Below the pieces are notes generated by a model. It did not search any database, was not told where the DNA came from, and worked only from the letters and a program-made list of their open reading frames with translations. Below are positions 1 to 64,000 of a DNA stretch of 64,000 nt, piece by piece; the first letter of the stretch is position 1, and each line of letters starts with the position of its first letter. The stretch is from contig NZ_JAUNKC010000013.1 in NCBI RefSeq assembly GCF_030532965.1, positions 16,511 to 80,510 of the forward strand, in the 5' to 3' direction. Both the position numbers and the translations under genes were made by a program. The DNA is from Corynebacterium sp. Its GTDB lineage: Bacteria; Actinomycetota; Actinomycetes; Mycobacteriales; Mycobacteriaceae.

Positions 1-1
1 T

Positions 2-724
2 CTGGTGGCACCGACCACGATCGCCGTGGAGTTTCCGCCCTCAGATACCACCAACCTCATCGGGGAGAAAACCTGCTATATCTCCATTTTTGAGCTGCGT
101 AATTTCCTCAATTACCAAGAACTCACCCTTTACACCGATGGTGGTTTTGATTCTGGTTGGAGCCTTTTTGCCAAGTGGAGCAAGAACGCCTGGCATATTA
201 GCGAAAAGGCAAGCCGAGGTTTCCCCAAAGACAATCTTCAATTGACCACAACAGTTCTATTTACCCTGTTAGGAGCACTCGTTACCGGTAAGGAAGGTAC
301 CGATACCTTCACGACAGTTAGCAGGTTTTTAACGGAAGGAAAGATTTCCACCGAGGCAATCCGCACCACCACCAAATTACTTGCACGCAATGAATTATGG
401 TCCCCGGCTCGCGCGTTGAGCCTGTTAAAAACAGACGACCAACTGCACTACTTATGGCCGCTACTCACCGAGTGTATGTCGGCAGCAGCCGAAGCCGTGG
501 AATCCGGCGCAAATCCACCAAAATGGTTAACCAAGGTGCTCGATGTAGTCAGCACCTACTCCCACATTCTAGTTGCAGCAACACAAGCTGGTTTTATCCC
601 CGCTAATTCATGGGAGCCATTAACAAAAATCGCGCAGCACAAGAAAAAGACAGCTGCGGTGCAGAAAGCAGCCGCCCTAACCACAATATTAAGCCCAGTA
701 CAGAAAGCCGGAGATGCCTCATAA
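2..724 (+). CDS. 3' part of a large DUF6493-like paralogue (array copy 1)
   Basis: The frame is open to the left edge, so the gene begins outside the window and only about 240 C-terminal residues are seen. They are clearly homologous to the C-termini of the three following genes: a WSPARAL segment, LHYLWPLLTEC, PPKWL, and the ending SWEPLTKIAQHKKKTAAV. The part before this (FPP..TTNLIG, GGFDSGW, LTTTVLF) closely matches copy 3 but not copies 2 and 4. It ends inside the next gene: its stop lies 11 nt past the next ATG (714), so the two are probably translationally coupled. Function unknown; no catalytic motif is visible. The C-terminal pattern (LWP.L followed by a basic Ala/Lys-rich helix) recalls DUF6493 proteins, which is a tentative family call from memory. 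Confidence 0.8.
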   Translation: MVAPTTIAVEFPPSDTTNLIGEKTCYISIFELRNFLNYQELTLYTDGGFDSGWSLFAKWSKNAWHISEKASRGFPKDNLQLTTTVLFTLLGALVTGKEGTDTFTTVSRFLTEGKISTEAIRTTTKLLARNELWSPARALSLLKTDDQLHYLWPLLTECMSAAAEAVESGANPPKWLTKVLDVVSTYSHILVAATQAGFIPANSWEPLTKIAQHKKKTAAVQKAAALTTILSPVQKAGDAS

Positions 725-3700
725 AGATTTACCGAAAGCGGTTGCATTGTTCGATGAGCTGGGTTGGGCAACCGCACAGCCTACAGACACACCAACATTG
801 GACATTGGCACCAAAGAACAGCAGGCAGTAGCAAGACGTGGCTTAAGTACCGGCAACTGGGAGGACTACCAGTACCAACCGGAGTATCGTCGGATTGATT
901 ATCTCGACGGCGCCAACGAATACATGATGACCTTGTTCGCTTTGCGGTTGGGGGTGGCACCGAAGCGGATCATCAGCATCTTCCGCCGTACCGGCCATAG
1001 TGCCGATTATCGGCTCATTGCTGAGCTGGTTGCGTTACAAGGCGAAGACTACGCCCGAAAGTTTATTGCCAAGGCAGCCCGGTATAACGAAACCGAGGGA
1101 ATGGAGATAATCTCACATAACGAGTTCAATATTTCATCGTTTTTCCTGGTTACCCACCACTTCCCAGATTTCTCCGTCCCCGAGGAACCAAACTATCTAG
1201 CGGCGTGGGCGCTGTGCGCTGCAAAGGCTTTACAAGCTCCGGGCACAAAAATTTTCGGCCCCAAAAACCAACAACCAAAACTTTCTGAGATTACCCCTAA
1301 CCTTGTCCAGCACCTTGATGCCTGCATTCGCCACGGCGTGCCCTTGTGGGATGGGCTTGGATACGTGGTTATCGCTGCACTAAACCGGGGCTTGATTTCG
1401 CGTGAGACCGCGTTAACCGCCGCGATTACCGGTCTTGATGCCGCCACCAGGCCGATGCAGCGGCGACGAATGCTAGGTCTGCTTGTCGACGATCTAGGGT
1501 TGTCGGATGCTGATGTGGCCGCCCACAGCGAGGCATTCAGCAGCATCGCGTCTACTGCGGAACCGACAGTTATTTCCGCGATAGGGTTGCGCCTGATTGG
1601 CGTTGTTGCAGCTGATTCGGTGGGGGAGGTGTCGTTACCGATGCTGTATGTATCAACCTTGAAGGGGCAACGTGAGGTTCTTGCGGCGATAGCAGCGCGA
1701 ACAGACATCACCGACGGAAGTATCGCGGTTCTAACCGACCGCGTACGCGAACTCTCCCAGGTACGCAACGAACAGGTGGCACAGCAGGCACAGGCAGTGC
1801 TAGATCAGTGGGGCGTTGGTTCAGATGATGCTTTATCAGCCGATGGCGTGGAACTATATCCGTGGAATAACCCGCCTGAATGCTGGCAGGTACCGCGATT
1901 TGAACGGATCGAACCTACCTACGACGCACTTGTTGAAGCACTAACGAGCAGTGATTATGCTGTGGATCATGATTTTCTAGATCCGATAGATATAACCACA
2001 ACCGAATCTGAACAATATTTGGTAGCTTTTGCCCAATTGGCACTAAATGATGTGGAAGCTGCGCAACGGATTTCACGATTATCGGAAACCCACCGATTAT
2101 GGCAGTTACAGATGAGTAGGGACGAATCTGAGTTTAGGACCGTTACTAATCCATTTGACGATTTGATGTGTGAACGAAATCGGGAGCTCTCCTATGTCTT
2201 AGGTTCAATTCCGTGCATTGTATCGGAACCAAGCTTTGTGGATTTAAGCATTAGTTTTGCGGACCTACTTGAACGATTTGATGCGTACGAAGCCGCTGGC
2301 GTGAGTGTGTTGTTTTCTGATCTTTTGGTAGCACTGTGTCGGTTAAACCTCGCTGAGCTTAACATCGCTGATGCTGTGGTAGAAGCTAAGAAACGTGGAG
2401 CTAGCGTAATTCAAAGTTTCGCGCATCGTATTAATCGTACTGCTGGAGAAATCCTTGCCGAGTACATTCTTAGCCCACTTCCCTTACCAAAACTGACGGA
2501 TAATGGGTTCGATCACATTAGTCAATTCCTTGAAGTAAAACCAATTTCTGTGCCAGATAATTTGGCTGCATTTGTTAAAGATTTCGATGATGCTGGTGAA
2601 TTATTTATTTATGATCCAGGTGTATTTCCGACATTAGGCGACGCTGTATGGAGAGTTTTGGGGCATCGTTCGAGTTCATCTAATGCGGATCAAGGATTAC
2701 TCGCCCGTCAGGTTGCCCGCAGTGCCACGGCGTTAGGGCCAGGAACCGCGATGAATCTGATCGGGTTGGCACGTCCAACGAAAAGAGGTGGGATTAGTCT
2801 TGCGCACCAAGCCATCACCGATGCGTGGCAGCGGGGATTACTACGACCCGGAGCAGCAGACCCAAAGTACCTCGACTGGGATGTAATAGGCACGAAAAAC
2901 TTTAGTGGTTTTGCGGATGTCGCCTTGGAACTAACTGAAACCGGGTTGCTCGCCGTAGCGTGGCAGTTGCTCGACGATATTTTGTCGCATGCGCCGAAAC
3001 CCACCAGCAAAACCGTGGAGATAGCCGAAATGATGCTTCACCTTGCCCCAAGTGTCGCCCACGCTATCGCTAGTGGTGCAGCACCACAAGATGTAGCAGC
3101 CGTTACCCACCTGCGCCGATTCGCCGCTATGAGTGGCAAAAACAAAACCAGCCAGGCCGCCCGCGAAGCGGTGGCGCTATTACCTGAACCGGATACCACT
3201 ACTAACGTACCTGCCCCAATCATCGACCTTGATGGTTGGGATAAACCAGCACCGGAGGTCATCAACGACACCGTCGACCTGTATCTCACCCACGCCACCG
3301 AAACCCCGAGCGCCGTAACAGTGGGAATACGTGGCATGGGCGATAAGCGGCGGAAATTCGAGGTGAGCATGTGGGACTTCGAGATGCTGCCTAAAGTGAA
3401 CATCTATAAAGTATTCGGTTATCTTTCAGATGAATATCCCAACCAATATCACATGCGGTGGGATGGTAAAAAATGGCAACTTCAGAAACCACAACTTCGT
3501 TCCATTACTTACAAAGATTGGAATGATCCTGAGCTACCAATCTTTGCATCTGTTGTCTATATCCTGTTCGGGATGATGCATTCGGGTAGCCGGTGTAAAA
3601 ACGCCCGTGAGTGCATGGAACGGTTCTTAGTAGAAAACAAGATCAGTACTGAGATCGTCAGCCGCACCATTCGTAATTTGGTGGGTGAAGAACTATGGAC

Positions 3701-4004
3701 ACCCGTTCAAGCACTGAAACTACTAAGCACGGACGCGCATCTGCCGGTGCTATGGCCGCTGCTTACAGAAACAATAGCCTTTGCTGCCACGACAATCGCA
3801 GCAGGTCACGCCCCGCCGAAATGGCTCGCTAAGATTCTTGACTGCATCACCGAGCACTCAGGAGTTCTCGCAGAGGCAACCGCCGCAGGTTATATCCCGC
3901 CCGATGCGTGGGAACCGATTAGCGTGATTGCGCAGCAGAAGAAGAAAACCGCAGCGGTGAAAAAGGCAACTTCGCTTCTAGCAGCATTTGGAATTTCATC
4001 TTGA
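714..4004 (+). CDS. Large DUF6493-like protein of unknown function (array copy 2)
   Basis: Encodes 1096 aa without signal peptide or membrane segments, so probably cytosolic. It is mostly alpha-helical, Leu/Ala-rich and repeat-like, consistent with a helical solenoid. Landmarks shared with the neighbours: an N-terminus of type MPHK.LP.A..LFDELGW, LPMLYVSTLKGQ near residue 308, W..PRFERI near 385, SIPC..SEPSFVDLSISF near 498, MNLIGL near 680 and the LWPLLTE...WEPISVIAQQKKK C-terminus. Residues about 860-975 form a variable module (MRWDGKKWQ) resembling copy 4 rather than copies 1 and 3. The region around 2.0-2.7 kb is visibly more AT-rich than its flanks, as if mosaic. Start at 714 overlaps the previous gene by 11 nt. 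Most likely family DUF6493 or relatives; function unknown. Confidence 0.85.
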   Translation: MPHKDLPKAVALFDELGWATAQPTDTPTLDIGTKEQQAVARRGLSTGNWEDYQYQPEYRRIDYLDGANEYMMTLFALRLGVAPKRIISIFRRTGHSADYRLIAELVALQGEDYARKFIAKAARYNETEGMEIISHNEFNISSFFLVTHHFPDFSVPEEPNYLAAWALCAAKALQAPGTKIFGPKNQQPKLSEITPNLVQHLDACIRHGVPLWDGLGYVVIAALNRGLISRETALTAAITGLDAATRPMQRRRMLGLLVDDLGLSDADVAAHSEAFSSIASTAEPTVISAIGLRLIGVVAADSVGEVSLPMLYVSTLKGQREVLAAIAARTDITDGSIAVLTDRVRELSQVRNEQVAQQAQAVLDQWGVGSDDALSADGVELYPWNNPPECWQVPRFERIEPTYDALVEALTSSDYAVDHDFLDPIDITTTESEQYLVAFAQLALNDVEAAQRISRLSETHRLWQLQMSRDESEFRTVTNPFDDLMCERNRELSYVLGSIPCIVSEPSFVDLSISFADLLERFDAYEAAGVSVLFSDLLVALCRLNLAELNIADAVVEAKKRGASVIQSFAHRINRTAGEILAEYILSPLPLPKLTDNGFDHISQFLEVKPISVPDNLAAFVKDFDDAGELFIYDPGVFPTLGDAVWRVLGHRSSSSNADQGLLARQVARSATALGPGTAMNLIGLARPTKRGGISLAHQAITDAWQRGLLRPGAADPKYLDWDVIGTKNFSGFADVALELTETGLLAVAWQLLDDILSHAPKPTSKTVEIAEMMLHLAPSVAHAIASGAAPQDVAAVTHLRRFAAMSGKNKTSQAAREAVALLPEPDTTTNVPAPIIDLDGWDKPAPEVINDTVDLYLTHATETPSAVTVGIRGMGDKRRKFEVSMWDFEMLPKVNIYKVFGYLSDEYPNQYHMRWDGKKWQLQKPQLRSITYKDWNDPELPIFASVVYILFGMMHSGSRCKNARECMERFLVENKISTEIVSRTIRNLVGEELWTPVQALKLLSTDAHLPVLWPLLTETIAFAATTIAAGHAPPKWLAKILDCITEHSGVLAEATAAGYIPPDAWEPISVIAQQKKKTAAVKKATSLLAAFGISS
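3885..3964 (+). repeat. 80-nt near-identical tract, copy 2 side
   Basis: This tract matches 7041-7120 at 78 of 80 positions, with the last 61 nt identical. The rest of the two genes is much more divergent, and the homologous end of copy 1 (about 590-670) differs at many positions. A recent gene-conversion patch is the simplest reading. Confidence 0.85.
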
Positions 4005-4040
4005 CTCCGCCTTCGTTCGAATAACCCGAAAGTAAAACCC

Positions 4041-7000
4041 ATGCCAAACAAGCATCTACCCGAAACACTCGCGCTGTTTAGTCAATTAGGCTGGTCCGGT
4101 GCCGCGCGTGAAGATGCTGTAACTCTGCCCATCGGGACTCCTGAACAACAAAAGAAAGCAGCCCAAGGGCTTAGTTCGGGGCCGTGGGCTGGGTTTACGG
4201 GAGAGCTTTATGTTGACGATGTAGATCACTACATGTTGGCACTTTTTGCAATGCGATTGAAGGTGAATCCAGGGCGGGTATTCCAGATTCTCCGTTCCAT
4301 TCGGCACAGTGCAGACTATCGATTAATTGCAGAAGTAGTTGCGGTGAATGGGGCAGATTATGCCGAAAGGTTTATCAAAGAAGCATCCCGAAACTGCGAT
4401 ATAACTGGTTTGGATGTTACGACGACAGACGAGTTTAATATTTCCTCGTTTTTCCTAGTCAATCGGCATTTTCCGGAACTGGGAATTCCACGCGATCCCA
4501 ATTATCTACACGCGTGGGCGTTATGCGTCGCGCATCGCTTCAGGGTTCGAGGAGTGCGCATGAAATTCACCAAGCTGGCTGAACAATTACCGAGCTGGAC
4601 CGAGCTTGAATCCACGTTCGAAGAACACCTCAAGCTGTGCCTCAAACGTGGTGTGGCGTTGTGGGGAGCCGCTGGCCATGTCGTCGTTAAGGCAGTGGCG
4701 TTAGGAAAACTACCACGCGAAACCGCAATTACACAGCTCATCGCTTCGCTCGATACTGCCGTGCGCCCGCAGCAGCGCCGCCAGATTATCGCGTTGCTTT
4801 TCGACGATCTCGCGATTACCGAATCGGAAATACTAGCGCAATTAGAACCACTGAGTGCCTTACTTACCACCGCGGAACCGCAACTGATCAGTGCATTTGG
4901 GATGCCACTCATTCGGAAGGCACCCGCCCACAAACTCGGCATATTGGTTCTGCCCATGTTGTATGTTTCAACCCTCAAAGGACAAAAAGAAGTATTAAAC
5001 GCACTGGTCACCCGAACCGATATAGGCATCGAAGTGCGCACTGAATTGTGTGAGCGGATAAGAGAGTTATCCCAGGTAACAGACAAAAAAGTTGCGGCCC
5101 TCGCATCAACTCTCCTTGAAACGTGGGGGATAGTCGACCAGGAGCCGTCGACAAGCGATTCCAGTGTGTATTATCCCTGGCATAGTGCACCAGAGCTTTG
5201 GCAGCTACCCCGGTTTGAACGGATCCCTCCCACCACCACCGCCATTACCGAAAAGCTCCATTCATTTCCCGTTTCGGCATCCGTTACGACGGTCGAATCG
5301 GAGCAGTGCTTGGTGGCGTTTAACCAACTGGCCTGCCAGGATTTAGAGGCGGCACGTAGCTTATCGTCCACCCTTGGCCCGCAAGTTCCTTGGTGGCTTA
5401 AACTGCCGGAAGAGCAGGAACCCTTAGGAGTTTCAGTAAAAAGTCGCGAGTACCACATCCAGACCAACCTGGGATCGATACCATGCTTACTCTCCGAACC
5501 TAGTTTTATCGACCTCAGTATTACCTTCGAGGATCTTTTAACGCGCTTGGATAGTTACGCTAACTCAGGAATTGCGGTGCTTGGCGCGGACTTCGCCGTC
5601 GCGTTATCCCGGTTGCGGTTTATAGGGCTTGATGTCGCCGCTGCACAGGTAGAAGCACGCCGTCGCACGGTACTGGTTTCAAGTGATCGCATATCAGACA
5701 AACCGCTGGTCGCGGGCGAAATCCTTGCCGAGTTTCTCGCCGATCCTACAACACCGCCACCATGGTTAACCACGCAGCTAACGGCGGCAGATCAGTCGGA
5801 CTCTAGTTCGCTGCGGTACCGAAAAACCGCTACAAATGAGCGCGAAGGCGCTATAGCATTCCAAGCAGCTCGAAGCGGCTCCATTTTGGAACCAGATGTT
5901 GCCATGAACCTCATTGCGCTAACAAAACCAACGGTTACTGGTGGCTTGGAACTGGCACAGCAAGCACTTGTCGACGCTTGGGATCGCGGTATCCTTCCAC
6001 CGGGTGTCGCTGATCCCGCTTGCTTAGACTGGAATCAACGAACTACCAGCTACGCCAACATTGCTGAGGTGGCAGTGGAACTAGCTGAAAACAGAATGTT
6101 GGCGGTCGCTTGGCACTTACTCGACGATATCCTCAGCCATATATCCCGCCTACCAGTGGCTACTTCTCAGACGGTTAACATAGCTGAGACCATGCACCAA
6201 CTGGCTCCTTCTATAGCTCATGCAATTTCCTCTGGACAGGCACCATCCGAAACCGCCAACGTACCGGGTTTGCGCCATTACGCTGCGAAAACATCCACAA
6301 ATAAAACAACGGAGGCGGCACGTGCCACCATTAATCTACTACCGGAACCGGTATCTCTAACTACCAAGGAAAATGAAGTCGATCTGTCCGCCTGGAAACA
6401 ACCACAACCAATTGTCGAAGCAGATACAGCAACCTGCCATGTGATCGTCTCGTCTGCCAAAAACCAACCCAATACAATACAGGTTCTATTCCCACCCAAT
6501 GAGACCACGGGGCTCATTGGGAGAAATGTCTGCCATATCGTGGGTAAATTGGGTGATTTCCTCGACGTTCAAAAACTAGCCCTTAATACACCAGATGGTT
6601 TCGATTCTGCATGGACGTTATACGCTCAATGGCGTGGTGATAGGTGGGTGATTAGTAAGGAAAGCAGTCGAGAAACTCCCCACAATGATCGCCAATTAAC
6701 CACAACTGCCGTATTCATTCTCGCAGGAAGGCCGGTGATGGGTAAAGCGGGAGATTCCTGGTTCGAAGAATTTAACGACTTTCTTTCCAAGGATAAGATT
6801 TCTTCCGAGTCACTCCAAACAGTCACTAAAGGTCTTTTACGCAATAGAAATTGGTCGCCGGTTCGCATCTTAACTGTATTAACCAGCGAAAAGTATCTGC
6901 ACTACATGTGGCCAGTCCTGAGCGAATGCCTAGCTGCTGCCGCAAAACGCATAGCCGCCGGTGATCCGGCACCGAAATGGCTTGTCAATGTCCTCCGTGT

Positions 7001-7166
7001 CTGTGACACCTATGCTGATATTTTGATTGCTGCAACTACTGCAGGTTATACCCCGCCCCATGCGTGGGAACCGATTAGCGTGATTGCGCAGCAGAAGAAG
7101 AAAACCGCAGCGGTGAAAAAAGCGCAAGCGTTGGTGCCTGTTTTCCTAGCTGCGCAGAAGGACTGA
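4041..7166 (+). CDS. Large DUF6493-like protein of unknown function (array copy 3)
   Basis: Encodes 1041 aa, cytosolic in appearance. It carries the same landmarks as copies 2 and 4: MPNKHLPE..ALFSQLGW start, LPMLYVSTLKGQ near residue 304, W.LPRFERI near 382, SIPCLLSEPSFIDLSITF near 478, MNLIAL near 621. It is shorter than copy 2 in the stretch before MNLIAL, where copies 2 and 4 carry an additional FIYDPG/FNYSNH-type segment. Its variable C-terminal module (residues about 800-910, FPPNETTGLIG, DGFDSAW) is the type found in copy 1. The last 80 nt of the conserved end are almost identical in DNA to copy 2, far above the rest of the genes. It follows copy 2 after 36 nt and has no strong Shine-Dalgarno. 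No enzymatic motif is recognised. Confidence 0.85.
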   Translation: MPNKHLPETLALFSQLGWSGAAREDAVTLPIGTPEQQKKAAQGLSSGPWAGFTGELYVDDVDHYMLALFAMRLKVNPGRVFQILRSIRHSADYRLIAEVVAVNGADYAERFIKEASRNCDITGLDVTTTDEFNISSFFLVNRHFPELGIPRDPNYLHAWALCVAHRFRVRGVRMKFTKLAEQLPSWTELESTFEEHLKLCLKRGVALWGAAGHVVVKAVALGKLPRETAITQLIASLDTAVRPQQRRQIIALLFDDLAITESEILAQLEPLSALLTTAEPQLISAFGMPLIRKAPAHKLGILVLPMLYVSTLKGQKEVLNALVTRTDIGIEVRTELCERIRELSQVTDKKVAALASTLLETWGIVDQEPSTSDSSVYYPWHSAPELWQLPRFERIPPTTTAITEKLHSFPVSASVTTVESEQCLVAFNQLACQDLEAARSLSSTLGPQVPWWLKLPEEQEPLGVSVKSREYHIQTNLGSIPCLLSEPSFIDLSITFEDLLTRLDSYANSGIAVLGADFAVALSRLRFIGLDVAAAQVEARRRTVLVSSDRISDKPLVAGEILAEFLADPTTPPPWLTTQLTAADQSDSSSLRYRKTATNEREGAIAFQAARSGSILEPDVAMNLIALTKPTVTGGLELAQQALVDAWDRGILPPGVADPACLDWNQRTTSYANIAEVAVELAENRMLAVAWHLLDDILSHISRLPVATSQTVNIAETMHQLAPSIAHAISSGQAPSETANVPGLRHYAAKTSTNKTTEAARATINLLPEPVSLTTKENEVDLSAWKQPQPIVEADTATCHVIVSSAKNQPNTIQVLFPPNETTGLIGRNVCHIVGKLGDFLDVQKLALNTPDGFDSAWTLYAQWRGDRWVISKESSRETPHNDRQLTTTAVFILAGRPVMGKAGDSWFEEFNDFLSKDKISSESLQTVTKGLLRNRNWSPVRILTVLTSEKYLHYMWPVLSECLAAAAKRIAAGDPAPKWLVNVLRVCDTYADILIAATTAGYTPPHAWEPISVIAQQKKKTAAVKKAQALVPVFLAAQKD
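7041..7120 (+). repeat. 80-nt near-identical tract, copy 3 side
   Basis: Partner of the tract at 3885-3964 (two mismatches, at offsets 11 and 19). It encodes the conserved basic C-terminal segment AWEPISVIAQQKKKTAAVKK in both genes. Confidence 0.85.
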
Positions 7167-7171
7167 CCGAT

Positions 7172-10100
7172 ATGCCCCATAAGTATCTGAATGCGGCGAT
7201 AACGCTGTACCGGGAATTGGGTTGGCCTGATGCGGCCATAGAACAGATCCCAACGTTGCCGTTGGGTGATGCCAAGCAACAGGAAATCGCACGTCAAGGC
7301 CTAAGTTCCGGTAAATGGGACAGGATAGAGCGGCGTCCGATATACCGACATGTGGATTACCTTTCCGGGGAATCGCCGTATAAGCTGACGCTTTTCGCGC
7401 TGCGCCTTGGGGTGTCACCGAAACGGATTATCGAGCTACGGATAGAGCACGGTCACCGCACTGATTTCCGGCTTTTCGCGCAGCTTGCCGCAGCAAGAGG
7501 GCGTGATTACGCGCTGGAGTTCATAGCGGCGGCGTGTACGTCTGGTGGAAATCCAGACGTGCTGGACAGCGACACAGATTTTAATCTCATGTCGATTTTC
7601 CTCGTCACCAGCCATCTGCACGAGTACGACATTCCGACCAATACGCACTATTTAATGGCATGGTTGCATGCTGCGGCACTGGCATTAAATTGCCCCGACG
7701 CCATAAATATTGGGCACAATCAAAATCTGCCAAGCTGGACGGAGTTGGAGCCTACTTTTACCCGACATTTGCGGGCCTGTTTCGCCGCGAATATACCATT
7801 GTGGACGGTTGCCGGATCGGTGTCGATAGCAGGACTGGAGCTTGGATTAATCCCCAGGGAAGAAGTCGTTTCTGCTGCGGTTTCATCGCTTGCAACCGCA
7901 GTCGAGCGATCCCAGCAACGCCACATGATGAATTTCTTGTTCCAGGAACTTGCACCTATAGATGCCGACATCGTTAACCACTGGGATGGGTTCGTTGAAT
8001 TTTTGAATGTCGCAGCGCCCCACCATGTGGTCGCATTGGGGGAGCGCATGATTACTAGCGCCACCCCGGAGTGTGTGGCGGATGTCGCAATCCCTGCCTT
8101 ATATGTGCCAACGCTTACTGGTCAGCGCCGTATTCTTAAAGCGCTTGCATTACGTGCGGATTTAGACGATACAGCTATAAAACCCCTGTTAGATCGTGTA
8201 TTGGAGTTAGGCGACTCTGCCGACACGGAGGTTAGCCGTCGGGCTTTAGCGTTAGTGAAGCAGTGGGGGAGGGTACCTGAAACGTCGACAAGCAAAGCAC
8301 TGTATCGGTGGCAGAATCCGCCGTCGCTATGGCAGTTACCCCGGTTCGAGCGGATGCCCGCATCAGTAACAGCGATCGTTGAGGTACTAGCAACGGGGCT
8401 TTTCGACGCCGGAGTCACCACAGTAGAAACCGAACAATGCATGGTCGCATTCCTGGAATTGTGCCGCTTGGACCCGGATGCGGCAGCGCGAATAGGGGCA
8501 GGCAAGACTGTCGATGATGCCTGGTGGTGGCCATTTTTTGCCCCGGCAATTCAAAGCACGCCCGCATCGATGTCCGAACATGGCTCCGCTATTGCTGAAC
8601 GTAATTATCAACTCGTTCGATCATCGGTGCCATGCATGCTGTCGGAACCGAGCTTCGTCGATTTAAGCATTAGCTTCGATGACTTATTGGCACGTCTTGA
8701 TATTTATAGTGCCCACAATGTTTCCATACTGGAACCAGATTTGGTGGTGGCGTTATGCAGGTTAAGCACTGCCAATATTGACATTTCTAGTGCGCAACAC
8801 AAACTTCGATCGTACACAATTAAAATTGTGCGAAACCTTACGTACGAATTACCACACACGGTGGGCGAGGTTATCGCTGATTTCCTTACCACACCACTCG
8901 GGCTACCCAGCTTGGAGCGTGGGGTTTCGCATGGCAACGCATACCACACGCTGGTTACTCACGCCGAAAAAGCGGCCACCACATCGCGTTTTATCGATGT
9001 AGGGGGATACCTATTCAATTACAGCAACCACGATCACCTTGATCCAGGAATCGTACCTCGTTGGGGCGATGTTGCGTGGACACGGCTGCGGTTTCGGCGC
9101 AATGCGGCAAATATCGCTGCCAACCAGCTGGCGCAACAGGCTGCCCGGAGTGCAACACCACTTATGCCTGGGACCGCAATGAACCTCATCGCCGCGACAG
9201 TTGGAGGTAACGGCGCTGGTCAACAGGCTATTGTGGACGCATGGTCACGTGGTTTACTTCTGCCGGGGATGCCAGATCCGGCTTTTCTTGATTGGAACCC
9301 TCAGGGAAATAGTCACGCCAAGCTGACGAGAATAGCGCAAGAACTTGCCGATATGGGGATGGTGGCAATCGCCTGGCACCTTCTTGATACCGCGTTAGCC
9401 CAGTGTATAACCCCAACGATTGGCACCGCCCAGGTTGCGCGAACCTTGCTAGAATTTGCGCCTAGCGTCGCGAACGCGATCGAAAATGGCGATGCCTCGC
9501 GCGATGTTGCCCAACTGCCAGGGGTACGTCGGTTTGCTGACCTTGATGATAGAAATTCGACAAGTAATTACGCCCAACAGATCATTGAAAAACTGCCTTC
9601 ACCAGTGAATATTGCTGCTATTAGTCAGCCAACCCTTGCGGGTTGGGACGATCCGGAACCACCGGTGATTATCGATAACGCACCTGTTAATTGCCGGACA
9701 TCACCGATTGACCCCAAAAGACGTGTGGTCGAAATTGACCACACCCGCTTAAACCACCGGTGCTGGGAGCTATCCGGTGCGCAGCTATATGTCAGTCCGT
9801 TCTGCTTTGATATGGTTCTGGATTCACATGAAATCATCCTTGATAAATGCCAGGATGGACGGATGACCAGCGATTACGCAATGCAATGGAACGGAAGCCA
9901 GTGGATTTTGAAACCCAAAACTCCATTGGATTGTTCTTACCCGCCGATACCAATGCCGCAAACGGTCGTATTTATTTTGCTCGCGACCATGGGACCGGGC
10001 AAAACCGGCAATGCTGCGCAGCGGCTATTTCTCAGTTTCCTCATTGAAAAGAAAATTTCTTCGCAACTAATTGCCCTAACCACCCGTGAACTTGTGGGAA

Positions 10101-10411
10101 CCCCCGAATGGTCACCACTACCCGTATTGAAATTGCTACGCACAACCGACTATCTTCCGACCCTATGGCCACTTCTAAGTGAGTGCGTTTCCGGTGCCGT
10201 CGCGGCTATCAGTGCAGGTGAGGCACCACCTGCGTGGCTCGGGAAGATTCTTAACACCTGCATAGCCCACGGCGAAACTTTAAGGGCGGCTACTGCAACT
10301 GGTTATATTCCGATTGATACCTGGATTCCGCTCCACCGGATGACGGAAATCGCCACGGGTAGTATCAAAACCAAAGCATTAGCGGCATATGCGGCAATTA
10401 TCCAGCAGTAA
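7172..10411 (+). CDS. Large DUF6493-like protein of unknown function (array copy 4)
   Basis: Encodes 1079 aa, the last member of the head-to-tail array, starting 5 nt after the copy 3 stop and hence in the same transcription unit. Shared landmarks: MPHKYLN..ITLYRELGW start, VPTLTGQRRIL near residue 311, W.LPRFERM near 380, SVPCMLSEPSFVDLSISF near 483, MNLIA near 669, LWPLLSEC near the end. It is the most divergent full copy: the terminal basic helix reads RMTEIATGSIKTKALA instead of IAQQKKKTAAV. Its variable module (QWNGSQW, residues about 840-950) resembles that of copy 2. No signal peptide, membrane span or catalytic motif is visible. Function unknown; partners of DUF6493 proteins in other actinobacteria (MoxR ATPase, VWA) are not in this window. 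Confidence 0.85.
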   Translation: MPHKYLNAAITLYRELGWPDAAIEQIPTLPLGDAKQQEIARQGLSSGKWDRIERRPIYRHVDYLSGESPYKLTLFALRLGVSPKRIIELRIEHGHRTDFRLFAQLAAARGRDYALEFIAAACTSGGNPDVLDSDTDFNLMSIFLVTSHLHEYDIPTNTHYLMAWLHAAALALNCPDAINIGHNQNLPSWTELEPTFTRHLRACFAANIPLWTVAGSVSIAGLELGLIPREEVVSAAVSSLATAVERSQQRHMMNFLFQELAPIDADIVNHWDGFVEFLNVAAPHHVVALGERMITSATPECVADVAIPALYVPTLTGQRRILKALALRADLDDTAIKPLLDRVLELGDSADTEVSRRALALVKQWGRVPETSTSKALYRWQNPPSLWQLPRFERMPASVTAIVEVLATGLFDAGVTTVETEQCMVAFLELCRLDPDAAARIGAGKTVDDAWWWPFFAPAIQSTPASMSEHGSAIAERNYQLVRSSVPCMLSEPSFVDLSISFDDLLARLDIYSAHNVSILEPDLVVALCRLSTANIDISSAQHKLRSYTIKIVRNLTYELPHTVGEVIADFLTTPLGLPSLERGVSHGNAYHTLVTHAEKAATTSRFIDVGGYLFNYSNHDHLDPGIVPRWGDVAWTRLRFRRNAANIAANQLAQQAARSATPLMPGTAMNLIAATVGGNGAGQQAIVDAWSRGLLLPGMPDPAFLDWNPQGNSHAKLTRIAQELADMGMVAIAWHLLDTALAQCITPTIGTAQVARTLLEFAPSVANAIENGDASRDVAQLPGVRRFADLDDRNSTSNYAQQIIEKLPSPVNIAAISQPTLAGWDDPEPPVIIDNAPVNCRTSPIDPKRRVVEIDHTRLNHRCWELSGAQLYVSPFCFDMVLDSHEIILDKCQDGRMTSDYAMQWNGSQWILKPKTPLDCSYPPIPMPQTVVFILLATMGPGKTGNAAQRLFLSFLIEKKISSQLIALTTRELVGTPEWSPLPVLKLLRTTDYLPTLWPLLSECVSGAVAAISAGEAPPAWLGKILNTCIAHGETLRAATATGYIPIDTWIPLHRMTEIATGSIKTKALAAYAAIIQQ

Positions 10412-10459
10412 TGCCGTATTTTTCGCTTGTCGACGGTCCCTTGGGGGCATTATCATCAA

Positions 10460-10475
10460 TGTTTCACGTGAAACA
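10460..10475. promoter_or_regulatory. parS: parS site 1
   Basis: Perfect 16-bp TGTTTCACGTGAAACA, the canonical bacterial ParB-binding site, between the paralogue array and the trp leader. The flanking bases extend the palindrome to 18 bp. Confidence 0.95.
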
Positions 10476-10508
10476 TGTGCACCCATGACAGCAAAATCTG
10501 CATTGGGG

Positions 10509-10538
10509 TTGCACTTAACCTGGATCACACAGTAAATT
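10509..10538 (+). promoter_or_regulatory. Probable trp operon promoter
   Basis: TTGCAC (10509-10514) and TAAATT (10533-10538) are separated by 18 nt and lie just upstream of the leader peptide ATG at 10548. Start of transcription would fall close to 10545, making the leader peptide nearly leaderless, which is common in corynebacteria. No operator was identified. Confidence 0.55.
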
Positions 10539-10547
10539 AACTAAGCG

Positions 10548-10586
10548 ATGGATACAATACACAACTACTGGTGGTGGCGCGCGTAA
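10548..10586 (+). CDS. trpL: trp leader peptide
   Basis: A 12-codon reading frame, M-D-T-I-H-N-Y-W-W-W-R-A-stop, with three consecutive TGG codons at 10569-10577. It lies between a plausible promoter and a hairpin region, 134 nt upstream of the first trp gene. Tandem Trp codons in a short peptide just ahead of trp structural genes are the hallmark of ribosome-mediated attenuation: low charged tRNA-Trp stalls the ribosome here and favours read-through into the operon. C. glutamicum is known to have a comparable three-Trp leader. Too short for ordinary gene finders. Confidence 0.9.
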   Translation: MDTIHNYWWWRA

Positions 10587-10590
10587 CAGC

Positions 10591-10664
10591 GGGCCCGATT
10601 AGTTGATTGTAAGTTTCCGGCCCAGATAACCAGCTTCCCGGCTGCGAAGGGCCTTCATTTCTTT
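10591..10664 (+). terminator. trp attenuator region
   Basis: Three mutually exclusive segments follow trpL: GGGCC(C) at 10591-10596, GGCCC at 10619-10623 and GGGCC at 10649-10653. Segments 2 and 3 can pair as an antiterminator, while 3 and 4 pair to form a terminator-like hairpin followed by TTCATTTCTTT (10654-10664). This matches classical trp attenuator logic. Pairing was assigned by eye and the terminator stem is only 5 bp before mismatches. Confidence 0.7.
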
Positions 10665-10720
10665 CGGGAACCCATTCACAGCACGGAAGTACCCACACCG
10701 TTGCATATGAAAGGTTCCCC

Positions 10721-12061
10721 ATGACTGATAAGACACTCCGCGAAACCCTCATCGACGCCTACTTCGGCGATTTCGGCGGCCAGCACGTCCCGGAGATGCT
10801 ATTCCCAGTATTAGACCAACTTGAAGCGGGTTTCGTCGAGGTTCTCTCCGATCCCACCTTCGAAGAAGAATTGGACGAGCTTCGGCGGAACTTTCTTGGT
10901 CGGCCCACCCCGATCACAGAATGCGCGAATCTTCCGTTAGCAGGTCGGGGTAGGGGCAAAGCCCGCATCTTCCTTAAAAGAGAAGACTTGGTGCACGGCG
11001 GTGCTCATAAAGGCAACCAAGTATTAGCGCAGGCACTTATCGCCAAGCGCATGGGTAAGACCCGGCTTATTGCGGAAACCGGTGCTGGCCAACACGGAAC
11101 CGCAACCGCGATGGTAGCGGCGCTGATGGGCATGGACTGCACGATCTATATGGGAGCGAAAGACGTAGCGCGGCAACAACCGAATGTCTATCGCATGCGG
11201 TTGATGGGGGCGACCGTCGTACCGGTCACCAATGAGCACGGCGATTCCATGTCCGATGCCATCGATGTTGCGCTGGGGGACTGGGTAGAAAATCTGGATA
11301 CTACCCATTATCTTTTGGGCTCCGCCTGCGGCCCACATCCCTTCCCAAAGCTGGTGAAGGAATTCCAAGCTGTTATTTCCCGCGAATCCCGCGAGCAAAT
11401 GCTCGAGCACTTAGACGGCAAGCTTCCCGACGTGGTGGTCGCCTGTGTCGGCGGCGGTTCCAATGCTATTGGCGCTTTCGCCGATTACCTGACCGACAAG
11501 CCTGGGAATGAAGACGTCACCCTCGTCGGCGTGGAACCCGCAGGTGAGGGACTTGATTCCGGCAAGCATGGCGCGCCGCTGAACCGAGGGAAGGTCGGGG
11601 TTCTACATGGTTCCCGCACCTATGTCATGCTTAACGACGACGGCTCCGTCCAGCACTCGCATTCGGTCTCGGCTGGCCTCGATTACCCTGGTGTCGGCCC
11701 GGAACACGCCTACCTCATGTCCACCGGCCGTGCCCAGTACGTCGGCATTACCGACGCCGAGGCATTGCAGGCATTTCGCATGCTCAGTCGGTATGAGGGC
11801 ATTATTCCCGCGCTAGAGTCCTCTCATGCCCTTGCATACGCCCTTAAACTGGCGGAAGAGGCCGAGGAGACGGGTGAACCGATCACCATCTTGGTCAACT
11901 TGTCCGGCCGGGGTGATAAGGACGTCAATTATGTACGGAATATCTTAGGCGACCTCGCTGCTGAGGATCCCGCAACCACCGATGTCACAAACCCGAAGGT
12001 AGCAGAGGTTTTAGCGGCTATGACTGCGGAATCTAATGCACAAGAAGGCGTGGGGCAATAG
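10721..12061 (+). CDS. trpB: Tryptophan synthase beta chain paralogue at operon head
   Basis: 446 aa, a complete TrpB fold: YFGDFGGQHVPE start, PLP lysine in HGGAHKGNQV, catalytic Glu in [17 protein letters not shown] phosphate loop, [11 protein letters not shown], and SGRGDKD. It would condense indole (or another nucleophile) with serine. It differs from the second copy at 16842 in conserved places: HKG where most enzymes and copy 2 have HKT, GSACGPHP for [16 protein letters not shown] for RHEGIIPA, and a roughly 30-residue longer C-terminus. It is the first structural gene after the attenuator, 8 nt before trpE. It may be a second functional beta chain, an indole-salvage enzyme or a recruited PLP enzyme; the PLP lysine and Glu are intact so it is probably active. 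Confidence 0.9.
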   Translation: MTDKTLRETLIDAYFGDFGGQHVPEMLFPVLDQLEAGFVEVLSDPTFEEELDELRRNFLGRPTPITECANLPLAGRGRGKARIFLKREDLVHGGAHKGNQVLAQALIAKRMGKTRLIAETGAGQHGTATAMVAALMGMDCTIYMGAKDVARQQPNVYRMRLMGATVVPVTNEHGDSMSDAIDVALGDWVENLDTTHYLLGSACGPHPFPKLVKEFQAVISRESREQMLEHLDGKLPDVVVACVGGGSNAIGAFADYLTDKPGNEDVTLVGVEPAGEGLDSGKHGAPLNRGKVGVLHGSRTYVMLNDDGSVQHSHSVSAGLDYPGVGPEHAYLMSTGRAQYVGITDAEALQAFRMLSRYEGIIPALESSHALAYALKLAEEAEETGEPITILVNLSGRGDKDVNYVRNILGDLAAEDPATTDVTNPKVAEVLAAMTAESNAQEGVGQ

Positions 12062-12069
12062 GGATTATT

Positions 12070-13647
12070 ATGACGACTCATTCTCAAAATTCGCCAATGT
12101 TTCACGTGAAACATTCCCCGGTTCGTTACCATGCTGACGCCGCAGCATTATTTGCGGCATTGGGCGGGGTGGATAACCCCAATACCTTGCTCCTGGAGAG
12201 CGCGGACATTGATTCCAAGAAGAACACTGCCTGCATGGCAATAATTGCGGCTGCGGTGCGGGTTACCTGCACGCAGCATTCTGTGACCGCCGATGCCTTA
12301 ACCCCCACCGGGGAAGCGATGCTGCGTCGACTAGCGGAACAACTGCCGGAATTTGTTGTGTCGGAAACAACGACCACCTTAGAGTTCCAATTTCCGCCCA
12401 CAACTGCGCACAATGAACGAGAGCGGTTACAAGCCCAAAGCACCGCCGCAGTGTTGCGAGCACTGCAAGAAAACGCCGGTTATCGCGGTGAAACGGTGCC
12501 GATGGTGGGGGGAGGATTCGCCTTTGACTACATCGACTCCTTCGAGCACTTGCCGGAAGTCCGGGGAGGCCATAATACTTTCCCGGACTATCAATTCCTC
12601 GTAGCGGAGCAATTGCTGCGCATCGACCATCTGACTCAAACCGCCGACATCGAATGCGTGGCGCTTTCGCAGGAGGCGGCGACGGAAAGCGTCGAAAAGC
12701 TCAGCGGTCTTATTGGCAGCTTCGTCGCGACTCCGGCAGACCCAACGCCCACGCCAACGGCGGCACTTCCAGTCCAGGCTAGCGTCAGCGACGCAGAGTT
12801 CCGGGCCCACGTGGAACGTTTGCAGGGCAACATCGCTGCCGGTGATATATATCAGGTCGTCCCAGCGCGGTCGTTTAGCACGGCCTGCCCCGACGCTTTC
12901 GCGGCCTATCGGTCGCTACGGTCGGTCAATCCAAGTCCATACATGTTCTATTTTCACGGTCTTGCCGCAGGTCAGCCGTTTGAGCTGTTCGGAGCGTCGC
13001 CGGAATCCAACCTGAAGTTCACAGCTTTAACTCGCGAGGTTCAGCTATATCCCATCGCCGGAACACGGCCCCGCGGATTGACTGCCGACGGGCAGATCAA
13101 TCACGAACTCGATATTCGCGCCGAACTTGATATGCGTACCGACGCCAAGGAAATGGCCGAACACATCATGCTGGTCGATTTGGCGCGTAACGATCTAGCG
13201 CGGGTTGCCGTGCCTGCTACCAGGAAAGTGGCGGAGCTATTACAGGTGGATCGCTATTCACGGGTCATGCATTTGGTGAGTCGGGTCACCGCTACGCTCG
13301 ATACTGATTTCGATGCGCTCGACGCGTATCGCGCCTGCATGAATATGGGCACGTTGACCGGAGCACCGAAGTTGCGGGCGATGGAGCTTATCCGCGAGAC
13401 CGAAGGAGTGCGGCGGGGGTCCTATGGTGGGGCAGTGGGCTATCTCAGCGGCGACGGCTCCATGGATACCGCGATCGTGATTCGCTCGGCTTTCGTTCAA
13501 GATGGGACCGCTATCGTCCAAGCGGGTGCGGGCGTCGTTCGTGACTCCCAACCGCAGGCAGAGGCTGATGAGACGGTTCATAAGGCATACGCGGTATTGA
13601 GCGCCATTGCCGCAGCACAAGCCAAATTTCCGGAGGTACAACGATGA
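12070..13647 (+). CDS. trpE: Anthranilate synthase component I
   Basis: 525 aa chorismate-utilising enzyme that makes anthranilate with TrpG. The N-terminus has the feedback-inhibition element NTLLLESADIDSK (residues about 30-42), in which the LLES serine contacts inhibitory tryptophan in enteric enzymes. The C-terminal catalytic region shows IAAGDIYQVVPAR, PSPYMFYF, PIAGTRPRG, ELDMRTDAKE and GTLTGAPK. The start used is ATG 12070; codons 10-15 (MFHVKH) are written by an embedded parS site, so the N-terminal 15 residues look like a non-enteric addition. It overlaps trpG by 4 nt (ATGA), indicating coupled translation of the two subunits. Confidence 0.95.
   Translation: MTTHSQNSPMFHVKHSPVRYHADAAALFAALGGVDNPNTLLLESADIDSKKNTACMAIIAAAVRVTCTQHSVTADALTPTGEAMLRRLAEQLPEFVVSETTTTLEFQFPPTTAHNERERLQAQSTAAVLRALQENAGYRGETVPMVGGGFAFDYIDSFEHLPEVRGGHNTFPDYQFLVAEQLLRIDHLTQTADIECVALSQEAATESVEKLSGLIGSFVATPADPTPTPTAALPVQASVSDAEFRAHVERLQGNIAAGDIYQVVPARSFSTACPDAFAAYRSLRSVNPSPYMFYFHGLAAGQPFELFGASPESNLKFTALTREVQLYPIAGTRPRGLTADGQINHELDIRAELDMRTDAKEMAEHIMLVDLARNDLARVAVPATRKVAELLQVDRYSRVMHLVSRVTATLDTDFDALDAYRACMNMGTLTGAPKLRAMELIRETEGVRRGSYGGAVGYLSGDGSMDTAIVIRSAFVQDGTAIVQAGAGVVRDSQPQAEADETVHKAYAVLSAIAAAQAKFPEVQR
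12098..12113. promoter_or_regulatory. parS: parS site 2 (inside trpE)
   Basis: Perfect TGTTTCACGTGAAACA within the first 15 codons of trpE. In this frame it contributes to the peptide MFHVKH, upstream of any recognisable TrpE homology, so the site costs the enzyme little. Confidence 0.95.
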
Positions 13648-14300
13648 GCCAACCATCGATTCACGTGGTTTTGATAGATAATCACGATTCCTTTGTCTAT
13701 AACCTGGTTGATGCGTTTGCGGTTGGTGGCTATCGCTGCACCGTTTTTCGCAATACGGTGTCGGTGGCCGATATTTTGGCCGCCGAACCAGACCTTATTT
13801 GTTTGTCGCCGGGTCCGGGCCATCCGTGCGATGCCGGGACCATGATGGAGCTTATCGACGCCACCTTGGGCCAAATCCCGATCTTGGGGATCTGTCTCGG
13901 CTTCCAGGCGCTCCTTGCGCACTACGGGGCGACGGTACAGCCCTGTGGCCCGGTACACGGGGTAACAGACGCTATGCAGCTGACTGAGGCTGGACATGAG
14001 AGCGAGATTTTCGCCCAGTTAACAACCGATGCCCGCCCAGAGATCGGCTATATCGGTAACAATGTCCCTGTCGCCCGGTACCATTCGCTTGGCTGCCGCA
14101 TCACAGACGCGCCCGCAGATATTCGCGTGCTGAGTACCTGTGATACTGAAAAGCTGGGGGCGGTCATCATGGCGGCCCAAACTGTCGACGGGATGGCGAT
14201 CGGATTGCAATTCCATCCTGAAAGCATTTTGAGCCCGAGTGGGCCGATAATTCTCGATAGGTGCATCGAGACACTCGTCTCCCACGCCAAGCACAAATAA
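13644..14300 (+). CDS. trpG: Anthranilate synthase glutamine amidotransferase subunit
   Basis: 218 aa class I glutamine amidotransferase that supplies ammonia to TrpE. Visible features: IDNHDSFVYNLVD start, the oxyanion element SPGPGHP, nucleophile Cys in GICLGFQAL, and the His-Glu pair in QFHPESIL near the C-terminus. It is a stand-alone subunit, not fused to TrpD as in E. coli. It overlaps trpE by 4 nt and is followed by a 44-nt gap before trpD, the largest gap inside the trp structural genes. Confidence 0.95.
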   Translation: MSQPSIHVVLIDNHDSFVYNLVDAFAVGGYRCTVFRNTVSVADILAAEPDLICLSPGPGHPCDAGTMMELIDATLGQIPILGICLGFQALLAHYGATVQPCGPVHGVTDAMQLTEAGHESEIFAQLTTDARPEIGYIGNNVPVARYHSLGCRITDAPADIRVLSTCDTEKLGAVIMAAQTVDGMAIGLQFHPESILSPSGPIILDRCIETLVSHAKHK

Positions 14301-14344
14301 CATCACTGTGACGAAATAACACCGAATAAGAAAGTTAGACAATT

Positions 14345-15373
14345 ATGACCTCAACTCATCATCTGGATCGGCTCATCGCCTATCTCGATAACCCGCACCC
14401 CACCGCCGAAGAAGCGCAAGAAGTATTCACGCCACTTACCACCGGCGAGTACGACGATGTACACATCGCGGCCTTGCTCGCCACCTTACGCACTCGCGGC
14501 GAGACGCTTGCCGACGTGCTCGGTGCGGCGCGCGCTTTCGTGAAAGCCGCTCGGCCGTTTCCCATCACCGGGGCAGGGGTCTTAGATACCGCAGGCACCG
14601 GCGGCGATCGCTCCAATACCTTCAATATTTCCACAGGCGCTTCGCTTATCACCGCTGCAGGCGGCTGCCGGGTTGTGAAATGCGGCAACCGTTCCGTTAG
14701 TTCACAATCCGGCTCCGCCGATGTGTTAGAGGCGCTGAATATTCCGCTGGATCTTGACCCAGAGCGCGCGGTGCGCCAAGTAGAAGCGTCGAACTTCACC
14801 TTCCTTTTCGCCCCGGCCTATCACCCAGCTGTTGCCCATGTCATGCCGGTTCGGCGCGCCCTTCGTCTCCCCACCATCTTCAACACGCTCGGGCCGATTC
14901 TTTCGCCCGCGCGCCCGGATCTGCAAATAATGGGTATAGCGAATCCGGAGATGGGGCAGATGATCGCAGAGGTTTTTAAAGAACTCGGGCGCAACCGGGC
15001 GTTGGTGGTTCATGGTTCCGGCGTTGATGAAATCGCGGTGCACGGCACCACCCAGGTGTGGGAGTTGAAGGATGGCGAGATTTCGCACTACGAAATTGAG
15101 CCGGAAGGCTTAGGCCTCAGCCGCCATCCGCTGTCCGATTTAGCAGGCGGCGATGGTGCAGCCAACGCGAAAATCTTGCGGGATATTTTCAAGGGCGAAG
15201 GAACAACCGCCCAAAATCACGCATTGGCGGCCTCCGCTGGCGCGATGTTCTACCTGCATGATGCGGCCGATTCACTGCGAGAAGGCGCAGAGCTAGCCTT
15301 GGAACTGCTCAGTAATCAGACTGTACACAATTGGCTGACCACCCACGAGGACGCAGATTATGGAACCGATTAA
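14345..15373 (+). CDS. trpD: Anthranilate phosphoribosyltransferase
   Basis: 342 aa, the usual length. It transfers phosphoribose from PRPP to anthranilate. The glycine-rich PRPP loop DTAGTGGDRSNTFN (residues about 80-93), the KCGNRSVSS segment and GIANPEM are typical. It overlaps the next gene, trpCF, by 14 nt, so translation is probably coupled. A 16-nt element (14304-14319) just upstream is repeated, with one mismatch, at 19010-19025 after the operon. Confidence 0.95.
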   Translation: MTSTHHLDRLIAYLDNPHPTAEEAQEVFTPLTTGEYDDVHIAALLATLRTRGETLADVLGAARAFVKAARPFPITGAGVLDTAGTGGDRSNTFNISTGASLITAAGGCRVVKCGNRSVSSQSGSADVLEALNIPLDLDPERAVRQVEASNFTFLFAPAYHPAVAHVMPVRRALRLPTIFNTLGPILSPARPDLQIMGIANPEMGQMIAEVFKELGRNRALVVHGSGVDEIAVHGTTQVWELKDGEISHYEIEPEGLGLSRHPLSDLAGGDGAANAKILRDIFKGEGTTAQNHALAASAGAMFYLHDAADSLREGAELALELLSNQTVHNWLTTHEDADYGTD

Positions 15374-16841
15374 CAACAATGTTTCACGTGAAACATCCAC
15401 ATTGCCCACAGTCCTCGAGAGAATCGTCGACAAGCGTCGGGCCGATCTACCCCGCATAGCGGCGCGCATCGCCCATGTGGAATTCGATTCCCTCAGTAAA
15501 TCTACCCGAAGCCTCTATGACAACCTCAAGCGGGGCGGGCGTGGGGGAGCGGCCTACATCATGGAGTGCAAGAAGGCCTCACCGTCGCTGGGGTTGATTC
15601 GGGAGCACTTCAATCCCGCTGACATCGCGCGCGTGTATAGCCGCTACGCCGCGGGCATTTCCGTATTATGCGAACCGGAGTTCTTCGATGGCGACTACGA
15701 TCATCTGCAAACAGTCGCGGCTTCCACCCACCTCCCGGTTCTGTGCAAGGACTTCATCATCGATCCGGTGCAAATACACGCGGCTCGTTATTTCGGTGCG
15801 GACGCCATCCTCCTCATGCTCAGCGTGCTCTCCGACGAGGAATACCGCTCGCTGTCGCAGCTGGCTGCTCACTACGATATGGATGTCCTCACCGAAGTAA
15901 TTGACGCGAACGAAGTCGCACGCGCGATCCGGTTGGGGGCACGGATTTTTGGAATCAATCACCGAAATCTGCACGATCTCAGCATCGACCTCAGCCGTTC
16001 GGCCGCGCTTTCCGCGCTGCTTCCCGAGGATGCCGTCGTGATCGCGGAGTCCGGTATTCGGGATAATGCAACCGTCCGGCGTCTAAGCACGCACTGCAAC
16101 GGCTTCCTGGTCGGCTCACAGCTCACCAGCCAGCCCGATATCGACCGGGCCGCGCGGATGCTGGTGTATGGCCCCAATAAAGTGTGTGGCTTAACGACGC
16201 CAGCAGCCGCGCAGGCCGCCCGGGCGGTAGGCGCAACCTATGGTGGATTGATCTTTGAAGCGAAATCGCCCCGCAATGTTTCACGTGAAACATCGGAAAA
16301 AATCATCGCCGAAGAGCCTAATCTCAACTACGTTGCCGTATCCCGGCGCACCACCGGCTGGCACGAGCTCATTCAGCCGGGCATCACAGCGGTCCAGATT
16401 CATAGCCCCTACCAAGGCTCAATCGACGACGAACTAGCGCTTGTGGCTCGGGTACGACAGGAAATCCCAGCCGATGTAGCCGTATGGCGCGCAGTATCCA
16501 TGACTGAAACATACGGTCCGGAGTGGGCGATAGCCATGGCCAAAGCGACCGACATGCTCGTCCTCGATTCCGGGGCTGGCGGCACGGGAACCTCCTTCGA
16601 TTGGTCTGTGATACCGGAAGAAGTAACTGCCACAGCGCTTATCGCGGGTGGGATTTCGCCGACCAATATTTCTACCGCCCTAGCCACCGGCTGCGTCGGC
16701 GTCGACCTCAATTCCGGCGTCGAATACGGCAGTGCCACTACCGATCATTGGCAGGGCACTAAAGACACAGCCGCGCTAGCCCAAGCCTTTTCTACCATTC
16801 GCACGTTTCATTTCGGAACCCATGAGAAAGAGATTGTTTAA
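15360..16841 (+). CDS. trpCF: Bifunctional indole-3-glycerol-phosphate synthase / phosphoribosylanthranilate isomerase
   Basis: 493 aa fusion catalysing two consecutive steps. Residues about 1-255 are the IGPS barrel (ILERIVDKRR, ECKKASPS, CKDFIID, INHRNL, VAESGI-like IAESGIRD). Residues about 256-493 are the PRAI barrel (KVCGLTT, GLIFEAKSPR, DSGAGGTGTSFDW, GGISPTNI, DLNSGVE). The fusion is the enteric-type arrangement, also known in coryneform bacteria. Two parS sites lie within it: one over codons 7-12, the other in the PRAI part right after SPR. The stop TAA is immediately followed by the trpB ATG. Confidence 0.95.
   Translation: MEPINNNVSRETSTLPTVLERIVDKRRADLPRIAARIAHVEFDSLSKSTRSLYDNLKRGGRGGAAYIMECKKASPSLGLIREHFNPADIARVYSRYAAGISVLCEPEFFDGDYDHLQTVAASTHLPVLCKDFIIDPVQIHAARYFGADAILLMLSVLSDEEYRSLSQLAAHYDMDVLTEVIDANEVARAIRLGARIFGINHRNLHDLSIDLSRSAALSALLPEDAVVIAESGIRDNATVRRLSTHCNGFLVGSQLTSQPDIDRAARMLVYGPNKVCGLTTPAAAQAARAVGATYGGLIFEAKSPRNVSRETSEKIIAEEPNLNYVAVSRRTTGWHELIQPGITAVQIHSPYQGSIDDELALVARVRQEIPADVAVWRAVSMTETYGPEWAIAMAKATDMLVLDSGAGGTGTSFDWSVIPEEVTATALIAGGISPTNISTALATGCVGVDLNSGVEYGSATTDHWQGTKDTAALAQAFSTIRTFHFGTHEKEIV
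15380..15395. promoter_or_regulatory. parS: parS site 3 (start of trpCF)
   Basis: Perfect TGTTTCACGTGAAACA read as NVSRET at codons 7-12 of trpCF, only 7 nt past the trpD stop. Confidence 0.95.
16277..16292. promoter_or_regulatory. parS: parS site 4 (inside trpCF, PRAI domain)
   Basis: Perfect TGTTTCACGTGAAACA, read as NVSRETS directly after the conserved SPR motif of the isomerase domain. Enteric enzymes have a comparable surface stretch (SPRCVN...) here, so the site sits where sequence is tolerated. Confidence 0.95.
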
Positions 16842-18092
16842 ATGACCCAAGCAACAGAACGCGACGGCGGGGCCACAATTCTTCCCGCCTATTTTGGTGA
16901 ATTTGGCGGCCAATACGTCCCGGAATCGCTCATACCCGCCCTCGACCAATTGGAACAAGCCTTCGTGGACGCAATGGCCGATCCGCATTTCAAAGCGGAG
17001 CTCTCCGGTTATCTCCGCGACTATTTGGGGCGCCCAACCCCGATTACCGAATGCCGCCATCTTCCCGAAGAAGGAAAGGGGAGGGGCTATGCTCGTATCT
17101 TTCTAAAGCGGGAAGACCTAGTACACGGTGGCGCACATAAAACAAATCAAGTTATTGGCCAAGCACTGCTAGCCAAGCGAATGGGCAAAACTCGCATCAT
17201 CGCCGAAACCGGTGCCGGGCAACACGGCACCGCCACCGCGCTTGCGTGCGCTCTATTGGGGCTGGATTGCGTGATTTACATGGGTGCCAAAGACGTTGAA
17301 CGGCAACAACCCAATGTCTATCGCATGCAGCTCATGGGCGCCACGGTGGTACCCGTTGACTCTGGCTCGGGCACGCTTAAAGATGCCGTGAACGAAGCCC
17401 TACGGGATTGGACAGCGACATTCCACGAGTCCCATTATCTTCTCGGAACTGCGGCTGGGCCCCACCCGTTTCCCACCATCGTCAAAGAGTTTCACCGGGT
17501 TATCTCCGAGGAAGCAAAGCGCCAAATGCGCGAGCGAATCGGCGGCCTCCCAGACGTCGTCGTCGCCTGCGTGGGTGGCGGCTCCAACGCCATCGGAATG
17601 TTTGCCGAGTTTATCGACGAGCCCGAGGTGGAGTTGATCGGCACCGAGCCGGGTGGGCACGGCGTGGAATCGGGACACCACGGCGCGACTATCTGCAACG
17701 GCCAGATTGGGATCCTCCACGGTGCCCGCAGCTACCTCATGCGCGACAGCGAAGGTCAGGTAGAAGAATCCTACTCCATATCAGCAGGTCTTGATTATCC
17801 GGGTGTCGGCCCCGAACACGCTTATTTGGCGAGCACCGGGCGCGCGTCCTATGTGCCGGTAACCGATGCCGAAGCGCTGAAGGCGTTCCAGCTACTAGCC
17901 CGCCACGAGGGCATTATTCCGGCGTTAGAATCCTCCCACGCCCTGGCCTACGCGTTACGACGCGCGGAAGAAGCCGAAGCTAACGCTCAGAATCTCACCA
18001 TCCTGGTCTCCCTATCTGGTCGAGGCGACAAAGACGTCGACCATATTCGGCGCACGATTACACAACATCCAGAACTCGCGTTGGAGGACTAA
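16842..18092 (+). CDS. trpB: Tryptophan synthase beta chain (canonical copy)
   Basis: 416 aa, the PLP-dependent half of tryptophan synthase. It has [25 protein letters not shown] with the PLP lysine, [53 protein letters not shown] and SGRGDKD, all as in the enteric enzyme. It sits directly between trpCF (0-nt gap) and trpA (4-nt gap), the standard place for the subunit that channels indole from TrpA. This is therefore the primary TrpB; the copy at 10721 is the extra one. Confidence 0.95.
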
Positions 18093-18096
18093 AACA

Positions 18097-18948
18097 ATGA
18101 CAATCCACACCCCTGATCGCTACCAGCGCATGTTTAGCCGCCTTTCCGACACCCAGGAAGGCGCATTCGTACCGTTCATCATGCTGGGCGATCCGACCCC
18201 GGCCGATTCGTTAGAGATCGTTCGGGCCGCGATAGCCGCCGGGGCAGATGCTTTAGAGCTCGGCGTTCCATTCTCCGACCCCGTAGCCGATGGCCCAACG
18301 ATCCAACGTTCCCACATCCGAGCGCTCGCTAATGGCGCAACGATAGAATCCGCCATCGACTTAATCAGCCGGATCCGCTCGGAATTTCCGGACCTTCCCA
18401 TCGGGTTATTGATCTACGGAAACGTTCCCTTCAGTCGGGGAATCGACCGCTTTTATCAAGAGTTTGCCGCAGCGGGCGCAGACAGCATTTTGATTCCAGA
18501 CGTTCCAGTCCGAGAAGGAAAACCCTTTATCGAGGCCGCTGAGCAAGCTGGTATCTTCCCGATCTTCATCGCGCCTGCCCAGGCTGCGGAACGCACCTTG
18601 GCCGGTGTCGCCGCCCATTCGCGGGGGTATATTTACGCGATTTCCCGCGATGGCGTTACCGGCACGGAACGAGAATCTTCCACCGCGGGCCTCTCTGACG
18701 TCGTTGCGAACATCAGCAAGTATGGGGGAGCGCCGGTCTTGCTCGGGTTTGGCATCTCCACACCACAACATGTTTCGGATGCGATTGCCGCGGGTGCCGC
18801 AGGAGCCATCACCGGTTCCGCCATTACGGCCATCATCGAGAAGCACTGCGTCACCGACCCAGCCGGGAACATCGCCATAGGCGATCGAGAAGCGCTGCTC
18901 TATGAACTTCGCGATTTTATCAGGACAATGAAAGCGGCCACCCGCTAG
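18097..18948 (+). CDS. trpA: Tryptophan synthase alpha chain
   Basis: 283 aa TIM barrel that cleaves indole-3-glycerol phosphate and passes indole to TrpB. Motifs: FVPFIMLGDPT with the catalytic acid region, ELGVPFSDPVADGP, IPDVPVRE, YAISRDGVTG, GFGISTP and GAAGAITGSA. Last gene of the trp operon; 19 nt after its stop begins a 26-bp palindrome with a T-rich tail that can act as the operon terminator and contains parS. Confidence 0.95.
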   Translation: MTIHTPDRYQRMFSRLSDTQEGAFVPFIMLGDPTPADSLEIVRAAIAAGADALELGVPFSDPVADGPTIQRSHIRALANGATIESAIDLISRIRSEFPDLPIGLLIYGNVPFSRGIDRFYQEFAAAGADSILIPDVPVREGKPFIEAAEQAGIFPIFIAPAQAAERTLAGVAAHSRGYIYAISRDGVTGTERESSTAGLSDVVANISKYGGAPVLLGFGISTPQHVSDAIAAGAAGAITGSAITAIIEKHCVTDPAGNIAIGDREALLYELRDFIRTMKAATR

Positions 18949-18967
18949 GATCACCGCAATATTTTTA

Positions 18968-18993
18968 GGCGATGTTTCACGTGAAACATCGCC
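18968..18993. terminator. parS: parS site 5 forming a terminator stem after trpA
   Basis: The perfect parS core (18973-18988) is extended by flanking complementary bases (GGCGA...TCGCC) to a 26-bp perfect palindrome, followed by TTCTTTAT. As RNA it would make a hairpin with a U-rich tail 19 nt after the trpA stop. It thus looks like both a ParB site and the trp terminator. Confidence 0.8.
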
Positions 18994-19102
18994 TTCTTTA
19001 TCTAAAAGTCACAGTGACGAAATAAGGGTATAGTTCAGTTTAGGGAATCTTCGCGGAAATTATCGAATTCCACTCTGCCCATTAAGGTGCCATACTAAGA
19101 AC

Positions 19103-19489
19103 ATGACCAATAACGATGCAACCCATTGCAATCGCCGCATGTTTCTCATTGGCACGGCAACCACCTTCGCCGGAGCCGTATTGGCCGCGTGCAGTAGCGG
19201 ATCAGACAAAATTTCCGTTACCGCCACCGACGTTCCGGTAGGCAGTGCGGTCATTGAAGGTGACGTCATCATTGCCCAACCCACGGCGGGGGAGTACAAG
19301 GCCTATTCCAGCGTATGCCCGCATCAAGGCTATCCGATCACTCAAGTATCCGGCGATACGGTTCGGTGCACTCGACACGGTTCGACCTTTAGCATCGACG
19401 ATGGCTCCGTGATCGATGGCCCCAGCCGAGATGGCTTGCGACAGCGACAGATCACCTTAGAAGGGGAGACATTCAACGTGGCAGAATAG
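19103..19489 (+). CDS. Rieske [2Fe-2S] lipoprotein with Tat-like signal
   Basis: 128 aa. The N-terminus carries an NRRMFLIG twin-arginine-like motif, a hydrophobic stretch and a lipobox LAAC (Cys near residue 28), so it is predicted to be exported folded and lipid-anchored outside the membrane. The mature part is a small Rieske domain with both cluster-binding boxes: CPHQG and CTRHGSTF (two Cys, two His). It resembles stand-alone Rieske proteins of actinobacteria rather than the cytochrome bc1 subunit, which is longer. Electron partner unknown. It is separated from trpA by the palindromic terminator and converges on the next gene. Confidence 0.88.
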   Translation: MTNNDATHCNRRMFLIGTATTFAGAVLAACSSGSDKISVTATDVPVGSAVIEGDVIIAQPTAGEYKAYSSVCPHQGYPITQVSGDTVRCTRHGSTFSIDDGSVIDGPSRDGLRQRQITLEGETFNVAE

Positions 19490-19493
19490 TGAA

Positions 19494-19509
19494 TGTTTCA
19501 CGTGAAACA
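19494..19509. promoter_or_regulatory. parS: parS site 6
   Basis: Perfect TGTTTCACGTGAAACA in the 30-nt gap between the convergent Rieske and OYE genes; palindrome extends to 18 bp. Confidence 0.95.
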
Positions 19510-19519
19510 TCCTTCTCTG

Positions 19520-20632
19520 TCACCCCCACATTCCCCGGTGATAGCTCTCCGCCACCGGCCATTCTTCCTCCGCTAAACCCAATAACCGGGCTGCCCGCAA
19601 GGGCCACGCCGGATCGAATAATGCCGCGCGACCGATGTCGACCGCGTCCGCTTTGGCGTCGAAAAGCACCCGCTGCGCTAGCACCGGATCACCCAATTGC
19701 CCCACCGCAACCACGGGAATATCAGCGCCCTCACGAACTGCCTCCGCAAACGGCACCTGATACCCGGGGCCAGAAACGATCGGCGCGGGCACCAAGCCGC
19801 CACTGGAAACGTCAATAATGTCCACGCCCCGGTCGCGAAGTATTGTCGCCAATGCAACGGAATCCTGAATCGTCCAGGAGGTAATGCCCGGGGCATCCTC
19901 CAACCAATCCGTCGCAGAGATCCTGAGGAATAACGGCGCTGTCTCGGGAATAACCGCGCGAATCGCGTCGACGACCTCCAGGAGTAACCTGATCCGGTTC
20001 TCGAAGCTACCGCCGTACTTATCCGTACGGCGATTGGAAACGGGGGAGAGGAATTGATGCAGCAGGTAACCGTGCGCGGCGTGAATCTCCACCGTATCGA
20101 AACCAGCCGCCATAGCCCGCCGGGCCGCGGCCGCGAAATCGCTAACGACAGTCTGTATATCAGATACGCTTAATTCCGCTGGCGGGGCCAAACCGGGAAA
20201 CGGCTCGGCACTCGGCGCAACCGTTTCCCAGCCGCCGTCGATAAGCGGAATCGAACCCGATTCAAAACCGGGCAACCCCGGATACGTAGCCGCCTTCCGG
20301 CCAGCGTGGATCAACTGGACACCCATTGCCGCGCCCTGACCGTGGCAGAAATCGACGATCCGCCGCCAGGCCGCTGCCTGCTCGTCGTTCCACAATCCGA
20401 TGCACTGGTTGGAAATCCGGCCGATGGGTGAAATCGCCGCGGCTTCCACCATGATAAGACCAAAGCCGCTTGCGGCGCGTGCACCATAATGCACCAGGTG
20501 CCAGTCGGTCGGCATACCGTCTAGCGCGGTCGCTTGGTACTGGCACATCGGTGGCAGGAAGATGCGATTACGAATATCGAGGCCACGCAACGTCATCGGC
20601 GTGAAAAGCGGAGACTGGTTAGCTGTACTCAT
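19520..20632 (-). CDS. NADH:flavin oxidoreductase / old yellow enzyme family (YqjM-like)
   Basis: 370 aa FMN-dependent TIM barrel. The N-terminus LFTPMTLRGL.IRNRIFLPPMCQY is characteristic of the OYE family, with the Cys that in YqjM-type enzymes tunes the flavin. HAAHGYLLHQFLSP contains the substrate-binding region, NRRTDKYGGSFENR is the family signature, and the C-terminal VGRAALFDP-like IGRAALFDP binds FMN phosphate. It likely reduces activated alkenes or related electrophiles using NAD(P)H; the physiological substrate cannot be read from sequence. It is divergent from the transporter gene at 20689 (56-nt shared promoter region). Confidence 0.9.
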   Translation of the reverse strand: MSTANQSPLFTPMTLRGLDIRNRIFLPPMCQYQATALDGMPTDWHLVHYGARAASGFGLIMVEAAAISPIGRISNQCIGLWNDEQAAAWRRIVDFCHGQGAAMGVQLIHAGRKAATYPGLPGFESGSIPLIDGGWETVAPSAEPFPGLAPPAELSVSDIQTVVSDFAAAARRAMAAGFDTVEIHAAHGYLLHQFLSPVSNRRTDKYGGSFENRIRLLLEVVDAIRAVIPETAPLFLRISATDWLEDAPGITSWTIQDSVALATILRDRGVDIIDVSSGGLVPAPIVSGPGYQVPFAEAVREGADIPVVAVGQLGDPVLAQRVLFDAKADAVDIGRAALFDPAWPLRAARLLGLAEEEWPVAESYHRGMWG

Positions 20633-20688
20633 GCTTTAACGCTACCCGTATTACGCACCGCGCGCTGGCAACTTCTACACTTAGGGGT

Positions 20689-21657
20689 ATGCGGAGTTGG
20701 TTAGCGAAACTTGATCCCCTCATCGTCCTCATTATCCTCGCGGTGATAATCGCCATCATAGCCCCGGCCAGCGGCTCGTTTGCGGTCTGGTTCGGTTACG
20801 CCACGAAGGTCGCCATAGCGGTGCTGTTCTTTTTATACGGCGCACGGCTATCTACCGCACAGGCGCTGGATGGAGTTAAGCATTGGCGATTGCACGCGAC
20901 CATTGTCGCCTTTACCTTCGTGGTCTTCCCGGTGATCGGCATAGCGCTACGCCCGATAGGCATGCAGCTTAACCCGGAGCTCTACCTAGGGATCTTGTAT
21001 TTAACGCTTGTGCCGTCAACGGTGCAATCGTCGGTGGCCTTCACCTCGATTGCTAAGGGCAACGTTGCGGGGGCGATCGTGAGTGCGTCGTTAAGTAATG
21101 TCCTTGGGGTGGTGCTCACCCCGGTTTTAGTCATGCTCACAATGAACGCCGCGCTTCTAGGCGGCGATGGGGTACAGATCGACACCCAGGTGTTTATCGA
21201 TATCGCTGTGCAATTACTACTGCCGTTTGTTCTCGGACAGCTGTGTCGGCCGTGGTTCTCTGCCTTTGCTGCGCGAAGTGCGACGAAAGTCGTTGATCGC
21301 GGATCGATCGCGATGGTCGTGTACGCTGCATTCTCCGCGGGCGTGGTATCCGGCGTATGGCAGAAGGTCGGCCCGATAGAGATAATCAGCCTGGTGCTGT
21401 TCTCCATAGCGCTGGTTGCGGCTATGCTATGGTTCTCCCGGTGGGTCGCCCACAAACTTGGGTTTACCGAAGCCGATGTCAAGGCGATTCAATTCTGCGG
21501 TTCTAAAAAATCGCTTGCCACCGGGTTGCCCATGGCCGCGGTTATCTTTGGCGGTGCCAATATCGGCATCCTCATTGTTCCGCTGATGATTTTCCATCAG
21601 GTGCAGTTGATGATGTGTTCCTGGCTGGCAAGCCGGTATGCGCGCAGCGTGGGTTAG
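20689..21657 (+). CDS. Bile acid:sodium symporter family transporter (YfeH-like)
   Basis: 322 aa, about ten hydrophobic segments from residue 11 onward, integral membrane protein. Motifs KVAIAVLFFLYGARLS, VPSTVQSSVAFTS.AKGNVAGA, and FCGSKKSLATGLP match the SBF-like/YfeH branch of the BASS superfamily. Probably a sodium-coupled carrier for an organic anion; substrate unknown. Divergently transcribed from the OYE gene and followed after 17 nt by a small gene. Confidence 0.85.
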   Translation: MRSWLAKLDPLIVLIILAVIIAIIAPASGSFAVWFGYATKVAIAVLFFLYGARLSTAQALDGVKHWRLHATIVAFTFVVFPVIGIALRPIGMQLNPELYLGILYLTLVPSTVQSSVAFTSIAKGNVAGAIVSASLSNVLGVVLTPVLVMLTMNAALLGGDGVQIDTQVFIDIAVQLLLPFVLGQLCRPWFSAFAARSATKVVDRGSIAMVVYAAFSAGVVSGVWQKVGPIEIISLVLFSIALVAAMLWFSRWVAHKLGFTEADVKAIQFCGSKKSLATGLPMAAVIFGGANIGILIVPLMIFHQVQLMMCSWLASRYARSVG

Positions 21658-21674
21658 GTTATAAGGTGGGATGC

Positions 21675-21983
21675 ATGACTATTTATATTAGGTTGGACAT
21701 GACGATCCCCGGGGCGGGCAGCACCACACATATTGCGGAATTAGAAGAAATTGATGATTCTCGGTGCGCGATGCTGCGAATTATTGAATTAGACCCCCAC
21801 GGCGTTATTCACGGTGGCGCGACAAACGGGGTAGTGGTGGGCTTGGCCGCGCCGCCGCAAGATGTAGTTCCACACCCCCGCAGCTACACGGATTTCCCGG
21901 ATATTGAGACGACGGAGATTTCTGAAGCGGATTTTGATGCATTGTGGGCTGAGGCAATAGCGAAGTTTCCAGAGTTAAGCTAA
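21675..21983 (+). CDS. Small conserved protein, possibly DUF6881-like
   Basis: 102 aa from ATG 21675, chosen because AAGGTGGG lies just upstream; an in-frame ATG 60 nt earlier would run into the previous gene. The pattern ELEEIDDSRCAMLRIIEL...HGVIHGG resembles the short acidic DUF6881 proteins (E.DD.R...R..E...DG), a weak guess. C-terminus ISEADFDALWAEA is a typical helix. No catalytic residues recognised. Its stop is 7 nt before a parS-containing palindrome. Confidence 0.7.
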   Translation: MTIYIRLDMTIPGAGSTTHIAELEEIDDSRCAMLRIIELDPHGVIHGGATNGVVVGLAAPPQDVVPHPRSYTDFPDIETTEISEADFDALWAEAIAKFPELS

Positions 21984-21989
21984 AAATCA

Positions 21990-22015
21990 GAGGATGTTTC
22001 ACGTGAAACATCCTC
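21990..22015. terminator. parS: parS site 7 forming a bidirectional terminator stem
   Basis: parS core at 21995-22010 extended by GAGGA/TCCTC to a 26-bp perfect palindrome, followed by CTTTTAGTTTT. It lies exactly between the convergent genes ending at 21983 and 22019, so it could terminate transcription from the left as well as bind ParB. Confidence 0.8.
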
Positions 22016-22018
22016 CTT

Positions 22019-22624
22019 TTAGTTTTCGCCGATTTCCGACGGGAAGGTGGCAAATAACGGTAGCGGCATCGCTTGTCGACGCATCACGTCACCCCAAATG
22101 TCAACGTTACCTGCGGCGATAACGTCCGAAGGCAAGCATGGCGCTACATACCACTCGCCCCGCTCAATTTCCCCTGCCAATTGGCCCGGTGCCCATTCCG
22201 CATAACCAATAAACATGCGCATTCCGCTCAGATCGGGTTTCACGTCAGCCGGATCGGCGGTGAGGTCCACCAAAGCGATTCGATTAGCTAACCGATTAAA
22301 GTGCCCGCGACTAGCCAAGTCGACTTCCGGCTTGGTCACCGCCACCCCCACGGCAGATTGATGGGCGAGCGGGCCACCTAAATACATCGCCTGCGGCTTG
22401 GACACGCAGTCCGCCCATTCTGGAAGGACGTTAGCCACTGCAATGTCTGTTCGATAAGCTAGGTTGACGCCAAACGTCGTCGTGTGATCATGCTCAATCA
22501 ACATAATCACTGATCGGGCGAACTCCTCTGACTGCATTCCAGGGGCTGCAACCAGCAACATTCCCGGCGCAGGCTCCGCCCGCTCCATCCCGGTAAATAA
22601 GCGATCCGAGTAAATTTCAGACAT
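22019..22624 (-). CDS. YqgE/AlgH family protein
   Basis: 201 aa. The start region GMLLVAAPGM...EFARSVIMLIEHD and the internal YLGGPL and FIGYAEWAPGQLAGEIERGEWY motifs define the YqgE/AlgH (DUF179) family. Biochemical role unknown; members have been linked to transcriptional control of alginate in Pseudomonas but this is not transferable. 11 nt downstream of cca, probably one operon on the minus strand. Confidence 0.92.
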   Translation of the reverse strand: MSEIYSDRLFTGMERAEPAPGMLLVAAPGMQSEEFARSVIMLIEHDHTTTFGVNLAYRTDIAVANVLPEWADCVSKPQAMYLGGPLAHQSAVGVAVTKPEVDLASRGHFNRLANRIALVDLTADPADVKPDLSGMRMFIGYAEWAPGQLAGEIERGEWYVAPCLPSDVIAAGNVDIWGDVMRRQAMPLPLFATFPSEIGEN

Positions 22625-22635
22625 CGTTAATCCTC

Positions 22636-24102
22636 TCAGCTATTGGAACTGGTGTTCTGTTCAGCCCACCATTCTCGGAGCCGTTCAATGGCTTCGTCCC
22701 GCTCCAATGGCCCGTATTCTAGCCGCAACTCTTTAAGAAACGCCCAGGCTTTGCCCACATCGGGACCCGGTTTGAGATCCAGAATCTGCATGATCTCGTT
22801 GCCATCAAGGTCCGGCCGCACCCGCGCTAAATCCTCCTGTGCCGCAATGTCCGCGATGCGGCTTTCCAAGTGGTCATAGGTGCGTTGCAGTCGTTCGGCT
22901 TTCCGCTTATTGCGGGTGGTGCAATCAGCCCGCACCAGTTTGTGCAGCTTAGGCAGCAATTCCCCGGCATCAGTGACATATCGACGCACTGCGGAATCCG
23001 TCCACTGCCCTTCACTGAAACCGTGAAACCGCATATGCAGGTAGACCAGTTGGCTCACGTCTTTCACCACTGCCTTGGGATACTTGAGCGCACGCAAACG
23101 TTTCCGCACAAGTTTCGCCCCCACCACCTCATGGTGGTGAAACGTCACCTTTCCCGATTCGGTGAATTCCCGGGTGTCCGGTTTACCAATATCGTGGGTG
23201 AGCGCCGCCCACCGCAGGATCAAATCTGGTTCTTCTTCCCGTTCGATCGCCTGCTTGAGCACAGTGAGGGAATGTCGATAGACATCTTTGTGCTGTTGGT
23301 GCTCATCTTGGGTGAGTTTCAAAGCAGGCAACTCCGGAAAAACGAATTCCGCCAGCCCTGTTTCCACCATGAGATCTATCCCATCCCACGGCGCTGCACC
23401 CAAAATGGTCTTATCCAATTCAGCTTGCACCCGTTCGACGGTGATCCGCTGAATCTGTGGCGCAAGTTCAACCAAGGCGTGATACACTCGGTCAGCCACC
23501 CTAAATCCCAATTGTGATACAAACCGAGTGGCCCGCAACATGCGTAATGGATCGTCGTTAAAGCTTTGTTCCGGAGCAGCGGGGGTGTCCAAGGTACCCG
23601 AGGCCAAATCGGCTAGACCCGCAACTGGGTCGAAAAACTCCATTGACCCATCCGCTCGAATCTCGATCGCCATGGCATTGACCCGAAAATCCCGTCGAAT
23701 CAGATCCCCATCGAGGGTGTCACCGAACTGAACTTCGGGATTGCGGGAATCACCGTCATACACATCGGAGCGGAAGGTGGTGATTTCGATTTGCTGACCC
23801 GCCTTTTCCGCCGATACTGTGCCGAATTCAATTCCGGTATCCCAGACCGCGTCACCGAAGCCTTCCAACATGCGCAGTACAACATCTGGCCTGGCATCGG
23901 TGGTGAAATCCAAATCGTGACCTAAACTTCCAAGCATTGCATCCCGTACCGAGCCACCCACGAGGTAGAGCTTGTGGCCCTGGTTGTTAAACAACTCGGC
24001 TAATGGTGCCACCACCGACATGAGCGGCTGCAGCGCAGTTTGGGCCTGGGCCAACGCCTCTTTAGGGGTACGAATAGGACGAGTTTCGATGTGTTCAGTC
24101 AC
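22636..24102 (-). CDS. cca: CCA tRNA nucleotidyltransferase
   Basis: About 488 aa from GTG at 24102; an in-frame ATG at 24186 exists but the added 28 residues show no homology. It adds or repairs the 3' CCA of tRNAs, which matters here because the tRNA-Ala at 59105 lacks an encoded CCA. Domains: class II nucleotidyltransferase head (LVGGSVRDAMLG, HDLDFTTDA), RRDFRVNAMA, an RNA-binding middle, then an HD domain (HRHSLTVL-like HSLTVL, THDIGKPDTR, HHHEVVGA). Divergent from the Nudix gene with about 115 nt between them. Same placement as pcnA near mutT4 in mycobacteria. Confidence 0.93.
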   Translation of the reverse strand: MTEHIETRPIRTPKEALAQAQTALQPLMSVVAPLAELFNNQGHKLYLVGGSVRDAMLGSLGHDLDFTTDARPDVVLRMLEGFGDAVWDTGIEFGTVSAEKAGQQIEITTFRSDVYDGDSRNPEVQFGDTLDGDLIRRDFRVNAMAIEIRADGSMEFFDPVAGLADLASGTLDTPAAPEQSFNDDPLRMLRATRFVSQLGFRVADRVYHALVELAPQIQRITVERVQAELDKTILGAAPWDGIDLMVETGLAEFVFPELPALKLTQDEHQQHKDVYRHSLTVLKQAIEREEEPDLILRWAALTHDIGKPDTREFTESGKVTFHHHEVVGAKLVRKRLRALKYPKAVVKDVSQLVYLHMRFHGFSEGQWTDSAVRRYVTDAGELLPKLHKLVRADCTTRNKRKAERLQRTYDHLESRIADIAAQEDLARVRPDLDGNEIMQILDLKPGPDVGKAWAFLKELRLEYGPLERDEAIERLREWWAEQNTSSNS

Positions 24103-24217
24103 AGGGCATGATTCTACCCGCCCACACGCGCTATCATTGAATACTTCGTAGATGAACTTCGGGCACACCTGCTGCAAATGCCCCAACTAATACAGCTTTA
24201 AGGTTACGATCACTAGG

Positions 24218-25114
24218 ATGACTGAGAACAACAGGCCGCACCACACCAAGCGGTCCGGGGACGACACTAGCCGACGGCGCCGCCGCAGGCGTGGCCGTGG
24301 CGGCAGCAGCAACGCCCGAGATTCTCAGAAAACCAACCGGCCCGTTTCTCACCGGAATGCAGATAGCACTGAAGATTCCGCATCTTCACCCTCGCCTACC
24401 CCAAACGCCATGGCCGCGGGAAAACGCGAGAAAACCACGAGCACCCAGGCTGCCACCAGTCGTTCCAAAAACCGGCGGCGTCGCAGCACCGAGCCCAAGC
24501 AGACCGCAACCAATAGGCGCACGAAGGGGCGTCGAAAAGCAACCCCTAAAACCCAACGTGGCGGCCAGCAACGGAAAAACTACAGGCGCAGCACCTACCC
24601 AAGTACCCAGATGGAAACCCGCATTGAAACCTCTGCGGGCGGATTGGTTATTTCCGGACTGGCGGAATCCGTACAGCCCGACGGAAGCGTCGATCTCAGC
24701 CGGATTTATGTCGCGCTCATCGGCCGCTTGGATCGTCGCGGCCGCCTGCTATGGTCCATGCCGAAAGGGCACGTGGAAAACGACGAAGACATCGCCGTCA
24801 CCGCGGAGCGAGAAGTATGGGAAGAAACCGGAATCTACGGTGAAGTTTTCGCCGAGTTAGGCGTCATTGATTACTGGTTCGTTTCTGACGGAACCAGGAT
24901 TCACAAAACCGTTCACCACCACCTATTACGCTACGTGGACGGGGCGCTTAACGACGAAGACCCCGAGGTCACCGAAGTCTCGTGGATACCGGCATCCGCG
25001 CTCATTGAACATTTCGCATACGCTGACGAGCGCAAACTTGCCCGAATCGCCCACAATCTTCTGCCTGATTTGGCCCGAAAAGAGCTGGCGGAAGGAAGGG
25101 TCACGCCGCGATGA
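24218..25114 (+). CDS. Nudix hydrolase with Arg-rich N-terminal tail
   Basis: 298 aa. Residues 1-130 are low-complexity and strongly basic ([15 protein letters not shown]), likely disordered and nucleic-acid binding. Residues about 135-290 are a Nudix domain with the box [14 protein letters not shown] followed by REVWEETGI, fitting G-x5-E-x7-REUxEExGU with all metal-binding Glu present. Position next to cca and before the DUF6049 gene matches mutT4 (Rv3908) in mycobacteria; the substrate is not established from sequence. Stop overlaps the next start (ATGA). Confidence 0.9.
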
Positions 25115-27696
25115 CTCCTAACCGTCGCATGTCGTCGCCCCGCAGGCTGACTCGCAGCCTCACTCGCGCGATCACGTCCGCCACCGTCATTGGCATGGCG
25201 GCGGCCCATGGCGGATACCTCCCACCTGTTGCCTTTGGCGATGCGTTGCCAAATTCACCCACGAATCCGGCGACCGCCGCACGCTGGGTCAATCCCGATC
25301 TACGCACCGATGAAAACCACCCCGAATTTCGCCTCGAAGTAGTCGGGTTGACATCCCACATCGCGGTGGGGGAACGGCTGCCGATCACCGTCCGAATAGT
25401 AAACGACTCCCCGGAACCACTCCACGGGTTCAGTATCGTTGCCCAGCACGCCGACACTCCCGAATCGTTATCCGCCGCCCGAAACATTCTGGCTCAAGAC
25501 TCCAGCGCCTTTCCGTATTTTGCGGAACCCATCGACAAATCCGATACCATAGCGCCTGGCCAATCCCGTGAAATCACCATTTCCATCACCACTGATGTCC
25601 AGACACCTGGTGGTTTGTCCATCGCCAGCCCTGGCACCTACCCGGTTTCGCTCGGATTGCGGTCCGCCACCAGCCAAGAATTGCTCAGCACCCAGCGGTT
25701 CCTTATTAGTGTCGGGCGGGACACCCCACCGGCGCCTACTGATTCCGCAGCTAACGGAACCGCCGACACCGCCCTCAGCGATACATCACCTGCGCAGCAG
25801 CCCACTCGAATGAGCGTGGTTTTCCCACTCACCGCCCAAGTGGACATCGTCGGTGGTGAGATGGGGGAGGCACCGAAGCAAGCGCCGCTGATCTTGCGCA
25901 GTGAACAATTGGCGCAGCAATTGACCGAGGGCGGCCGATTAGACGAATTGCTCGACGATTACGCCGATGAAACTACCGCCTCGCAGGGACTTGCCAATGC
26001 CATCTGCCTGGCATTGGACCCACAATTGGTCGATACCGTTGCCCGCATGGCTGATGGTTATATGGTCTCCCACCAACGTCCAAGCTCCGTCAGCCAAAAC
26101 CGCCGCCTCCGTGATTCCTGGAATTTCCAGGACGAAGATCCCGCCGGAACCCCCGGGCAAGGTACCGAAGCTGCCCGCGCGTGGCTCGATCGCTTATCGA
26201 CGCTCGCCCAGCAGTCCTCCTGCACTGTGGCCTTGCCCTGGGCCAATACTGACATCAATGCGGTGGCAGCCACCGGTAACCAATGGACAATGCGCGAAGC
26301 CATCCAGCAGGGAACCGCCACCATCGCGCGCATCCTCGACATCACCCCGTTAAGCAATATTGTTATCCCCGGCAGCGGCTATATCACCGAACAAACTGCA
26401 CCCCAGTTACGGTGGGCGGATACCGCCAGCACCACCATCACTAACGACGACGGCGAAGTCTCCTATCCGGATATCGCCGCCGATTGGTCGCAACGGGCCA
26501 GCGGCGCGGCACCGTCCGAACCTGCGATCAACGAACCCGTTTCGGTTCTCGTGGCGGATAACACGGTGTGGAACACCCCCCAATCAGGGCGTTTCGCGCA
26601 CCTTGCCCCCGGCGTCCGCGCGGTCGGCTACCCCAGTTCTTTGGCTGCGACCCTGGCCGAAGCCACCCCTAATCCCATCACCGTCGGCTACGGTAGCTAC
26701 AGTTCCCGCTACGATTCCCGGCTTGATGCTCTCGCGGCCCGGCGCGCCACCGGTGACGCCGCGATTCGTATGACTGTCGGCGGTTTTAATGCCGCCGCTT
26801 TGGGTGAGCCCGTGCTGGTTCAGATTCCGCCGACCCTTTCCGATGCAACCCAGTGGCTATCCACCATCGGCCAGCTTCTCGACTCGACCGCCGCAACCCC
26901 GATGACCTTGTCAGATTACGTGACGCCTTCGGGTAGTGAGACCGCCGAGTTGGAGCGGCTTAGCGCGCAACGCCAAGCAAGCGGCGAGGTCATTGAATTT
27001 GGTACACCTTACGACGACCCCACGGTGATCTCCGATACGGAAGTCCTGCAAGCGCAGCGTCAATTGCAGTCGGTGGATAATCTCACCCAATTGATGATGA
27101 ACGATCCGGCGATCGCGTTGACCCCCTATGGGTTCACCGCACCGCTGCGCCACGACGTGTTGCGGGCGTTTACCCATAACGACCGTGCCGCGATCGCGAC
27201 CTACGACACCCATGTCGCCGATGCCAAGAGCCTGCTTAATAACAATTACCAAGTTTTGACGGAGCTACGCACGTCAGTGACGTTATTGCCGCCGGGCAAC
27301 GTCTACACCCGAATCTCGGATTCCTCACCGCTGTTGATCGTCGCTCAAAACGGTCTGCCGCTTCCGGTTGATGCCCGGATTAGGTATAGCGGCCCGAGCG
27401 GCGCACATATTAACGTCCCGGAGGATTTGTTTATCCCCGCCAAGGGGTCGATCACGGTTCAAATGACCGCCGATCTTCCTACTAATTCCGCGGATCACCG
27501 TACCGATTTGTCGTTGTGGTTGGCGGCGAATGATGATTCGCAGTTCTCGGAGCCAGTGACGATCGGTGTGCAAACCCGTTCCGGCATCATCGGCGCTTCC
27601 GGTTTGGTGGTAGTCGCGCTTATCGGGTTAGTGACTGCACTGTTTGGGCGCATTGCTTATCGACGCATCCGGCATCGGCGGCGGGAAGAACGCTAG
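25111..27696 (+). CDS. DUF6049 family exported membrane-anchored protein
   Basis: 861 aa. An N-terminal signal-like segment (about residues 18-40, hydrophobic ending in Ala/Gly) is followed by a large extracytoplasmic region and a single C-terminal membrane span ([18 protein letters not shown]) with a basic cytosolic tail ([11 protein letters not shown]). The region near residues 80-200 looks like an immunoglobulin-type fold (beta-rich, [11 protein letters not shown]). It corresponds by position and architecture to Rv3909 between mutT4 and mviN in mycobacteria. Function unknown, presumably linked to cell-envelope assembly. Overlaps the Nudix gene by 4 nt. Confidence 0.85.
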
Positions 27697-27715
27697 TAAC
27701 TTCGGCTGCACCGGC

Positions 27716-27736
27716 ACTGGTGAAACCAGTATTTTT
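27716..27736 (+). terminator. Short hairpin after DUF6049 gene
   Basis: ACTGGT-gaa-ACCAGT followed by ATTTTTGG, 20 nt past the stop. Only 6 bp, so a weak terminator candidate. Confidence 0.5.
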
Positions 27737-27880
27737 GGCGCATTACTATACAACCCATCCGGCTCTTTTAGGGTTCCTCGGTGATGCTGGGGTACCGCTT
27801 GGGGGTACGCTGCGCTTGATATAGTACGTTATCTATATTGATTCCCGCTGTAGCCCATGGAGTTGTGAGGGTAGGTAACA

Positions 27881-28561
27881 ATGTCAGAAACCATTCCGTG
27901 CGAGAAAGCGAATTCTCATCTGATACGCCACATAGCGGCTCCGGCAGTAATCGGCTGTGTGTTTTTTCTATCTGGCTGCGGGTTAGCTGGCCCCATTAGC
28001 CACTATCTCGCAGCCAAAAACCAGGCACAGACTCAGCAGCATTTGGTTTCAACACCAGCCGCTGAACCGGAAACGCTCGGGGAGGTTTTAGAAACGGGTA
28101 CTGGCACGTTTGACCCGAATGATCCGAACTTTAAAATTTTCAATCCGTGTACGGAGATTTCTAAGGAAGAATACGCGCAGCTAGGCTTGGAGTTTCCATT
28201 CGAATCTAATATGTCGGGAGACCTTCATGCCTTTTGTATCTTACAGCCAACAGATAGTGCTGATAATAGATTCGTGTTTAGCGTGTCAGTTGAAGCTTTT
28301 GCACCGGAGCAGGTCGATTATTATGCGGAACTTGTCTCCGAACCGGTGATTCCACTGCCAGAACACTGGTATCAACAAAAGAACTCTCGCCATAATGACA
28401 ATGAAGATCTAGAAAATACCTGTAGGATAGTCGTGCCGACGAATCGAGGACGAATAGTTTTCAGTTCACTAGTATCCCACATTTCTTCTGAATTAACACC
28501 ACAAGGGATTTGCCAAAAATCAGTAGATACACTGCAGAAAATCTTTGCGCTACAGCGCTAA
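27881..28561 (+). CDS. Putative lipoprotein, DUF3558-like
   Basis: 226 aa. Hydrophobic segment at residues about 20-35 ends in the lipobox LSGC, so a lipid-anchored surface protein is predicted. The mature part has FNPCTEISKEEYAQLGLEF and a second Cys (AFCILQP), then a third (NTCRIVV) and fourth (QGICQK), resembling the Cys-containing DUF3558 lipoproteins of mycolate-bearing actinobacteria. The gene and its follower interrupt the otherwise conserved DUF6049-murJ adjacency. It is more AT-rich than its neighbours, hinting at separate acquisition. Function unknown. Confidence 0.75.
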   Translation: MSETIPCEKANSHLIRHIAAPAVIGCVFFLSGCGLAGPISHYLAAKNQAQTQQHLVSTPAAEPETLGEVLETGTGTFDPNDPNFKIFNPCTEISKEEYAQLGLEFPFESNMSGDLHAFCILQPTDSADNRFVFSVSVEAFAPEQVDYYAELVSEPVIPLPEHWYQQKNSRHNDNEDLENTCRIVVPTNRGRIVFSSLVSHISSELTPQGICQKSVDTLQKIFALQR

Positions 28562-28645
28562 AGGGGTTTCGGACCACAGTGAGCGCCGGATAGGGTGGCG
28601 TTATTGGATGATCGAGGTCACACAAGAGTCTGGGAGGGTAGTTCC

Positions 28646-29113
28646 ATGAAGTTCACTTCCAATTACTATGATTTTTTCGGCCATAGGGTTCGAAAATTCA
28701 CTAAGGAGATCATTCCCGAGTGCTTGGATCTGTTGGATCGTAACGGCATGGCTGTAGATGTGGCACACGATCGCCCGTTTCCACGGAAGCTCATTGAAGA
28801 CATCAGGGATTCCGAAACCTTTGACCGTAACCAGAAGGTTGAACTCATAACAGTGGTCATTGGTTTGTGGCGAACTCAGAACACAGAATATACGGTGTGG
28901 ACTATCGCACCTTACCGGGAAGACCGGTTAAGCGAAGGGGTCTGCATTGCTTTAGAGGCTTATGATGGTACTTCTTGTATCCCAGTGGCTAGCGAAGCTA
29001 TGTCCATCGTGGACAGCGAGGCAGGTAATACAGAAGAGCTAGACCTTGTGACTAGCGAATGTGATTTTGAACAGCGACAAGAACGGAAACGATCGCGCGC
29101 TTTTGACAAGTAG
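28646..29113 (+). CDS. Hypothetical protein
   Basis: 155 aa from ATG 28646, preferred because GGGAGG lies 7-8 nt upstream; an alternative start at 28595 would add 17 residues. Contains no signal peptide or membrane segment. Starts KFTSNYYDFFGHRVRKFTKEIIPECLDLLDRNG and ends in a charged tail (EQRQERKRSRAFDK). I do not recognise the family. It lies 84 nt after the lipoprotein gene and is followed by a strong terminator, so the two probably form a small unit. Confidence 0.65.
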   Translation: MKFTSNYYDFFGHRVRKFTKEIIPECLDLLDRNGMAVDVAHDRPFPRKLIEDIRDSETFDRNQKVELITVVIGLWRTQNTEYTVWTIAPYREDRLSEGVCIALEAYDGTSCIPVASEAMSIVDSEAGNTEELDLVTSECDFEQRQERKRSRAFDK

Positions 29114-29170
29114 CCGGCTATACGGTTTGTAACGCCTTCGGTGGGTCCAGCAACCCAATAAGACTGCACA

Positions 29171-29216
29171 CCATCCCCACTCCTGAAAGCTTTGAGGTGT
29201 GGGGATGGTTTTGTTT
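29171..29216 (+). terminator. Intrinsic terminator
   Basis: CCATCCCCAC (29171-29180) pairs with GTGGGGATGG (29199-29208), followed by TTTTGTTTT. Ends the two-gene unit before murJ. Confidence 0.85.
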
Positions 29217-29406
29217 TAGGCAGCCACCCCGGATCACTTGGCGTATGACGGGCTGTGGTAGGTCTGCGGCGTTTAAACGTCGAAAAGCAAAGAACAAATT
29301 TCCGGGTTAACGTGCTGGCTAATACCTTGCCTGGGGCACAGGCTGGCACGTCATCCGCGCTGGTTGGTTGTGACTAATGCTACAAGAACTCCTGGGATAG
29401 CTTTTA

Positions 29407-29469
29407 TCACTGATAATCTGAGTTATTTAAGTAGTAATCAATGCGGCAATTGCTGATCGTTATCAGTGA
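29407..29469 (+). repeat. Inverted repeat in murJ upstream region
   Basis: TCACTGATAA (29407-29416) and TTATCAGTGA (29460-29469) are perfect 10-bp complements 43 nt apart, ending 42 nt before the proposed TTG start of murJ. Could be an operator pair or a leader hairpin. The rest of 29217-29475 shows nothing else recognisable. Confidence 0.6.
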
Positions 29470-29511
29470 GGCTGCTTGATGTACCCGCATCAACCCAAGG
29501 AGTGTTCGCAC

Positions 29512-32500
29512 TTGAGTGAGAACGGTCAACAGCCGGGACTTCGTCAACGAATAATCCCGCCCACGCCGCCCGCACCTGTGCCCACAGCGCGGAAGGTCCA
29601 GGCACAGCCCAAACCTGCCAACGACCGTTCCAAGCTCAACCAGGCACCACCGGCCATCGCCGCGTTGGCGGCCGCGGAATCCGGCGCGACTACCACGACA
29701 CTGAACCGTGGGGCACAACCAGCCAAGAACAACGGCACGGTGGCAGTAGCCACCGAAGCACCGGATGGCGGTGACGTGACGGAAGCCGCCACGGATACCT
29801 CCGATTCCAAGGTGCTGCAATCAACCGGCTCCATGGCGATAGCCACCTTGCTAAGCCGTATTACTGGGTTCCTGCGCAATGTTTTAATTACCGCAACACT
29901 GGGCAATGCCATCGCGTCGGCGTTCAATATCGCCAACCAATTGCCCAACCTGGTAACCGAAATCGTTCTCGGTGCGGTGCTAACCTCACTCGTGGTGCCG
30001 GTGCTGGTGCGCGCCGAAAAGGAAGACCCCGATAGGGGCGAAGCCTTTATCAGGCGACTATTTACACTAGCGATGACGTTATTGGGAGTTATCACGATAG
30101 CCTCGGTGATAGCGGCACCGTTGCTGACCCGAATCATGCTGAAATCCGAGGGTCAGGTTAACGTGGTACAGGCGACGAGTTTCGCCTATTGGCTATTGCC
30201 ACAAATCTTCTTCTACGGGTTATTTGCACTACTCATGGCGGTGTTGAACACCAAGGGTATTTTCAAACCCGGCGCGTGGGCGCCGGTGATCAACAACATT
30301 ATCGTGCTGGCGGTGATGACCACCTATTGGTTCGTCCCGGGTGAAATAGATCCGAAGAATCCGGCGGGTATTTTCGATCCACACATCATGCTGTTAGGCA
30401 TCGGCACCACCCTTGGTGTGATTGTTCAGGCTTTGATTCTCGTTCCGTACATTAAAAAGGCTGGGGTGTCGCTCAAGCCACTATGGGGGATTGATGCCAG
30501 GTTAAAGCAATTCGGCGGAATGGCCGCCGCCATTGTGGTGTATGTGGCCATATCGCAATGGGGTTATACGGTTACTACCCGCATCGCGTCTGAGGCGGAT
30601 GCTGGGGCGCCGAATACCTACTATCAGGCGTGGTTATTGCTGCAGGTACCGTACGGCATCATCGGCGTGACTCTTCTGACGGCGATCATGCCACGGTTGT
30701 CGCGTAATGCCGCCGATGGTGACGATCGCGCGGTGGTGCGGGATTTGGTGGTTGGTTCCAAACTGACCTTTATCGCGCTTATTCCCATCGTGGTGTTTTT
30801 CACCATTTTTGGCACAGCGATTGCCAAGGGGTTGTTCCTGTACGGCAAGTTCGACCTTAACGACGCAACAATCCTGGGGTGGACCTTAAGCTTCTCCGCG
30901 TTTACCCTGATCCCATACGCCACTGTGTTACTGCATCTGCGAGTGTTTTACGCCCGGGAAGAAGCGTGGACCCCAACGTTTATTATCGCGGGCATCACCG
31001 CCACGAAGGTGGCGTTGTCGATGCTGGCACCTATTTTCGCCAGTTCGCCGCAGCGAGTTGTGGTGTTGCTGGCGGCCGCTAATGGTTTCGGTTTTATCGC
31101 TGGTGCGGTCATCGGCGGGTTCTTATTGCGCCGCAAGCTGGGGCGGCTCAGCACCATTGAGGTTGGCCGTACCTGCGCCTGGGCATTGGGGGCGTCGATC
31201 TTCGCGGGAATGTCTGCCTACGGTTTGATCGCCGTATTATCCGACACCTTGGACCCAGTGTGGAACATGCTGGGCAGCATTGGCTATTTGGTGCAATTGG
31301 CGATCGTGGGCTTGTTCTTCCTCATCATTACGGGCATTGTTCTTTCCCGCTCCGGCTTGGACGAATTGGCGGTCTTAGGCCGCGTGGTTCAACGCATCCC
31401 TGGGGTAGGCAAGTACATCAACCCGCCTGCAGCCAGCGACGACATCCCCGAGGCGGGCGGGGTGCAGCAGCTTCGGGCAGCGGCCACCTATATCGACGAT
31501 TCCTTCAACGCCACCCCGGTGCCACCACCTATGTCTGCCGGTATCGTGCGGGGGCCGCGCCTGGTACCCGGCGCGGAAGTCTCCGACGGCATGTTCCGGT
31601 TATTGGCGGATCACGGTTCGGTGTCTGGGGCACGGTTCTGGCATGCTCGGGAGAAAGCAACCGGCAGGGAAGTGGCGCTAACGTTCGTCGATACCTCCGG
31701 GTTAGCGCCATTGGCGCCAGCCAGCCCGGCGGATGCGCGGGCTGCGAGTGAACGGGTCGCGGTGCGCACTTTGAACCTGGGCCGGTTGGCCAGCCCGGCG
31801 ATTGCGTCGAATATTGAGGTGCGTTCGTACCGCAATGGCTGCTTGGTGATCGCCGATTGGGTTCCGGGTAGTTCGCTGGCCTCGGTCGCAGACGAAGACG
31901 TCAATCCCTATGCAGCCGCGCACGCGATGCGGCCGTTGGTTGCAGCCACCACCCAGGGTGTCATCGGTGTGGATAACCGGGCCCGAATCCGGATCAATAC
32001 CGACGGCATCGCGGTGCTGGCGTTCCCCGCCGTTTTGGATTCGGCATCCACGGAACAAGATCTACGGTCGCTGCGTACCGCGCTGAGTTCGCTTATCGAC
32101 GCCCCCACCGCGCCCGAGAGCATACATTCGCTGCTAACCTGCGAATTGTCGGACCTGCCAGGTGCCTACGACGAGTTATTCAAGGACGTTCCGCAGCAAC
32201 ACACCAGCGAACTGGACCAATCGCTTGCGGTTATCGAGGAGGAAGCGCCGAAACCTGTGGAGACCCCTGGTTTCGGCCGCAAGGGTTATTCCACCACCGC
32301 CACCGGTATCGTCATTCTCGGGGCGACGCTGTTGGTGATCGTGGCCGCGTTGATTACCGCCTACCTCACATCGTGGGTCAATCGGGATAACGATCAGTCG
32401 CCGCTGAAACCGGAAACGCTCACCTCTATTCCGTCGACAAGCCAGACGCATCCTGGCGTCATTCTTAATTCCGAATCAGCATGGGGGTGGCCAGTACCGA

Positions 32501-32871
32501 GCGAAACCGCAGCGTTGGGCCATGACAATGACCCGGCGACGGTGTGGAATGCGGACCCCGAATCCGGCTTGCTCATCACGCTGCCCGAGAATCAGATGCT
32601 TAATACCGTTGTCATCAGTGGAGCATCTATCGGCACCGAGATCACGGTGTTGGGTGCAGCCGATACGGAATTAACCACCGCCGCCACCGGGACCGGTATC
32701 GAGACGCTGCTGGAGCGCTATGAGCTTGCCAGCACCACCATCACCCAATCCCGGACAAGCATCCCACTTTCTAACCCGGAATCGGTCAACGAGGTCGTGG
32801 TGTGGGTCGGAAACAGCGCTGATGGAACTCCGGCAACGATAGCGGAAATCCAATTGGTGGGCTCCCCGTAG
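29512..32871 (+). CDS. murJ: Lipid II flippase MurJ with pseudokinase and extracytoplasmic domain
   Basis: About 1119 aa from TTG 29512, chosen because AAGGAG (29497-29502) is 9 nt upstream; the longer frame from 29476 lacks a comparable site. Residues 1-110 are Pro/Ala-rich and cytosolic; about 115-640 hold some 14 membrane segments with the MviN start SMAIATLLSRITGFLRNVLI. About 690-910 is a kinase-like domain (MFRLLADHGSVSGARFWHA) where the usual Lys after VA is not conserved (EVALTFVD), so a pseudokinase. A single span near 940 leads to a C-terminal discoidin-like domain. This is the mycobacterial Rv3910 architecture. It flips lipid II for cell-wall synthesis; the pseudokinase binds the regulator FhaA in mycobacteria. 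Confidence 0.93.
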   Translation: MSENGQQPGLRQRIIPPTPPAPVPTARKVQAQPKPANDRSKLNQAPPAIAALAAAESGATTTTLNRGAQPAKNNGTVAVATEAPDGGDVTEAATDTSDSKVLQSTGSMAIATLLSRITGFLRNVLITATLGNAIASAFNIANQLPNLVTEIVLGAVLTSLVVPVLVRAEKEDPDRGEAFIRRLFTLAMTLLGVITIASVIAAPLLTRIMLKSEGQVNVVQATSFAYWLLPQIFFYGLFALLMAVLNTKGIFKPGAWAPVINNIIVLAVMTTYWFVPGEIDPKNPAGIFDPHIMLLGIGTTLGVIVQALILVPYIKKAGVSLKPLWGIDARLKQFGGMAAAIVVYVAISQWGYTVTTRIASEADAGAPNTYYQAWLLLQVPYGIIGVTLLTAIMPRLSRNAADGDDRAVVRDLVVGSKLTFIALIPIVVFFTIFGTAIAKGLFLYGKFDLNDATILGWTLSFSAFTLIPYATVLLHLRVFYAREEAWTPTFIIAGITATKVALSMLAPIFASSPQRVVVLLAAANGFGFIAGAVIGGFLLRRKLGRLSTIEVGRTCAWALGASIFAGMSAYGLIAVLSDTLDPVWNMLGSIGYLVQLAIVGLFFLIITGIVLSRSGLDELAVLGRVVQRIPGVGKYINPPAASDDIPEAGGVQQLRAAATYIDDSFNATPVPPPMSAGIVRGPRLVPGAEVSDGMFRLLADHGSVSGARFWHAREKATGREVALTFVDTSGLAPLAPASPADARAASERVAVRTLNLGRLASPAIASNIEVRSYRNGCLVIADWVPGSSLASVADEDVNPYAAAHAMRPLVAATTQGVIGVDNRARIRINTDGIAVLAFPAVLDSASTEQDLRSLRTALSSLIDAPTAPESIHSLLTCELSDLPGAYDELFKDVPQQHTSELDQSLAVIEEEAPKPVETPGFGRKGYSTTATGIVILGATLLVIVAALITAYLTSWVNRDNDQSPLKPETLTSIPSTSQTHPGVILNSESAWGWPVPSETAALGHDNDPATVWNADPESGLLITLPENQMLNTVVISGASIGTEITVLGAADTELTTAATGTGIETLLERYELASTTITQSRTSIPLSNPESVNEVVVWVGNSADGTPATIAEIQLVGSP

Positions 32872-32892
32872 CCGACAACACTCTCACGTCAT

Positions 32893-32937
32893 ACCCCGCG
32901 GGTGGTGGCACCACGGTGCTTCCGCCGGCGGGGTTTC
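32893..32937 (+). terminator. Terminator after murJ
   Basis: ACCCCGC (32893-32899) pairs with GCGGGGT (32928-32934) with further internal GC pairing, followed by TTCTGCT. The poly-U tail is short. Confidence 0.65.
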
Positions 32938-33244
32938 TGCTGTGCACATCGGGAAAATATGCAACGGGGGCAATGGATAGGTGCGCCCTATCGGGGTTAG
33001 AAAGAACGCTAAAAAATCTACGCTGCGATTACAGAGTTTTAGAATATCTGCTGGTAGCACCCCACAAAAAACAACAAAACTGCTAACTTCCGGTTTCGCA
33101 GCAAAATCGCCATAAATATATTACGCAGTCAAAACCTTTAAAAACCAGCACATATTAGTCAAACATTAACTAGGAAGTCATTTCCAATAGTTAAGCATTT
33201 AACCCGACTAACCAGAAGGCTAATTTATACATCTTGGGGGAGAA
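32938..33244 (+). promoter_or_regulatory. AT-rich leader region of sigM
   Basis: About 300 nt without a reading frame, markedly AT-rich against both flanks (TTAAAAACC, TAAATATATTA, AATTTATA tracts). It must hold the sigM promoter. The only firm element is the ribosome site GGGGGAG at 33235-33241. I could not identify a convincing ECF -35/-10 pair by eye. Confidence 0.5.
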
Positions 33245-33922
33245 ATGGTGGAACACACACTAACGCACACCACGTCGACTGCCGAGTCGACTACCGGCAT
33301 ACCCACCGAAGAAATCACACGGCTATCCGACGCCAATCTGTATAAACAACCACCTTCAAACGTCGAAAAGTATCAGGACGCAACCGACGACGAACTCATT
33401 GCCGCCTACCTAGCTGGCGACACCCACGCGTTTACCGCCATCATCACCAGACACCACCGCATGCTCTGGTGGGCTGCCCGCCGCCACGTCGACTGCGACC
33501 ACGATGCCGAAGACGTCCTGCAGGAAACCCTGCTCACCGTCAGCCGCAGCCTCGATAAATACAGCGGCTACGCCAAACTGCGCACCTGGCTCTACCGGCT
33601 TGTATGCAACGCCGCATACGACTACCGGCACCGCGTTATCAAAAAAGAAGTCGCCGAACTCGACGACCCCGACGGACAGTATTCACGCGACTCCCGCATC
33701 AGCTACGATCCCTTAAAAACCCACGCTGAAACTATGACAGTAAACACAGTCGTCAACTCGCTGCCAACCGAACACCGCGACGCCATTATCCTCATGGATT
33801 TCCAAGGCTATAACCTCACGCAAGCAGCAAAAATACAAGGAGTTAAACCCGGAACCATCAAGTCGCGCCGGGCGCGAGCGAAGGCACAAATCCGAGAAAT
33901 GCTGGGCGAAATCGCGGGGTGA
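33245..33922 (+). CDS. sigM: ECF sigma factor SigM
   Basis: 225 aa. Region 2 is recognised by DDELIAAYLAGDTHAFTAI, HRMLWWAARRH and DAEDVLQETLL; region 4 by LPTEHRDAIILMDFQGYNLTQAA and GTIKSRRARAKAQ. The first 45 residues are a Thr/Ser-rich extension. In corynebacteria SigM responds to disulfide stress and controls the thioredoxin genes that follow here. No anti-sigma gene follows it, unlike the mycobacterial locus. Start ATG 33245 has GGGGGAG directly upstream. Confidence 0.92.
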   Translation: MVEHTLTHTTSTAESTTGIPTEEITRLSDANLYKQPPSNVEKYQDATDDELIAAYLAGDTHAFTAIITRHHRMLWWAARRHVDCDHDAEDVLQETLLTVSRSLDKYSGYAKLRTWLYRLVCNAAYDYRHRVIKKEVAELDDPDGQYSRDSRISYDPLKTHAETMTVNTVVNSLPTEHRDAIILMDFQGYNLTQAAKIQGVKPGTIKSRRARAKAQIREMLGEIAG

Positions 33923-34037
33923 TCGTCACCACAAGCAGCAAGGCGGAATAGACTGGACTTCCACGTGGTTGTATTGGATAGGGAAAATACACCCCGATAG
34001 AAATAATTAGACATCCGTCAAATGGAAGGCAGTTTAC

Positions 34038-34973
34038 ATGACCGAAGCAGCAACCCCGGTACATGATGTAATCATTATCGGTTCCGGGCCAGCCGGTTAC
34101 ACCGCGGCCCTGTATGCGGCACGGGCCGAGCTTAAGCCAGTTGTATTCGAAGGTTACGAATCCGGCGGTTCGTTGATGACCACCACCGAGGTGGAGAACT
34201 TTCCCGGCTTCCCCGAGGGCATCCAGGGCCCCGAGCTCATGGATCACATGCGCAACCAAGCGGAGAAGTTCGGCGCGGATCTTAGGATGGAAGAAGTCAC
34301 TAAAGTTGATCTGACCGGCGACATTAAAAAGGTCTGGTCCGATTCCGGCGAGCACCACGCCCGCAGCGTTATTCTCGCGACCGGTTCCGCTCCGCGTTAT
34401 CTGAACGTGCCGGGCGAGCAGGAATTACTTGGTCGGGGAGTGTCCGCATGTGCCACCTGCGACGGGTTCTTCTTTAAAGACCACCACATCGCCGTTATCG
34501 GTGGTGGCGATTCGGCCATGGAGGAAGCAACCTTCCTCACCAAGTTCGCATCAACCGTCACCATCGTGCACCGTCGCGAGGAATTCCGGGCGTCTCCGAT
34601 CATGCTCGAGCGGGCAAGGAACAACGAAAAGATCAAGTTCCTCACCAATAAAACCGTTTCTAAGGTGCTGGGGGACAACGCGGTAAGCGGCCTAGAGCTC
34701 ACCGACACCGTCACCGGGGAAACATCCACATTGGATGCCACCGCGCTCTTCGTCGCCATCGGTCACGAGCCTCGCTCGCAGTTTTTCAGCGACGTTGTAA
34801 CCACCGACGACGCCGGATATGTCGTCGTCGAGCACCCATCGACCCGCACCAATATCCCAGGCGTTTTCGCCATCGGCGACCTGGTAGATAACCACTACCG
34901 TCAGGCGATTACCGCGGCGGGTTCCGGTTGTCGCGGCGCTATCGATGCCCAACACTACCTGGCCGAACTATAA
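34038..34973 (+). CDS. trxB: Thioredoxin reductase
   Basis: 311 aa low-molecular-weight flavoenzyme that reduces thioredoxin with NADPH. N-terminal FAD loop [16 protein letters not shown], redox-active CATCDG, NADPH loop [10 protein letters not shown] and C-terminal [19 protein letters not shown] are all present. It sits between sigM and the thioredoxin gene, 115 nt after sigM; a hairpin separates it from the thioredoxin gene. Confidence 0.97.
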
Positions 34974-34993
34974 ACTGTTCTCACACGCTGGTA

Positions 34994-35019
34994 GGGACAA
35001 ACCGGGTGCGGTTTGTCCC
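34994..35019 (+). terminator. Hairpin between trxB and thioredoxin gene
   Basis: GGGACAAACC and GGTTTGTCCC form a perfect 10-bp stem with a 6-nt loop. No U-tract follows, so an mRNA-processing or partial-attenuation hairpin is as likely as a terminator. Confidence 0.6.
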
Positions 35020-35064
35020 GGAGCTTAACCCATAGTCAAATAATCACAGAAAAGGAAAAATGTT

Positions 35065-35385
<321 letters not shown>

Positions 35386-35444
35386 CTGGTATTCTGATCC
35401 AAAGCAACAATCGATTTACTACATTAGAACTAGATTGAATTGCA

Positions 35445-36641
35445 ATGGATTGGAGTACCGTGTCTGAGGTGTTGAAAGTCGGCGACCATAGCCCCCGGGT
35501 CGCCGAAGTACGTGCTGCGTTGGCGCGTCTTGGGTTGATCCCCAATTTTAGTCAAGATGTAAAAACTGACCAGGTTTTCAAGGACTCAGACACAATATTC
35601 GACGCGGAGTTGGAAGCTGCCCTCCGCGGCTTCCAACAATCCCGAGGTATTATCGCCTCCGGCGAGATTGATGAAACCACACTCCGGGTTCTCCGGGAGG
35701 CGTCGTACAGGCTGGGCGCACGGGTGTTAAGTTATCAGCCCAATAATGAAATGATCGGCGACGATGTCGTCCAATTGCAGAAGCAACTGCAAGAACTCGG
35801 CTTTTATGCCGACCGGATCGACGGCCATTTCGGCCCTTGCACCCATCAAGGTTTGCTGAAATACCAAATGAACTACGGCCTGAACATGGATGGTATCTGT
35901 GGGCCGAACACCATTCGCGCCCTCGGGCGGCTAGGCCGCAGGATCACCGGCGGTTCCCCCCAAACCCTCCATGAACGGGAACGCATGCGAGCGGCCGGCC
36001 CGCGCTTGACCGGAAAACGGGTCGTGATTGATCCGTCGCTTGGCGGTGCCGATAAGGGACTGACCGTCAGCGGCATCTACGGCGACATCACCGAAGAAGA
36101 ATTGATGTGGGACTTGGCCTGCCGGGTCGAAGGCCGCATGATCGCAGCCGGTATGGAGACCATTGTGTCTCGCCCCCGTCAGGACAACCCGTCACTTCGG
36201 CAGCGCGCGGACATCGCTAACGCTTTTAATGCTGATCTGATGATCTGCTTGCAGGCCGATCGCTACCGCAACGACAAGGCGTCTGGCTGCGCAACATTCT
36301 ATTTCGGCTCCGAGATGGGCAATTCCTCCATGACCGGCGAGTTGCTCTCGGGATTCATCCAACGGGAAATCGCGGCCCGCACGAAACTGGTGAACTGCGG
36401 AAACCACGCCCGCACCTGGGATTTGCTTCGTATGACACAGATGCCGTGCGTAGAAGTGGTTACTGGCTACCTCACCAACCCAGGCGACGTCCGAATCCTT
36501 ACCAATCCGGCAAAACGCGACGCCATTGCTGAAGCAATCGTCGTTGCCGTTAAGCGACTGTATCTGATGGATCGCGATGATCAACCCACCGGAACCTACA
36601 AGTTCAGCCAGTTGCTCGAACAAGAAATGCTTGATGTTTAA
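35445..36641 (+). CDS. cwlM: CwlM-type pseudo-amidase with peptidoglycan-binding repeats
   Basis: 398 aa from ATG 35445 (GTG 35460 is an alternative). Residues about 10-85 and 95-165 are two PG_binding_1 repeats (GDHSPRVAEVRAALARLG; GDDVVQLQKQLQELGFY). Residues about 180-390 form an amidase_3 fold, but zinc ligands are missing: the usual DPGHGG is DPSLGG and the second His site reads CLQADRY. It is therefore predicted not to hydrolyse peptidoglycan. In mycobacteria CwlM is a regulator that, when phosphorylated, activates MurA and interacts with MurJ; placement here between trxA and parB is the same. No signal peptide is visible, consistent with a cytosolic role. Confidence 0.9.
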   Translation: MDWSTVSEVLKVGDHSPRVAEVRAALARLGLIPNFSQDVKTDQVFKDSDTIFDAELEAALRGFQQSRGIIASGEIDETTLRVLREASYRLGARVLSYQPNNEMIGDDVVQLQKQLQELGFYADRIDGHFGPCTHQGLLKYQMNYGLNMDGICGPNTIRALGRLGRRITGGSPQTLHERERMRAAGPRLTGKRVVIDPSLGGADKGLTVSGIYGDITEEELMWDLACRVEGRMIAAGMETIVSRPRQDNPSLRQRADIANAFNADLMICLQADRYRNDKASGCATFYFGSEMGNSSMTGELLSGFIQREIAARTKLVNCGNHARTWDLLRMTQMPCVEVVTGYLTNPGDVRILTNPAKRDAIAEAIVVAVKRLYLMDRDDQPTGTYKFSQLLEQEMLDV

Positions 36642-37297
36642 GCGTAAATCCGGTTAAGTAGTTCCTCCGCCGCCAGTGCAGTGAGCAATTCCCGCACTGG
36701 CGGCAATTCCATTCTCAACCGGGGTAGCACCGGGTGGTCCTGAACCACCATAAATCCAGCCGATTCCCAGATATGGACGTCGATAAGCCCCACCGCAGCG
36801 GCGCGTTCGGCTATTCGCGCTACCGCCGCATCGGCCACTAAAGCAGCGTCGGCTACGGCCTCGCTGCGCAGGCCAAAAACCTCAACCGCAGGCACTTCCG
36901 CCGCGACCAATTCCATCACCACGGCGTCCACCATCACGGTTTCCAACCCGGTATCAGCAATCACCGGGTCGATATGCAGCGACGTTATTAACCGGGCATC
37001 CGACGAGACGGGAGCGCTGGGCAATTGCACCACACCGGGTGCCACAGCCGGATTGCAATACAAGATCGTCGCGATCGACCGAATCGGGGCGACGGTCGGG
37101 CGGGGATGAATCAGATTGAAGCCACCAGAATCCCCCTCCAATAATCCGGTGGCCAACCATACTTCCTTTTCAAAGGCAGCGTCCAGGCGAGGTGAATCCT
37201 GGACGCTGGGGCAAAGCTCCCAGAAAACACTGCGTGCGCAGTTGTAATGCACCAGCGGAATCGCTTCGGTAGTCAAGCGTTGCAGCCGGGCATCCAT
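36638..37297 (-). CDS. Conserved hypothetical (Rv3916c-like position)
   Basis: 219 aa, Ala/Val-rich, with no signal peptide, membrane span or obvious motif. It begins MDARLQRLTTEAIPLVHYNCARSVFWELCP and ends PPVRELLTALAAEELLNRIYA. It lies 6 nt past the parB start, converging on cwlM with a 4-nt overlap of the two 3' ends. The uncharacterised Rv3916c occupies the same place in mycobacteria; a GNAT-like fold is possible but I cannot show it. Confidence 0.75.
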   Translation of the reverse strand: MDARLQRLTTEAIPLVHYNCARSVFWELCPSVQDSPRLDAAFEKEVWLATGLLEGDSGGFNLIHPRPTVAPIRSIATILYCNPAVAPGVVQLPSAPVSSDARLITSLHIDPVIADTGLETVMVDAVVMELVAAEVPAVEVFGLRSEAVADAALVADAAVARIAERAAAVGLIDVHIWESAGFMVVQDHPVLPRLRMELPPVRELLTALAAEELLNRIYA

Positions 37298-37303
37298 GGC
37301 GGG

Positions 37304-38395
37304 TTACCCCTTATGGCTCAACAAGGCCATGATGCGTTCAAAGTCCTCCCGACCGCCAAATTCAACGACAATTTTGCCCTTACGCTTACCCATGGAGACC
37401 GACACTTTGGTGTCTAGGTCGTCGGCAAGCGATTCAGCGGCATGGGTCAAAAACTCCGGCGTAGGTGCTTTCTCCCGCTTCGGGGCAGGAAGCTTCTTAT
37501 CGCCTCGGTTCAGCAGCGTCACGGCCTCTTCCGTGGCGCGCACCGATAAGCCTTCCGCAACTACCCGCTCGGCGAGTTTTTCCTGGGCTTGCTTGCCGGC
37601 CTTAAGCCCCAACAAGGCGCGGGCATGACCAGCCGAGAGCACCCCAGCTGCGACCTTGCGTTGCACAGCGACCGGAAGCTGCAATAGCCGCAGCATATTG
37701 GTGATGACCGGCCGAGAACGCCCAATGCGATCGGCAAGCTCGTTTTGGGTGACCTCAAATTCTTTCAGGAGCTGCTCGTAAGCCGCGGCTTCTTCCAGCG
37801 GATTCAACTGTACCCGGTGGATATTTTCCAATAGCGCGTCCCGCAGCATGGAATTATCCGGGGTGTCGCGGACGATGGCAGGAATGGTCTTTAATTTCGC
37901 CTTGGAGGCCGCCCGCCACCGGCGTTCACCCATGATGATTTCGTAGCGGCCATCACCGGAATCCCGCACGATAATTGGTTGCAAAAGCCCAAATTCTTTG
38001 ATGGAGTGCACCAGTTCCGACAAGTCTTCATCGTCGAAGACCTTTCGGGGATTTTTTACGTTCGGGAACAGCAATCCGATAGGGATTTCCTGATACGTGG
38101 CCCCGTATTCGGTCGCCGTGTCAGGTGCGGCGGCCGCTTTATTGCGTTGTGCATTGCGTTCAGCCGCTTCGGCAACGATGGGGTTGACTCGGGCTCCACT
38201 CGCGTCGCGCTGGGCAGGTTTCTTCTTCTGTGCAGTCCCGGTCTTTACCGATGCAGGTTGTGCACCAGCAGGCGCGCTCGCCCCACCGATAACGATATCG
38301 GCTGCACCATGACCCAGGCGGGAATCTGGCTGACCAGTAATCAATGCCGCGAGTCCGCGGCCCAACCCGCCTTTACGCTGGTCTTGTGAGGTCAT
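37304..38395 (-). CDS. parB: Chromosome partitioning protein ParB
   Basis: 363 aa CTP-dependent DNA clamp that loads at parS. The N-terminal ParB/Srx domain shows [22 protein letters not shown] and GERRWRAAS; a helix-turn-helix follows ([26 protein letters not shown]); the C-terminus is a dimerisation domain. The first 100 residues hold a ParA-contacting [11 protein letters not shown] motif and a variable linker. Seven perfect target sites are present at 10.46-22.01 kb. parA ends 3 nt upstream of its start, so it is co-transcribed with parA. Confidence 0.96.
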
Positions 38396-38398
38396 CGG

Positions 38399-39406
38399 TT
38401 AGTCCTCCTCATTGGTGGCAACTGAGTCTGAATCGTGGGAATTATCGGCTGTCACAGCGTCTGGCGAATTATCGTCCGCCGCGCTGCTTTCCGGGGGCAT
38501 GCCGATCGCGCCGGAGTCTTCTGTTGGCGGGTAGTCGCCGCGCTGAGCTAACTCGCGGGCGGCATCCAGATACGCCATCGCGCCCCGGGAACCGGGATCG
38601 TAGGTGAGAACGGTCTGGCCGAAACCTGGTGCCTCAGAGACTTTCACCGAACGAGGGATTCTGGTGCGCATCACGACTTCGCCGAAGTGGTCGCGGACCT
38701 CATCGGATACCTGCTCCGCGAGTTTGGTGCGGGCATCGAACATGGTCAGCAGGATTGCCGAGATATGCAGATCCGGGTTGAGGTGCTGCCGGATCATGGT
38801 GATGTTATTGAGAAGCTGCCCCACGCCTTCCAGCGCGTAGTATTCGCACTGGATCGGGATGAGCACCTCATTCACCGCATTCATGGCGTTAATGGTAAGT
38901 AACCCCAACGATGGTGGACAGTCGATAAAGACGTAATCGAAACCGGCCTCTTCGATGAAGGTGGAGTGCAGGGCATCCGATAGCCGATATTCGCGCCGCA
39001 CCATAGATACCAATTCGATTTCGGCACCCGCCAAATCGATGGTGGCGGGGATACAGAAAAGGTTTTCGCTGGTGGTGGATTGTTGCATCGCTTGTTCGGC
39101 GGTGCATTCGCCGATAAGCAATTCGTAGCTCGATAACGTTCCTGCCCGGTGATCAACCCCTAGTGCGGTGGAAGCATTGCCCTGGGGATCCAGGTCAACT
39201 ACCAGGACCTTTAACCCGCCGACCGCTAAACCGGCTGCGAGGTTTACCGAGGATGTGGTTTTACCAACCCCGCCTTTTTGGTTCGCGACCACCAAATGGC
39301 GTGGTTGTGGTGGTCGCGGAAGTTGGAGAGTATTAGGTGTCAACACCTGAGCTGCACGCCGCGCAGCTGCAGCGATCGGAGTGTCGTCCCAGTTCGTTTC
39401 TTCCAT
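38399..39406 (-). CDS. parA: Chromosome partitioning ATPase ParA
   Basis: 335 aa deviant Walker ATPase. KGGVGKTTSSVNLA (residues about 43-56) is the P-loop, VVDLDPQGN the A' box, and DYVFIDCPPSLG the Walker B region. The C-terminal 45 residues are acidic and Asp/Ser-rich (ESSAADDNSPDAV), probably disordered. It drives ParB-parS complexes apart after replication and, in corynebacteria, links segregation to polar growth. First gene of the parAB pair, 89 nt after rsmG. Confidence 0.96.
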   Translation of the reverse strand: MEETNWDDTPIAAAARRAAQVLTPNTLQLPRPPQPRHLVVANQKGGVGKTTSSVNLAAGLAVGGLKVLVVDLDPQGNASTALGVDHRAGTLSSYELLIGECTAEQAMQQSTTSENLFCIPATIDLAGAEIELVSMVRREYRLSDALHSTFIEEAGFDYVFIDCPPSLGLLTINAMNAVNEVLIPIQCEYYALEGVGQLLNNITMIRQHLNPDLHISAILLTMFDARTKLAEQVSDEVRDHFGEVVMRTRIPRSVKVSEAPGFGQTVLTYDPGSRGAMAYLDAARELAQRGDYPPTEDSGAIGMPPESSAADDNSPDAVTADNSHDSDSVATNEED

Positions 39407-39495
39407 GACTACCTAACTATCTTTTCGTTTGTTGTTGGGGTTTCGTCGTTTCCAGATTAGTGCCTATTTCGCGGCTATTCCACACCACAGATGTT

Positions 39496-40173
39496 CTAAC
39501 GAATCTTCGGTATTTCGATCAATGTGGTCGGTTCCGGCAATTGCTTGCCGACGACAAAGATTTTCGCTTTGCCACCACCAGCCTTTTTAATCTGCGCACC
39601 ATCGCGGGCTAATTCCTCATGAACCGAAGAACCTTTCATGGCCAGCATTTTTCCGCCTTTGGCAACCAGCGGCAGCGACCACCCACATAGCTTGCCCAGC
39701 GGTGCAACTGCCCGGGAAGTAACCACATCGACGGTGCCGACCTGTTTTTTGATGTCTTTTTCTTCAGCCCGGCCACGCAGCACCGTGACATTCGGCAAAT
39801 CCAGGGTTTCGACTACCTCGGATAAAAACGTCGAGCGCTTCAACAGCGGTTCAATGAGAAACACCTCAAGATCCGGCCGAGCCAGCGCCAATGGAATGCC
39901 GGGCAATCCCGCACCGGAACCGATGTCGGCCACGGTGACATGTGGGTCAATCGCTTCACCGATAACCGCGCAATTGAGGATGTGGCGTTCCCACAACCGG
40001 GGGAGTTCCCTCGGCCCCATGAACCCCCGTTCCAAACCATCGGTGGCAAGCAGATGATGGTAACGAATGGCGTTGGTGAGGTTTTCCTGGAAAATTTCCG
40101 CGGCGATAGCAGGGGCCGGGAAGTCACTGGGTGCGGTGGTGTCGGTTGGGGTGGGGTTTTCTTTCTCTACCAC
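39496..40173 (-). CDS. rsmG: 16S rRNA (guanine-N7) methyltransferase RsmG
   Basis: 225 aa SAM-dependent methyltransferase (GidB). The SAM loop VADIGSGAGLPGIPLALARPD and the preceding RHILNCAV motif are typical; RAVAPLGKLCGWSLPL follows. It modifies 16S rRNA near the streptomycin site in family members. Conserved position between the membrane insertase gene and parA. Confidence 0.95.
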   Translation of the reverse strand: MVEKENPTPTDTTAPSDFPAPAIAAEIFQENLTNAIRYHHLLATDGLERGFMGPRELPRLWERHILNCAVIGEAIDPHVTVADIGSGAGLPGIPLALARPDLEVFLIEPLLKRSTFLSEVVETLDLPNVTVLRGRAEEKDIKKQVGTVDVVTSRAVAPLGKLCGWSLPLVAKGGKMLAMKGSSVHEELARDGAQIKKAGGGKAKIFVVGKQLPEPTTLIEIPKIR

Positions 40174-40349
40174 GCACTATTCCTTTTCTTTCCAGATGCG
40201 GTTCTGCATTGTTTTTCAAGCGGTTATAACGTCGATTGGTGGGTTGAAAACCAGCGACGTTGTGGTTTGGTGGTGTGGGTTTTTCACCACCTTTTGTTCA
40301 CTAAAAACTGTACACGGCAATTGGCCCCACCCCGTACAATTCACACGCG

Positions 40350-40387
40350 AAAACCGCCATCAAACATTGACACAATGCTGATGGCGG
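40350..40387 (-). terminator. Terminator of the yidC transcript
   Basis: CCGCCATCA (40354-40362) pairs with TGATGGCGG (40379-40387); on the minus strand the stem is followed by TTTTCGCG. It lies just downstream of yidC. The remainder of 40174-40349 holds no gene. Confidence 0.75.
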
Positions 40388-40408
40388 CGGAGGCGTTAAA
40401 AAAGCGAA

Positions 40409-41365
40409 TTAGCGCTTCTTACGCTTTTTGCTGCCGGCTGGCCGCTGGCCTGGCTTCGGCGCGGTGGCGCGTTTCGCATCGCGCTTTGCTTGCAGCTCTG
40501 CTTCTTCCTCGGCATCCATCTTGGCAAAGACGTACCGCTGCTGGAAGAAGGTCCACACGTTGTTGGACACCATGTAGAACAACAGGCCGATGTGCCACAG
40601 AACACCGGTGGCCAAGATGGTCAGCGGCAGGAACCACAGCATCATCTTGTTCATCATGTCCATCTGCATTTGCATCTGGTCATTTCCGGCTGGCTTCTGC
40701 TTGCCGGAGGCGATCCGGGCTTTTTGCCGTTCGATGCTCAGTCGAGCATTCATGTGGATCGCGACAACGATGATGATAATGAGCGGCGCAGCTACCCAGG
40801 TGATGTCCAACCAGTCGAAGTCGACCGGCTGGAAGGCCTGATACATATCCTCCGGCATCCAGATATATGCCGAGAGCGGGATGCCGAAAACCCGGGCGTC
40901 CAGGAAGGACTGTACATCTTCTGCGGAGAAGATGTAGTTGGGGGTCATCCGGTTTTGCTCAATACTCAAACCTAATTGGCCGGCACCGGTACCGGTACGG
41001 TTGAAGGAGCGAAGCACATGGAATAGACCCAAAAATACTGGCATTTGCACCAAAATGGGCAAACATCCAGCGATGGGATTAACTCCCATTTCTTTTTGCA
41101 GTTTTCGGGATTCTTCCAGCATCTTTTGCTGGTCGTTTTTGTACTTATTTCTAATCTCCTGCATGCGCGGCTGCATTTCCTGCATTTTGCGCATGGACCG
41201 CATCTGTTTAATTGTCGGTCGCACCAACAGCACACGAATGGTGACGGTGAGCAGGACGATAGCTAGTACCCAGGACAGGCCGGAATCTGGGTTTAGGACA
41301 AGGCTTACTAGCTTGTGCCAGAACCACAAGATGGCCGAGATTGGCCAGTAAATGAAGTTGAGCAC
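40409..41365 (-). CDS. yidC: Membrane protein insertase YidC
   Basis: 318 aa, five hydrophobic segments: near residues 5-25 and 30-50, then about 105, 180-200 and 240-260, without the large periplasmic domain of Gram-negative YidC. Motifs NPIAGCLPILVQMPVFLGLF and MNKMMLWFLPL are family hallmarks. The Lys/Arg-rich tail (RPAGSKKRKKR) is typical for ribosome contact. It inserts proteins into the cytoplasmic membrane with or without Sec. Follows yidD in the rpmH-rnpA-yidD-yidC unit. Confidence 0.95.
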   Translation of the reverse strand: MLNFIYWPISAILWFWHKLVSLVLNPDSGLSWVLAIVLLTVTIRVLLVRPTIKQMRSMRKMQEMQPRMQEIRNKYKNDQQKMLEESRKLQKEMGVNPIAGCLPILVQMPVFLGLFHVLRSFNRTGTGAGQLGLSIEQNRMTPNYIFSAEDVQSFLDARVFGIPLSAYIWMPEDMYQAFQPVDFDWLDITWVAAPLIIIIVVAIHMNARLSIERQKARIASGKQKPAGNDQMQMQMDMMNKMMLWFLPLTILATGVLWHIGLLFYMVSNNVWTFFQQRYVFAKMDAEEEAELQAKRDAKRATAPKPGQRPAGSKKRKKR

Positions 41366-41486
41366 TGTGAGTCAAAACTCCTCAAGTAATTTATGTTTCT
41401 AAAGTGTGAAGCTAAAGCTATGGAACTAAAGTGTACTTAGCTTTGGTCGGAACAACTATTTATAAGTTTTCAACGGCGGAATATTC

Positions 41487-41798
41487 TCAATTCTTCCGCT
41501 GGGTGTCGCTGCGGGATTTCGGGATAACCGGGTCGTAGCCGCCGGGGTGCCACGGCCCACATTTTGCCAGTCGGGCTAGCGTTTTTATCAGCCCCCAAAA
41601 TGCGCCGTATTCTTCGATAACGCCTAACGCGTAGGCGCTGCAGCTGGGTTCGAACCGACAACTCGGTCCGGACTTTAAGGGAGAGAGATATTTTTGATAG
41701 CCGCGAACCATCAAACCTAGCGCCCGAGCCATAAGCGAGGGGGTGCTTTTCGACGAATCAGCCGCGCCGTTTGATTTTTCTAAGTGCTTTTTGCACAT
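41487..41798 (-). CDS. yidD: Membrane protein insertion efficiency factor YidD
   Basis: 103 aa. Core MVRGYQKYLSPLKSGPSCRFEPSCSAYALGVIEEYG with the three conserved Cys, and GPWHPGGYDPV near the end, define the YidD (DUF37) family. The first 22 residues are extra relative to typical members; ATG 41798 has AAAGGAG upstream but ATG 41732 is possible. With the upstream start it overlaps rnpA by 41 nt. Confidence 0.92.
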   Translation of the reverse strand: MCKKHLEKSNGAADSSKSTPSLMARALGLMVRGYQKYLSPLKSGPSCRFEPSCSAYALGVIEEYGAFWGLIKTLARLAKCGPWHPGGYDPVIPKSRSDTQRKN

Positions 41799-42162
41799 CG
41801 GCAGTCAGCTCCTTTGAGGTGGCGGTGGCCGCTGGCGGTAGGGCGCGAATGATGAGCCGGTCTCCCGGTTCTAGTTCCGAGACCAGTCCCATCATGATGG
41901 GCCGCAGTTTCCTGCTCACCGCGTGCCGGACGACGGCATTGCCAACGGCTTTGGAGACTATGAGTCCGAACCGCGGTGGGGAAGTGGTGAGATCATTAAT
42001 GTTGCACATGGGCGCAAGCGACTGCGACGTGTCGTCGGTGACTTTCGAAGGGCGTCTGTGGGCAAGATGCACAACAACGGTGCCCCCGCCTGCACGTTTA
42101 CCTTTCCGAATTGTTTGACGAAACTCTTCGGAACTGGTGATTTTGTGCTGTTGCGGGAGCAC
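41758..42162 (-). CDS. rnpA: Ribonuclease P protein component
   Basis: 134 aa basic protein that supports the RNase P RNA in tRNA 5' maturation. It starts MLPQQHKITSSEEFRQTIRKGKRAG, has the FGLIVSKAVGNAVVRHAVSRKLR signature (RNR-like box as VRHAVSRKLR), and ends in a basic helix. It carries an insertion of about 18 residues after VVHLAHRR compared with short homologues. Directly follows rpmH. Confidence 0.95.
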   Translation of the reverse strand: MLPQQHKITSSEEFRQTIRKGKRAGGGTVVVHLAHRRPSKVTDDTSQSLAPMCNINDLTTSPPRFGLIVSKAVGNAVVRHAVSRKLRPIMMGLVSELEPGDRLIIRALPPAATATSKELTADVQKALRKIKRRG

Positions 42163-42192
42163 CGTTGCTAATACTTTGCGTTATGTGTGCGC

Positions 42193-42336
42193 TTAAGCGG
42201 TGAGCTTTGCACGACCCTTACGGCGACGTGCAGCCACGATTGCGCGGCCAGCACGAGTGCGCATACGGATACGGAAGCCGTGCTTTTTCGCGCGACGACG
42301 GTTGTTCGGCTGGAACGTCCGCTTACCCTTGGTCAC
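42193..42336 (-). CDS. rpmH: 50S ribosomal protein L34
   Basis: 47 aa, too short for the usual length cut-off. Read from GTG at 42336: [16 protein letters not shown], then [20 protein letters not shown] and [16 protein letters not shown] lies upstream on the minus strand. Conserved first gene of the rpmH-rnpA-yidD-yidC unit, divergent from dnaA across the origin. Confidence 0.97.
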
Positions 42337-43343
42337 GGTAAACACTCCTAATGTAAGTGATAACAGGTGGGCTTTTTAGCTCCGCCTAATTGGCTAAAGA
42401 TAAAAAGAACACCCAAAGTTGGATGATGATAGTTCAAGGAGCACATTCTTTAACACACCGGCACAATGCTGGAACAATAAGAAAGCACAAAACAGTCAGC
42501 GGAAAATCCGGTGATAGTTCTCTCCTTAAAATGCACATTCAGTAGGTAGATACTGAAGTGACAGACCTGTACAGACTACGTGAAACAACCAGCGCAAACC
42601 AAATCGACACGCCCGCACCCCCGCACCACCCCAATAATGACATTTTTGTAATTCGACCGCCGGTCAGGGCGAAAATTTTGCCCCTGCCTTGGGTGATGTT
42701 ATCTATCCGTTATTTCAACGCTAGTCTGAAGCCGAATCACATCCATAGCATTCAATGCATATGTAGACATTCCTCCAAACAAGCGAGTAACAATAGATTC
42801 TGACATTCCTCATTCACAGGCTGTGCGAAGCCATACCTGTGGATAACTCTGCGATAGCGCCGGTTCATCGTGAACATTTCAGGTAAAATCGCAGCTAAAC
42901 ACCCATAAAATTCAATCCAAAGTTATCCACAATCGCAGCACCGGGTTGTGGATAAGTTGGTGAAAAGCGTAATTTAAATGGTTATTCACACTTGTGGATA
43001 ACTCTGTGGAAGCCGTGGTCAATCGACTAACAAGCGGCTTTATCTTGTGGATGAAGCGGTGAGTTTCTTTACAGAAAGGTAACGGTAATTAATCTTGATG
43101 AGTAAGGCTATAAAGCGAAGCCAGACGCAGACAATTAAGCTGCTGGCCTGTTAAGAAAAACCGCACCTTTGTGTGTGGTTACTCACCCCCAACGTGTCTT
43201 CACGTTCACCACTTTTTATGACACGCAAACCGCGATCGATTGGTATTGCGGCCAAACTGCTAGTTAACCTGCAATATGGCTGTGACCAACATAATGAAGT
43301 TATAGAGTTTTAGAAATTTAGTAGAAACAAGGATTAACCGACA
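42337..43343. other. oriC: rpmH-dnaA intergenic region with DnaA boxes (left part of oriC)
   Basis: About 1 kb without a credible gene. Four perfect DnaA boxes (TTATCCACA or its complement) lie at 42838-42846, 42923-42931, 42947-42955 and 42993-43001, with near matches such as TTATTCACA at 42982. AT-rich stretches flank them. It also carries the divergent rpmH and dnaA promoters, not individually resolved. A plus-strand frame at 42558-42803 has no homology or ribosome site and is not called. Confidence 0.85.
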
Positions 43344-45182
43344 GTGGCCGACAACTCCTCCCAGCCCAGAACGTTACAAACAACGTGGAATGCTGTGGTC
43401 AACGAGATTGTGCAGATCCGTACCCAGGAAAATAATGGTGCCGATCCGTTCAGTCCACAACAACGCGCCTACTTAGGCTTAGCCAAACCATTGGCACTGG
43501 TGGAGGGGGTTGCGCTTATTTCTGTGCCGCATCCCCTGGCAAAAGAATTTATTGAATCCGAATTAAGCGGAGTTATTTGCCAGGCTTTAACCAAAAGTTT
43601 CGGCCGCTCGTATTCCTTAGCGGTGACGGTTGATCCGGAAAATGCGATTCAGCCCTTCGAATACCGGGTAACGCAGCAGGACCAGCCAACCAACCCGCCG
43701 CAACCAATCCACCAACCACAACCACAACCACAGCCTCAACCGCAAATGCCGCCGACTGAGATGGCGGATCATAGTGAAACCCAGCAGAATTCCGCCGGAA
43801 ATTTTTCCCAACATTTTGGCCCTTCACCTGCAGTTTCTATGCCGCAGCCGATGGGTTTTTCCGCAGACACCGATCGGTTTTCACCGCCGGTCAATATCCC
43901 GGCGGAAGCAGCCACGGAACAGATGGGCTCCCCAATTCCCGGCGGACATTATCCAATTCAGCCTCACCACAGCCAACCGCAGCCAGCATCGCAGTTAAGC
44001 CAGCAACAGCAGTATTTTTCGGGGTATCCCCAACAGTCGGAGCAACAGCAAGGGTGGGGGATTAGCCATGCGGAGCAGGTACCTAATCCGGTTGAGGCGC
44101 AACCCGCGTGGCGCACCCGGGAACAGCCTGCTCATAACCCAAATCGGGAAGCATCGCTGAACGAAAAATACACGTTCGATACCTATGTGGTTTCCGATTC
44201 CAATAAGTTGCCAACGTCAGCAGCGATCGCGGTCGCCGAAAAACCAGCCCGTGCATATAACCCGCTGTTTGTGTGGGGCGATTCAGGTCTGGGTAAAACC
44301 CATTTGATGCACGCCATTGGTAATTACGCGCATCAATTGAATCCGAAATTGCGAATTAAATACGTTTCTAGCGAAGAATTCACCAACGATTACATCAATT
44401 CGGTTCGTGACGACCGCCAGGAATCCTTTAAACGCAGGTACCGCGATCTTGATATTTTGATGGTCGACGATATCCAGTTTTTGCAGGGTAAAGAGGGTAC
44501 CCAGGAAGAGTTTTTCCATACCTTTAATGCGTTGCAACAGAACGGAAAGCAGATTGTTTTAAGCTCGGATCGGCCGCCGAAGCAGTTGACAACGTTGGAA
44601 GACCGGCTGCGCACGAGGTTCCAGGCGGGCCTGATCGCGGATATTTACCCACCGGATTTAGAAACCCGTATCGCCATTTTGATGAAGAAATCCCAGGCTG
44701 ATGGCATTAGCACGTCGCGGGATGTGTTGGAATTGATCGCTTCGCGTTTTAATTCCTCTATTCGGGAATTAGAGGGTGCATTCATTCGGGTTTCCGCCTT
44801 CGCCTCGCTTAATAACAAACCGATTGATGTGCATACCGCCGAAGAGGCGCTGCGGGACATCATGCCTGATGAGCAAAGTGTTGAAATCACTCCGGATACA
44901 ATCATGCTGGTCACAGCTGAGTTTTTCGACATCAGCCACGAACAATTAGTGTCCACCACCAAATCACGCCCCATCGCGCATGCCCGCCAGTTGGCGATGT
45001 ATCTGTGCCGGGAACTGACTGAATTATCGCTGCCGAAGATCGGGGAGTTATTCGGTGGCAAGGACCACACCACCGTGATGTATGCGGACCGGAAGATTCG
45101 TAAAGAAATCACGGAAAAACGTGACACCTACGACGAGATTCAGAAACTCACGTCGAAGATTAAAAACTACGGCCGCAATTAG
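43344..45182 (+). CDS. dnaA: Chromosomal replication initiator DnaA
   Basis: 612 aa from GTG 43344, long for DnaA because of domain II. Domain I (residues 1-100) recruits helicase; domain II (about 105-275) is a Gln/Pro-rich linker with QPQPQPQP repeats; domain III is the AAA+ ATPase with Walker A GDSGLGKTHL and Walker B LDILMVDDIQFL; domain IV binds DnaA boxes through GGKDHTTVMYADRKI. Boxes are present on both sides of the gene, so autoregulation is likely. Confidence 0.97.
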   Translation: MADNSSQPRTLQTTWNAVVNEIVQIRTQENNGADPFSPQQRAYLGLAKPLALVEGVALISVPHPLAKEFIESELSGVICQALTKSFGRSYSLAVTVDPENAIQPFEYRVTQQDQPTNPPQPIHQPQPQPQPQPQMPPTEMADHSETQQNSAGNFSQHFGPSPAVSMPQPMGFSADTDRFSPPVNIPAEAATEQMGSPIPGGHYPIQPHHSQPQPASQLSQQQQYFSGYPQQSEQQQGWGISHAEQVPNPVEAQPAWRTREQPAHNPNREASLNEKYTFDTYVVSDSNKLPTSAAIAVAEKPARAYNPLFVWGDSGLGKTHLMHAIGNYAHQLNPKLRIKYVSSEEFTNDYINSVRDDRQESFKRRYRDLDILMVDDIQFLQGKEGTQEEFFHTFNALQQNGKQIVLSSDRPPKQLTTLEDRLRTRFQAGLIADIYPPDLETRIAILMKKSQADGISTSRDVLELIASRFNSSIRELEGAFIRVSAFASLNNKPIDVHTAEEALRDIMPDEQSVEITPDTIMLVTAEFFDISHEQLVSTTKSRPIAHARQLAMYLCRELTELSLPKIGELFGGKDHTTVMYADRKIRKEITEKRDTYDEIQKLTSKIKNYGRN

Positions 45183-45201
45183 CCGTAACAACCACAAACA
45201 G

Positions 45202-45235
45202 CTGGGCTTTCGTGTATTTACGGGAGCCCAGTTTT
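45202..45235 (+). terminator. Terminator after dnaA
   Basis: CTGGGCT (45202-45208) pairs with AGCCCAG (45225-45231), followed by TTTT. A copy of the dispersed 11-mer begins at its edge (45236). Confidence 0.75.
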
Positions 45236-45773
45236 GCTTTTCGACGCTTCCGCCCTCGTTACCGAAGTTATCCACAGTATCCACAACCTTATTCACACCC
45301 CTGTAATTACAAAATTGTAATTTGGTGATCATAGACACAATTAGTGGCTGTGAAGTGGCATTTTAGCCCTGTGCATAACCCCGATTTTCTTGTGAGTAAC
45401 ATGTTTAGAACTGGGGATGAATTGTGAAAATTTCCGCTGGGGATAAAGTTTTCCACAATTCCCCAAAGTTATCCACAGGTTTTGAACAGCAAGACTAACA
45501 TCCAAATTTTCGTCGATAAGCTGCCACGATCACCCCTTATCCACAGTACTCACAGGACTTACTGTTGTTACCACTAAAATTTCTTTAAATATCTAAAGAG
45601 AAAGAAGGGTTGGGGAAATCGAATCGCGTATCAGGCGAAATGTCGCGCGCTCTTGAGAAGAAAAAATCAAATAACAACTTTCCCAATTCCAGGCACACAG
45701 GTAGGTTGGAACTTGTAATTTGATAACCTTGGTCACGATTTACCCATTTGCGAATGAAGGAGCCAGTGTTCAC
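45236..45773. other. oriC: dnaA-dnaN intergenic region with DnaA boxes (right part of oriC)
   Basis: Perfect DnaA boxes at 45268-45276, 45469-45477 and 45537-45545, with several one-mismatch relatives (for example TTATTCACA at 45289). An AT-rich stretch (TTTCTTTAAATATCTAAAG, about 45579-45598) could be the unwinding element. This dnaA-dnaN spacer is the usual actinobacterial oriC. It also holds the dnaN promoter. Whether unwinding occurs here or left of dnaA cannot be decided by reading. Confidence 0.88.
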
Positions 45774-46961
45774 ATGGACGCACCAAACGTGTCATTTGAA
45801 GTAGCGAAAGACGATTTAGCTAGCGCTGTTTCATGGGTCGCTCGTAATTTGCCGTCCAAACCTACGCAACCGGTTCTTCGAGCTATGCTCATTACCGCCG
45901 ATGACGACGGGTTAGAATTTGCTGGCTTCGACTACGAAGTTTCCACTAAGGTCCGCATCCCCGCTGAGGTAAACCAGCCAGGACGCATCGCGGTGGCGGG
46001 TAAGTTGATCGCCGAGATCACCGCGACGTTGCCCTCCAAGCCGATCAAGGTTTTCGTTGAAGGTTCCATGGTGCAATTAGTGTGCGGCTCCTCACGCTTC
46101 GAATTGCCATCCATTCCACTCGACGATTACCCAACATTGCCAGCATTACCCGAGGTCACCGGTGCAATTAACCCCCGGTTGTTTATCGATGCGGTTACAC
46201 AGGTCGCCGCAGCCGCAGGTCGGGATGACACGCTGCCGATGCTTACTGGCGTCCACATGGAAATCGATGGCGAAAATGTCACGCTTACTGCCACGGACCG
46301 GTTCCGCCTAGCATTGCGTAGTTTCCAATGGGCACCCGCTGTTGCCGATGCCCAGGCGAAACTGTTGATCCCAGCGAAAAACCTGCTGGAAAACGCACGT
46401 ACCTTAGACGCCAATTCCTCGGAACCAGTCGAGATCGCGGTGGGAACCGGCGAGTCGATCGGTGCCGATGGCTTGTTTGGTATTCACATCGAAGATCGGC
46501 AAACCACCACCCGGATGCTGGATGCGGATTTCCCTAACGTCGCCCCACTTCTGCCTAAGCAGCACAAGTCGATGGCTAGTGTTGAGATTTCCGCACTACA
46601 AGACGCTATTCGACGTGTCGCCTTGGTCACTGACCGCAATGCCCAGATTCGGATGCAATTCTCACCCGGTGAGGTCATTTTGTCCGCCGGTGGCTCCGAT
46701 GCCGGGCACGCCGAGGAATCCGTGCCGTGTGCCTACACCGGGGAAGATGAATTACTCATCGCCTTCAACCCAGGTTATCTGCGCGATGGGCTGAGCGTTA
46801 TCCGCACCAACCGCGTTGTCTTTGGCTTTACGGAGGCCTCGCGCCCGGCGATTTTGGTGCCGGAACCTGAGGAAATGCCAGAGGCGAATGCTGAGGGTAT
46901 GTTCCCAACCCCGGAGACTGATTTCACCTATTTGTTGATGCCCGTTCGCCTGCCTGGATAA
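45774..46961 (+). CDS. dnaN: DNA polymerase III beta sliding clamp
   Basis: 395 aa from ATG 45774, which has AAGGAG 11 nt upstream; the frame is open further left to 45720 but that part is not homologous. Three clamp domains in series; recognisable stretches are [47 protein letters not shown] and the C-terminal [11 protein letters not shown]. Forms a dimeric ring for replicative polymerase. Followed after 25 nt by recF. Confidence 0.96.
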
Positions 46962-46986
46962 TCTTTGCAAGAAAGACGATTCCGCT

Positions 46987-48159
46987 GTGTACATTCGCCA
47001 ACTCAAGCTGCGGGATTTCCGTTCGTGGCCTGAGTGCCATGTCGAACTCAAACCCGGAATCACCCTGTTCATCGGCCGGAATGGGTTTGGGAAAACCAAT
47101 ATCATCGAGGCAATTGGCTATATCGCGCATCTAGGGTCACACCGGGTCAGCACCGATGCCCCCCTGGTTCGCCAGGGGCGGCAGTCCGCTCGGGTTTCGG
47201 TCACTGCCATCAATCAGGGGCGGGAACTGTCTGCACATTTGCTGATAAAAGCACAAGGCGCTAACCAGGCGCAGATCAACCGTACTCGGTTAAAGACCCC
47301 TCGTGAAGTGCTCGGTGTGGTCAAAACCGTGTTGTTTTGCCCCGAAGATTTAGCACTTATTCGCGGTGAACCCACCGAACGCCGCAGGTACCTGGACAAC
47401 ATTCTCACCTCTAGGAAACCCCGGCTAGCCGGAGTGAAAGCCGATTACGACAAGGTGCTCAGACAGCGCAGCAGCTTGTTAAAAACCGCAAGTGCTGCGC
47501 TGCGCAAAGGCTACGGACACGACGACGGCACCTTGAGTACCCTCGATGTGTGGGACGCACAACTATCACAGTTAGGCGCGGAATTAATCCAGGCCAGGCG
47601 GGAATTAGTGGCCGAATTACAACCCGAGGTTTCCGAATCCTACGCCGGAATTGCACCGGAATCCCGGCCAGCCCGCATTTCCTATCGCTCCACGGTTCCA
47701 GAGCTTTCCGACGACCTCGCGGTCATCGAAGCAAGCATGTTGGCTGAGCTTGGGAATCTACGGAAAAAGGAAATCGAACGCAGCCAAACGCTGGTGGGGC
47801 CGCACCGCGATGACCTGGAGATTTACCTAGGTGACGCGCCGACCAAAGGTTTTGCCAGTCATGGCGAAACCTGGTCGATGGTATTGGCACTCCGGTTGGC
47901 CGAATTTAACCTGTTGCGATCAGATGGCACCGATCCGGTGCTCATCTTAGATGACGTTTTTGCTGAGCTTGATGCCAAGCGGCGCAAACGGTTGGTTGAA
48001 TTAACAACCGGGGTGGAACAGGTGCTTATCACCGCCGCAGTGGATGGGGATTTGCCGGATAACCTCGCGGAATCTGAGATGCAGCAATTCCGAGTGGATG
48101 TTGAGGACACCGACAGCGGCCGAATATCGATTATCTCTTCGATTGGGGAATCGAAATGA
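46987..48159 (+). CDS. recF: DNA repair ATPase RecF
   Basis: 390 aa SMC-like ATPase acting in RecFOR loading of RecA at gaps. Walker [15 protein letters not shown] near residue 32, signature [11 protein letters not shown] near 270, Walker [14 protein letters not shown] near 320. Start is GTG 46987. Overlaps dciA by 4 nt, the conserved dnaN-recF-dciA-gyrB order. Confidence 0.96.
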
Positions 48160-48719
48160 GTGAGGCGGAAGAAAATTTTGAGGATTCGGTCGCAGCCACC
48201 TTTAAACGAATGCGAGAAGAGGCGAAAAACCGCGGCGGGAAACTTCCCGATCTAGCTGCACCGGCTGCTGCGAATCGGGCGTCGACAAGCAGAAACCGGG
48301 ACAAAAAACCGCGCGAACTCGGACGCCCCACTGGAAAAGACGGCCGCTACATTCCGTATGGCCAGACCAGCCTGGAGGGGTTTGGGGCGTTGGTGCAACG
48401 CGAAATCCGAAACAGAGGCTGGAGCAAACCGATCGCGGGCGGCTGGGTGCATTCGCACTGGCCAGAGCTGGTCGGTGAGCACGTGGCGGCGCATACCAAA
48501 GTGGAGATGCTCAAAGATAAAGCGTTATTTATCACGTGCGATTCGACTGCGTGGGCGACAAATCTGCGGATGATGCAACGCCAAATCCTACAAACGATCG
48601 CCCAAAAAGTGGGCCCGGATGTGGTCGTAGAACTGAAGATTTTCGGCCCCAAGACCCCCAGCTGGCGGTTCGGCTCGCTGCACGTGAAAGGCCGCGGCCC
48701 TAGAGACACCTACGGTTAG
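48156..48719 (+). CDS. dciA: DciA/DUF721 helicase-loading protein
   Basis: 187 aa. The first 90 residues are basic and disordered ([18 protein letters not shown]); the C-terminal half is the DUF721 domain ([24 protein letters not shown] and [19 protein letters not shown]). DciA is the ancestral loader of the replicative helicase and takes the place of DnaC. Located between recF and gyrB as in other actinobacteria. Confidence 0.92.
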
Positions 48720-48855
48720 CCGATCCGCTGCCCCACATCGCTCAAAGCACCCCAGAATCGGTGCTGAAACGTCAACAATTGCCAAAAACTTGTCTATTTG
48801 GGTCTACGACGCGCCGAAACCTTTTCTATGTAGGGGGCTAGGCAGTGTAGAATGA

Positions 48856-50946
<2,091 letters not shown>

Positions 50947-50972
50947 AACCACCGCGCCGATTGCATTCTCTC

Positions 50973-51006
50973 ACGCCACCTGGCTTTCCCAGCTAGGTGG
51001 CGTTTT
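50973..51006. terminator. Terminator between gyrB and the MerR gene
   Basis: ACGCCACC...GGTGGCGT hairpin with inner GGCT/AGCT pairing followed by TTT on the plus strand. It lies between convergent genes. Confidence 0.8.
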
Positions 51007-51766
51007 ACGTAGCGTCGTCTATGGTGCGCAGCCGAGAAAAACAGAGCGAAATATACGCTTGCATTCCCGGTTCCGGATAGGCGGCACGGGTGAGCTTTTC
51101 GACGATCGGGCTGCGCACCAGCGTGCTGGTGAGTTTTCGCATCCGATCGTCGAACGGCATGATTTCGTCCCGCAGTTGTAGGGTTTCATCCGTTAATTCT
51201 TCGCAGTCCGCCATGGTCCATTCGGAGCCGAAAAGCTTTTCCAGTTTGATGCAGAAATCGGCCAACCGGTCGGCACTGACGCGACGGGTGGAGTCGTTGA
51301 ATTCGTCGCGGAAGAGCCCTAGCTCGAAGAATACTTCCGAAAGCTTTCGTTTTTGTCGCACCATCGCTAGTGATTTATGAGCACCCCGGGCAATAAGCGC
51401 CGCCTCGATTTCGTCGTAATACCCGGCGATGGGATCCGGCGAAGTAACAGAAGCGGTGCTGCGCCGGGTTTGTAATTCCAGAAGTTTCTTCCGCTGACGT
51501 TTCAGCTTCGCGATCTGGGCATCAATGGATGCTAAAACCTCCTCAAAACTTAAGAGCTTGGCGGAGTCCAATTGGTGCTTGATCTCGGACAGCGGAATCC
51601 CGGCAGCCACCATGCTTCGGATGTGAATGAGTAAGGCGACGTCTTCGAAGGTGTAATTACGCCACGCGCCGGTGCGTGCAGGAACCGGCATTAACCCAAT
51701 CTGATGGTAATGCCGGATGGTGCGCACGCTAACGTCGGCGATCTCTGCAAGTTCGGAAATTCTCAT
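51005..51766 (-). CDS. MerR family transcriptional regulator
   Basis: 253 aa from ATG 51766. The N-terminal winged helix reads MRISELAEIADVSVRTIRHYHQIGLMP, typical MerR, then a coiled-coil (EEVLASIDAQIAKLKRQRKKLLELQ). The C-terminal 150 residues form a ligand-binding or oligomer domain without Cys signature, so not a metal sensor. Its start overlaps the permease stop (ATGA), so it is co-transcribed with, and probably controls, the ABC exporter. Confidence 0.88.
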   Translation of the reverse strand: MRISELAEIADVSVRTIRHYHQIGLMPVPARTGAWRNYTFEDVALLIHIRSMVAAGIPLSEIKHQLDSAKLLSFEEVLASIDAQIAKLKRQRKKLLELQTRRSTASVTSPDPIAGYYDEIEAALIARGAHKSLAMVRQKRKLSEVFFELGLFRDEFNDSTRRVSADRLADFCIKLEKLFGSEWTMADCEELTDETLQLRDEIMPFDDRMRKLTSTLVRSPIVEKLTRAAYPEPGMQAYISLCFSRLRTIDDAT

Positions 51767-53361
51767 TCGGCTAGATCCCGGTGTGTGAAACGGATAAGGC
51801 CGAGCGCAAACGTCGAAAAGCCAATGACGATGAGCACAGCCGCACCGTAATAATGGTCGACTGCATGCGGCGCCCATGCGAAAACGGAGAGTTTTTGCAA
51901 CCAATCCGGGAATTTGAGCAATTCGCCGAAATACGTTATTAATCCCGACCCGGCAAGCGGAAGCCACACTAGAGCGCTGAGTCTGCGCCAGCAGCCGATA
52001 ATGAATGCAGCGATACCGGCGCAGGCTATTGCTGCAGGTAACAGATCAATTATTGACCACACCAAGATGGAAAACGAGGAGTCTGGTACCCGTGAATCCG
52101 CAATTGCACAATAGGAAGCAATGACACCCGTCACTACCGTTACGACAACGGCCGCAATACAGCTAAACACCCAGGTTAATGTGTAATTTTTCTTCAGGCT
52201 TAGCCCGGTGCTTAGCAGTAACGATACCTGTCCGTGGTGCTCGTGTTGGTTAAACGAAACAACGAGCGAAATCACCATGCAGCAGACCAAAATCCCGATA
52301 ATCGGGCTGGTAAATTCCGCAAAAATCGAAACTAAATCGGTGTTAGTGGTCATTAATGACAACAGTTCTTTGGTTCGTGGTGAGGAATCCATCAAGGAAT
52401 TCATCTCGCCAGTTAAAGCATAGAAACCGGTGCCGATTGCAATGATCGCCACCGACCACCATGCAAACAGCCCACCGTGGAGCCGCCACCATAGGCCGGA
52501 GAAACTAAAACCAGAAACCCGTGGTGTTACCTGGTCGCGTCTTGGCAACCACTGTTCATGAAGATCCCTGCGAGTCAATACAATCGGCAGCAACAAAACA
52601 CAATTGACGGCGAAGAAAACCGCCAGCGGCCATAACGTGTCGCGGTCAAACGCGTGGATAACGTCTCGCCAGCCAAAGGGGCTTAACCACCGCAGCCACG
52701 CGATATCGAAAATGTCGGCCACAACCCGGATGGCAAACGTTAGCGCGAGAAAACCCAAACCAGCACCTCGGGTTGCCCGAGCTGTGGAAAAAGCTTCACC
52801 GCAATTGATTGTGACCAGGCCGAAAGTGAGGGAAAACAAGGTGGCAAAACCACCAGCCAAGGCACATGATCGTAACTGAAACCCCGACAGGCTTAATGAT
52901 GCCGACCATAGGGTAATAAAAACCATGAAGCCGAAGAGTAGGGCCGTGATTACCGAAAGGATGACCGCCACCGTTTTTAACGATCGGGGGCTTAGCCCAA
53001 GGCTGTGGAGGATTTCTGTAATTCCAGATTCTTCTAAGTTTCGGGTGGCGTATACGGCTTGAAAGATACTCATGACCGCGCCCAAAATGAGAATCCAGGT
53101 CATGTTTTCCCACATGGTCCACGTCGCCACCGTTAAGTTATCCGGTACTTTTCCGTACATCACCACCATGCCAAGCGATGCGCGAATACCATCGCCAACT
53201 ATTTGTAGCGATTTCGGATCGGGGTAGGAGCTGTCAATCGGGTACGGGGTGGTGGCAAGAAAAATACCCAGCGGCAGCAACCACGCCGTTAAGAAAACTA
53301 GTCTGGTGCGCAGCATAAACCGCACCGTCATGGGGATTGCCCGGCTTGATGTTGTACTCAT
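51763..53361 (-). CDS. ABC exporter membrane permease
   Basis: 532 aa with about twelve hydrophobic segments in two halves separated near residue 275 by a hydrophilic stretch. Resembles the large permeases of tetronasin/polyketide-antibiotic exporters (ABC-2 type). Two nucleotides separate it from the ATPase gene and it overlaps the MerR gene. Substrate unknown; drug or lipid-like molecules are likely given the family. Confidence 0.85.
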   Translation of the reverse strand: MSTTSSRAIPMTVRFMLRTRLVFLTAWLLPLGIFLATTPYPIDSSYPDPKSLQIVGDGIRASLGMVVMYGKVPDNLTVATWTMWENMTWILILGAVMSIFQAVYATRNLEESGITEILHSLGLSPRSLKTVAVILSVITALLFGFMVFITLWSASLSLSGFQLRSCALAGGFATLFSLTFGLVTINCGEAFSTARATRGAGLGFLALTFAIRVVADIFDIAWLRWLSPFGWRDVIHAFDRDTLWPLAVFFAVNCVLLLPIVLTRRDLHEQWLPRRDQVTPRVSGFSFSGLWWRLHGGLFAWWSVAIIAIGTGFYALTGEMNSLMDSSPRTKELLSLMTTNTDLVSIFAEFTSPIIGILVCCMVISLVVSFNQHEHHGQVSLLLSTGLSLKKNYTLTWVFSCIAAVVVTVVTGVIASYCAIADSRVPDSSFSILVWSIIDLLPAAIACAGIAAFIIGCWRRLSALVWLPLAGSGLITYFGELLKFPDWLQKLSVFAWAPHAVDHYYGAAVLIVIGFSTFALGLIRFTHRDLAE

Positions 53362-53363
53362 GG

Positions 53364-54260
53364 TTAATCCTTAGGCAGCGTTGCGGCGGCTGCGGTTGGG
53401 GATTCAACCTGGTAATGCTGCATAAAGAGCTCTTCCAGGCTGACCGGGCAGCAACTGATATCGGTGGCATTTTGGTGGACAAGCTTCTGCAACGTCGCGT
53501 TAATCTCAGCGCCGGTGTGTAGCTGATCGTATGTGTCTCCGGTGGCCATCTCCGCCCGAATCCGCATGCCCCGCATATGCGAAAGGCTTGCTAACGGTCC
53601 AGATTCGACGATTTCGCCGGCGCGAATGATGCTGATGACATCGGCGACTTCCTGGATCTCGGAAAGAATGTGGCTCGACATTAACACTGCCACGCCTTCG
53701 TCGCGGCGTTCCCGGACAGCCTTTAAGAATTCCTGTTGGATGAGCGGATCCAGCCCCGAGGTGGGTTCGTCTAATACTAATACGTCGACGTCGGCGGATA
53801 GTGCAGCCACCAGAATGACTTTTTGTCGATTGCCCTTGGAATACGCCCGGATTTTCCTATTGGGGTCGAGCGCAAACCTATCGATCAAATCGGCCTGCCG
53901 GTTTTTCTCCACGTGAGGCACCGACGTACCCGCCGCCTTGTGGCGAATCCGGCTTAACGTTTCTATTACCTGGCCACCGGTGAGATTTGGCCACAGGTTA
54001 ACATCGCCGGGAACGTAGGCCGCCCGGACGGTTGCCTGCGTGGGGTTACGCATCGGGTCGTGGCCACCTAGACGAATCGTGCCCTTATCTGGTCGAATCA
54101 TCCCAAATAAGCACCGGATCGTTGTTGATTTTCCGGCACCATTGGGTCCCAAAAAGCCATGCACGCTGCCGGGGCTTACGGATAAATCAACGCCACATAG
54201 TGCGGTTACTGGCCCAAAGCTTTTATAAAGATCAGAGATTTCAATGAGGTTTTCGGACAT
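53364..54260 (-). CDS. ABC transporter ATP-binding protein
   Basis: 298 aa. Walker A FLGPNGAGKSTTIRCLFG near residue 38, signature AYSKGNRQKV in place of canonical LSGGQ (usual in ABC-2 drug exporters), Walker B VLVLDEPTSGLDPL, switch His in LMSSHILSEI. Residues beyond 215 form a regulatory tail. First gene of the exporter-regulator operon. Confidence 0.93.
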   Translation of the reverse strand: MSENLIEISDLYKSFGPVTALCGVDLSVSPGSVHGFLGPNGAGKSTTIRCLFGMIRPDKGTIRLGGHDPMRNPTQATVRAAYVPGDVNLWPNLTGGQVIETLSRIRHKAAGTSVPHVEKNRQADLIDRFALDPNRKIRAYSKGNRQKVILVAALSADVDVLVLDEPTSGLDPLIQQEFLKAVRERRDEGVAVLMSSHILSEIQEVADVISIIRAGEIVESGPLASLSHMRGMRIRAEMATGDTYDQLHTGAEINATLQKLVHQNATDISCCPVSLEELFMQHYQVESPTAAAATLPKD

Positions 54261-54334
54261 ACCTCCATTGTGCGGTGTGACGTTAGGTAACAGTCAAGCA
54301 CCAGCCAAGAATCCATTGGCGCGCAGTTTAAAAA

Positions 54335-54387
54335 AACCTCTTGGGTGGTAGAAGCCGTTTCGTTTCGGCTCTACCACCCAAGAGGTT
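54335..54387 (-). terminator. Very strong intrinsic terminator
   Basis: A 22-bp perfectly paired hairpin (AACCTCTTGGGTGGTAG plus AAGCCG/CGGCT inner arm) with a T-run on the minus strand (AAAAAA at 54330-54335 on plus). Terminates the DUF6918 gene. Confidence 0.9.
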
Positions 54388-54425
54388 GGGGTATGAGGAA
54401 AACCAGCGTGGTTTCCGCGGGAGTT

Positions 54426-54869
54426 TTAGACCTTCTTCATGTAACGCTCGATGACGTCGCCAAGCATGGGCAGGTGCGGCTTGATCAGGCCAGCTGCCTT
54501 GGAGCGGATGGCGTTGTAGCCCTTTTGTACTGCGGAGTTATCGACTTTCTGGGCGTTCTTGTCCAAAACTTCCAGGATGTCGTCGACTACGGCGTCGGAG
54601 TGGGTATTGAGGAAGGTGCCGAAATCGGCAACGTCCGATGCTTGGTATTCCACCCAGCGTGGCTGGAGGGTTTCCAGGATTTCTGGCAACAGCCGGTTGG
54701 CGGCTTTTGCAACAACCTTATCGTTGACTTTCTTGGCTGCTCCGAGCAGACCCTTGACGGTCATGCCGGAGATGCCGGAGGTGGAATCCACTGCGGATTC
54801 TACGAGTCCGGCGAGTTCGGCGGCTAGGGTTTCGCGCTGATCGCCAAGAAGAACGGAAAGATCTGACAT
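54426..54869 (-). CDS. DUF6918 family protein
   Basis: 147 aa from ATG 54869, preceded by TAGGAGGATGTTAC, a very strong ribosome site; the frame runs 36 codons further but without one. All-helical, with GLVESAVDSTSGISGMTVK, LLPEILETLQPRW and AVQKGYNAIRSKAAGLIKPHLP. The pattern fits the small DUF6918 proteins of mycolic-acid bacteria. Function unknown. Strong SD and terminator suggest high expression. The 395 nt upstream (54870-55264) contain its promoter and the terminator at 55144, nothing else. Confidence 0.8.
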   Translation of the reverse strand: MSDLSVLLGDQRETLAAELAGLVESAVDSTSGISGMTVKGLLGAAKKVNDKVVAKAANRLLPEILETLQPRWVEYQASDVADFGTFLNTHSDAVVDDILEVLDKNAQKVDNSAVQKGYNAIRSKAAGLIKPHLPMLGDVIERYMKKV

Positions 54870-55143
54870 GTAACATCCTCCTAGAAGATGGTTGAAGTCG
54901 AAATAGGGTTCATAGTTGAGGATAAAAGAAAAGCGATCGTAATGTTTGATCTCACCCTGAATGTAATCAAGGTGCAATCAACGATCACGATCGCTGGGTT
55001 GCAATTCTTCCGCCACAGTTTTGTAAAACCCGAGGTGAAATGAATCATCATTCACTCGAATTAACTGCAATCACAACAGTAACAAATGTTACAGGAGTGA
55101 TTACCCTCGTGCAATGAGACACGCATTAATGGGGTAAAAATAT

Positions 55144-55166
55144 AAAAAACCGGGCAGGTTACCCGG
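55144..55166 (-). terminator. Terminator of the toxin-antitoxin unit
   Basis: On the minus strand CCGGG-TAACCTG-CCCGG is followed by TTTTTTATA, about 100 nt past the toxin stop. Confidence 0.75.
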
Positions 55167-55264
55167 GTAATACTGTCAATCCGACCGATGGGATCGTGAA
55201 ACATGCGCCAGCTTGTCGACGCCGCACCGCGTAGCGGTATCAGGTAGCAGCCATTGGTCGGTTG

Positions 55265-55567
55265 CTATTCGGCTACTTCGATTGCCGTTGCGGCGTAGGC
55301 CTTATAAACCGCGGCGACTGCCTGGGCGAAATCGGAGTTTTTCGAGCTAAGCGGCTTTAACAATCTCGTAGTGTGCTCGATAGCGGCGGCCACCTGCGTT
55401 GCGGACTCAAAAACCCGCACCCCCTGAAACGCTGCCTGCGTGATGGCGGCGATCGCGTATAGCGCACCAAAATTCGACACGGTTAGCTTGTGTTCCTCGC
55501 AGAAAATGTCGGCGATGATGAGTACTTGTTCCGGGGTTAACGTCGGTGGGGGAGTGTGGGTCGGCAT
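55265..55567 (-). CDS. Doc/Fic-like protein with degenerate active-site motif (putative toxin)
   Basis: 100 aa. LTPEQVLIIADIFC, NFGALYAIAAITQAAFQGVRVF and the following helices follow the layout of Doc toxins (L..E.V..IA, GLL.SAL.RPQ.TF.G). The Fic loop HPFxDGNKR would fall at LLKPLSSKNSDFAQAV, where the catalytic His, Asp-Gly-Asn and Arg are not conserved. If homologous it is an inactive or repurposed Doc. It lies 12 nt after an RHH antitoxin-like gene. Homology is suggested by pattern and context rather than certain. Confidence 0.6.
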   Translation of the reverse strand: MPTHTPPPTLTPEQVLIIADIFCEEHKLTVSNFGALYAIAAITQAAFQGVRVFESATQVAAAIEHTTRLLKPLSSKNSDFAQAVAAVYKAYAATAIEVAE

Positions 55568-55579
55568 GATTGTCGTTAC

Positions 55580-55798
55580 TTAGGTTTCGCTGCGGGCGCG
55601 CCGAATTCGGGCTGAAAGTGCGGCTTGGGTGGGAATGATCTGTTGTGCCAATTGGGTGATTTGGTCGTCGACAAGCGTGCGCGCCGCAGCGGAAACTATC
55701 GCACGAATCGCGGCTTCCTGTTTGCTGCAATTTTGGGCGCGGGCAAGCAGCGTAAGCGCCCGGTCTTGTTCGGCGGTTAAACGTAGCGTCATTGCCAT
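55580..55798 (-). CDS. Ribbon-helix-helix antitoxin-like protein
   Basis: 72 aa from the MAMTLRLT start at 55798; the frame extends left 29 codons through the promoter and is not used. MTLRLTAEQDRALTLLARAQNCSKQEAAIRAIVSAA is a standard RHH DNA-binding domain (beta strand then two helices). The C-terminal 35 residues would wrap the toxin. A 7-3-7 inverted repeat lies 10 nt upstream, fitting autorepression. Confidence 0.78.
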   Translation of the reverse strand: MAMTLRLTAEQDRALTLLARAQNCSKQEAAIRAIVSAAARTLVDDQITQLAQQIIPTQAALSARIRRARSET

Positions 55799-55807
55799 AC
55801 CCGATAT

Positions 55808-55824
55808 GGTATCAATCTGATACC
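55808..55824. promoter_or_regulatory. Probable operator of the RHH antitoxin
   Basis: GGTATCA-ATC-TGATACC, a perfect 7-bp inverted repeat immediately upstream of the antitoxin start, in the right place for autoregulation by an RHH dimer pair. Confidence 0.75.
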
Positions 55825-55908
55825 GCAGGTGTGTGGAAAACGCGGTTACAACGCCATGGCGGGGTAGAATTGGGACGTTCACCATTTTGAAAAACGAAAG
55901 GCGCTTTG

Positions 55909-58485
55909 ATGAGCGACGATCTCTTCTCCGGAGACGAATACGATCGCGTCAAACCGATCGACCTAAACGAGGAGATGCAGACTTCCTATATCGACTACGC
56001 GATGTCAGTCATCGTCGGTCGAGCATTGCCGGAGGTGCGCGACGGCTTGAAACCCGTGCACCGCCGCATTCTCTACGCAATGTACGACAACGGCTACCGG
56101 CCGGATCGTAGCTACGTGAAGTCCGCTCGACCCGTGGCAGACACCATGGGTAACTACCACCCGCACGGCGACACTGCCATTTATGACACCTTGGTGCGCA
56201 TGGCCCAGGACTGGAACATGCGTTATCCGCTTGTCGACGGCCAAGGTAACTTCGGTTCCCGAGGCAACGACGGCCCCGCCGCCATGCGTTATACCGAGTG
56301 TCGTTTGACCCCGTTGGCGATGGAAATGGTGCGTGACATCCGCGAAAACACCGTGGATTTCTCGCCCAACTACGACGGCAAAACCCAAGAACCGGACATC
56401 CTGCCCGCCCGGGTGCCGAACCTGCTAATGAACGGTTCCAACGGCATCGCGGTGGGTATGGCAACCAATATTCCACCGCATAACCTGCGGGAATTGGCCG
56501 ATGCCATCTACTGGTTATTGGAAAATCCCGAAGCAGACGACACCGCCGCACTTGAGGCGTGCATGCAGTTTGTTAAAGGCCCCGATTTCCCCACCGCAGG
56601 TCTTATTGTTGGCACCCAAGGGATTAAAGATGCCTACACAACCGGGCGCGGTTCCATTCGGATGCGCGGCGTTACCTCCATTGAAGAGGAAGGCAGCCGC
56701 CAGACTATCGTCATCACCGAGCTGCCGTACCAGGTGAACCCCGACAACCTGATCTCCAATATCGCCGAGCAGGTGCGCGACGGCAAACTCGCTGGTATTT
56801 CCAAGATCGAAGACGAGTCCTCCGACCGTGTCGGCCTGCGCATCGTTGTTACCCTCAAGCGGGACGCAGTGCCACGGGTTGTGCTCAATAACCTGTACAA
56901 GCACTCGCAGCTGCAAACCAGCTTCGGCGCTAATATGCTCTCCATCGTTGATGGGGTGCCGCGTACCCTGCGGCTGGATCAAATGCTTCGGCATTATGTC
57001 GCCCACCAGATCGAAGTTATCGTTCGCCGTACCCAGTACCGGTTGGACGAGGCCGAAAAGCGCGCCCATATTCTGCGCGGCTTGGTCAAAGCGCTCGATA
57101 TGTTGGACGAGGTCATCGCCCTGATCCGGCGTTCTGAAACCGTCGACATTGCCCGCAGCGGCTTGATGGATCTGCTTGCCATCGATGAAGTCCAAGCAGA
57201 TGCCATTTTGTCCATGCAATTGCGTAGGTTGGCAGCCCTGGAACGGCAAAAGATCATCGACGAATTGGCCGAGATTGAAGAGATCATCGCCGATTTGAAG
57301 GATATTCTCGCCACCCCAGAACGTCAGCGCACCATCGTGCGGGATGAGCTGAAGGAAATCGTCGACAAGTACGGCGACGAGCGTCGTTCCGAAATCATCG
57401 CCGCCACCGGCGAAGTGACCGAAGAGGACCTGATCGCCCGCGAAAACGTCGTGGTTACCATCACTTCCACCGGCTATGCGAAGCGCACCAAGGTGGATCT
57501 GTACAAATCGCAGCGGCGCGGCGGCAAGGGCGTTCGTGGTGCCGAGCTTAAGCAAGACGATATCGTGCGGCACTTCTTCGTCTGCTCCACCCACGACTGG
57601 ATTTTGTTCTTCACCAATTTCGGTCGCGTGTACCGGCTCAAGGCCTACGAACTGCCGGAGGCGTCTCGCACCGCCCGCGGCCAGCATGTGGCTAACCTGC
57701 TGGAATTCCAGCCGGAAGAACGCATCGCCCAGGTCATCCAAATCCAAAGCTACGAGGACGCACCGTACCTTGTTCTGGCTACCGCCCAAGGTCGAGTCAA
57801 GAAATCGCGGCTGTCGGATTACGAATCCAACCGCTCCGGTGGCCTTATCGCCATCAACCTCCACGAGGGCGACAAACTCATCGGCGCCGCACTATGCTCC
57901 GGCGACGACGATCTGCTCCTGGTATCTGAGGAAGGCCAGTCGATTCGCTTCAAGGCCGATGATGAGCAACTGCGTCCGATGGGTCGCAGCACCGCTGGCG
58001 TGAAGGGTATGCGGTTCAGGGGCGACGACCAATTGCTCGCTATGACGGTCGTTCGCGAAGGCGCATTCCTCCTGGTTGCGACCAGCGGCGGTTACGGCAA
58101 GCGCACTAGCCTGGAAGAGTATTCCTCTCAGGGCCGCGGTGGCGTTGGCGTGGTCACTTTCAAGTACAACCCGAAGCGCGGCAAACTGATCGGCGCGTTG
58201 GTTGTTGATAATGATGACCAGATCTTTGCCATTACTTCCGCCGGTGGTGTGATTCGCACCGAAGTTAACCAGATTCGCCCATCGTCGCGTGCCACCATGG
58301 GTGTGCGACTGGTCAATTTGGAAGATGGGGTGGAATTGCTCGCCATTGACCGTAATGTTGAAGGGGAAGGCGAGGAAGAAGCCTCCGCCGTTGCTGCCGG
58401 TAACGATGGGAAGAAACCCGTCAGCCAGCAGGAAACCATCGATGAGATCATCGATGAAACCGCCACGAACGAAGGTGACAGCTAA
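55909..58485 (+). CDS. gyrA: DNA gyrase subunit A
   Basis: 858 aa from ATG 55909 (TTG 55906 possible). Breakage-reunion domain: [34 protein letters not shown], catalytic Tyr in [10 protein letters not shown]. Quinolone region reads [18 protein letters not shown], with Thr at the E. coli Ser83 position. The C-terminal pinwheel begins with the GyrA box QRRGGKG. The tail is acidic (EGEGEEEAS). Overlaps the next gene by one nucleotide. Confidence 0.97.
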
Positions 58486-58829
58486 TGGCAACACGTGAGT
58501 ATTCCATTCAGTTCATTTCACCCATGTCAGCGTTTCGCACCGGGTTCGCCTTGTCGATCATCGGGCTGTTCGCTTGGCTGGTGTGCTCCGCGTTTTTATA
58601 CTTCGGCCTCAAAGCCGCCGGGGTATGGGGACAATTCAACGATGTGATCGGCGGCGTTGGTGGTGAACAATCCATCACCTTCGGCGTAGTTATGTCGATG
58701 TCGCTGCTGGTAGGTGCGATTTTTGCGATCATTTCCTCCTGCCTAGCGCCGTTGATGGCGATTGTCTATAACGCGGTTGTTGATCTGTTTGGCGGCATTC
58801 GCGTTACCTTGCGTCAAGAGGTGGAATAA
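58485..58829 (+). CDS. DUF3566 membrane protein
   Basis: 114 aa with two membrane segments (about residues 22-45 and 63-93). ISPMSAFRTGFALSIIG and IYNAVVDLFGGIRVTL are typical of DUF3566, a family found directly after gyrA across actinobacteria. Function unknown. TAATG overlap with gyrA indicates coupled translation. Confidence 0.9.
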   Translation: MATREYSIQFISPMSAFRTGFALSIIGLFAWLVCSAFLYFGLKAAGVWGQFNDVIGGVGGEQSITFGVVMSMSLLVGAIFAIISSCLAPLMAIVYNAVVDLFGGIRVTLRQEVE

Positions 58830-58838
58830 CCATTAGGA

Positions 58839-58885
58839 ACCGTGGGGCGTAGGCTTACATTTTTTGCTTGTCGACGCCCCACGGT
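58839..58885 (+). terminator. Terminator-like hairpin after DUF3566 gene
   Basis: ACCGTGGGGCGT and ACGCCCCACGGT are perfect 12-bp complements 23 nt apart; the dispersed 11-mer forms part of the right arm and loop. T-run lies in the loop rather than after the stem, so termination efficiency is uncertain. Confidence 0.65.
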
Positions 58886-59016
58886 TTGCGGCCGCTTAGA
58901 CACCGCGGGTTAAAAGTTGCTAGACTTAAGTTCGTCATGTTGAGTCTTGGGTATTGACCTTGTGATTTGCCTAAGTTTTACCGACCGGATATAGTTCTAT
59001 TTCGTTCCAATTTTTT

Positions 59017-59093
59017 GGGCCTATAGCTCAGTCGGTTAGAGCGCATCGCTGATAACGATGAGGTCGCAAGTTCGATTCTTGCTAGGCCCACCA
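59017..59093 (+). tRNA. tRNA-Ile (GAT)
   Basis: Cloverleaf with acceptor GGGCCTA/TAGGCCC, TTCGATTC T-loop and anticodon GAT in CTGATAA; CCA is encoded (59091-59093). Confidence 0.95.
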
Positions 59094-59104
59094 TGGGACA
59101 ATAT

Positions 59105-59177
59105 GGGGCATTAGCTCAATTGGTAGAGCGTCTGCCTTGCACGCAGAAGGTCAGGAGTTCGATTCTCCTATGCTCCA
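59105..59177 (+). tRNA. tRNA-Ala (TGC)
   Basis: Acceptor GGGGCAT/ATGCTCC, anticodon TGC in CTTGCAC, T-loop TTCGATTC. CCA is not encoded (the sequence continues CAA), so it depends on the Cca enzyme. It marks the left edge of the accessory island. Confidence 0.95.
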
Positions 59178-59184
59178 CAAATAG

Positions 59185-59216
59185 GCTCCCAACCACTACT
59201 GGTTGGGAGCTTTCTC
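59185..59216 (+). terminator. Terminator of the tRNA pair
   Basis: GCTCCCAACC and GGTTGGGAGC, perfect 10-bp stem, followed by TTTCTC. Confidence 0.88.
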
Positions 59217-59307
59217 ATTCCCGCCATTTGGTAAATGAAGGGTTAAGGGACAAAATGTGTGTCTGGTCGGCGTGTCGTGGGTTGGGTTTGTTTTTGTTGT
59301 TAGTGGG

Positions 59308-59363
59308 TGAAGTGTCCCAGGTTTTGTTCCGTTTCAGTAGACGGGAAAACCTGGGACACTTCA
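59308..59363. repeat. 18-bp perfect inverted repeat at island edge
   Basis: TGAAGTGTCCCAGGTTTT (59308-59325) and its exact complement (59346-59363) enclose 20 nt. It lies between the tRNA terminator and the first island gene, with no coding sequence around it. Possible remnants of two insertion-sequence ends, or a strong hairpin. Confidence 0.75.
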
Positions 59364-59477
59364 GTGTGCTCGCGTGGAATAGTGAAAGATGTTCTGATAG
59401 ACTTTGAAAGATTCTGCGGTTTAGGTCTATGACCTAATTCACCACAAATGCTGCGCACGGAGATAGCAGGAGGTGTG

Positions 59478-59891
59478 ATGGTGACCATCAGTTCCGTCGA
59501 TCAGAACCCCGATCAGCAGATTGCGACCGGTGGCACGGTTGACAAGCTCATCGTAGACCACGCCTCGGGCAGGGAAAACCACTACCCCCAGCTCAAAACG
59601 CTGCGCGTCTACATGTGCGACGGCTCTGATGAAGTGGTGAAGGTAAAGGGTCTGGACCGTCTCGCTCGCTCCCCACACGACCTCGTTTCTCTCCTCCAGG
59701 AGTATGAGTCCAAAGGTGTGGACTTCATAGATGCCCTGGCGCTTTCCACGAGCACCCCCGAGCTGATTACAGAGGATCGCCGCCTCATTGACGAGCGTGT
59801 ACTAAAGACACGTGCAAGCACACAGCTCGGTGCCTCATACTGGCCCCTCGTTGATACTCTGGCGGGTAAGGGAGTTTATGGTGAGTGCTGA
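59478..59891 (+). pseudogene. Truncated serine resolvase-like ORF
   Basis: 137 aa from ATG 59478, behind a consensus AGGAGG. Residues 3-95 follow the Tn3-type resolvase/invertase catalytic domain: ISSVDQNPDQQIA (typical RVSTVDQNPDRQ), VDHASG, PQL..L, KGLDRLARSPHDLVSLL, and a KGVDFIDALALST segment. The nucleophile Ser is kept but the nearby catalytic Arg is replaced by Thr, and the DNA-binding domain and the long helix are absent. The last 40 residues are unrelated. Its end overlaps the methyltransferase start by 14 nt. It is either a relic cut by insertion of the R-M genes or a translated leader ORF for the methyltransferase. Confidence 0.65.
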
Positions 59892-61524
59892 GGTATTGAC
59901 CAAGACTGGATATGGCGAGATTTTTACCCGGCGATGGGTCGTCGAGACCATGCTCGACCTCATCGGATACACACCTGACCGGGATCTCGCGCGCACCCAG
60001 CTCATCGAGCCATCCATTGGCTCGGGAGCCTTCATCATCCCGGTGATCGAGCGACTCCTTGTGTCGGCAGCGCTTCATGGTGCCACGCCCGAAGAGCTGC
60101 GTAACTCCGTGTTTGGCATGGACTTGCAACCAACGCACGTCGCCACGTGTCGCTCAAAGGTGAACACTATGCTGCTTGAACACGGCTTCAATGAGTGTGA
60201 CGCTGAGTTGTTGGCGATGAGCTGGCTCCGCGAGGGGGACTTTTTGCTCGACGAAGTTCCGAGTGATGCCGACTTTGTGATCGGCAACCCGCCCTACATT
60301 CGAACTGAAGACCTTGATGACGAGGTGGAAAAAGCGTATCGCGCACGTTGGGCAACTATGCGAGGGCGCGCAGACATCTATGTTGGCTTCTATGAGCGTG
60401 GACTGTCTGTGCTGCGCCCTGATGGTCGACTGAGTTACATTTGCGCGGATCGTTGGATGCACAACTCCTACGGCAAGGCTCTTCGTGGTCTGATCTCCAC
60501 GAGATATGCCGTCGAGACGGTGTGGCAGATGCACGACGTTGATGCCTTCGAGACAGAGGTCTCCGCCTATCCGGCCATCACCGTCATCGCTAGAAGGACA
60601 CAGTGCAAAGCGACCTTCATCGCCACCACGGAAATCTTCAACGAGGGGTCTGCGCGCGAGGTGCTCGCTTTCACACGTGGACATGAGGAGATTCAGAGTG
60701 GGAATGGCTGGGAGGGAGTGCGTTGTCCCAACTGGTTTGAGACGGACGACTTCTGGCCTGCAGGATCACCTAGTACCATCAAGCTGCTCGAACACCTCCA
60801 AGAACACTTCCCAACACTGGAATCTGATGGCACCACACGCATCTCCATTGGCGTGGCGACCGGTAACGATAGGGCATATCTCGTAGATATGAACACCACC
60901 GAAGACGTAGAGCCCGACAGACTCCTACCTCTCGTTATGGCCGATGATATTCGCGAAGGGTTCCTCAATCCCCCTTCTAAACAGCTCCTCAACCCATGGG
61001 ACGAACGGGGGGATCTTATCCACCTTAGCGACTACCCACGGTTCGCCCACGCGCTCGAACGTAGACCCTTGATCCGGGAGCGCTATGTTGCGAAGAAGAA
61101 CCCGGGTAAGTGGCACCGCACCATTGACAAGGTGTATCCTGGCGTGGCTGACCGTCCGAAGCTCCTGTTTCAGGATATGAAAGCGAAGATCACGCCGGTC
61201 TACGAACCCGGGGGGTTGTACCCGCATCATAACTTGTACTACATAGTGTCCGACACCTGGGATCTTGAGGTTCTGGGAGGATTACTTCTGTCGAGCATCG
61301 CCGAAGCGTTTGTCACCGCCTACGGAGTGAAGATGCGCGGCGGTACCTTGAGATTCCAAGCGCAGTACCTACGCAAGATCGCTGTTCCTCAACCTAGTGA
61401 GCTTACCGAGGACGTGTCAGAGCGTCTCAGAGCAGCCTTCAGAGCGCGGGACCGTGTATCTGCCAACTTTGCTGCTGAGGACGCCTACGGGCTGCCTCGT
61501 GGCACCATTGAACGTTATCTGTAG
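59878..61524 (+). CDS. Type II N6-adenine DNA methyltransferase (PaeR7I/XhoI-associated type)
   Basis: About 548 aa from ATG 59878 (GTG 59881 sits better behind AAGGGAG and is equally possible). SAM motif I EPSIGSGAFIIP near residue 42, catalytic motif IV NPPYIR near 136, and FTRRWVVETMLDLIG at the start mark a gamma-type adenine methyltransferase with a C-terminal target-recognition region (GVKMRGGTLRFQAQYLRKI). It protects host DNA against the nuclease encoded 18 nt downstream. It lies in a foreign-looking island with no copy of the 11-mer common elsewhere. Confidence 0.92.
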   Translation: MVSAEVLTKTGYGEIFTRRWVVETMLDLIGYTPDRDLARTQLIEPSIGSGAFIIPVIERLLVSAALHGATPEELRNSVFGMDLQPTHVATCRSKVNTMLLEHGFNECDAELLAMSWLREGDFLLDEVPSDADFVIGNPPYIRTEDLDDEVEKAYRARWATMRGRADIYVGFYERGLSVLRPDGRLSYICADRWMHNSYGKALRGLISTRYAVETVWQMHDVDAFETEVSAYPAITVIARRTQCKATFIATTEIFNEGSAREVLAFTRGHEEIQSGNGWEGVRCPNWFETDDFWPAGSPSTIKLLEHLQEHFPTLESDGTTRISIGVATGNDRAYLVDMNTTEDVEPDRLLPLVMADDIREGFLNPPSKQLLNPWDERGDLIHLSDYPRFAHALERRPLIRERYVAKKNPGKWHRTIDKVYPGVADRPKLLFQDMKAKITPVYEPGGLYPHHNLYYIVSDTWDLEVLGGLLLSSIAEAFVTAYGVKMRGGTLRFQAQYLRKIAVPQPSELTEDVSERLRAAFRARDRVSANFAAEDAYGLPRGTIERYL

Positions 61525-61542
61525 GAACACACAAGGGGCATA

Positions 61543-62295
61543 ATGTCTAATCCACTCGACCCATCCGTCTGGCAGCAAGCCGTAGCAGGCTACTGGAGCC
61601 ACCTCACGACCCAGCAAGAGAACCAGGGCACACTCTCCGGGATCAAGGACACTGGTAACCGTGCCGCAGTCACTGGTGGCAAGCAGATGGACCTCATGCA
61701 AGCCGTCGTGGCCGATCTGTGGCTGAGTGATCCTGACATCCACCTTGAGGTGCGCACCACCGGCCACAATGACTTGCCAACGTACTTCCGTCCCTCGAAG
61801 AACTGGGATCTCGTCGTTCTCTACCGAGGTGCGCTCATTGCTGCGATGGAGTTCAAGTCACAGCGCGGACCTTCCTTCGGAAACAATTTCAACAACCGGA
61901 CCGAAGAAGCTCTCGGACTCGCCGCCGACTCGCAGATGGCCGTCGAGCGCGGCTTGTTCGGTGCATTGAAGCCCTGGTTCGGCTTCGTTATGCTCGTTGA
62001 GTGCGCAGCAGGCTCCACGAGACCCGTACGTGTGCCCTCCAATATGCTATTCCCGGCGGACCCGATCTTCGAGGGTGAGTCCTACATCGGTCGCTACCGA
62101 ATCTTCTTCGAGCGCATGATTGCTGAGGGGAACTACGACGCCGCAGCTCTTTTGACGGCGAAAGCCAACAGTGGAGAATATGAAGAACCTTCGCCGGTGC
62201 TTTCAATGGCGAACCTTGAGGCTGCTATCAAAGCGAGAATTGCTTATATCAAAGCGCTTCCCGAAGACTATTTTGACGCGATTGTACAGGGATAA
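61543..62295 (+). CDS. XhoI/PaeR7I family restriction endonuclease
   Basis: 250 aa. The stretch EFKSQRGPSFGNNFNNRTEEALG (Glu and Lys of the nuclease core) and NRAAVTGGKQMD, YFRPSKNWDLVV match the XhoI/PaeR7I family, whose studied members cleave CTCGAG. Specificity of this one is unproven: CTCGAG occurs in the window (11402, 15414, 34605, 35368) and would need methylation. Pairs with the upstream methyltransferase. Confidence 0.92.
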   Translation: MSNPLDPSVWQQAVAGYWSHLTTQQENQGTLSGIKDTGNRAAVTGGKQMDLMQAVVADLWLSDPDIHLEVRTTGHNDLPTYFRPSKNWDLVVLYRGALIAAMEFKSQRGPSFGNNFNNRTEEALGLAADSQMAVERGLFGALKPWFGFVMLVECAAGSTRPVRVPSNMLFPADPIFEGESYIGRYRIFFERMIAEGNYDAAALLTAKANSGEYEEPSPVLSMANLEAAIKARIAYIKALPEDYFDAIVQG

Positions 62296-62631
62296 AATGA
62301 TGAGAGGAACGCTGCCATTACCTGAGAGACAACGTTACTGGTTGTTGTGTAGTGACCCCAGCTCTTGTCCCTATACCGCTGCCCGAGAGCAAGATTTGTT
62401 TTGACCCACTCTTGGGTAGACACTTGTAGTGTGGTTAGAAAAGGTTTTTCTTGCCCACATCTAGGCGGTACGCAACGCTGTACCCTTTTCTGAGCTTTCA
62501 TCGGGACACTACCACGCTCCCGACGATTCCCCAAGGGCTTCTTTAGCTGAGGGCAGTGCGTTCTGACCGAGCCTTTATGATGTGTTTATAGGCAAGGGGC
62601 AGTGCAGTTTTCTGCTGCTTCGAGGAGCCTT
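62296..62631. other. Intergenic stretch between nuclease and TIR genes
   Basis: 336 nt with no recognisable gene, tRNA or repeat. A minus-strand frame (62268-62534) has no start signal or homology. Genes on both sides run toward it, so it should hold their terminators, but I see no clear hairpin. Confidence 0.5.
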
Positions 62632-63345
62632 TCATCGGTCAGAGAACGCGTCTGTAGAGACCAACTCGCTGATTTTCGTGGCGATCTTCTCCATCGTGTC
62701 ATCGGCTGTATCGAGCCCACTTCGTGATGCGAGGAGGGGGCTTTCTTCTCGCAGGTCGTTGTAGGTCACACCATGAACGATTGGAACGAGTAGATCGCGT
62801 GCCAGCAGGGCAGAGAGTTCCTTGTCTGCGATGCCTTCGTTTTTGATCCTCTTGATGAAAGATTTTGTGACGAGGACCAGTCCTGCGCGAGACTTGGACA
62901 GTCCCTTGTCGATTTCGCGCAACAGGTTCGAGCCCAAAAGTACTGCTTTCTCGCTAAACCACACCGATACCCCGGCTTTCTTCAAGGCATCGTACAGGTC
63001 TGTTGCCGTGGTGCACCGATCATCCCACGCATGGCACAGGAAAATGTCGTACTTGTCAGGTTGGGCGCCTTGCTTTTCGATTGATTCACGGACCGGGGAT
63101 AGTGCTCGTACCTCGGCTGCCGTATAGATTACGCTTGAAGATGAGGACGACCAGCGTGGACGGCTGTTTCGAGAAGAGCCTCCTGTCTGGGTTGCACGGG
63201 ATCGATAGGATGGAGTGGCGTAACTAGTTGGGATATAAGGCGGGTCGTACGAGTTGTAGCTGTATGACCCGCTTCCACATGCAGGGCAGTTCGCTCGTCC
63301 ACTTGCAGTGCGGTGTCCTTGGATAGGTGCTGTGCATTTTGCCAT
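62632..63345 (-). CDS. TIR-domain protein with N-terminal zinc ribbon
   Basis: 237 aa from ATG 63345; 18 upstream codons of the frame lie in the promoter. Residues 1-25 hold MAKC...GH...CPACG, a zinc-ribbon-like set (three Cys, one His). Residues 30-90 are a Ser/Tyr/Arg-rich linker. Residues about 95-215 form a TIR domain: YDIFLCHAWDDR, LYDALKKAGVSVWFSE, GSNLLREIDKGLSKSRAGLVLVT. The Glu-containing WFSE and REIDKGL segments are in the positions of catalytic NADase TIR domains. Bacterial TIR proteins usually work in anti-phage immunity; no ThsA or other partner is visible here. Beside R-M genes it fits a defence island. Confidence 0.88.
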   Translation of the reverse strand: MAKCTAPIQGHRTASGRANCPACGSGSYSYNSYDPPYIPTSYATPSYRSRATQTGGSSRNSRPRWSSSSSSVIYTAAEVRALSPVRESIEKQGAQPDKYDIFLCHAWDDRCTTATDLYDALKKAGVSVWFSEKAVLLGSNLLREIDKGLSKSRAGLVLVTKSFIKRIKNEGIADKELSALLARDLLVPIVHGVTYNDLREESPLLASRSGLDTADDTMEKIATKISELVSTDAFSDR

Positions 63346-63351
63346 GTCAAG

Positions 63352-63357
63352 ATTATA
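63352..63357 (-). promoter_or_regulatory. -10 box of the TIR gene (leaderless)
   Basis: TATAAT on the minus strand lies 6 nt upstream of the ATG at 63345, so transcription would start at or next to the start codon, giving a leaderless mRNA. No Shine-Dalgarno is present. Confidence 0.65.
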
Positions 63358-63366
63358 CGTTGAAGT

Positions 63367-63396
63367 GGCGGGTCCAGGTAAAGACCTGGACCCGCC
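63367..63396. terminator. 13-bp perfect hairpin upstream of the TIR gene
   Basis: GGCGGGTCCAGGT (63367-63379) and its complement (63384-63396) with a 4-nt loop. It separates the decayed gene from the TIR promoter; no U-tract, so a barrier or processing hairpin is possible. Confidence 0.65.
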
Positions 63397-63417
63397 CAAC
63401 CTTCAGTCCTATGCCCG

Positions 63418-63801
63418 TCACAACAAGCCGAACTTTTTGCTGATCTTCCGGGTTCCCCATGACACGAGTGCGACGAACCCGGCCACCTTGGTGAGAGTTT
63501 TCGCCCACCATGTCTTCGCTGTCTCAAACGAGGTCCATGCTCAGCACAAGAGTGACCCGAAGCCGAAGACTTGGAACACTCCCATCGCGAGTCTGTTGAT
63601 GACAAGAAGCACAGCCGCCAGCGGTACCAAAGTAAGGCAGAGACGACCGACAGTCTAAACGAGCCTGACATCAAGAACCCTGACGGTGTGTTCGCTGAGA
63701 CGGTTCATGTCGATGCGCACCGTTCTGCCGTTGCCGATGACTTTCTTAAGTTCGAAATTGTCGACTCTGGTCGAGACTGAAGGCTCAGCATCATCTTGCA
63801 T
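63418..63801 (-). pseudogene. Decayed small membrane-protein gene with two in-frame stops
   Basis: One frame from ATG 63801 to TGA 63418 reads as 128 codons interrupted by TAG (63655-63657) and TGA (63541-63543). Before the first stop: MQDDAEPSVSTRVDNFELKK then a basic segment ending VRVLDVRLV. Between stops: TVGRLCLTLVPLAAVLLVIN and GVFQVFGFGSLLC, a hydrophobic stretch. After the second: AWTSFETAKTWWAKTLTKVA, VALVSWGTRKISKKFG. Coding-like character continues through both stops, so nonsense mutations are the simplest explanation. No family recognised. Confidence 0.5.
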
Positions 63802-63918
63802 GAGTCGAGATCGGAGCGCTTCACTTCACTTCTGTCGGGCAGATTGATCGCGTCGTTGGCACTTAGCTGCTTGGCGATGGGAAGATCATTCACCGTGATG
63901 AAGCTGATGTGATCATGG

Positions 63919-64000
63919 GAAATTGCGCGGTTGCGTCGTGAAAACCAGGAACTACGGGATATTAATGAGCAGTTCAAAGGCTGCATCGGCTTTTTTCGCA
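63919..64000 (+). pseudogene. IS3-family transposase OrfA fragment (frameshifted, runs off window)
   Basis: The frame from 63919 reads EIARLRRENQELRDINEQFK, the leucine-zipper end of IS3-type OrfA; after a one-base slip it continues KAASAFFA, which is the expected next part. A stop (TGA) lies just upstream at about 63910, so the 5' part is missing. A degraded or partial insertion sequence lies at the window edge. Confidence 0.65.

Follow-up and report, generated by a model that had tools for sequence, protein, structure and literature searches.

A bipartite word dispersed through Corynebacterium genomes in two dialects, a putative DNA uptake sequence

Uptake tags have been described for the Neisseriaceae and the Pasteurellaceae (PMC1939737). 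The tag of the Neisseriaceae (DUS) is a short non-palindromic word of very high copy number with ComP as its receptor; its dialects lie one or a few bases apart, its sites are strongly conserved between relatives, and new sites stand opposite unrelated sequence (PMC3630211, PMC2397512). The tag of Haemophilus influenzae (USS) has about 1,300 copies (PMC5217627), uptake sequences favor one orientation in reading frames (PMC2346458), and an excess of single-mismatch copies has been reported for the tags of H. influenzae and Neisseria gonorrhoeae (PMC1939737). In Micrococcus luteus, comEA and comEC are present, comGA-F are absent, and Flp pili are required for transformation; no uptake tag is mentioned in the available part of that source (PMC6370729).

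Here we analyze a word dispersed through a 64,000-nucleotide stretch of a Corynebacterium sp. genome (the window) and through genomes of the genus. It is probably a DNA uptake sequence, i.e. a putative genome-wide self-tag that would be bound preferentially by the natural-transformation machine. With the DUS it shares its shortness, lack of a palindrome, and very high copy number, closely related dialects, strong conservation between relatives, and new sites opposite unrelated sequence, and it differs in its sequence and phylum, its bipartite build with a free 2-base spacer, its G-rich flank, and the Tad/Flp type of its candidate pilus, whose role in uptake is putative. HIP1 of cyanobacteria, an 8-base palindrome, shows the same extreme over-representation within one lineage, whereas the Corynebacterium word is asymmetric and bipartite. 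ComEA, ComEC, and Tad/Flp pilus genes are common to M. luteus and Corynebacterium. Among the matches listed in the open-access literature (judged by title and start of abstract), there was no report of the word or of uptake tags in Corynebacterium, and none of uptake, transformation, or competence of this genus; the mentions of Corynebacterium in the available part of PMC5217627 all concern CRISPR-derived patterns.

Abundance, shape and placement of the word

The initial annotation listed 29 exact copies of CGTCGANAAGC in the window and considered them over-represented. Every listed position was verified (Table 1), and the claim was, if anything, understated. Dinucleotide-shuffled windows (n = 100) hold 0.18 copies on average and 2 at most, and the genome-wide count, set in advance as a refuting test, does not refute the claim, as it lies far above the control: the genome (3.21 Mb in 59 contigs, all counted) contains 707 forward and 644 reverse copies, i.e. 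1,351, against 13 + 17 = 30 for a reversed-pattern control. This copy number is similar to that of the H. influenzae USS. Ten fixed bases had been proposed, but the sixth base varies too, so the core is the bipartite CGTCG-NN-AAGC, with 9 fixed bases and a spacer of exactly 2 bases. The wider pattern CGTCGNNAAGC, with the sixth base also free, is non-palindromic, is used on both strands, and occurs 39 times in the window and 254 times in 461 kb of the same genome (0.55 per kb, about one per 1.8 kb); in this 461-kb set, which underlies the coding, spacing, and pair counts, neighboring stretches of one contig were handled separately. The central base is never G in the window, as had been stated, but it is G in 4 of 173 genome copies. 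A SalI site, already dismissed in the initial annotation, was rejected as the origin of the word because the spacer is free.

Table 1 Copies of the word and the word-free stretch in the window.
Feature	Position	Strand	Remark
CGTCGANAAGC copy	1481..1491	-	pattern match
CGTCGANAAGC copy	4796..4806	-	pattern match
CGTCGANAAGC copy	5146..5156	+	pattern match
CGTCGANAAGC copy	8283..8293	+	pattern match
CGTCGANAAGC copy	8398..8408	-	pattern match
CGTCGANAAGC copy	10425..10435	-	outside ORFs >=120 aa
CGTCGNNAAGC copy beyond narrower CGTCGANAAGC	11422..11432	-	
CGTCGNNAAGC copy beyond narrower CGTCGANAAGC	11629..11639	-	
CGTCGANAAGC copy	12690..12700	+	pattern match
CGTCGANAAGC copy	13850..13860	-	pattern match
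CGTCGNNAAGC copy beyond narrower CGTCGANAAGC	14506..14516	-	
CGTCGANAAGC copy	15425..15435	+	pattern match
CGTCGNNAAGC copy beyond narrower CGTCGANAAGC	16189..16199	-	
CGTCGANAAGC copy	19657..19667	+	pattern match
CGTCGANAAGC copy	20236..20246	+	pattern match
CGTCGANAAGC copy	22071..22081	-	pattern match
CGTCGANAAGC copy	24530..24540	+	pattern match
CGTCGNNAAGC copy beyond narrower CGTCGANAAGC	24946..24956	-	
CGTCGANAAGC copy	26192..26202	-	pattern match
CGTCGANAAGC copy	27655..27665	-	pattern match
CGTCGANAAGC copy	29278..29288	+	pattern match
CGTCGANAAGC copy	32091..32101	-	pattern match
CGTCGANAAGC copy	32432..32442	+	pattern match
CGTCGANAAGC copy	36778..36788	+	pattern match
CGTCGNNAAGC copy beyond narrower CGTCGANAAGC	37420..37430	+	
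CGTCGNNAAGC copy beyond narrower CGTCGANAAGC	39543..39553	-	
CGTCGANAAGC copy	41745..41755	-	pattern match
CGTCGANAAGC copy	45236..45246	-	reverse complement in T-rich tail of terminator-like hairpin 45200-45233
CGTCGANAAGC copy	45511..45521	+	between long ORF ending 45182 and dnaN (45720-46961)
CGTCGNNAAGC copy beyond narrower CGTCGANAAGC	47703..47713	-	
CGTCGANAAGC copy	48280..48290	+	pattern match
CGTCGNNAAGC copy beyond narrower CGTCGANAAGC	50844..50854	-	
CGTCGANAAGC copy	51094..51104	-	pattern match
CGTCGANAAGC copy	51811..51821	+	pattern match
CGTCGNNAAGC copy beyond narrower CGTCGANAAGC	54455..54465	+	
CGTCGANAAGC copy	55211..55221	-	pattern match
CGTCGANAAGC copy	55666..55676	+	outside ORFs >=120 aa
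CGTCGANAAGC copy	56229..56239	-	pattern match
CGTCGANAAGC copy	58866..58876	-	pattern match
Word-free stretch	59017..64000	.	two tRNA genes, then resolvase-type protein, Eco57I-type methylase, XhoI-type endonuclease, TIR-domain protein

The window spans oriC, and the gene directly after dnaN (46987-48156) is probably recF. Chi and KOPS have a strand bias linked to replication, and the word, which is short, occurs very often, and has been retained in much of the genus, could recall a recombination or segregation signal of this type. Such a role is nevertheless very improbable: forward and reverse copies number 707/644 in the genome, both strands are in use on each side of the origin in the window (11 plus and 17 minus copies to its left, 5 and 6 to its right), with no Chi- or KOPS-like pattern, and stretches of four genomes with the second dialect (see below) carry 29 plus and 44 minus copies.

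The spacing of the copies is slightly even (CV 0.87; random placement gives 0.96, and 26 of 500 simulations reached so low a value). Thirteen neighbors in all orientations lie less than 100 bp apart, against 12.5 expected; unlike the USS, in which inverted pairs are common, the word thus has no excess of close pairs able to form terminators. Single-mismatch copies are not in excess in this genome either (192 versus 212 in the control), which differs from the tags of H. influenzae and N. gonorrhoeae; because such an excess should depend on the strength of the drive, we do not treat it as defining uptake sequences. Near-misses with CATCG exceed the reversed-pattern control in several sets, e.g. 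60 versus 14 in genome G345, although this control differs in composition and serves poorly as a reference for them.

The absence of the word from 59-64 kb, already noticed in the initial annotation, is real (0 copies) but weak by itself: a density of 0.55 per kb predicts about 2.75 copies (P ~0.06). At another locus of the same genome, a 15.6-kb defence island (L019) likewise has 0 copies where about 8.6 are expected. As judged from these two islands only, the word is scarce in recently acquired DNA; two phages have 1 and 0 copies, figures that come without a matched host count. The islands, the slightly even spacing, and the lack of near-miss excess would also suit a chromosome-organising or nucleoid protein for which each genome would offer about 1,000-2,000 copies of the word as binding sites, each under weak direct selection, in the manner of SlmA, Noc, or MatP sites but in far greater number. 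We regard this as unlikely: the window shows no ori-linked strand pattern, neither dialect is abundant in 43 of 161 congeners, and repeated concerted changes of dialect are hard to obtain under weak site-by-site selection.

Reading frames, flanks and terminators

With gene calls taken as longest-ORF proxies, reading frames contain 198 copies, whereas synonymous-codon shuffling (n = 50) leaves 10 on average and 19 at most. This codon-usage control had likewise been set in advance as a refuting test, and coding does not explain the word. There is no obvious bias of the copies towards gene ends (deciles 13-28 of 198), and their density is 0.93 per kb outside ORFs versus 0.49 inside. The commonest gene frame, Leu-x-Asp by our frame reading, represents one orientation and comprises 105 of the 198 copies, a preference that recalls the Pasteurellaceae USS. 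The 56 copies outside ORFs have a sharper and longer consensus than those in genes: the first spacer base is A in 95% and the second is never G, the upstream side is G-rich, and the downstream side is A-rich. The G-rich side was found again in the second dialect as well as in further species, the A-rich side was not clearly visible in other species, and no conserved sequence surrounds the copies beyond these flanks.

The common Leu-x-Asp frame is what might be invoked for a codon, peptide, or mutational bias, or for the remains of a repeat element. The codon-shuffling result leads us to reject a codon or peptide origin, however, the non-ORF copies have the higher density and the sharper consensus, a repeat would have to do without conserved sequence past the two flanks, and the dialects switch in concert, so that an explanation of this kind is almost certainly wrong.

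Two copies, at 45236 and 58866, had been assigned to terminator arms. The former is not in an arm but follows a predicted 15-pair stem (45200-45233), its reverse complement GCTTTTCGACG lying in the T-rich tail, and a terminator scan called nothing at the latter, the sole match in 58601-59200 being 58747-58760. A fold of -10 kcal/mol or lower precedes the reverse-complement word in 11 of 54 non-ORF copies versus 39 of 396 random non-coding positions. Some copies may therefore function as tails of terminators, although the majority do not, and terminator arms were rejected as the main role.

Two dialects across the genus

In a sample of 31 genera of the family, only Corynebacterium is clearly enriched in the word, and many of its species contain from hundreds up to almost two thousand copies of a single word, in dialects particular to the species. 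Among 161 Corynebacterium genomes, 107 are rich in CGTCG-NN-AAGC (at least 111 CGTCGANAAGC copies and not of the second dialect), 11 in CATCG-NN-AAGC, and 43 in neither. The proposal of an old, lineage-specific signature is thus well supported, most of the genus having one of the two dialects. The second dialect, CATCGNNAAGC, has 213-1,337 copies in its 11 genomes and at most 159 in the other 150; CGTCGANAAGC has at most 43 copies in ten of these 11 and 117 in one, the counts of the two patterns not being on one scale. The dialects largely exclude each other, but incompletely so, with 108-159 CATCG copies in ten genomes of the first dialect.

Of 46 copies compared in 6 genomes, 36 are identical at 9 positions, against 21% of control windows; the stretches L126 and L128, almost duplicates of L123 and L127, were omitted from this comparison. 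Among 13 aligned sites there are 3 at which the C. tuberculostearicum clade has CGTCG and its sister clade has CATCG. On a TadZ/A/B tree, for which we set the dialect labels ourselves and used a quick method that left 12 of its 37 inner branches unresolved, the dialect changed at least four times, or three times without the two genomes of weakest signal (G372, with 159 second-dialect copies, and G340, with 111 first-dialect copies). Because the dialects change in concert, a reader acting in trans is suggested.

In C. macginleyi, CATCANNAAGC reaches 240 copies versus 102-105 in three sisters, and CATCG falls to 490 versus 974-983; a third dialect was considered, but decay of the tag explains these counts as well. 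A CGTCGNNGAGC dialect in genome G418 (15 copies in 40 kb, 1.8 expected) is only suggestive because CGTCGNNCAGC is as frequent there.

Transformation genes and the putative uptake role

All 161 genomes encode ComEC, and 155 have a TadA-type ATPase above the cut-off. comEA adjoins comEC in 15 of 20 loci, the Tad loci contain Flp-, TadE-, and TadG-like genes, and DprA is encoded in the genome of the window. The machinery does not predict the word, as ComEC and Tad genes also occur in genomes rich in neither dialect, e.g. G433 and G217. At a threshold (E 1e-46) picked after seeing the data, TadA scores as weak or absent in 31 of these 43 genomes versus 8 of the 118 others, several of the 8 being fragmented or incomplete drafts; this pattern may reflect ancestry alone, because three of the genomes concerned fall together in a deep clade of the tree. 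Motif-poor genomes often have ComEC open frames longer than 640 aa, but a tie between ComEC length and motif status was rejected, as G426 and G362 pair a long frame with the CATCG dialect. No clear dialect-linked pilin residue was apparent by eye in small-pilin alignments from 39 genomes.

A D12-class adenine methylase family (domain tested in one) is found near comEC in 4 of the 20 loci. Together with the bipartite build and exact spacer of the word, its dialects, and the absent near-miss excess, it could point to a HIP1-like or modification-linked word, whose marks a methyltransferase, repair, or defence enzyme would read as self and selection would keep. Yet the methylase occurs alike in loci of the first dialect (L053), of the second (L054 and L059), and of a motif-poor genome (L061), usual restriction sites have fewer than nine fixed bases, and the word is not palindromic as HIP1 is; we consider this role improbable. 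The likeness to HIP1 or to uptake sequences had been noted from the outset, and an uptake sequence is the better fit of the two because the word is no palindrome, fixes 9 bases, uses both strands at about one copy per 1.8 kb, forms dialects, prefers a longer flank, and is missing from two acquired islands.

As an uptake sequence, the word would be read by a pilus-borne receptor, most likely a small Tad/Flp pilin, which would bind the word together with its G-rich flank on double-stranded DNA. ComEA and ComEC would then bring a single strand into the cell, where DprA and RecA would recombine it. Because cells would take up tagged fragments more frequently, alleles in which a tag arises or persists would be copied into neighbors, and this molecular drive would pile up tags on both strands, keep them exact, and leave recently acquired islands without them. 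Drift in receptor specificity could shift the tags in concert, giving rise to the CGTCG and CATCG dialects that separate species.

On balance, these genomic patterns incline us to see Corynebacterium as a genus that is naturally transformable, though largely unrecognised as such, and that has a putative uptake tag of its own, the first beyond the two Gram-negative families in which tags are known, read by a Tad/Flp-type pilus; dialect switches would act as gene-exchange barriers between sister species, and the tag may be in the course of being lost in lineages such as C. macginleyi. Tags shape recombination and species borders in the Neisseriaceae and Pasteurellaceae, and a third, independent case, in Actinobacteria, would, if true, raise the question of why tags evolve at all. 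Sister clades of unlike dialect provide a natural experiment, ready for use in the search for the receptor, and if tags raise uptake, they would provide a practical route to genetics in species that are hard to transform.

Form and abundance of the word in the source genome

All 29 copies of CGTCGANAAGC that the initial annotation had listed in the window were confirmed, against a mean of 0.18 in shuffled sequence. The genome-wide count that it had proposed (3.21 Mb, 59 contigs) gave 707 forward and 644 reverse copies, as compared with 13 and 17 for the backwards pattern; with such an excess over the whole assembly, the feature is genome-wide and no peculiarity of the window. The 11-mer had been described with a single variable central base: its over-representation stands, but the sixth base proved to be free as well. 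In 436 kb of the source genome, the wider form CGTCG-NN-AAGC occurs in 241 exact copies versus 9 of the reversed word, and spacers of 0, 1, 3, 4 or 5 bases yield just 5-12 copies each, indicating that the spacer is two bases long. Its dinucleotides are most often AA, AC or AT. Single-mismatch forms are not in excess in this genome, either in the 436 kb (179 versus 192 in the control) or in a larger set of 461 kb (192 versus 212).

Outside ORFs, 56 copies were compared: 95% have A as the first spacer base, none has G as the second, none is followed by C, and the flanks are G-rich upstream and A-rich downstream. These flank and spacer preferences are weaker where copies sit in the most frequent coding frame, as blurring by coding would predict. 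The G-rich upstream side recurs in further species and with the second dialect described below, where the A-rich downstream side shows no clear sign.

Codon usage, which the initial annotation had named as a possible source of the excess, does not account for it: when synonymous codons were permuted inside each ORF of at least 120 amino acids in 461 kb of the source genome, 50 shuffles gave a mean of 10 copies and a maximum of 19, compared with the 198 present in ORFs. Over the same 461 kb, the density is 0.93 copies per kb outside ORFs versus 0.49 inside, and one opposite-strand frame, read here as encoding Leu-x-Asp, holds 105 of the 198 ORF copies. Spacing there is slightly evener than random (26 of 500 simulations were equally even), and copies less than 100 bp apart are about as common as expected (13 versus 12.5). 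A strand-linked signal finds no support in the window, where both strands are used on either side of the origin (11 plus and 17 minus to the left, 5 plus and 6 minus to the right). The window also carries palindromes of the GTTTCACGTGAAAC type, with 14 matches over both strands where shuffles gave none; they resemble parS, the site of ParB.

The stretch of the window from 59 to 64 kb is free of the word, as had been noted at the outset, and a second island, on contig L019 of the source genome, has 0 copies in 15.6 kb versus about 8.6 expected. Raw counts in phages were 1 copy in 42.9 kb for BFK20 and 0 in 44.0 kb for phi673.

Coordinates and content of features located in the window and in other stretches
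Feature	Stretch	Position	Content
Palindromic GTTTCACGTGAAAC-type sites	window	10461-22009	seven sites, 23-35 kb left of the oriC region
Small island following tRNA-Ile and tRNA-Ala	window	59448-63674	resolvase-type protein, Eco57I-type methylase, XhoI-type endonuclease, TIR-domain protein
Defence-like island	L019 (source-genome contig C14)	1-15626	MmeI-type restriction enzyme; helicase-like, T5orf172, Abi_2 and pentapeptide-repeat proteins
D12-class adenine methylase and adjacent DUF6996/DUF6997/DUF7226 protein	L053 (locus in genome G309)	4389-6369	clustered genes in loci L054, L059 and L061; domains tested in L053 only

Distribution and dialects of the word

Among 301 family genomes from 31 genera (30 from Corynebacterium and 271 from other genera), strong enrichment is confined to Corynebacterium and is not found in its every member. 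The 271 others contain 4-147 copies, mostly on the scale of the reversed control and in a few cases up to about six times the control. Within the genus, CGTCGANAAGC reaches at least 100 copies in 108 of 161 genomes, with fewer in 53. Fifteen of 24 named genomes have 626-1,891 copies of CGTCGNNAAGC, e.g. C. striatum (1,135), C. aurimucosum (1,179), C. gallinarum (1,286), C. tuberculostearicum (875), C. pseudodiphtheriticum (945) and C. pilosum (1,891), and the remaining nine have 23-195.

Scans of motif-poor genomes using no preset word turned up a second dialect, CATCG-NN-AAGC, with 213-1,337 copies in 11 of the 161 genomes; none of the other 150 exceeds 159. Of the 11, ten have no more than 43 copies of CGTCGANAAGC, and the eleventh, G425, has 117. 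The 161 genomes thus divide into 107 with an abundance of the first dialect (CGTCG-NN-AAGC) only, 11 with the second and 43 that are rich in neither; the last include seven with 54-82 first-dialect copies and one (G372) in which the second reaches 159. Second-dialect copies also number 108-159 in ten of the first-dialect genomes. Of the nine named genomes low in CGTCGNNAAGC, five belong to the second dialect, with 490-983 copies, and the other four, with 46-52, are poor in both. In the CATCG genome G345 (L028 and other stretches), the word frequently continues upstream as AGGGGGCATCGG, which occurs 11 times versus 0.14 expected.

When one orthologous region was aligned, CGTCG appeared in the C. 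tuberculostearicum clade (7 rows) and CATCG in its sister clade (4 rows: KPL1814, MSK130, ACRPS and one more). At 3 of 13 sites the word stands at the same place in both clades with its second base switched, one row per clade having an additional change at one of the three. At several other sites, the word in one clade faces unrelated sequence in the other, as PMC2397512 also reports for the Neisseria DNA uptake sequence (DUS). Conservation was scored over the 9 fixed positions: in the C. tuberculostearicum clade, the six genomes compared all agree at 36 of 46 copies (a per-genome tally, so the copies are not independent), versus 21% of control windows; in three genomes of the sister clade, 18 of 22 are kept versus 58%.

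On a TadZ + TadA + TadB tree of 40 genomes, the dialects require at least four changes, or three once the two genomes whose dialect label is weakest are set aside. Compared with three sisters, C. macginleyi contains half as many CATCG copies (490 versus 974-983) and more than double the CATCA copies (240 versus 102-105). Its lineage seems to be losing the tag and leaving near-misses behind, of which the source genome has no excess.

Other repeats were encountered in single genomes: CTACTCGAAA in 18 kb of G309 (L053; 8 copies versus 0.33 expected), TCGTGCCCGGCA in 40 kb of G407 (L079 and L080; 9 versus 0.04), possibly a repeat element, and TGTTG-NN-GTCG in 21 kb of C. pollutisoli (L108; 20 versus 0.62), possibly a tandem repeat.

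Candidate uptake machinery and interpretation

ComEC was found in all 161 genus genomes. A comEA cluster adjoins comEC in 15 of 20 comEC loci, including all 8 that are first-dialect-poor; in the other five, ORF picking may have concealed comEA. ComEA of the source genome has SLBB and helix-hairpin-helix domains, and DprA is present. A TadA-type ATPase matched in 158 of 161 genomes (155 above the cut-off), and the Tad loci comprise genes for TadZ, TadA, TadB, TadC, a DUF4244 Flp-type pilin, and TadE-like and TadG-like proteins, the TadE-like name resting on position and alignment, as the tested protein has no Pfam match. The 43 genomes rich in neither dialect have similar machinery. The ComEA, ComEC and Tad genes, with DprA in the source genome, are similar to the gene set of Micrococcus luteus, in which transformation depends on Flp pili (PMC6370729).

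Two further features of these loci were observed. In three sampled members of a deep motif-free clade (G138, G325 and G311; L096-L098), a single open frame has matches to TadB as well as TadC, TadE is matched weakly, and the TadE-like gene is strongly diverged. Close to comEC in 4 of 20 loci, genes for a D12-class adenine methylase and a DUF6996/DUF6997/DUF7226 protein lie adjacent to one another.

Exact copies on both strands and in coding and non-coding DNA, their absence from acquired islands, their restriction to one genus and the concerted base switch point to a trans-acting reader and to a force on all copies together. The absence of a near-miss halo would be compatible with strong drive or a mismatch-intolerant receptor, and also with a rival DNA-binding function. 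Among the open-access matches listed, we found no report of uptake tags, or of this word, in Corynebacterium. Uptake tags as such are already known, and the candidate fails none of the sequence-level tests that we consider defining. Preferential uptake of tagged DNA with subsequent recombination, the kind of explanation accepted for DUS and for the Pasteurellaceae uptake signal sequence (USS), would supply both the reader and the joint force; for this reason we chose the uptake reading, and consider it probable that the word is a DNA uptake sequence.
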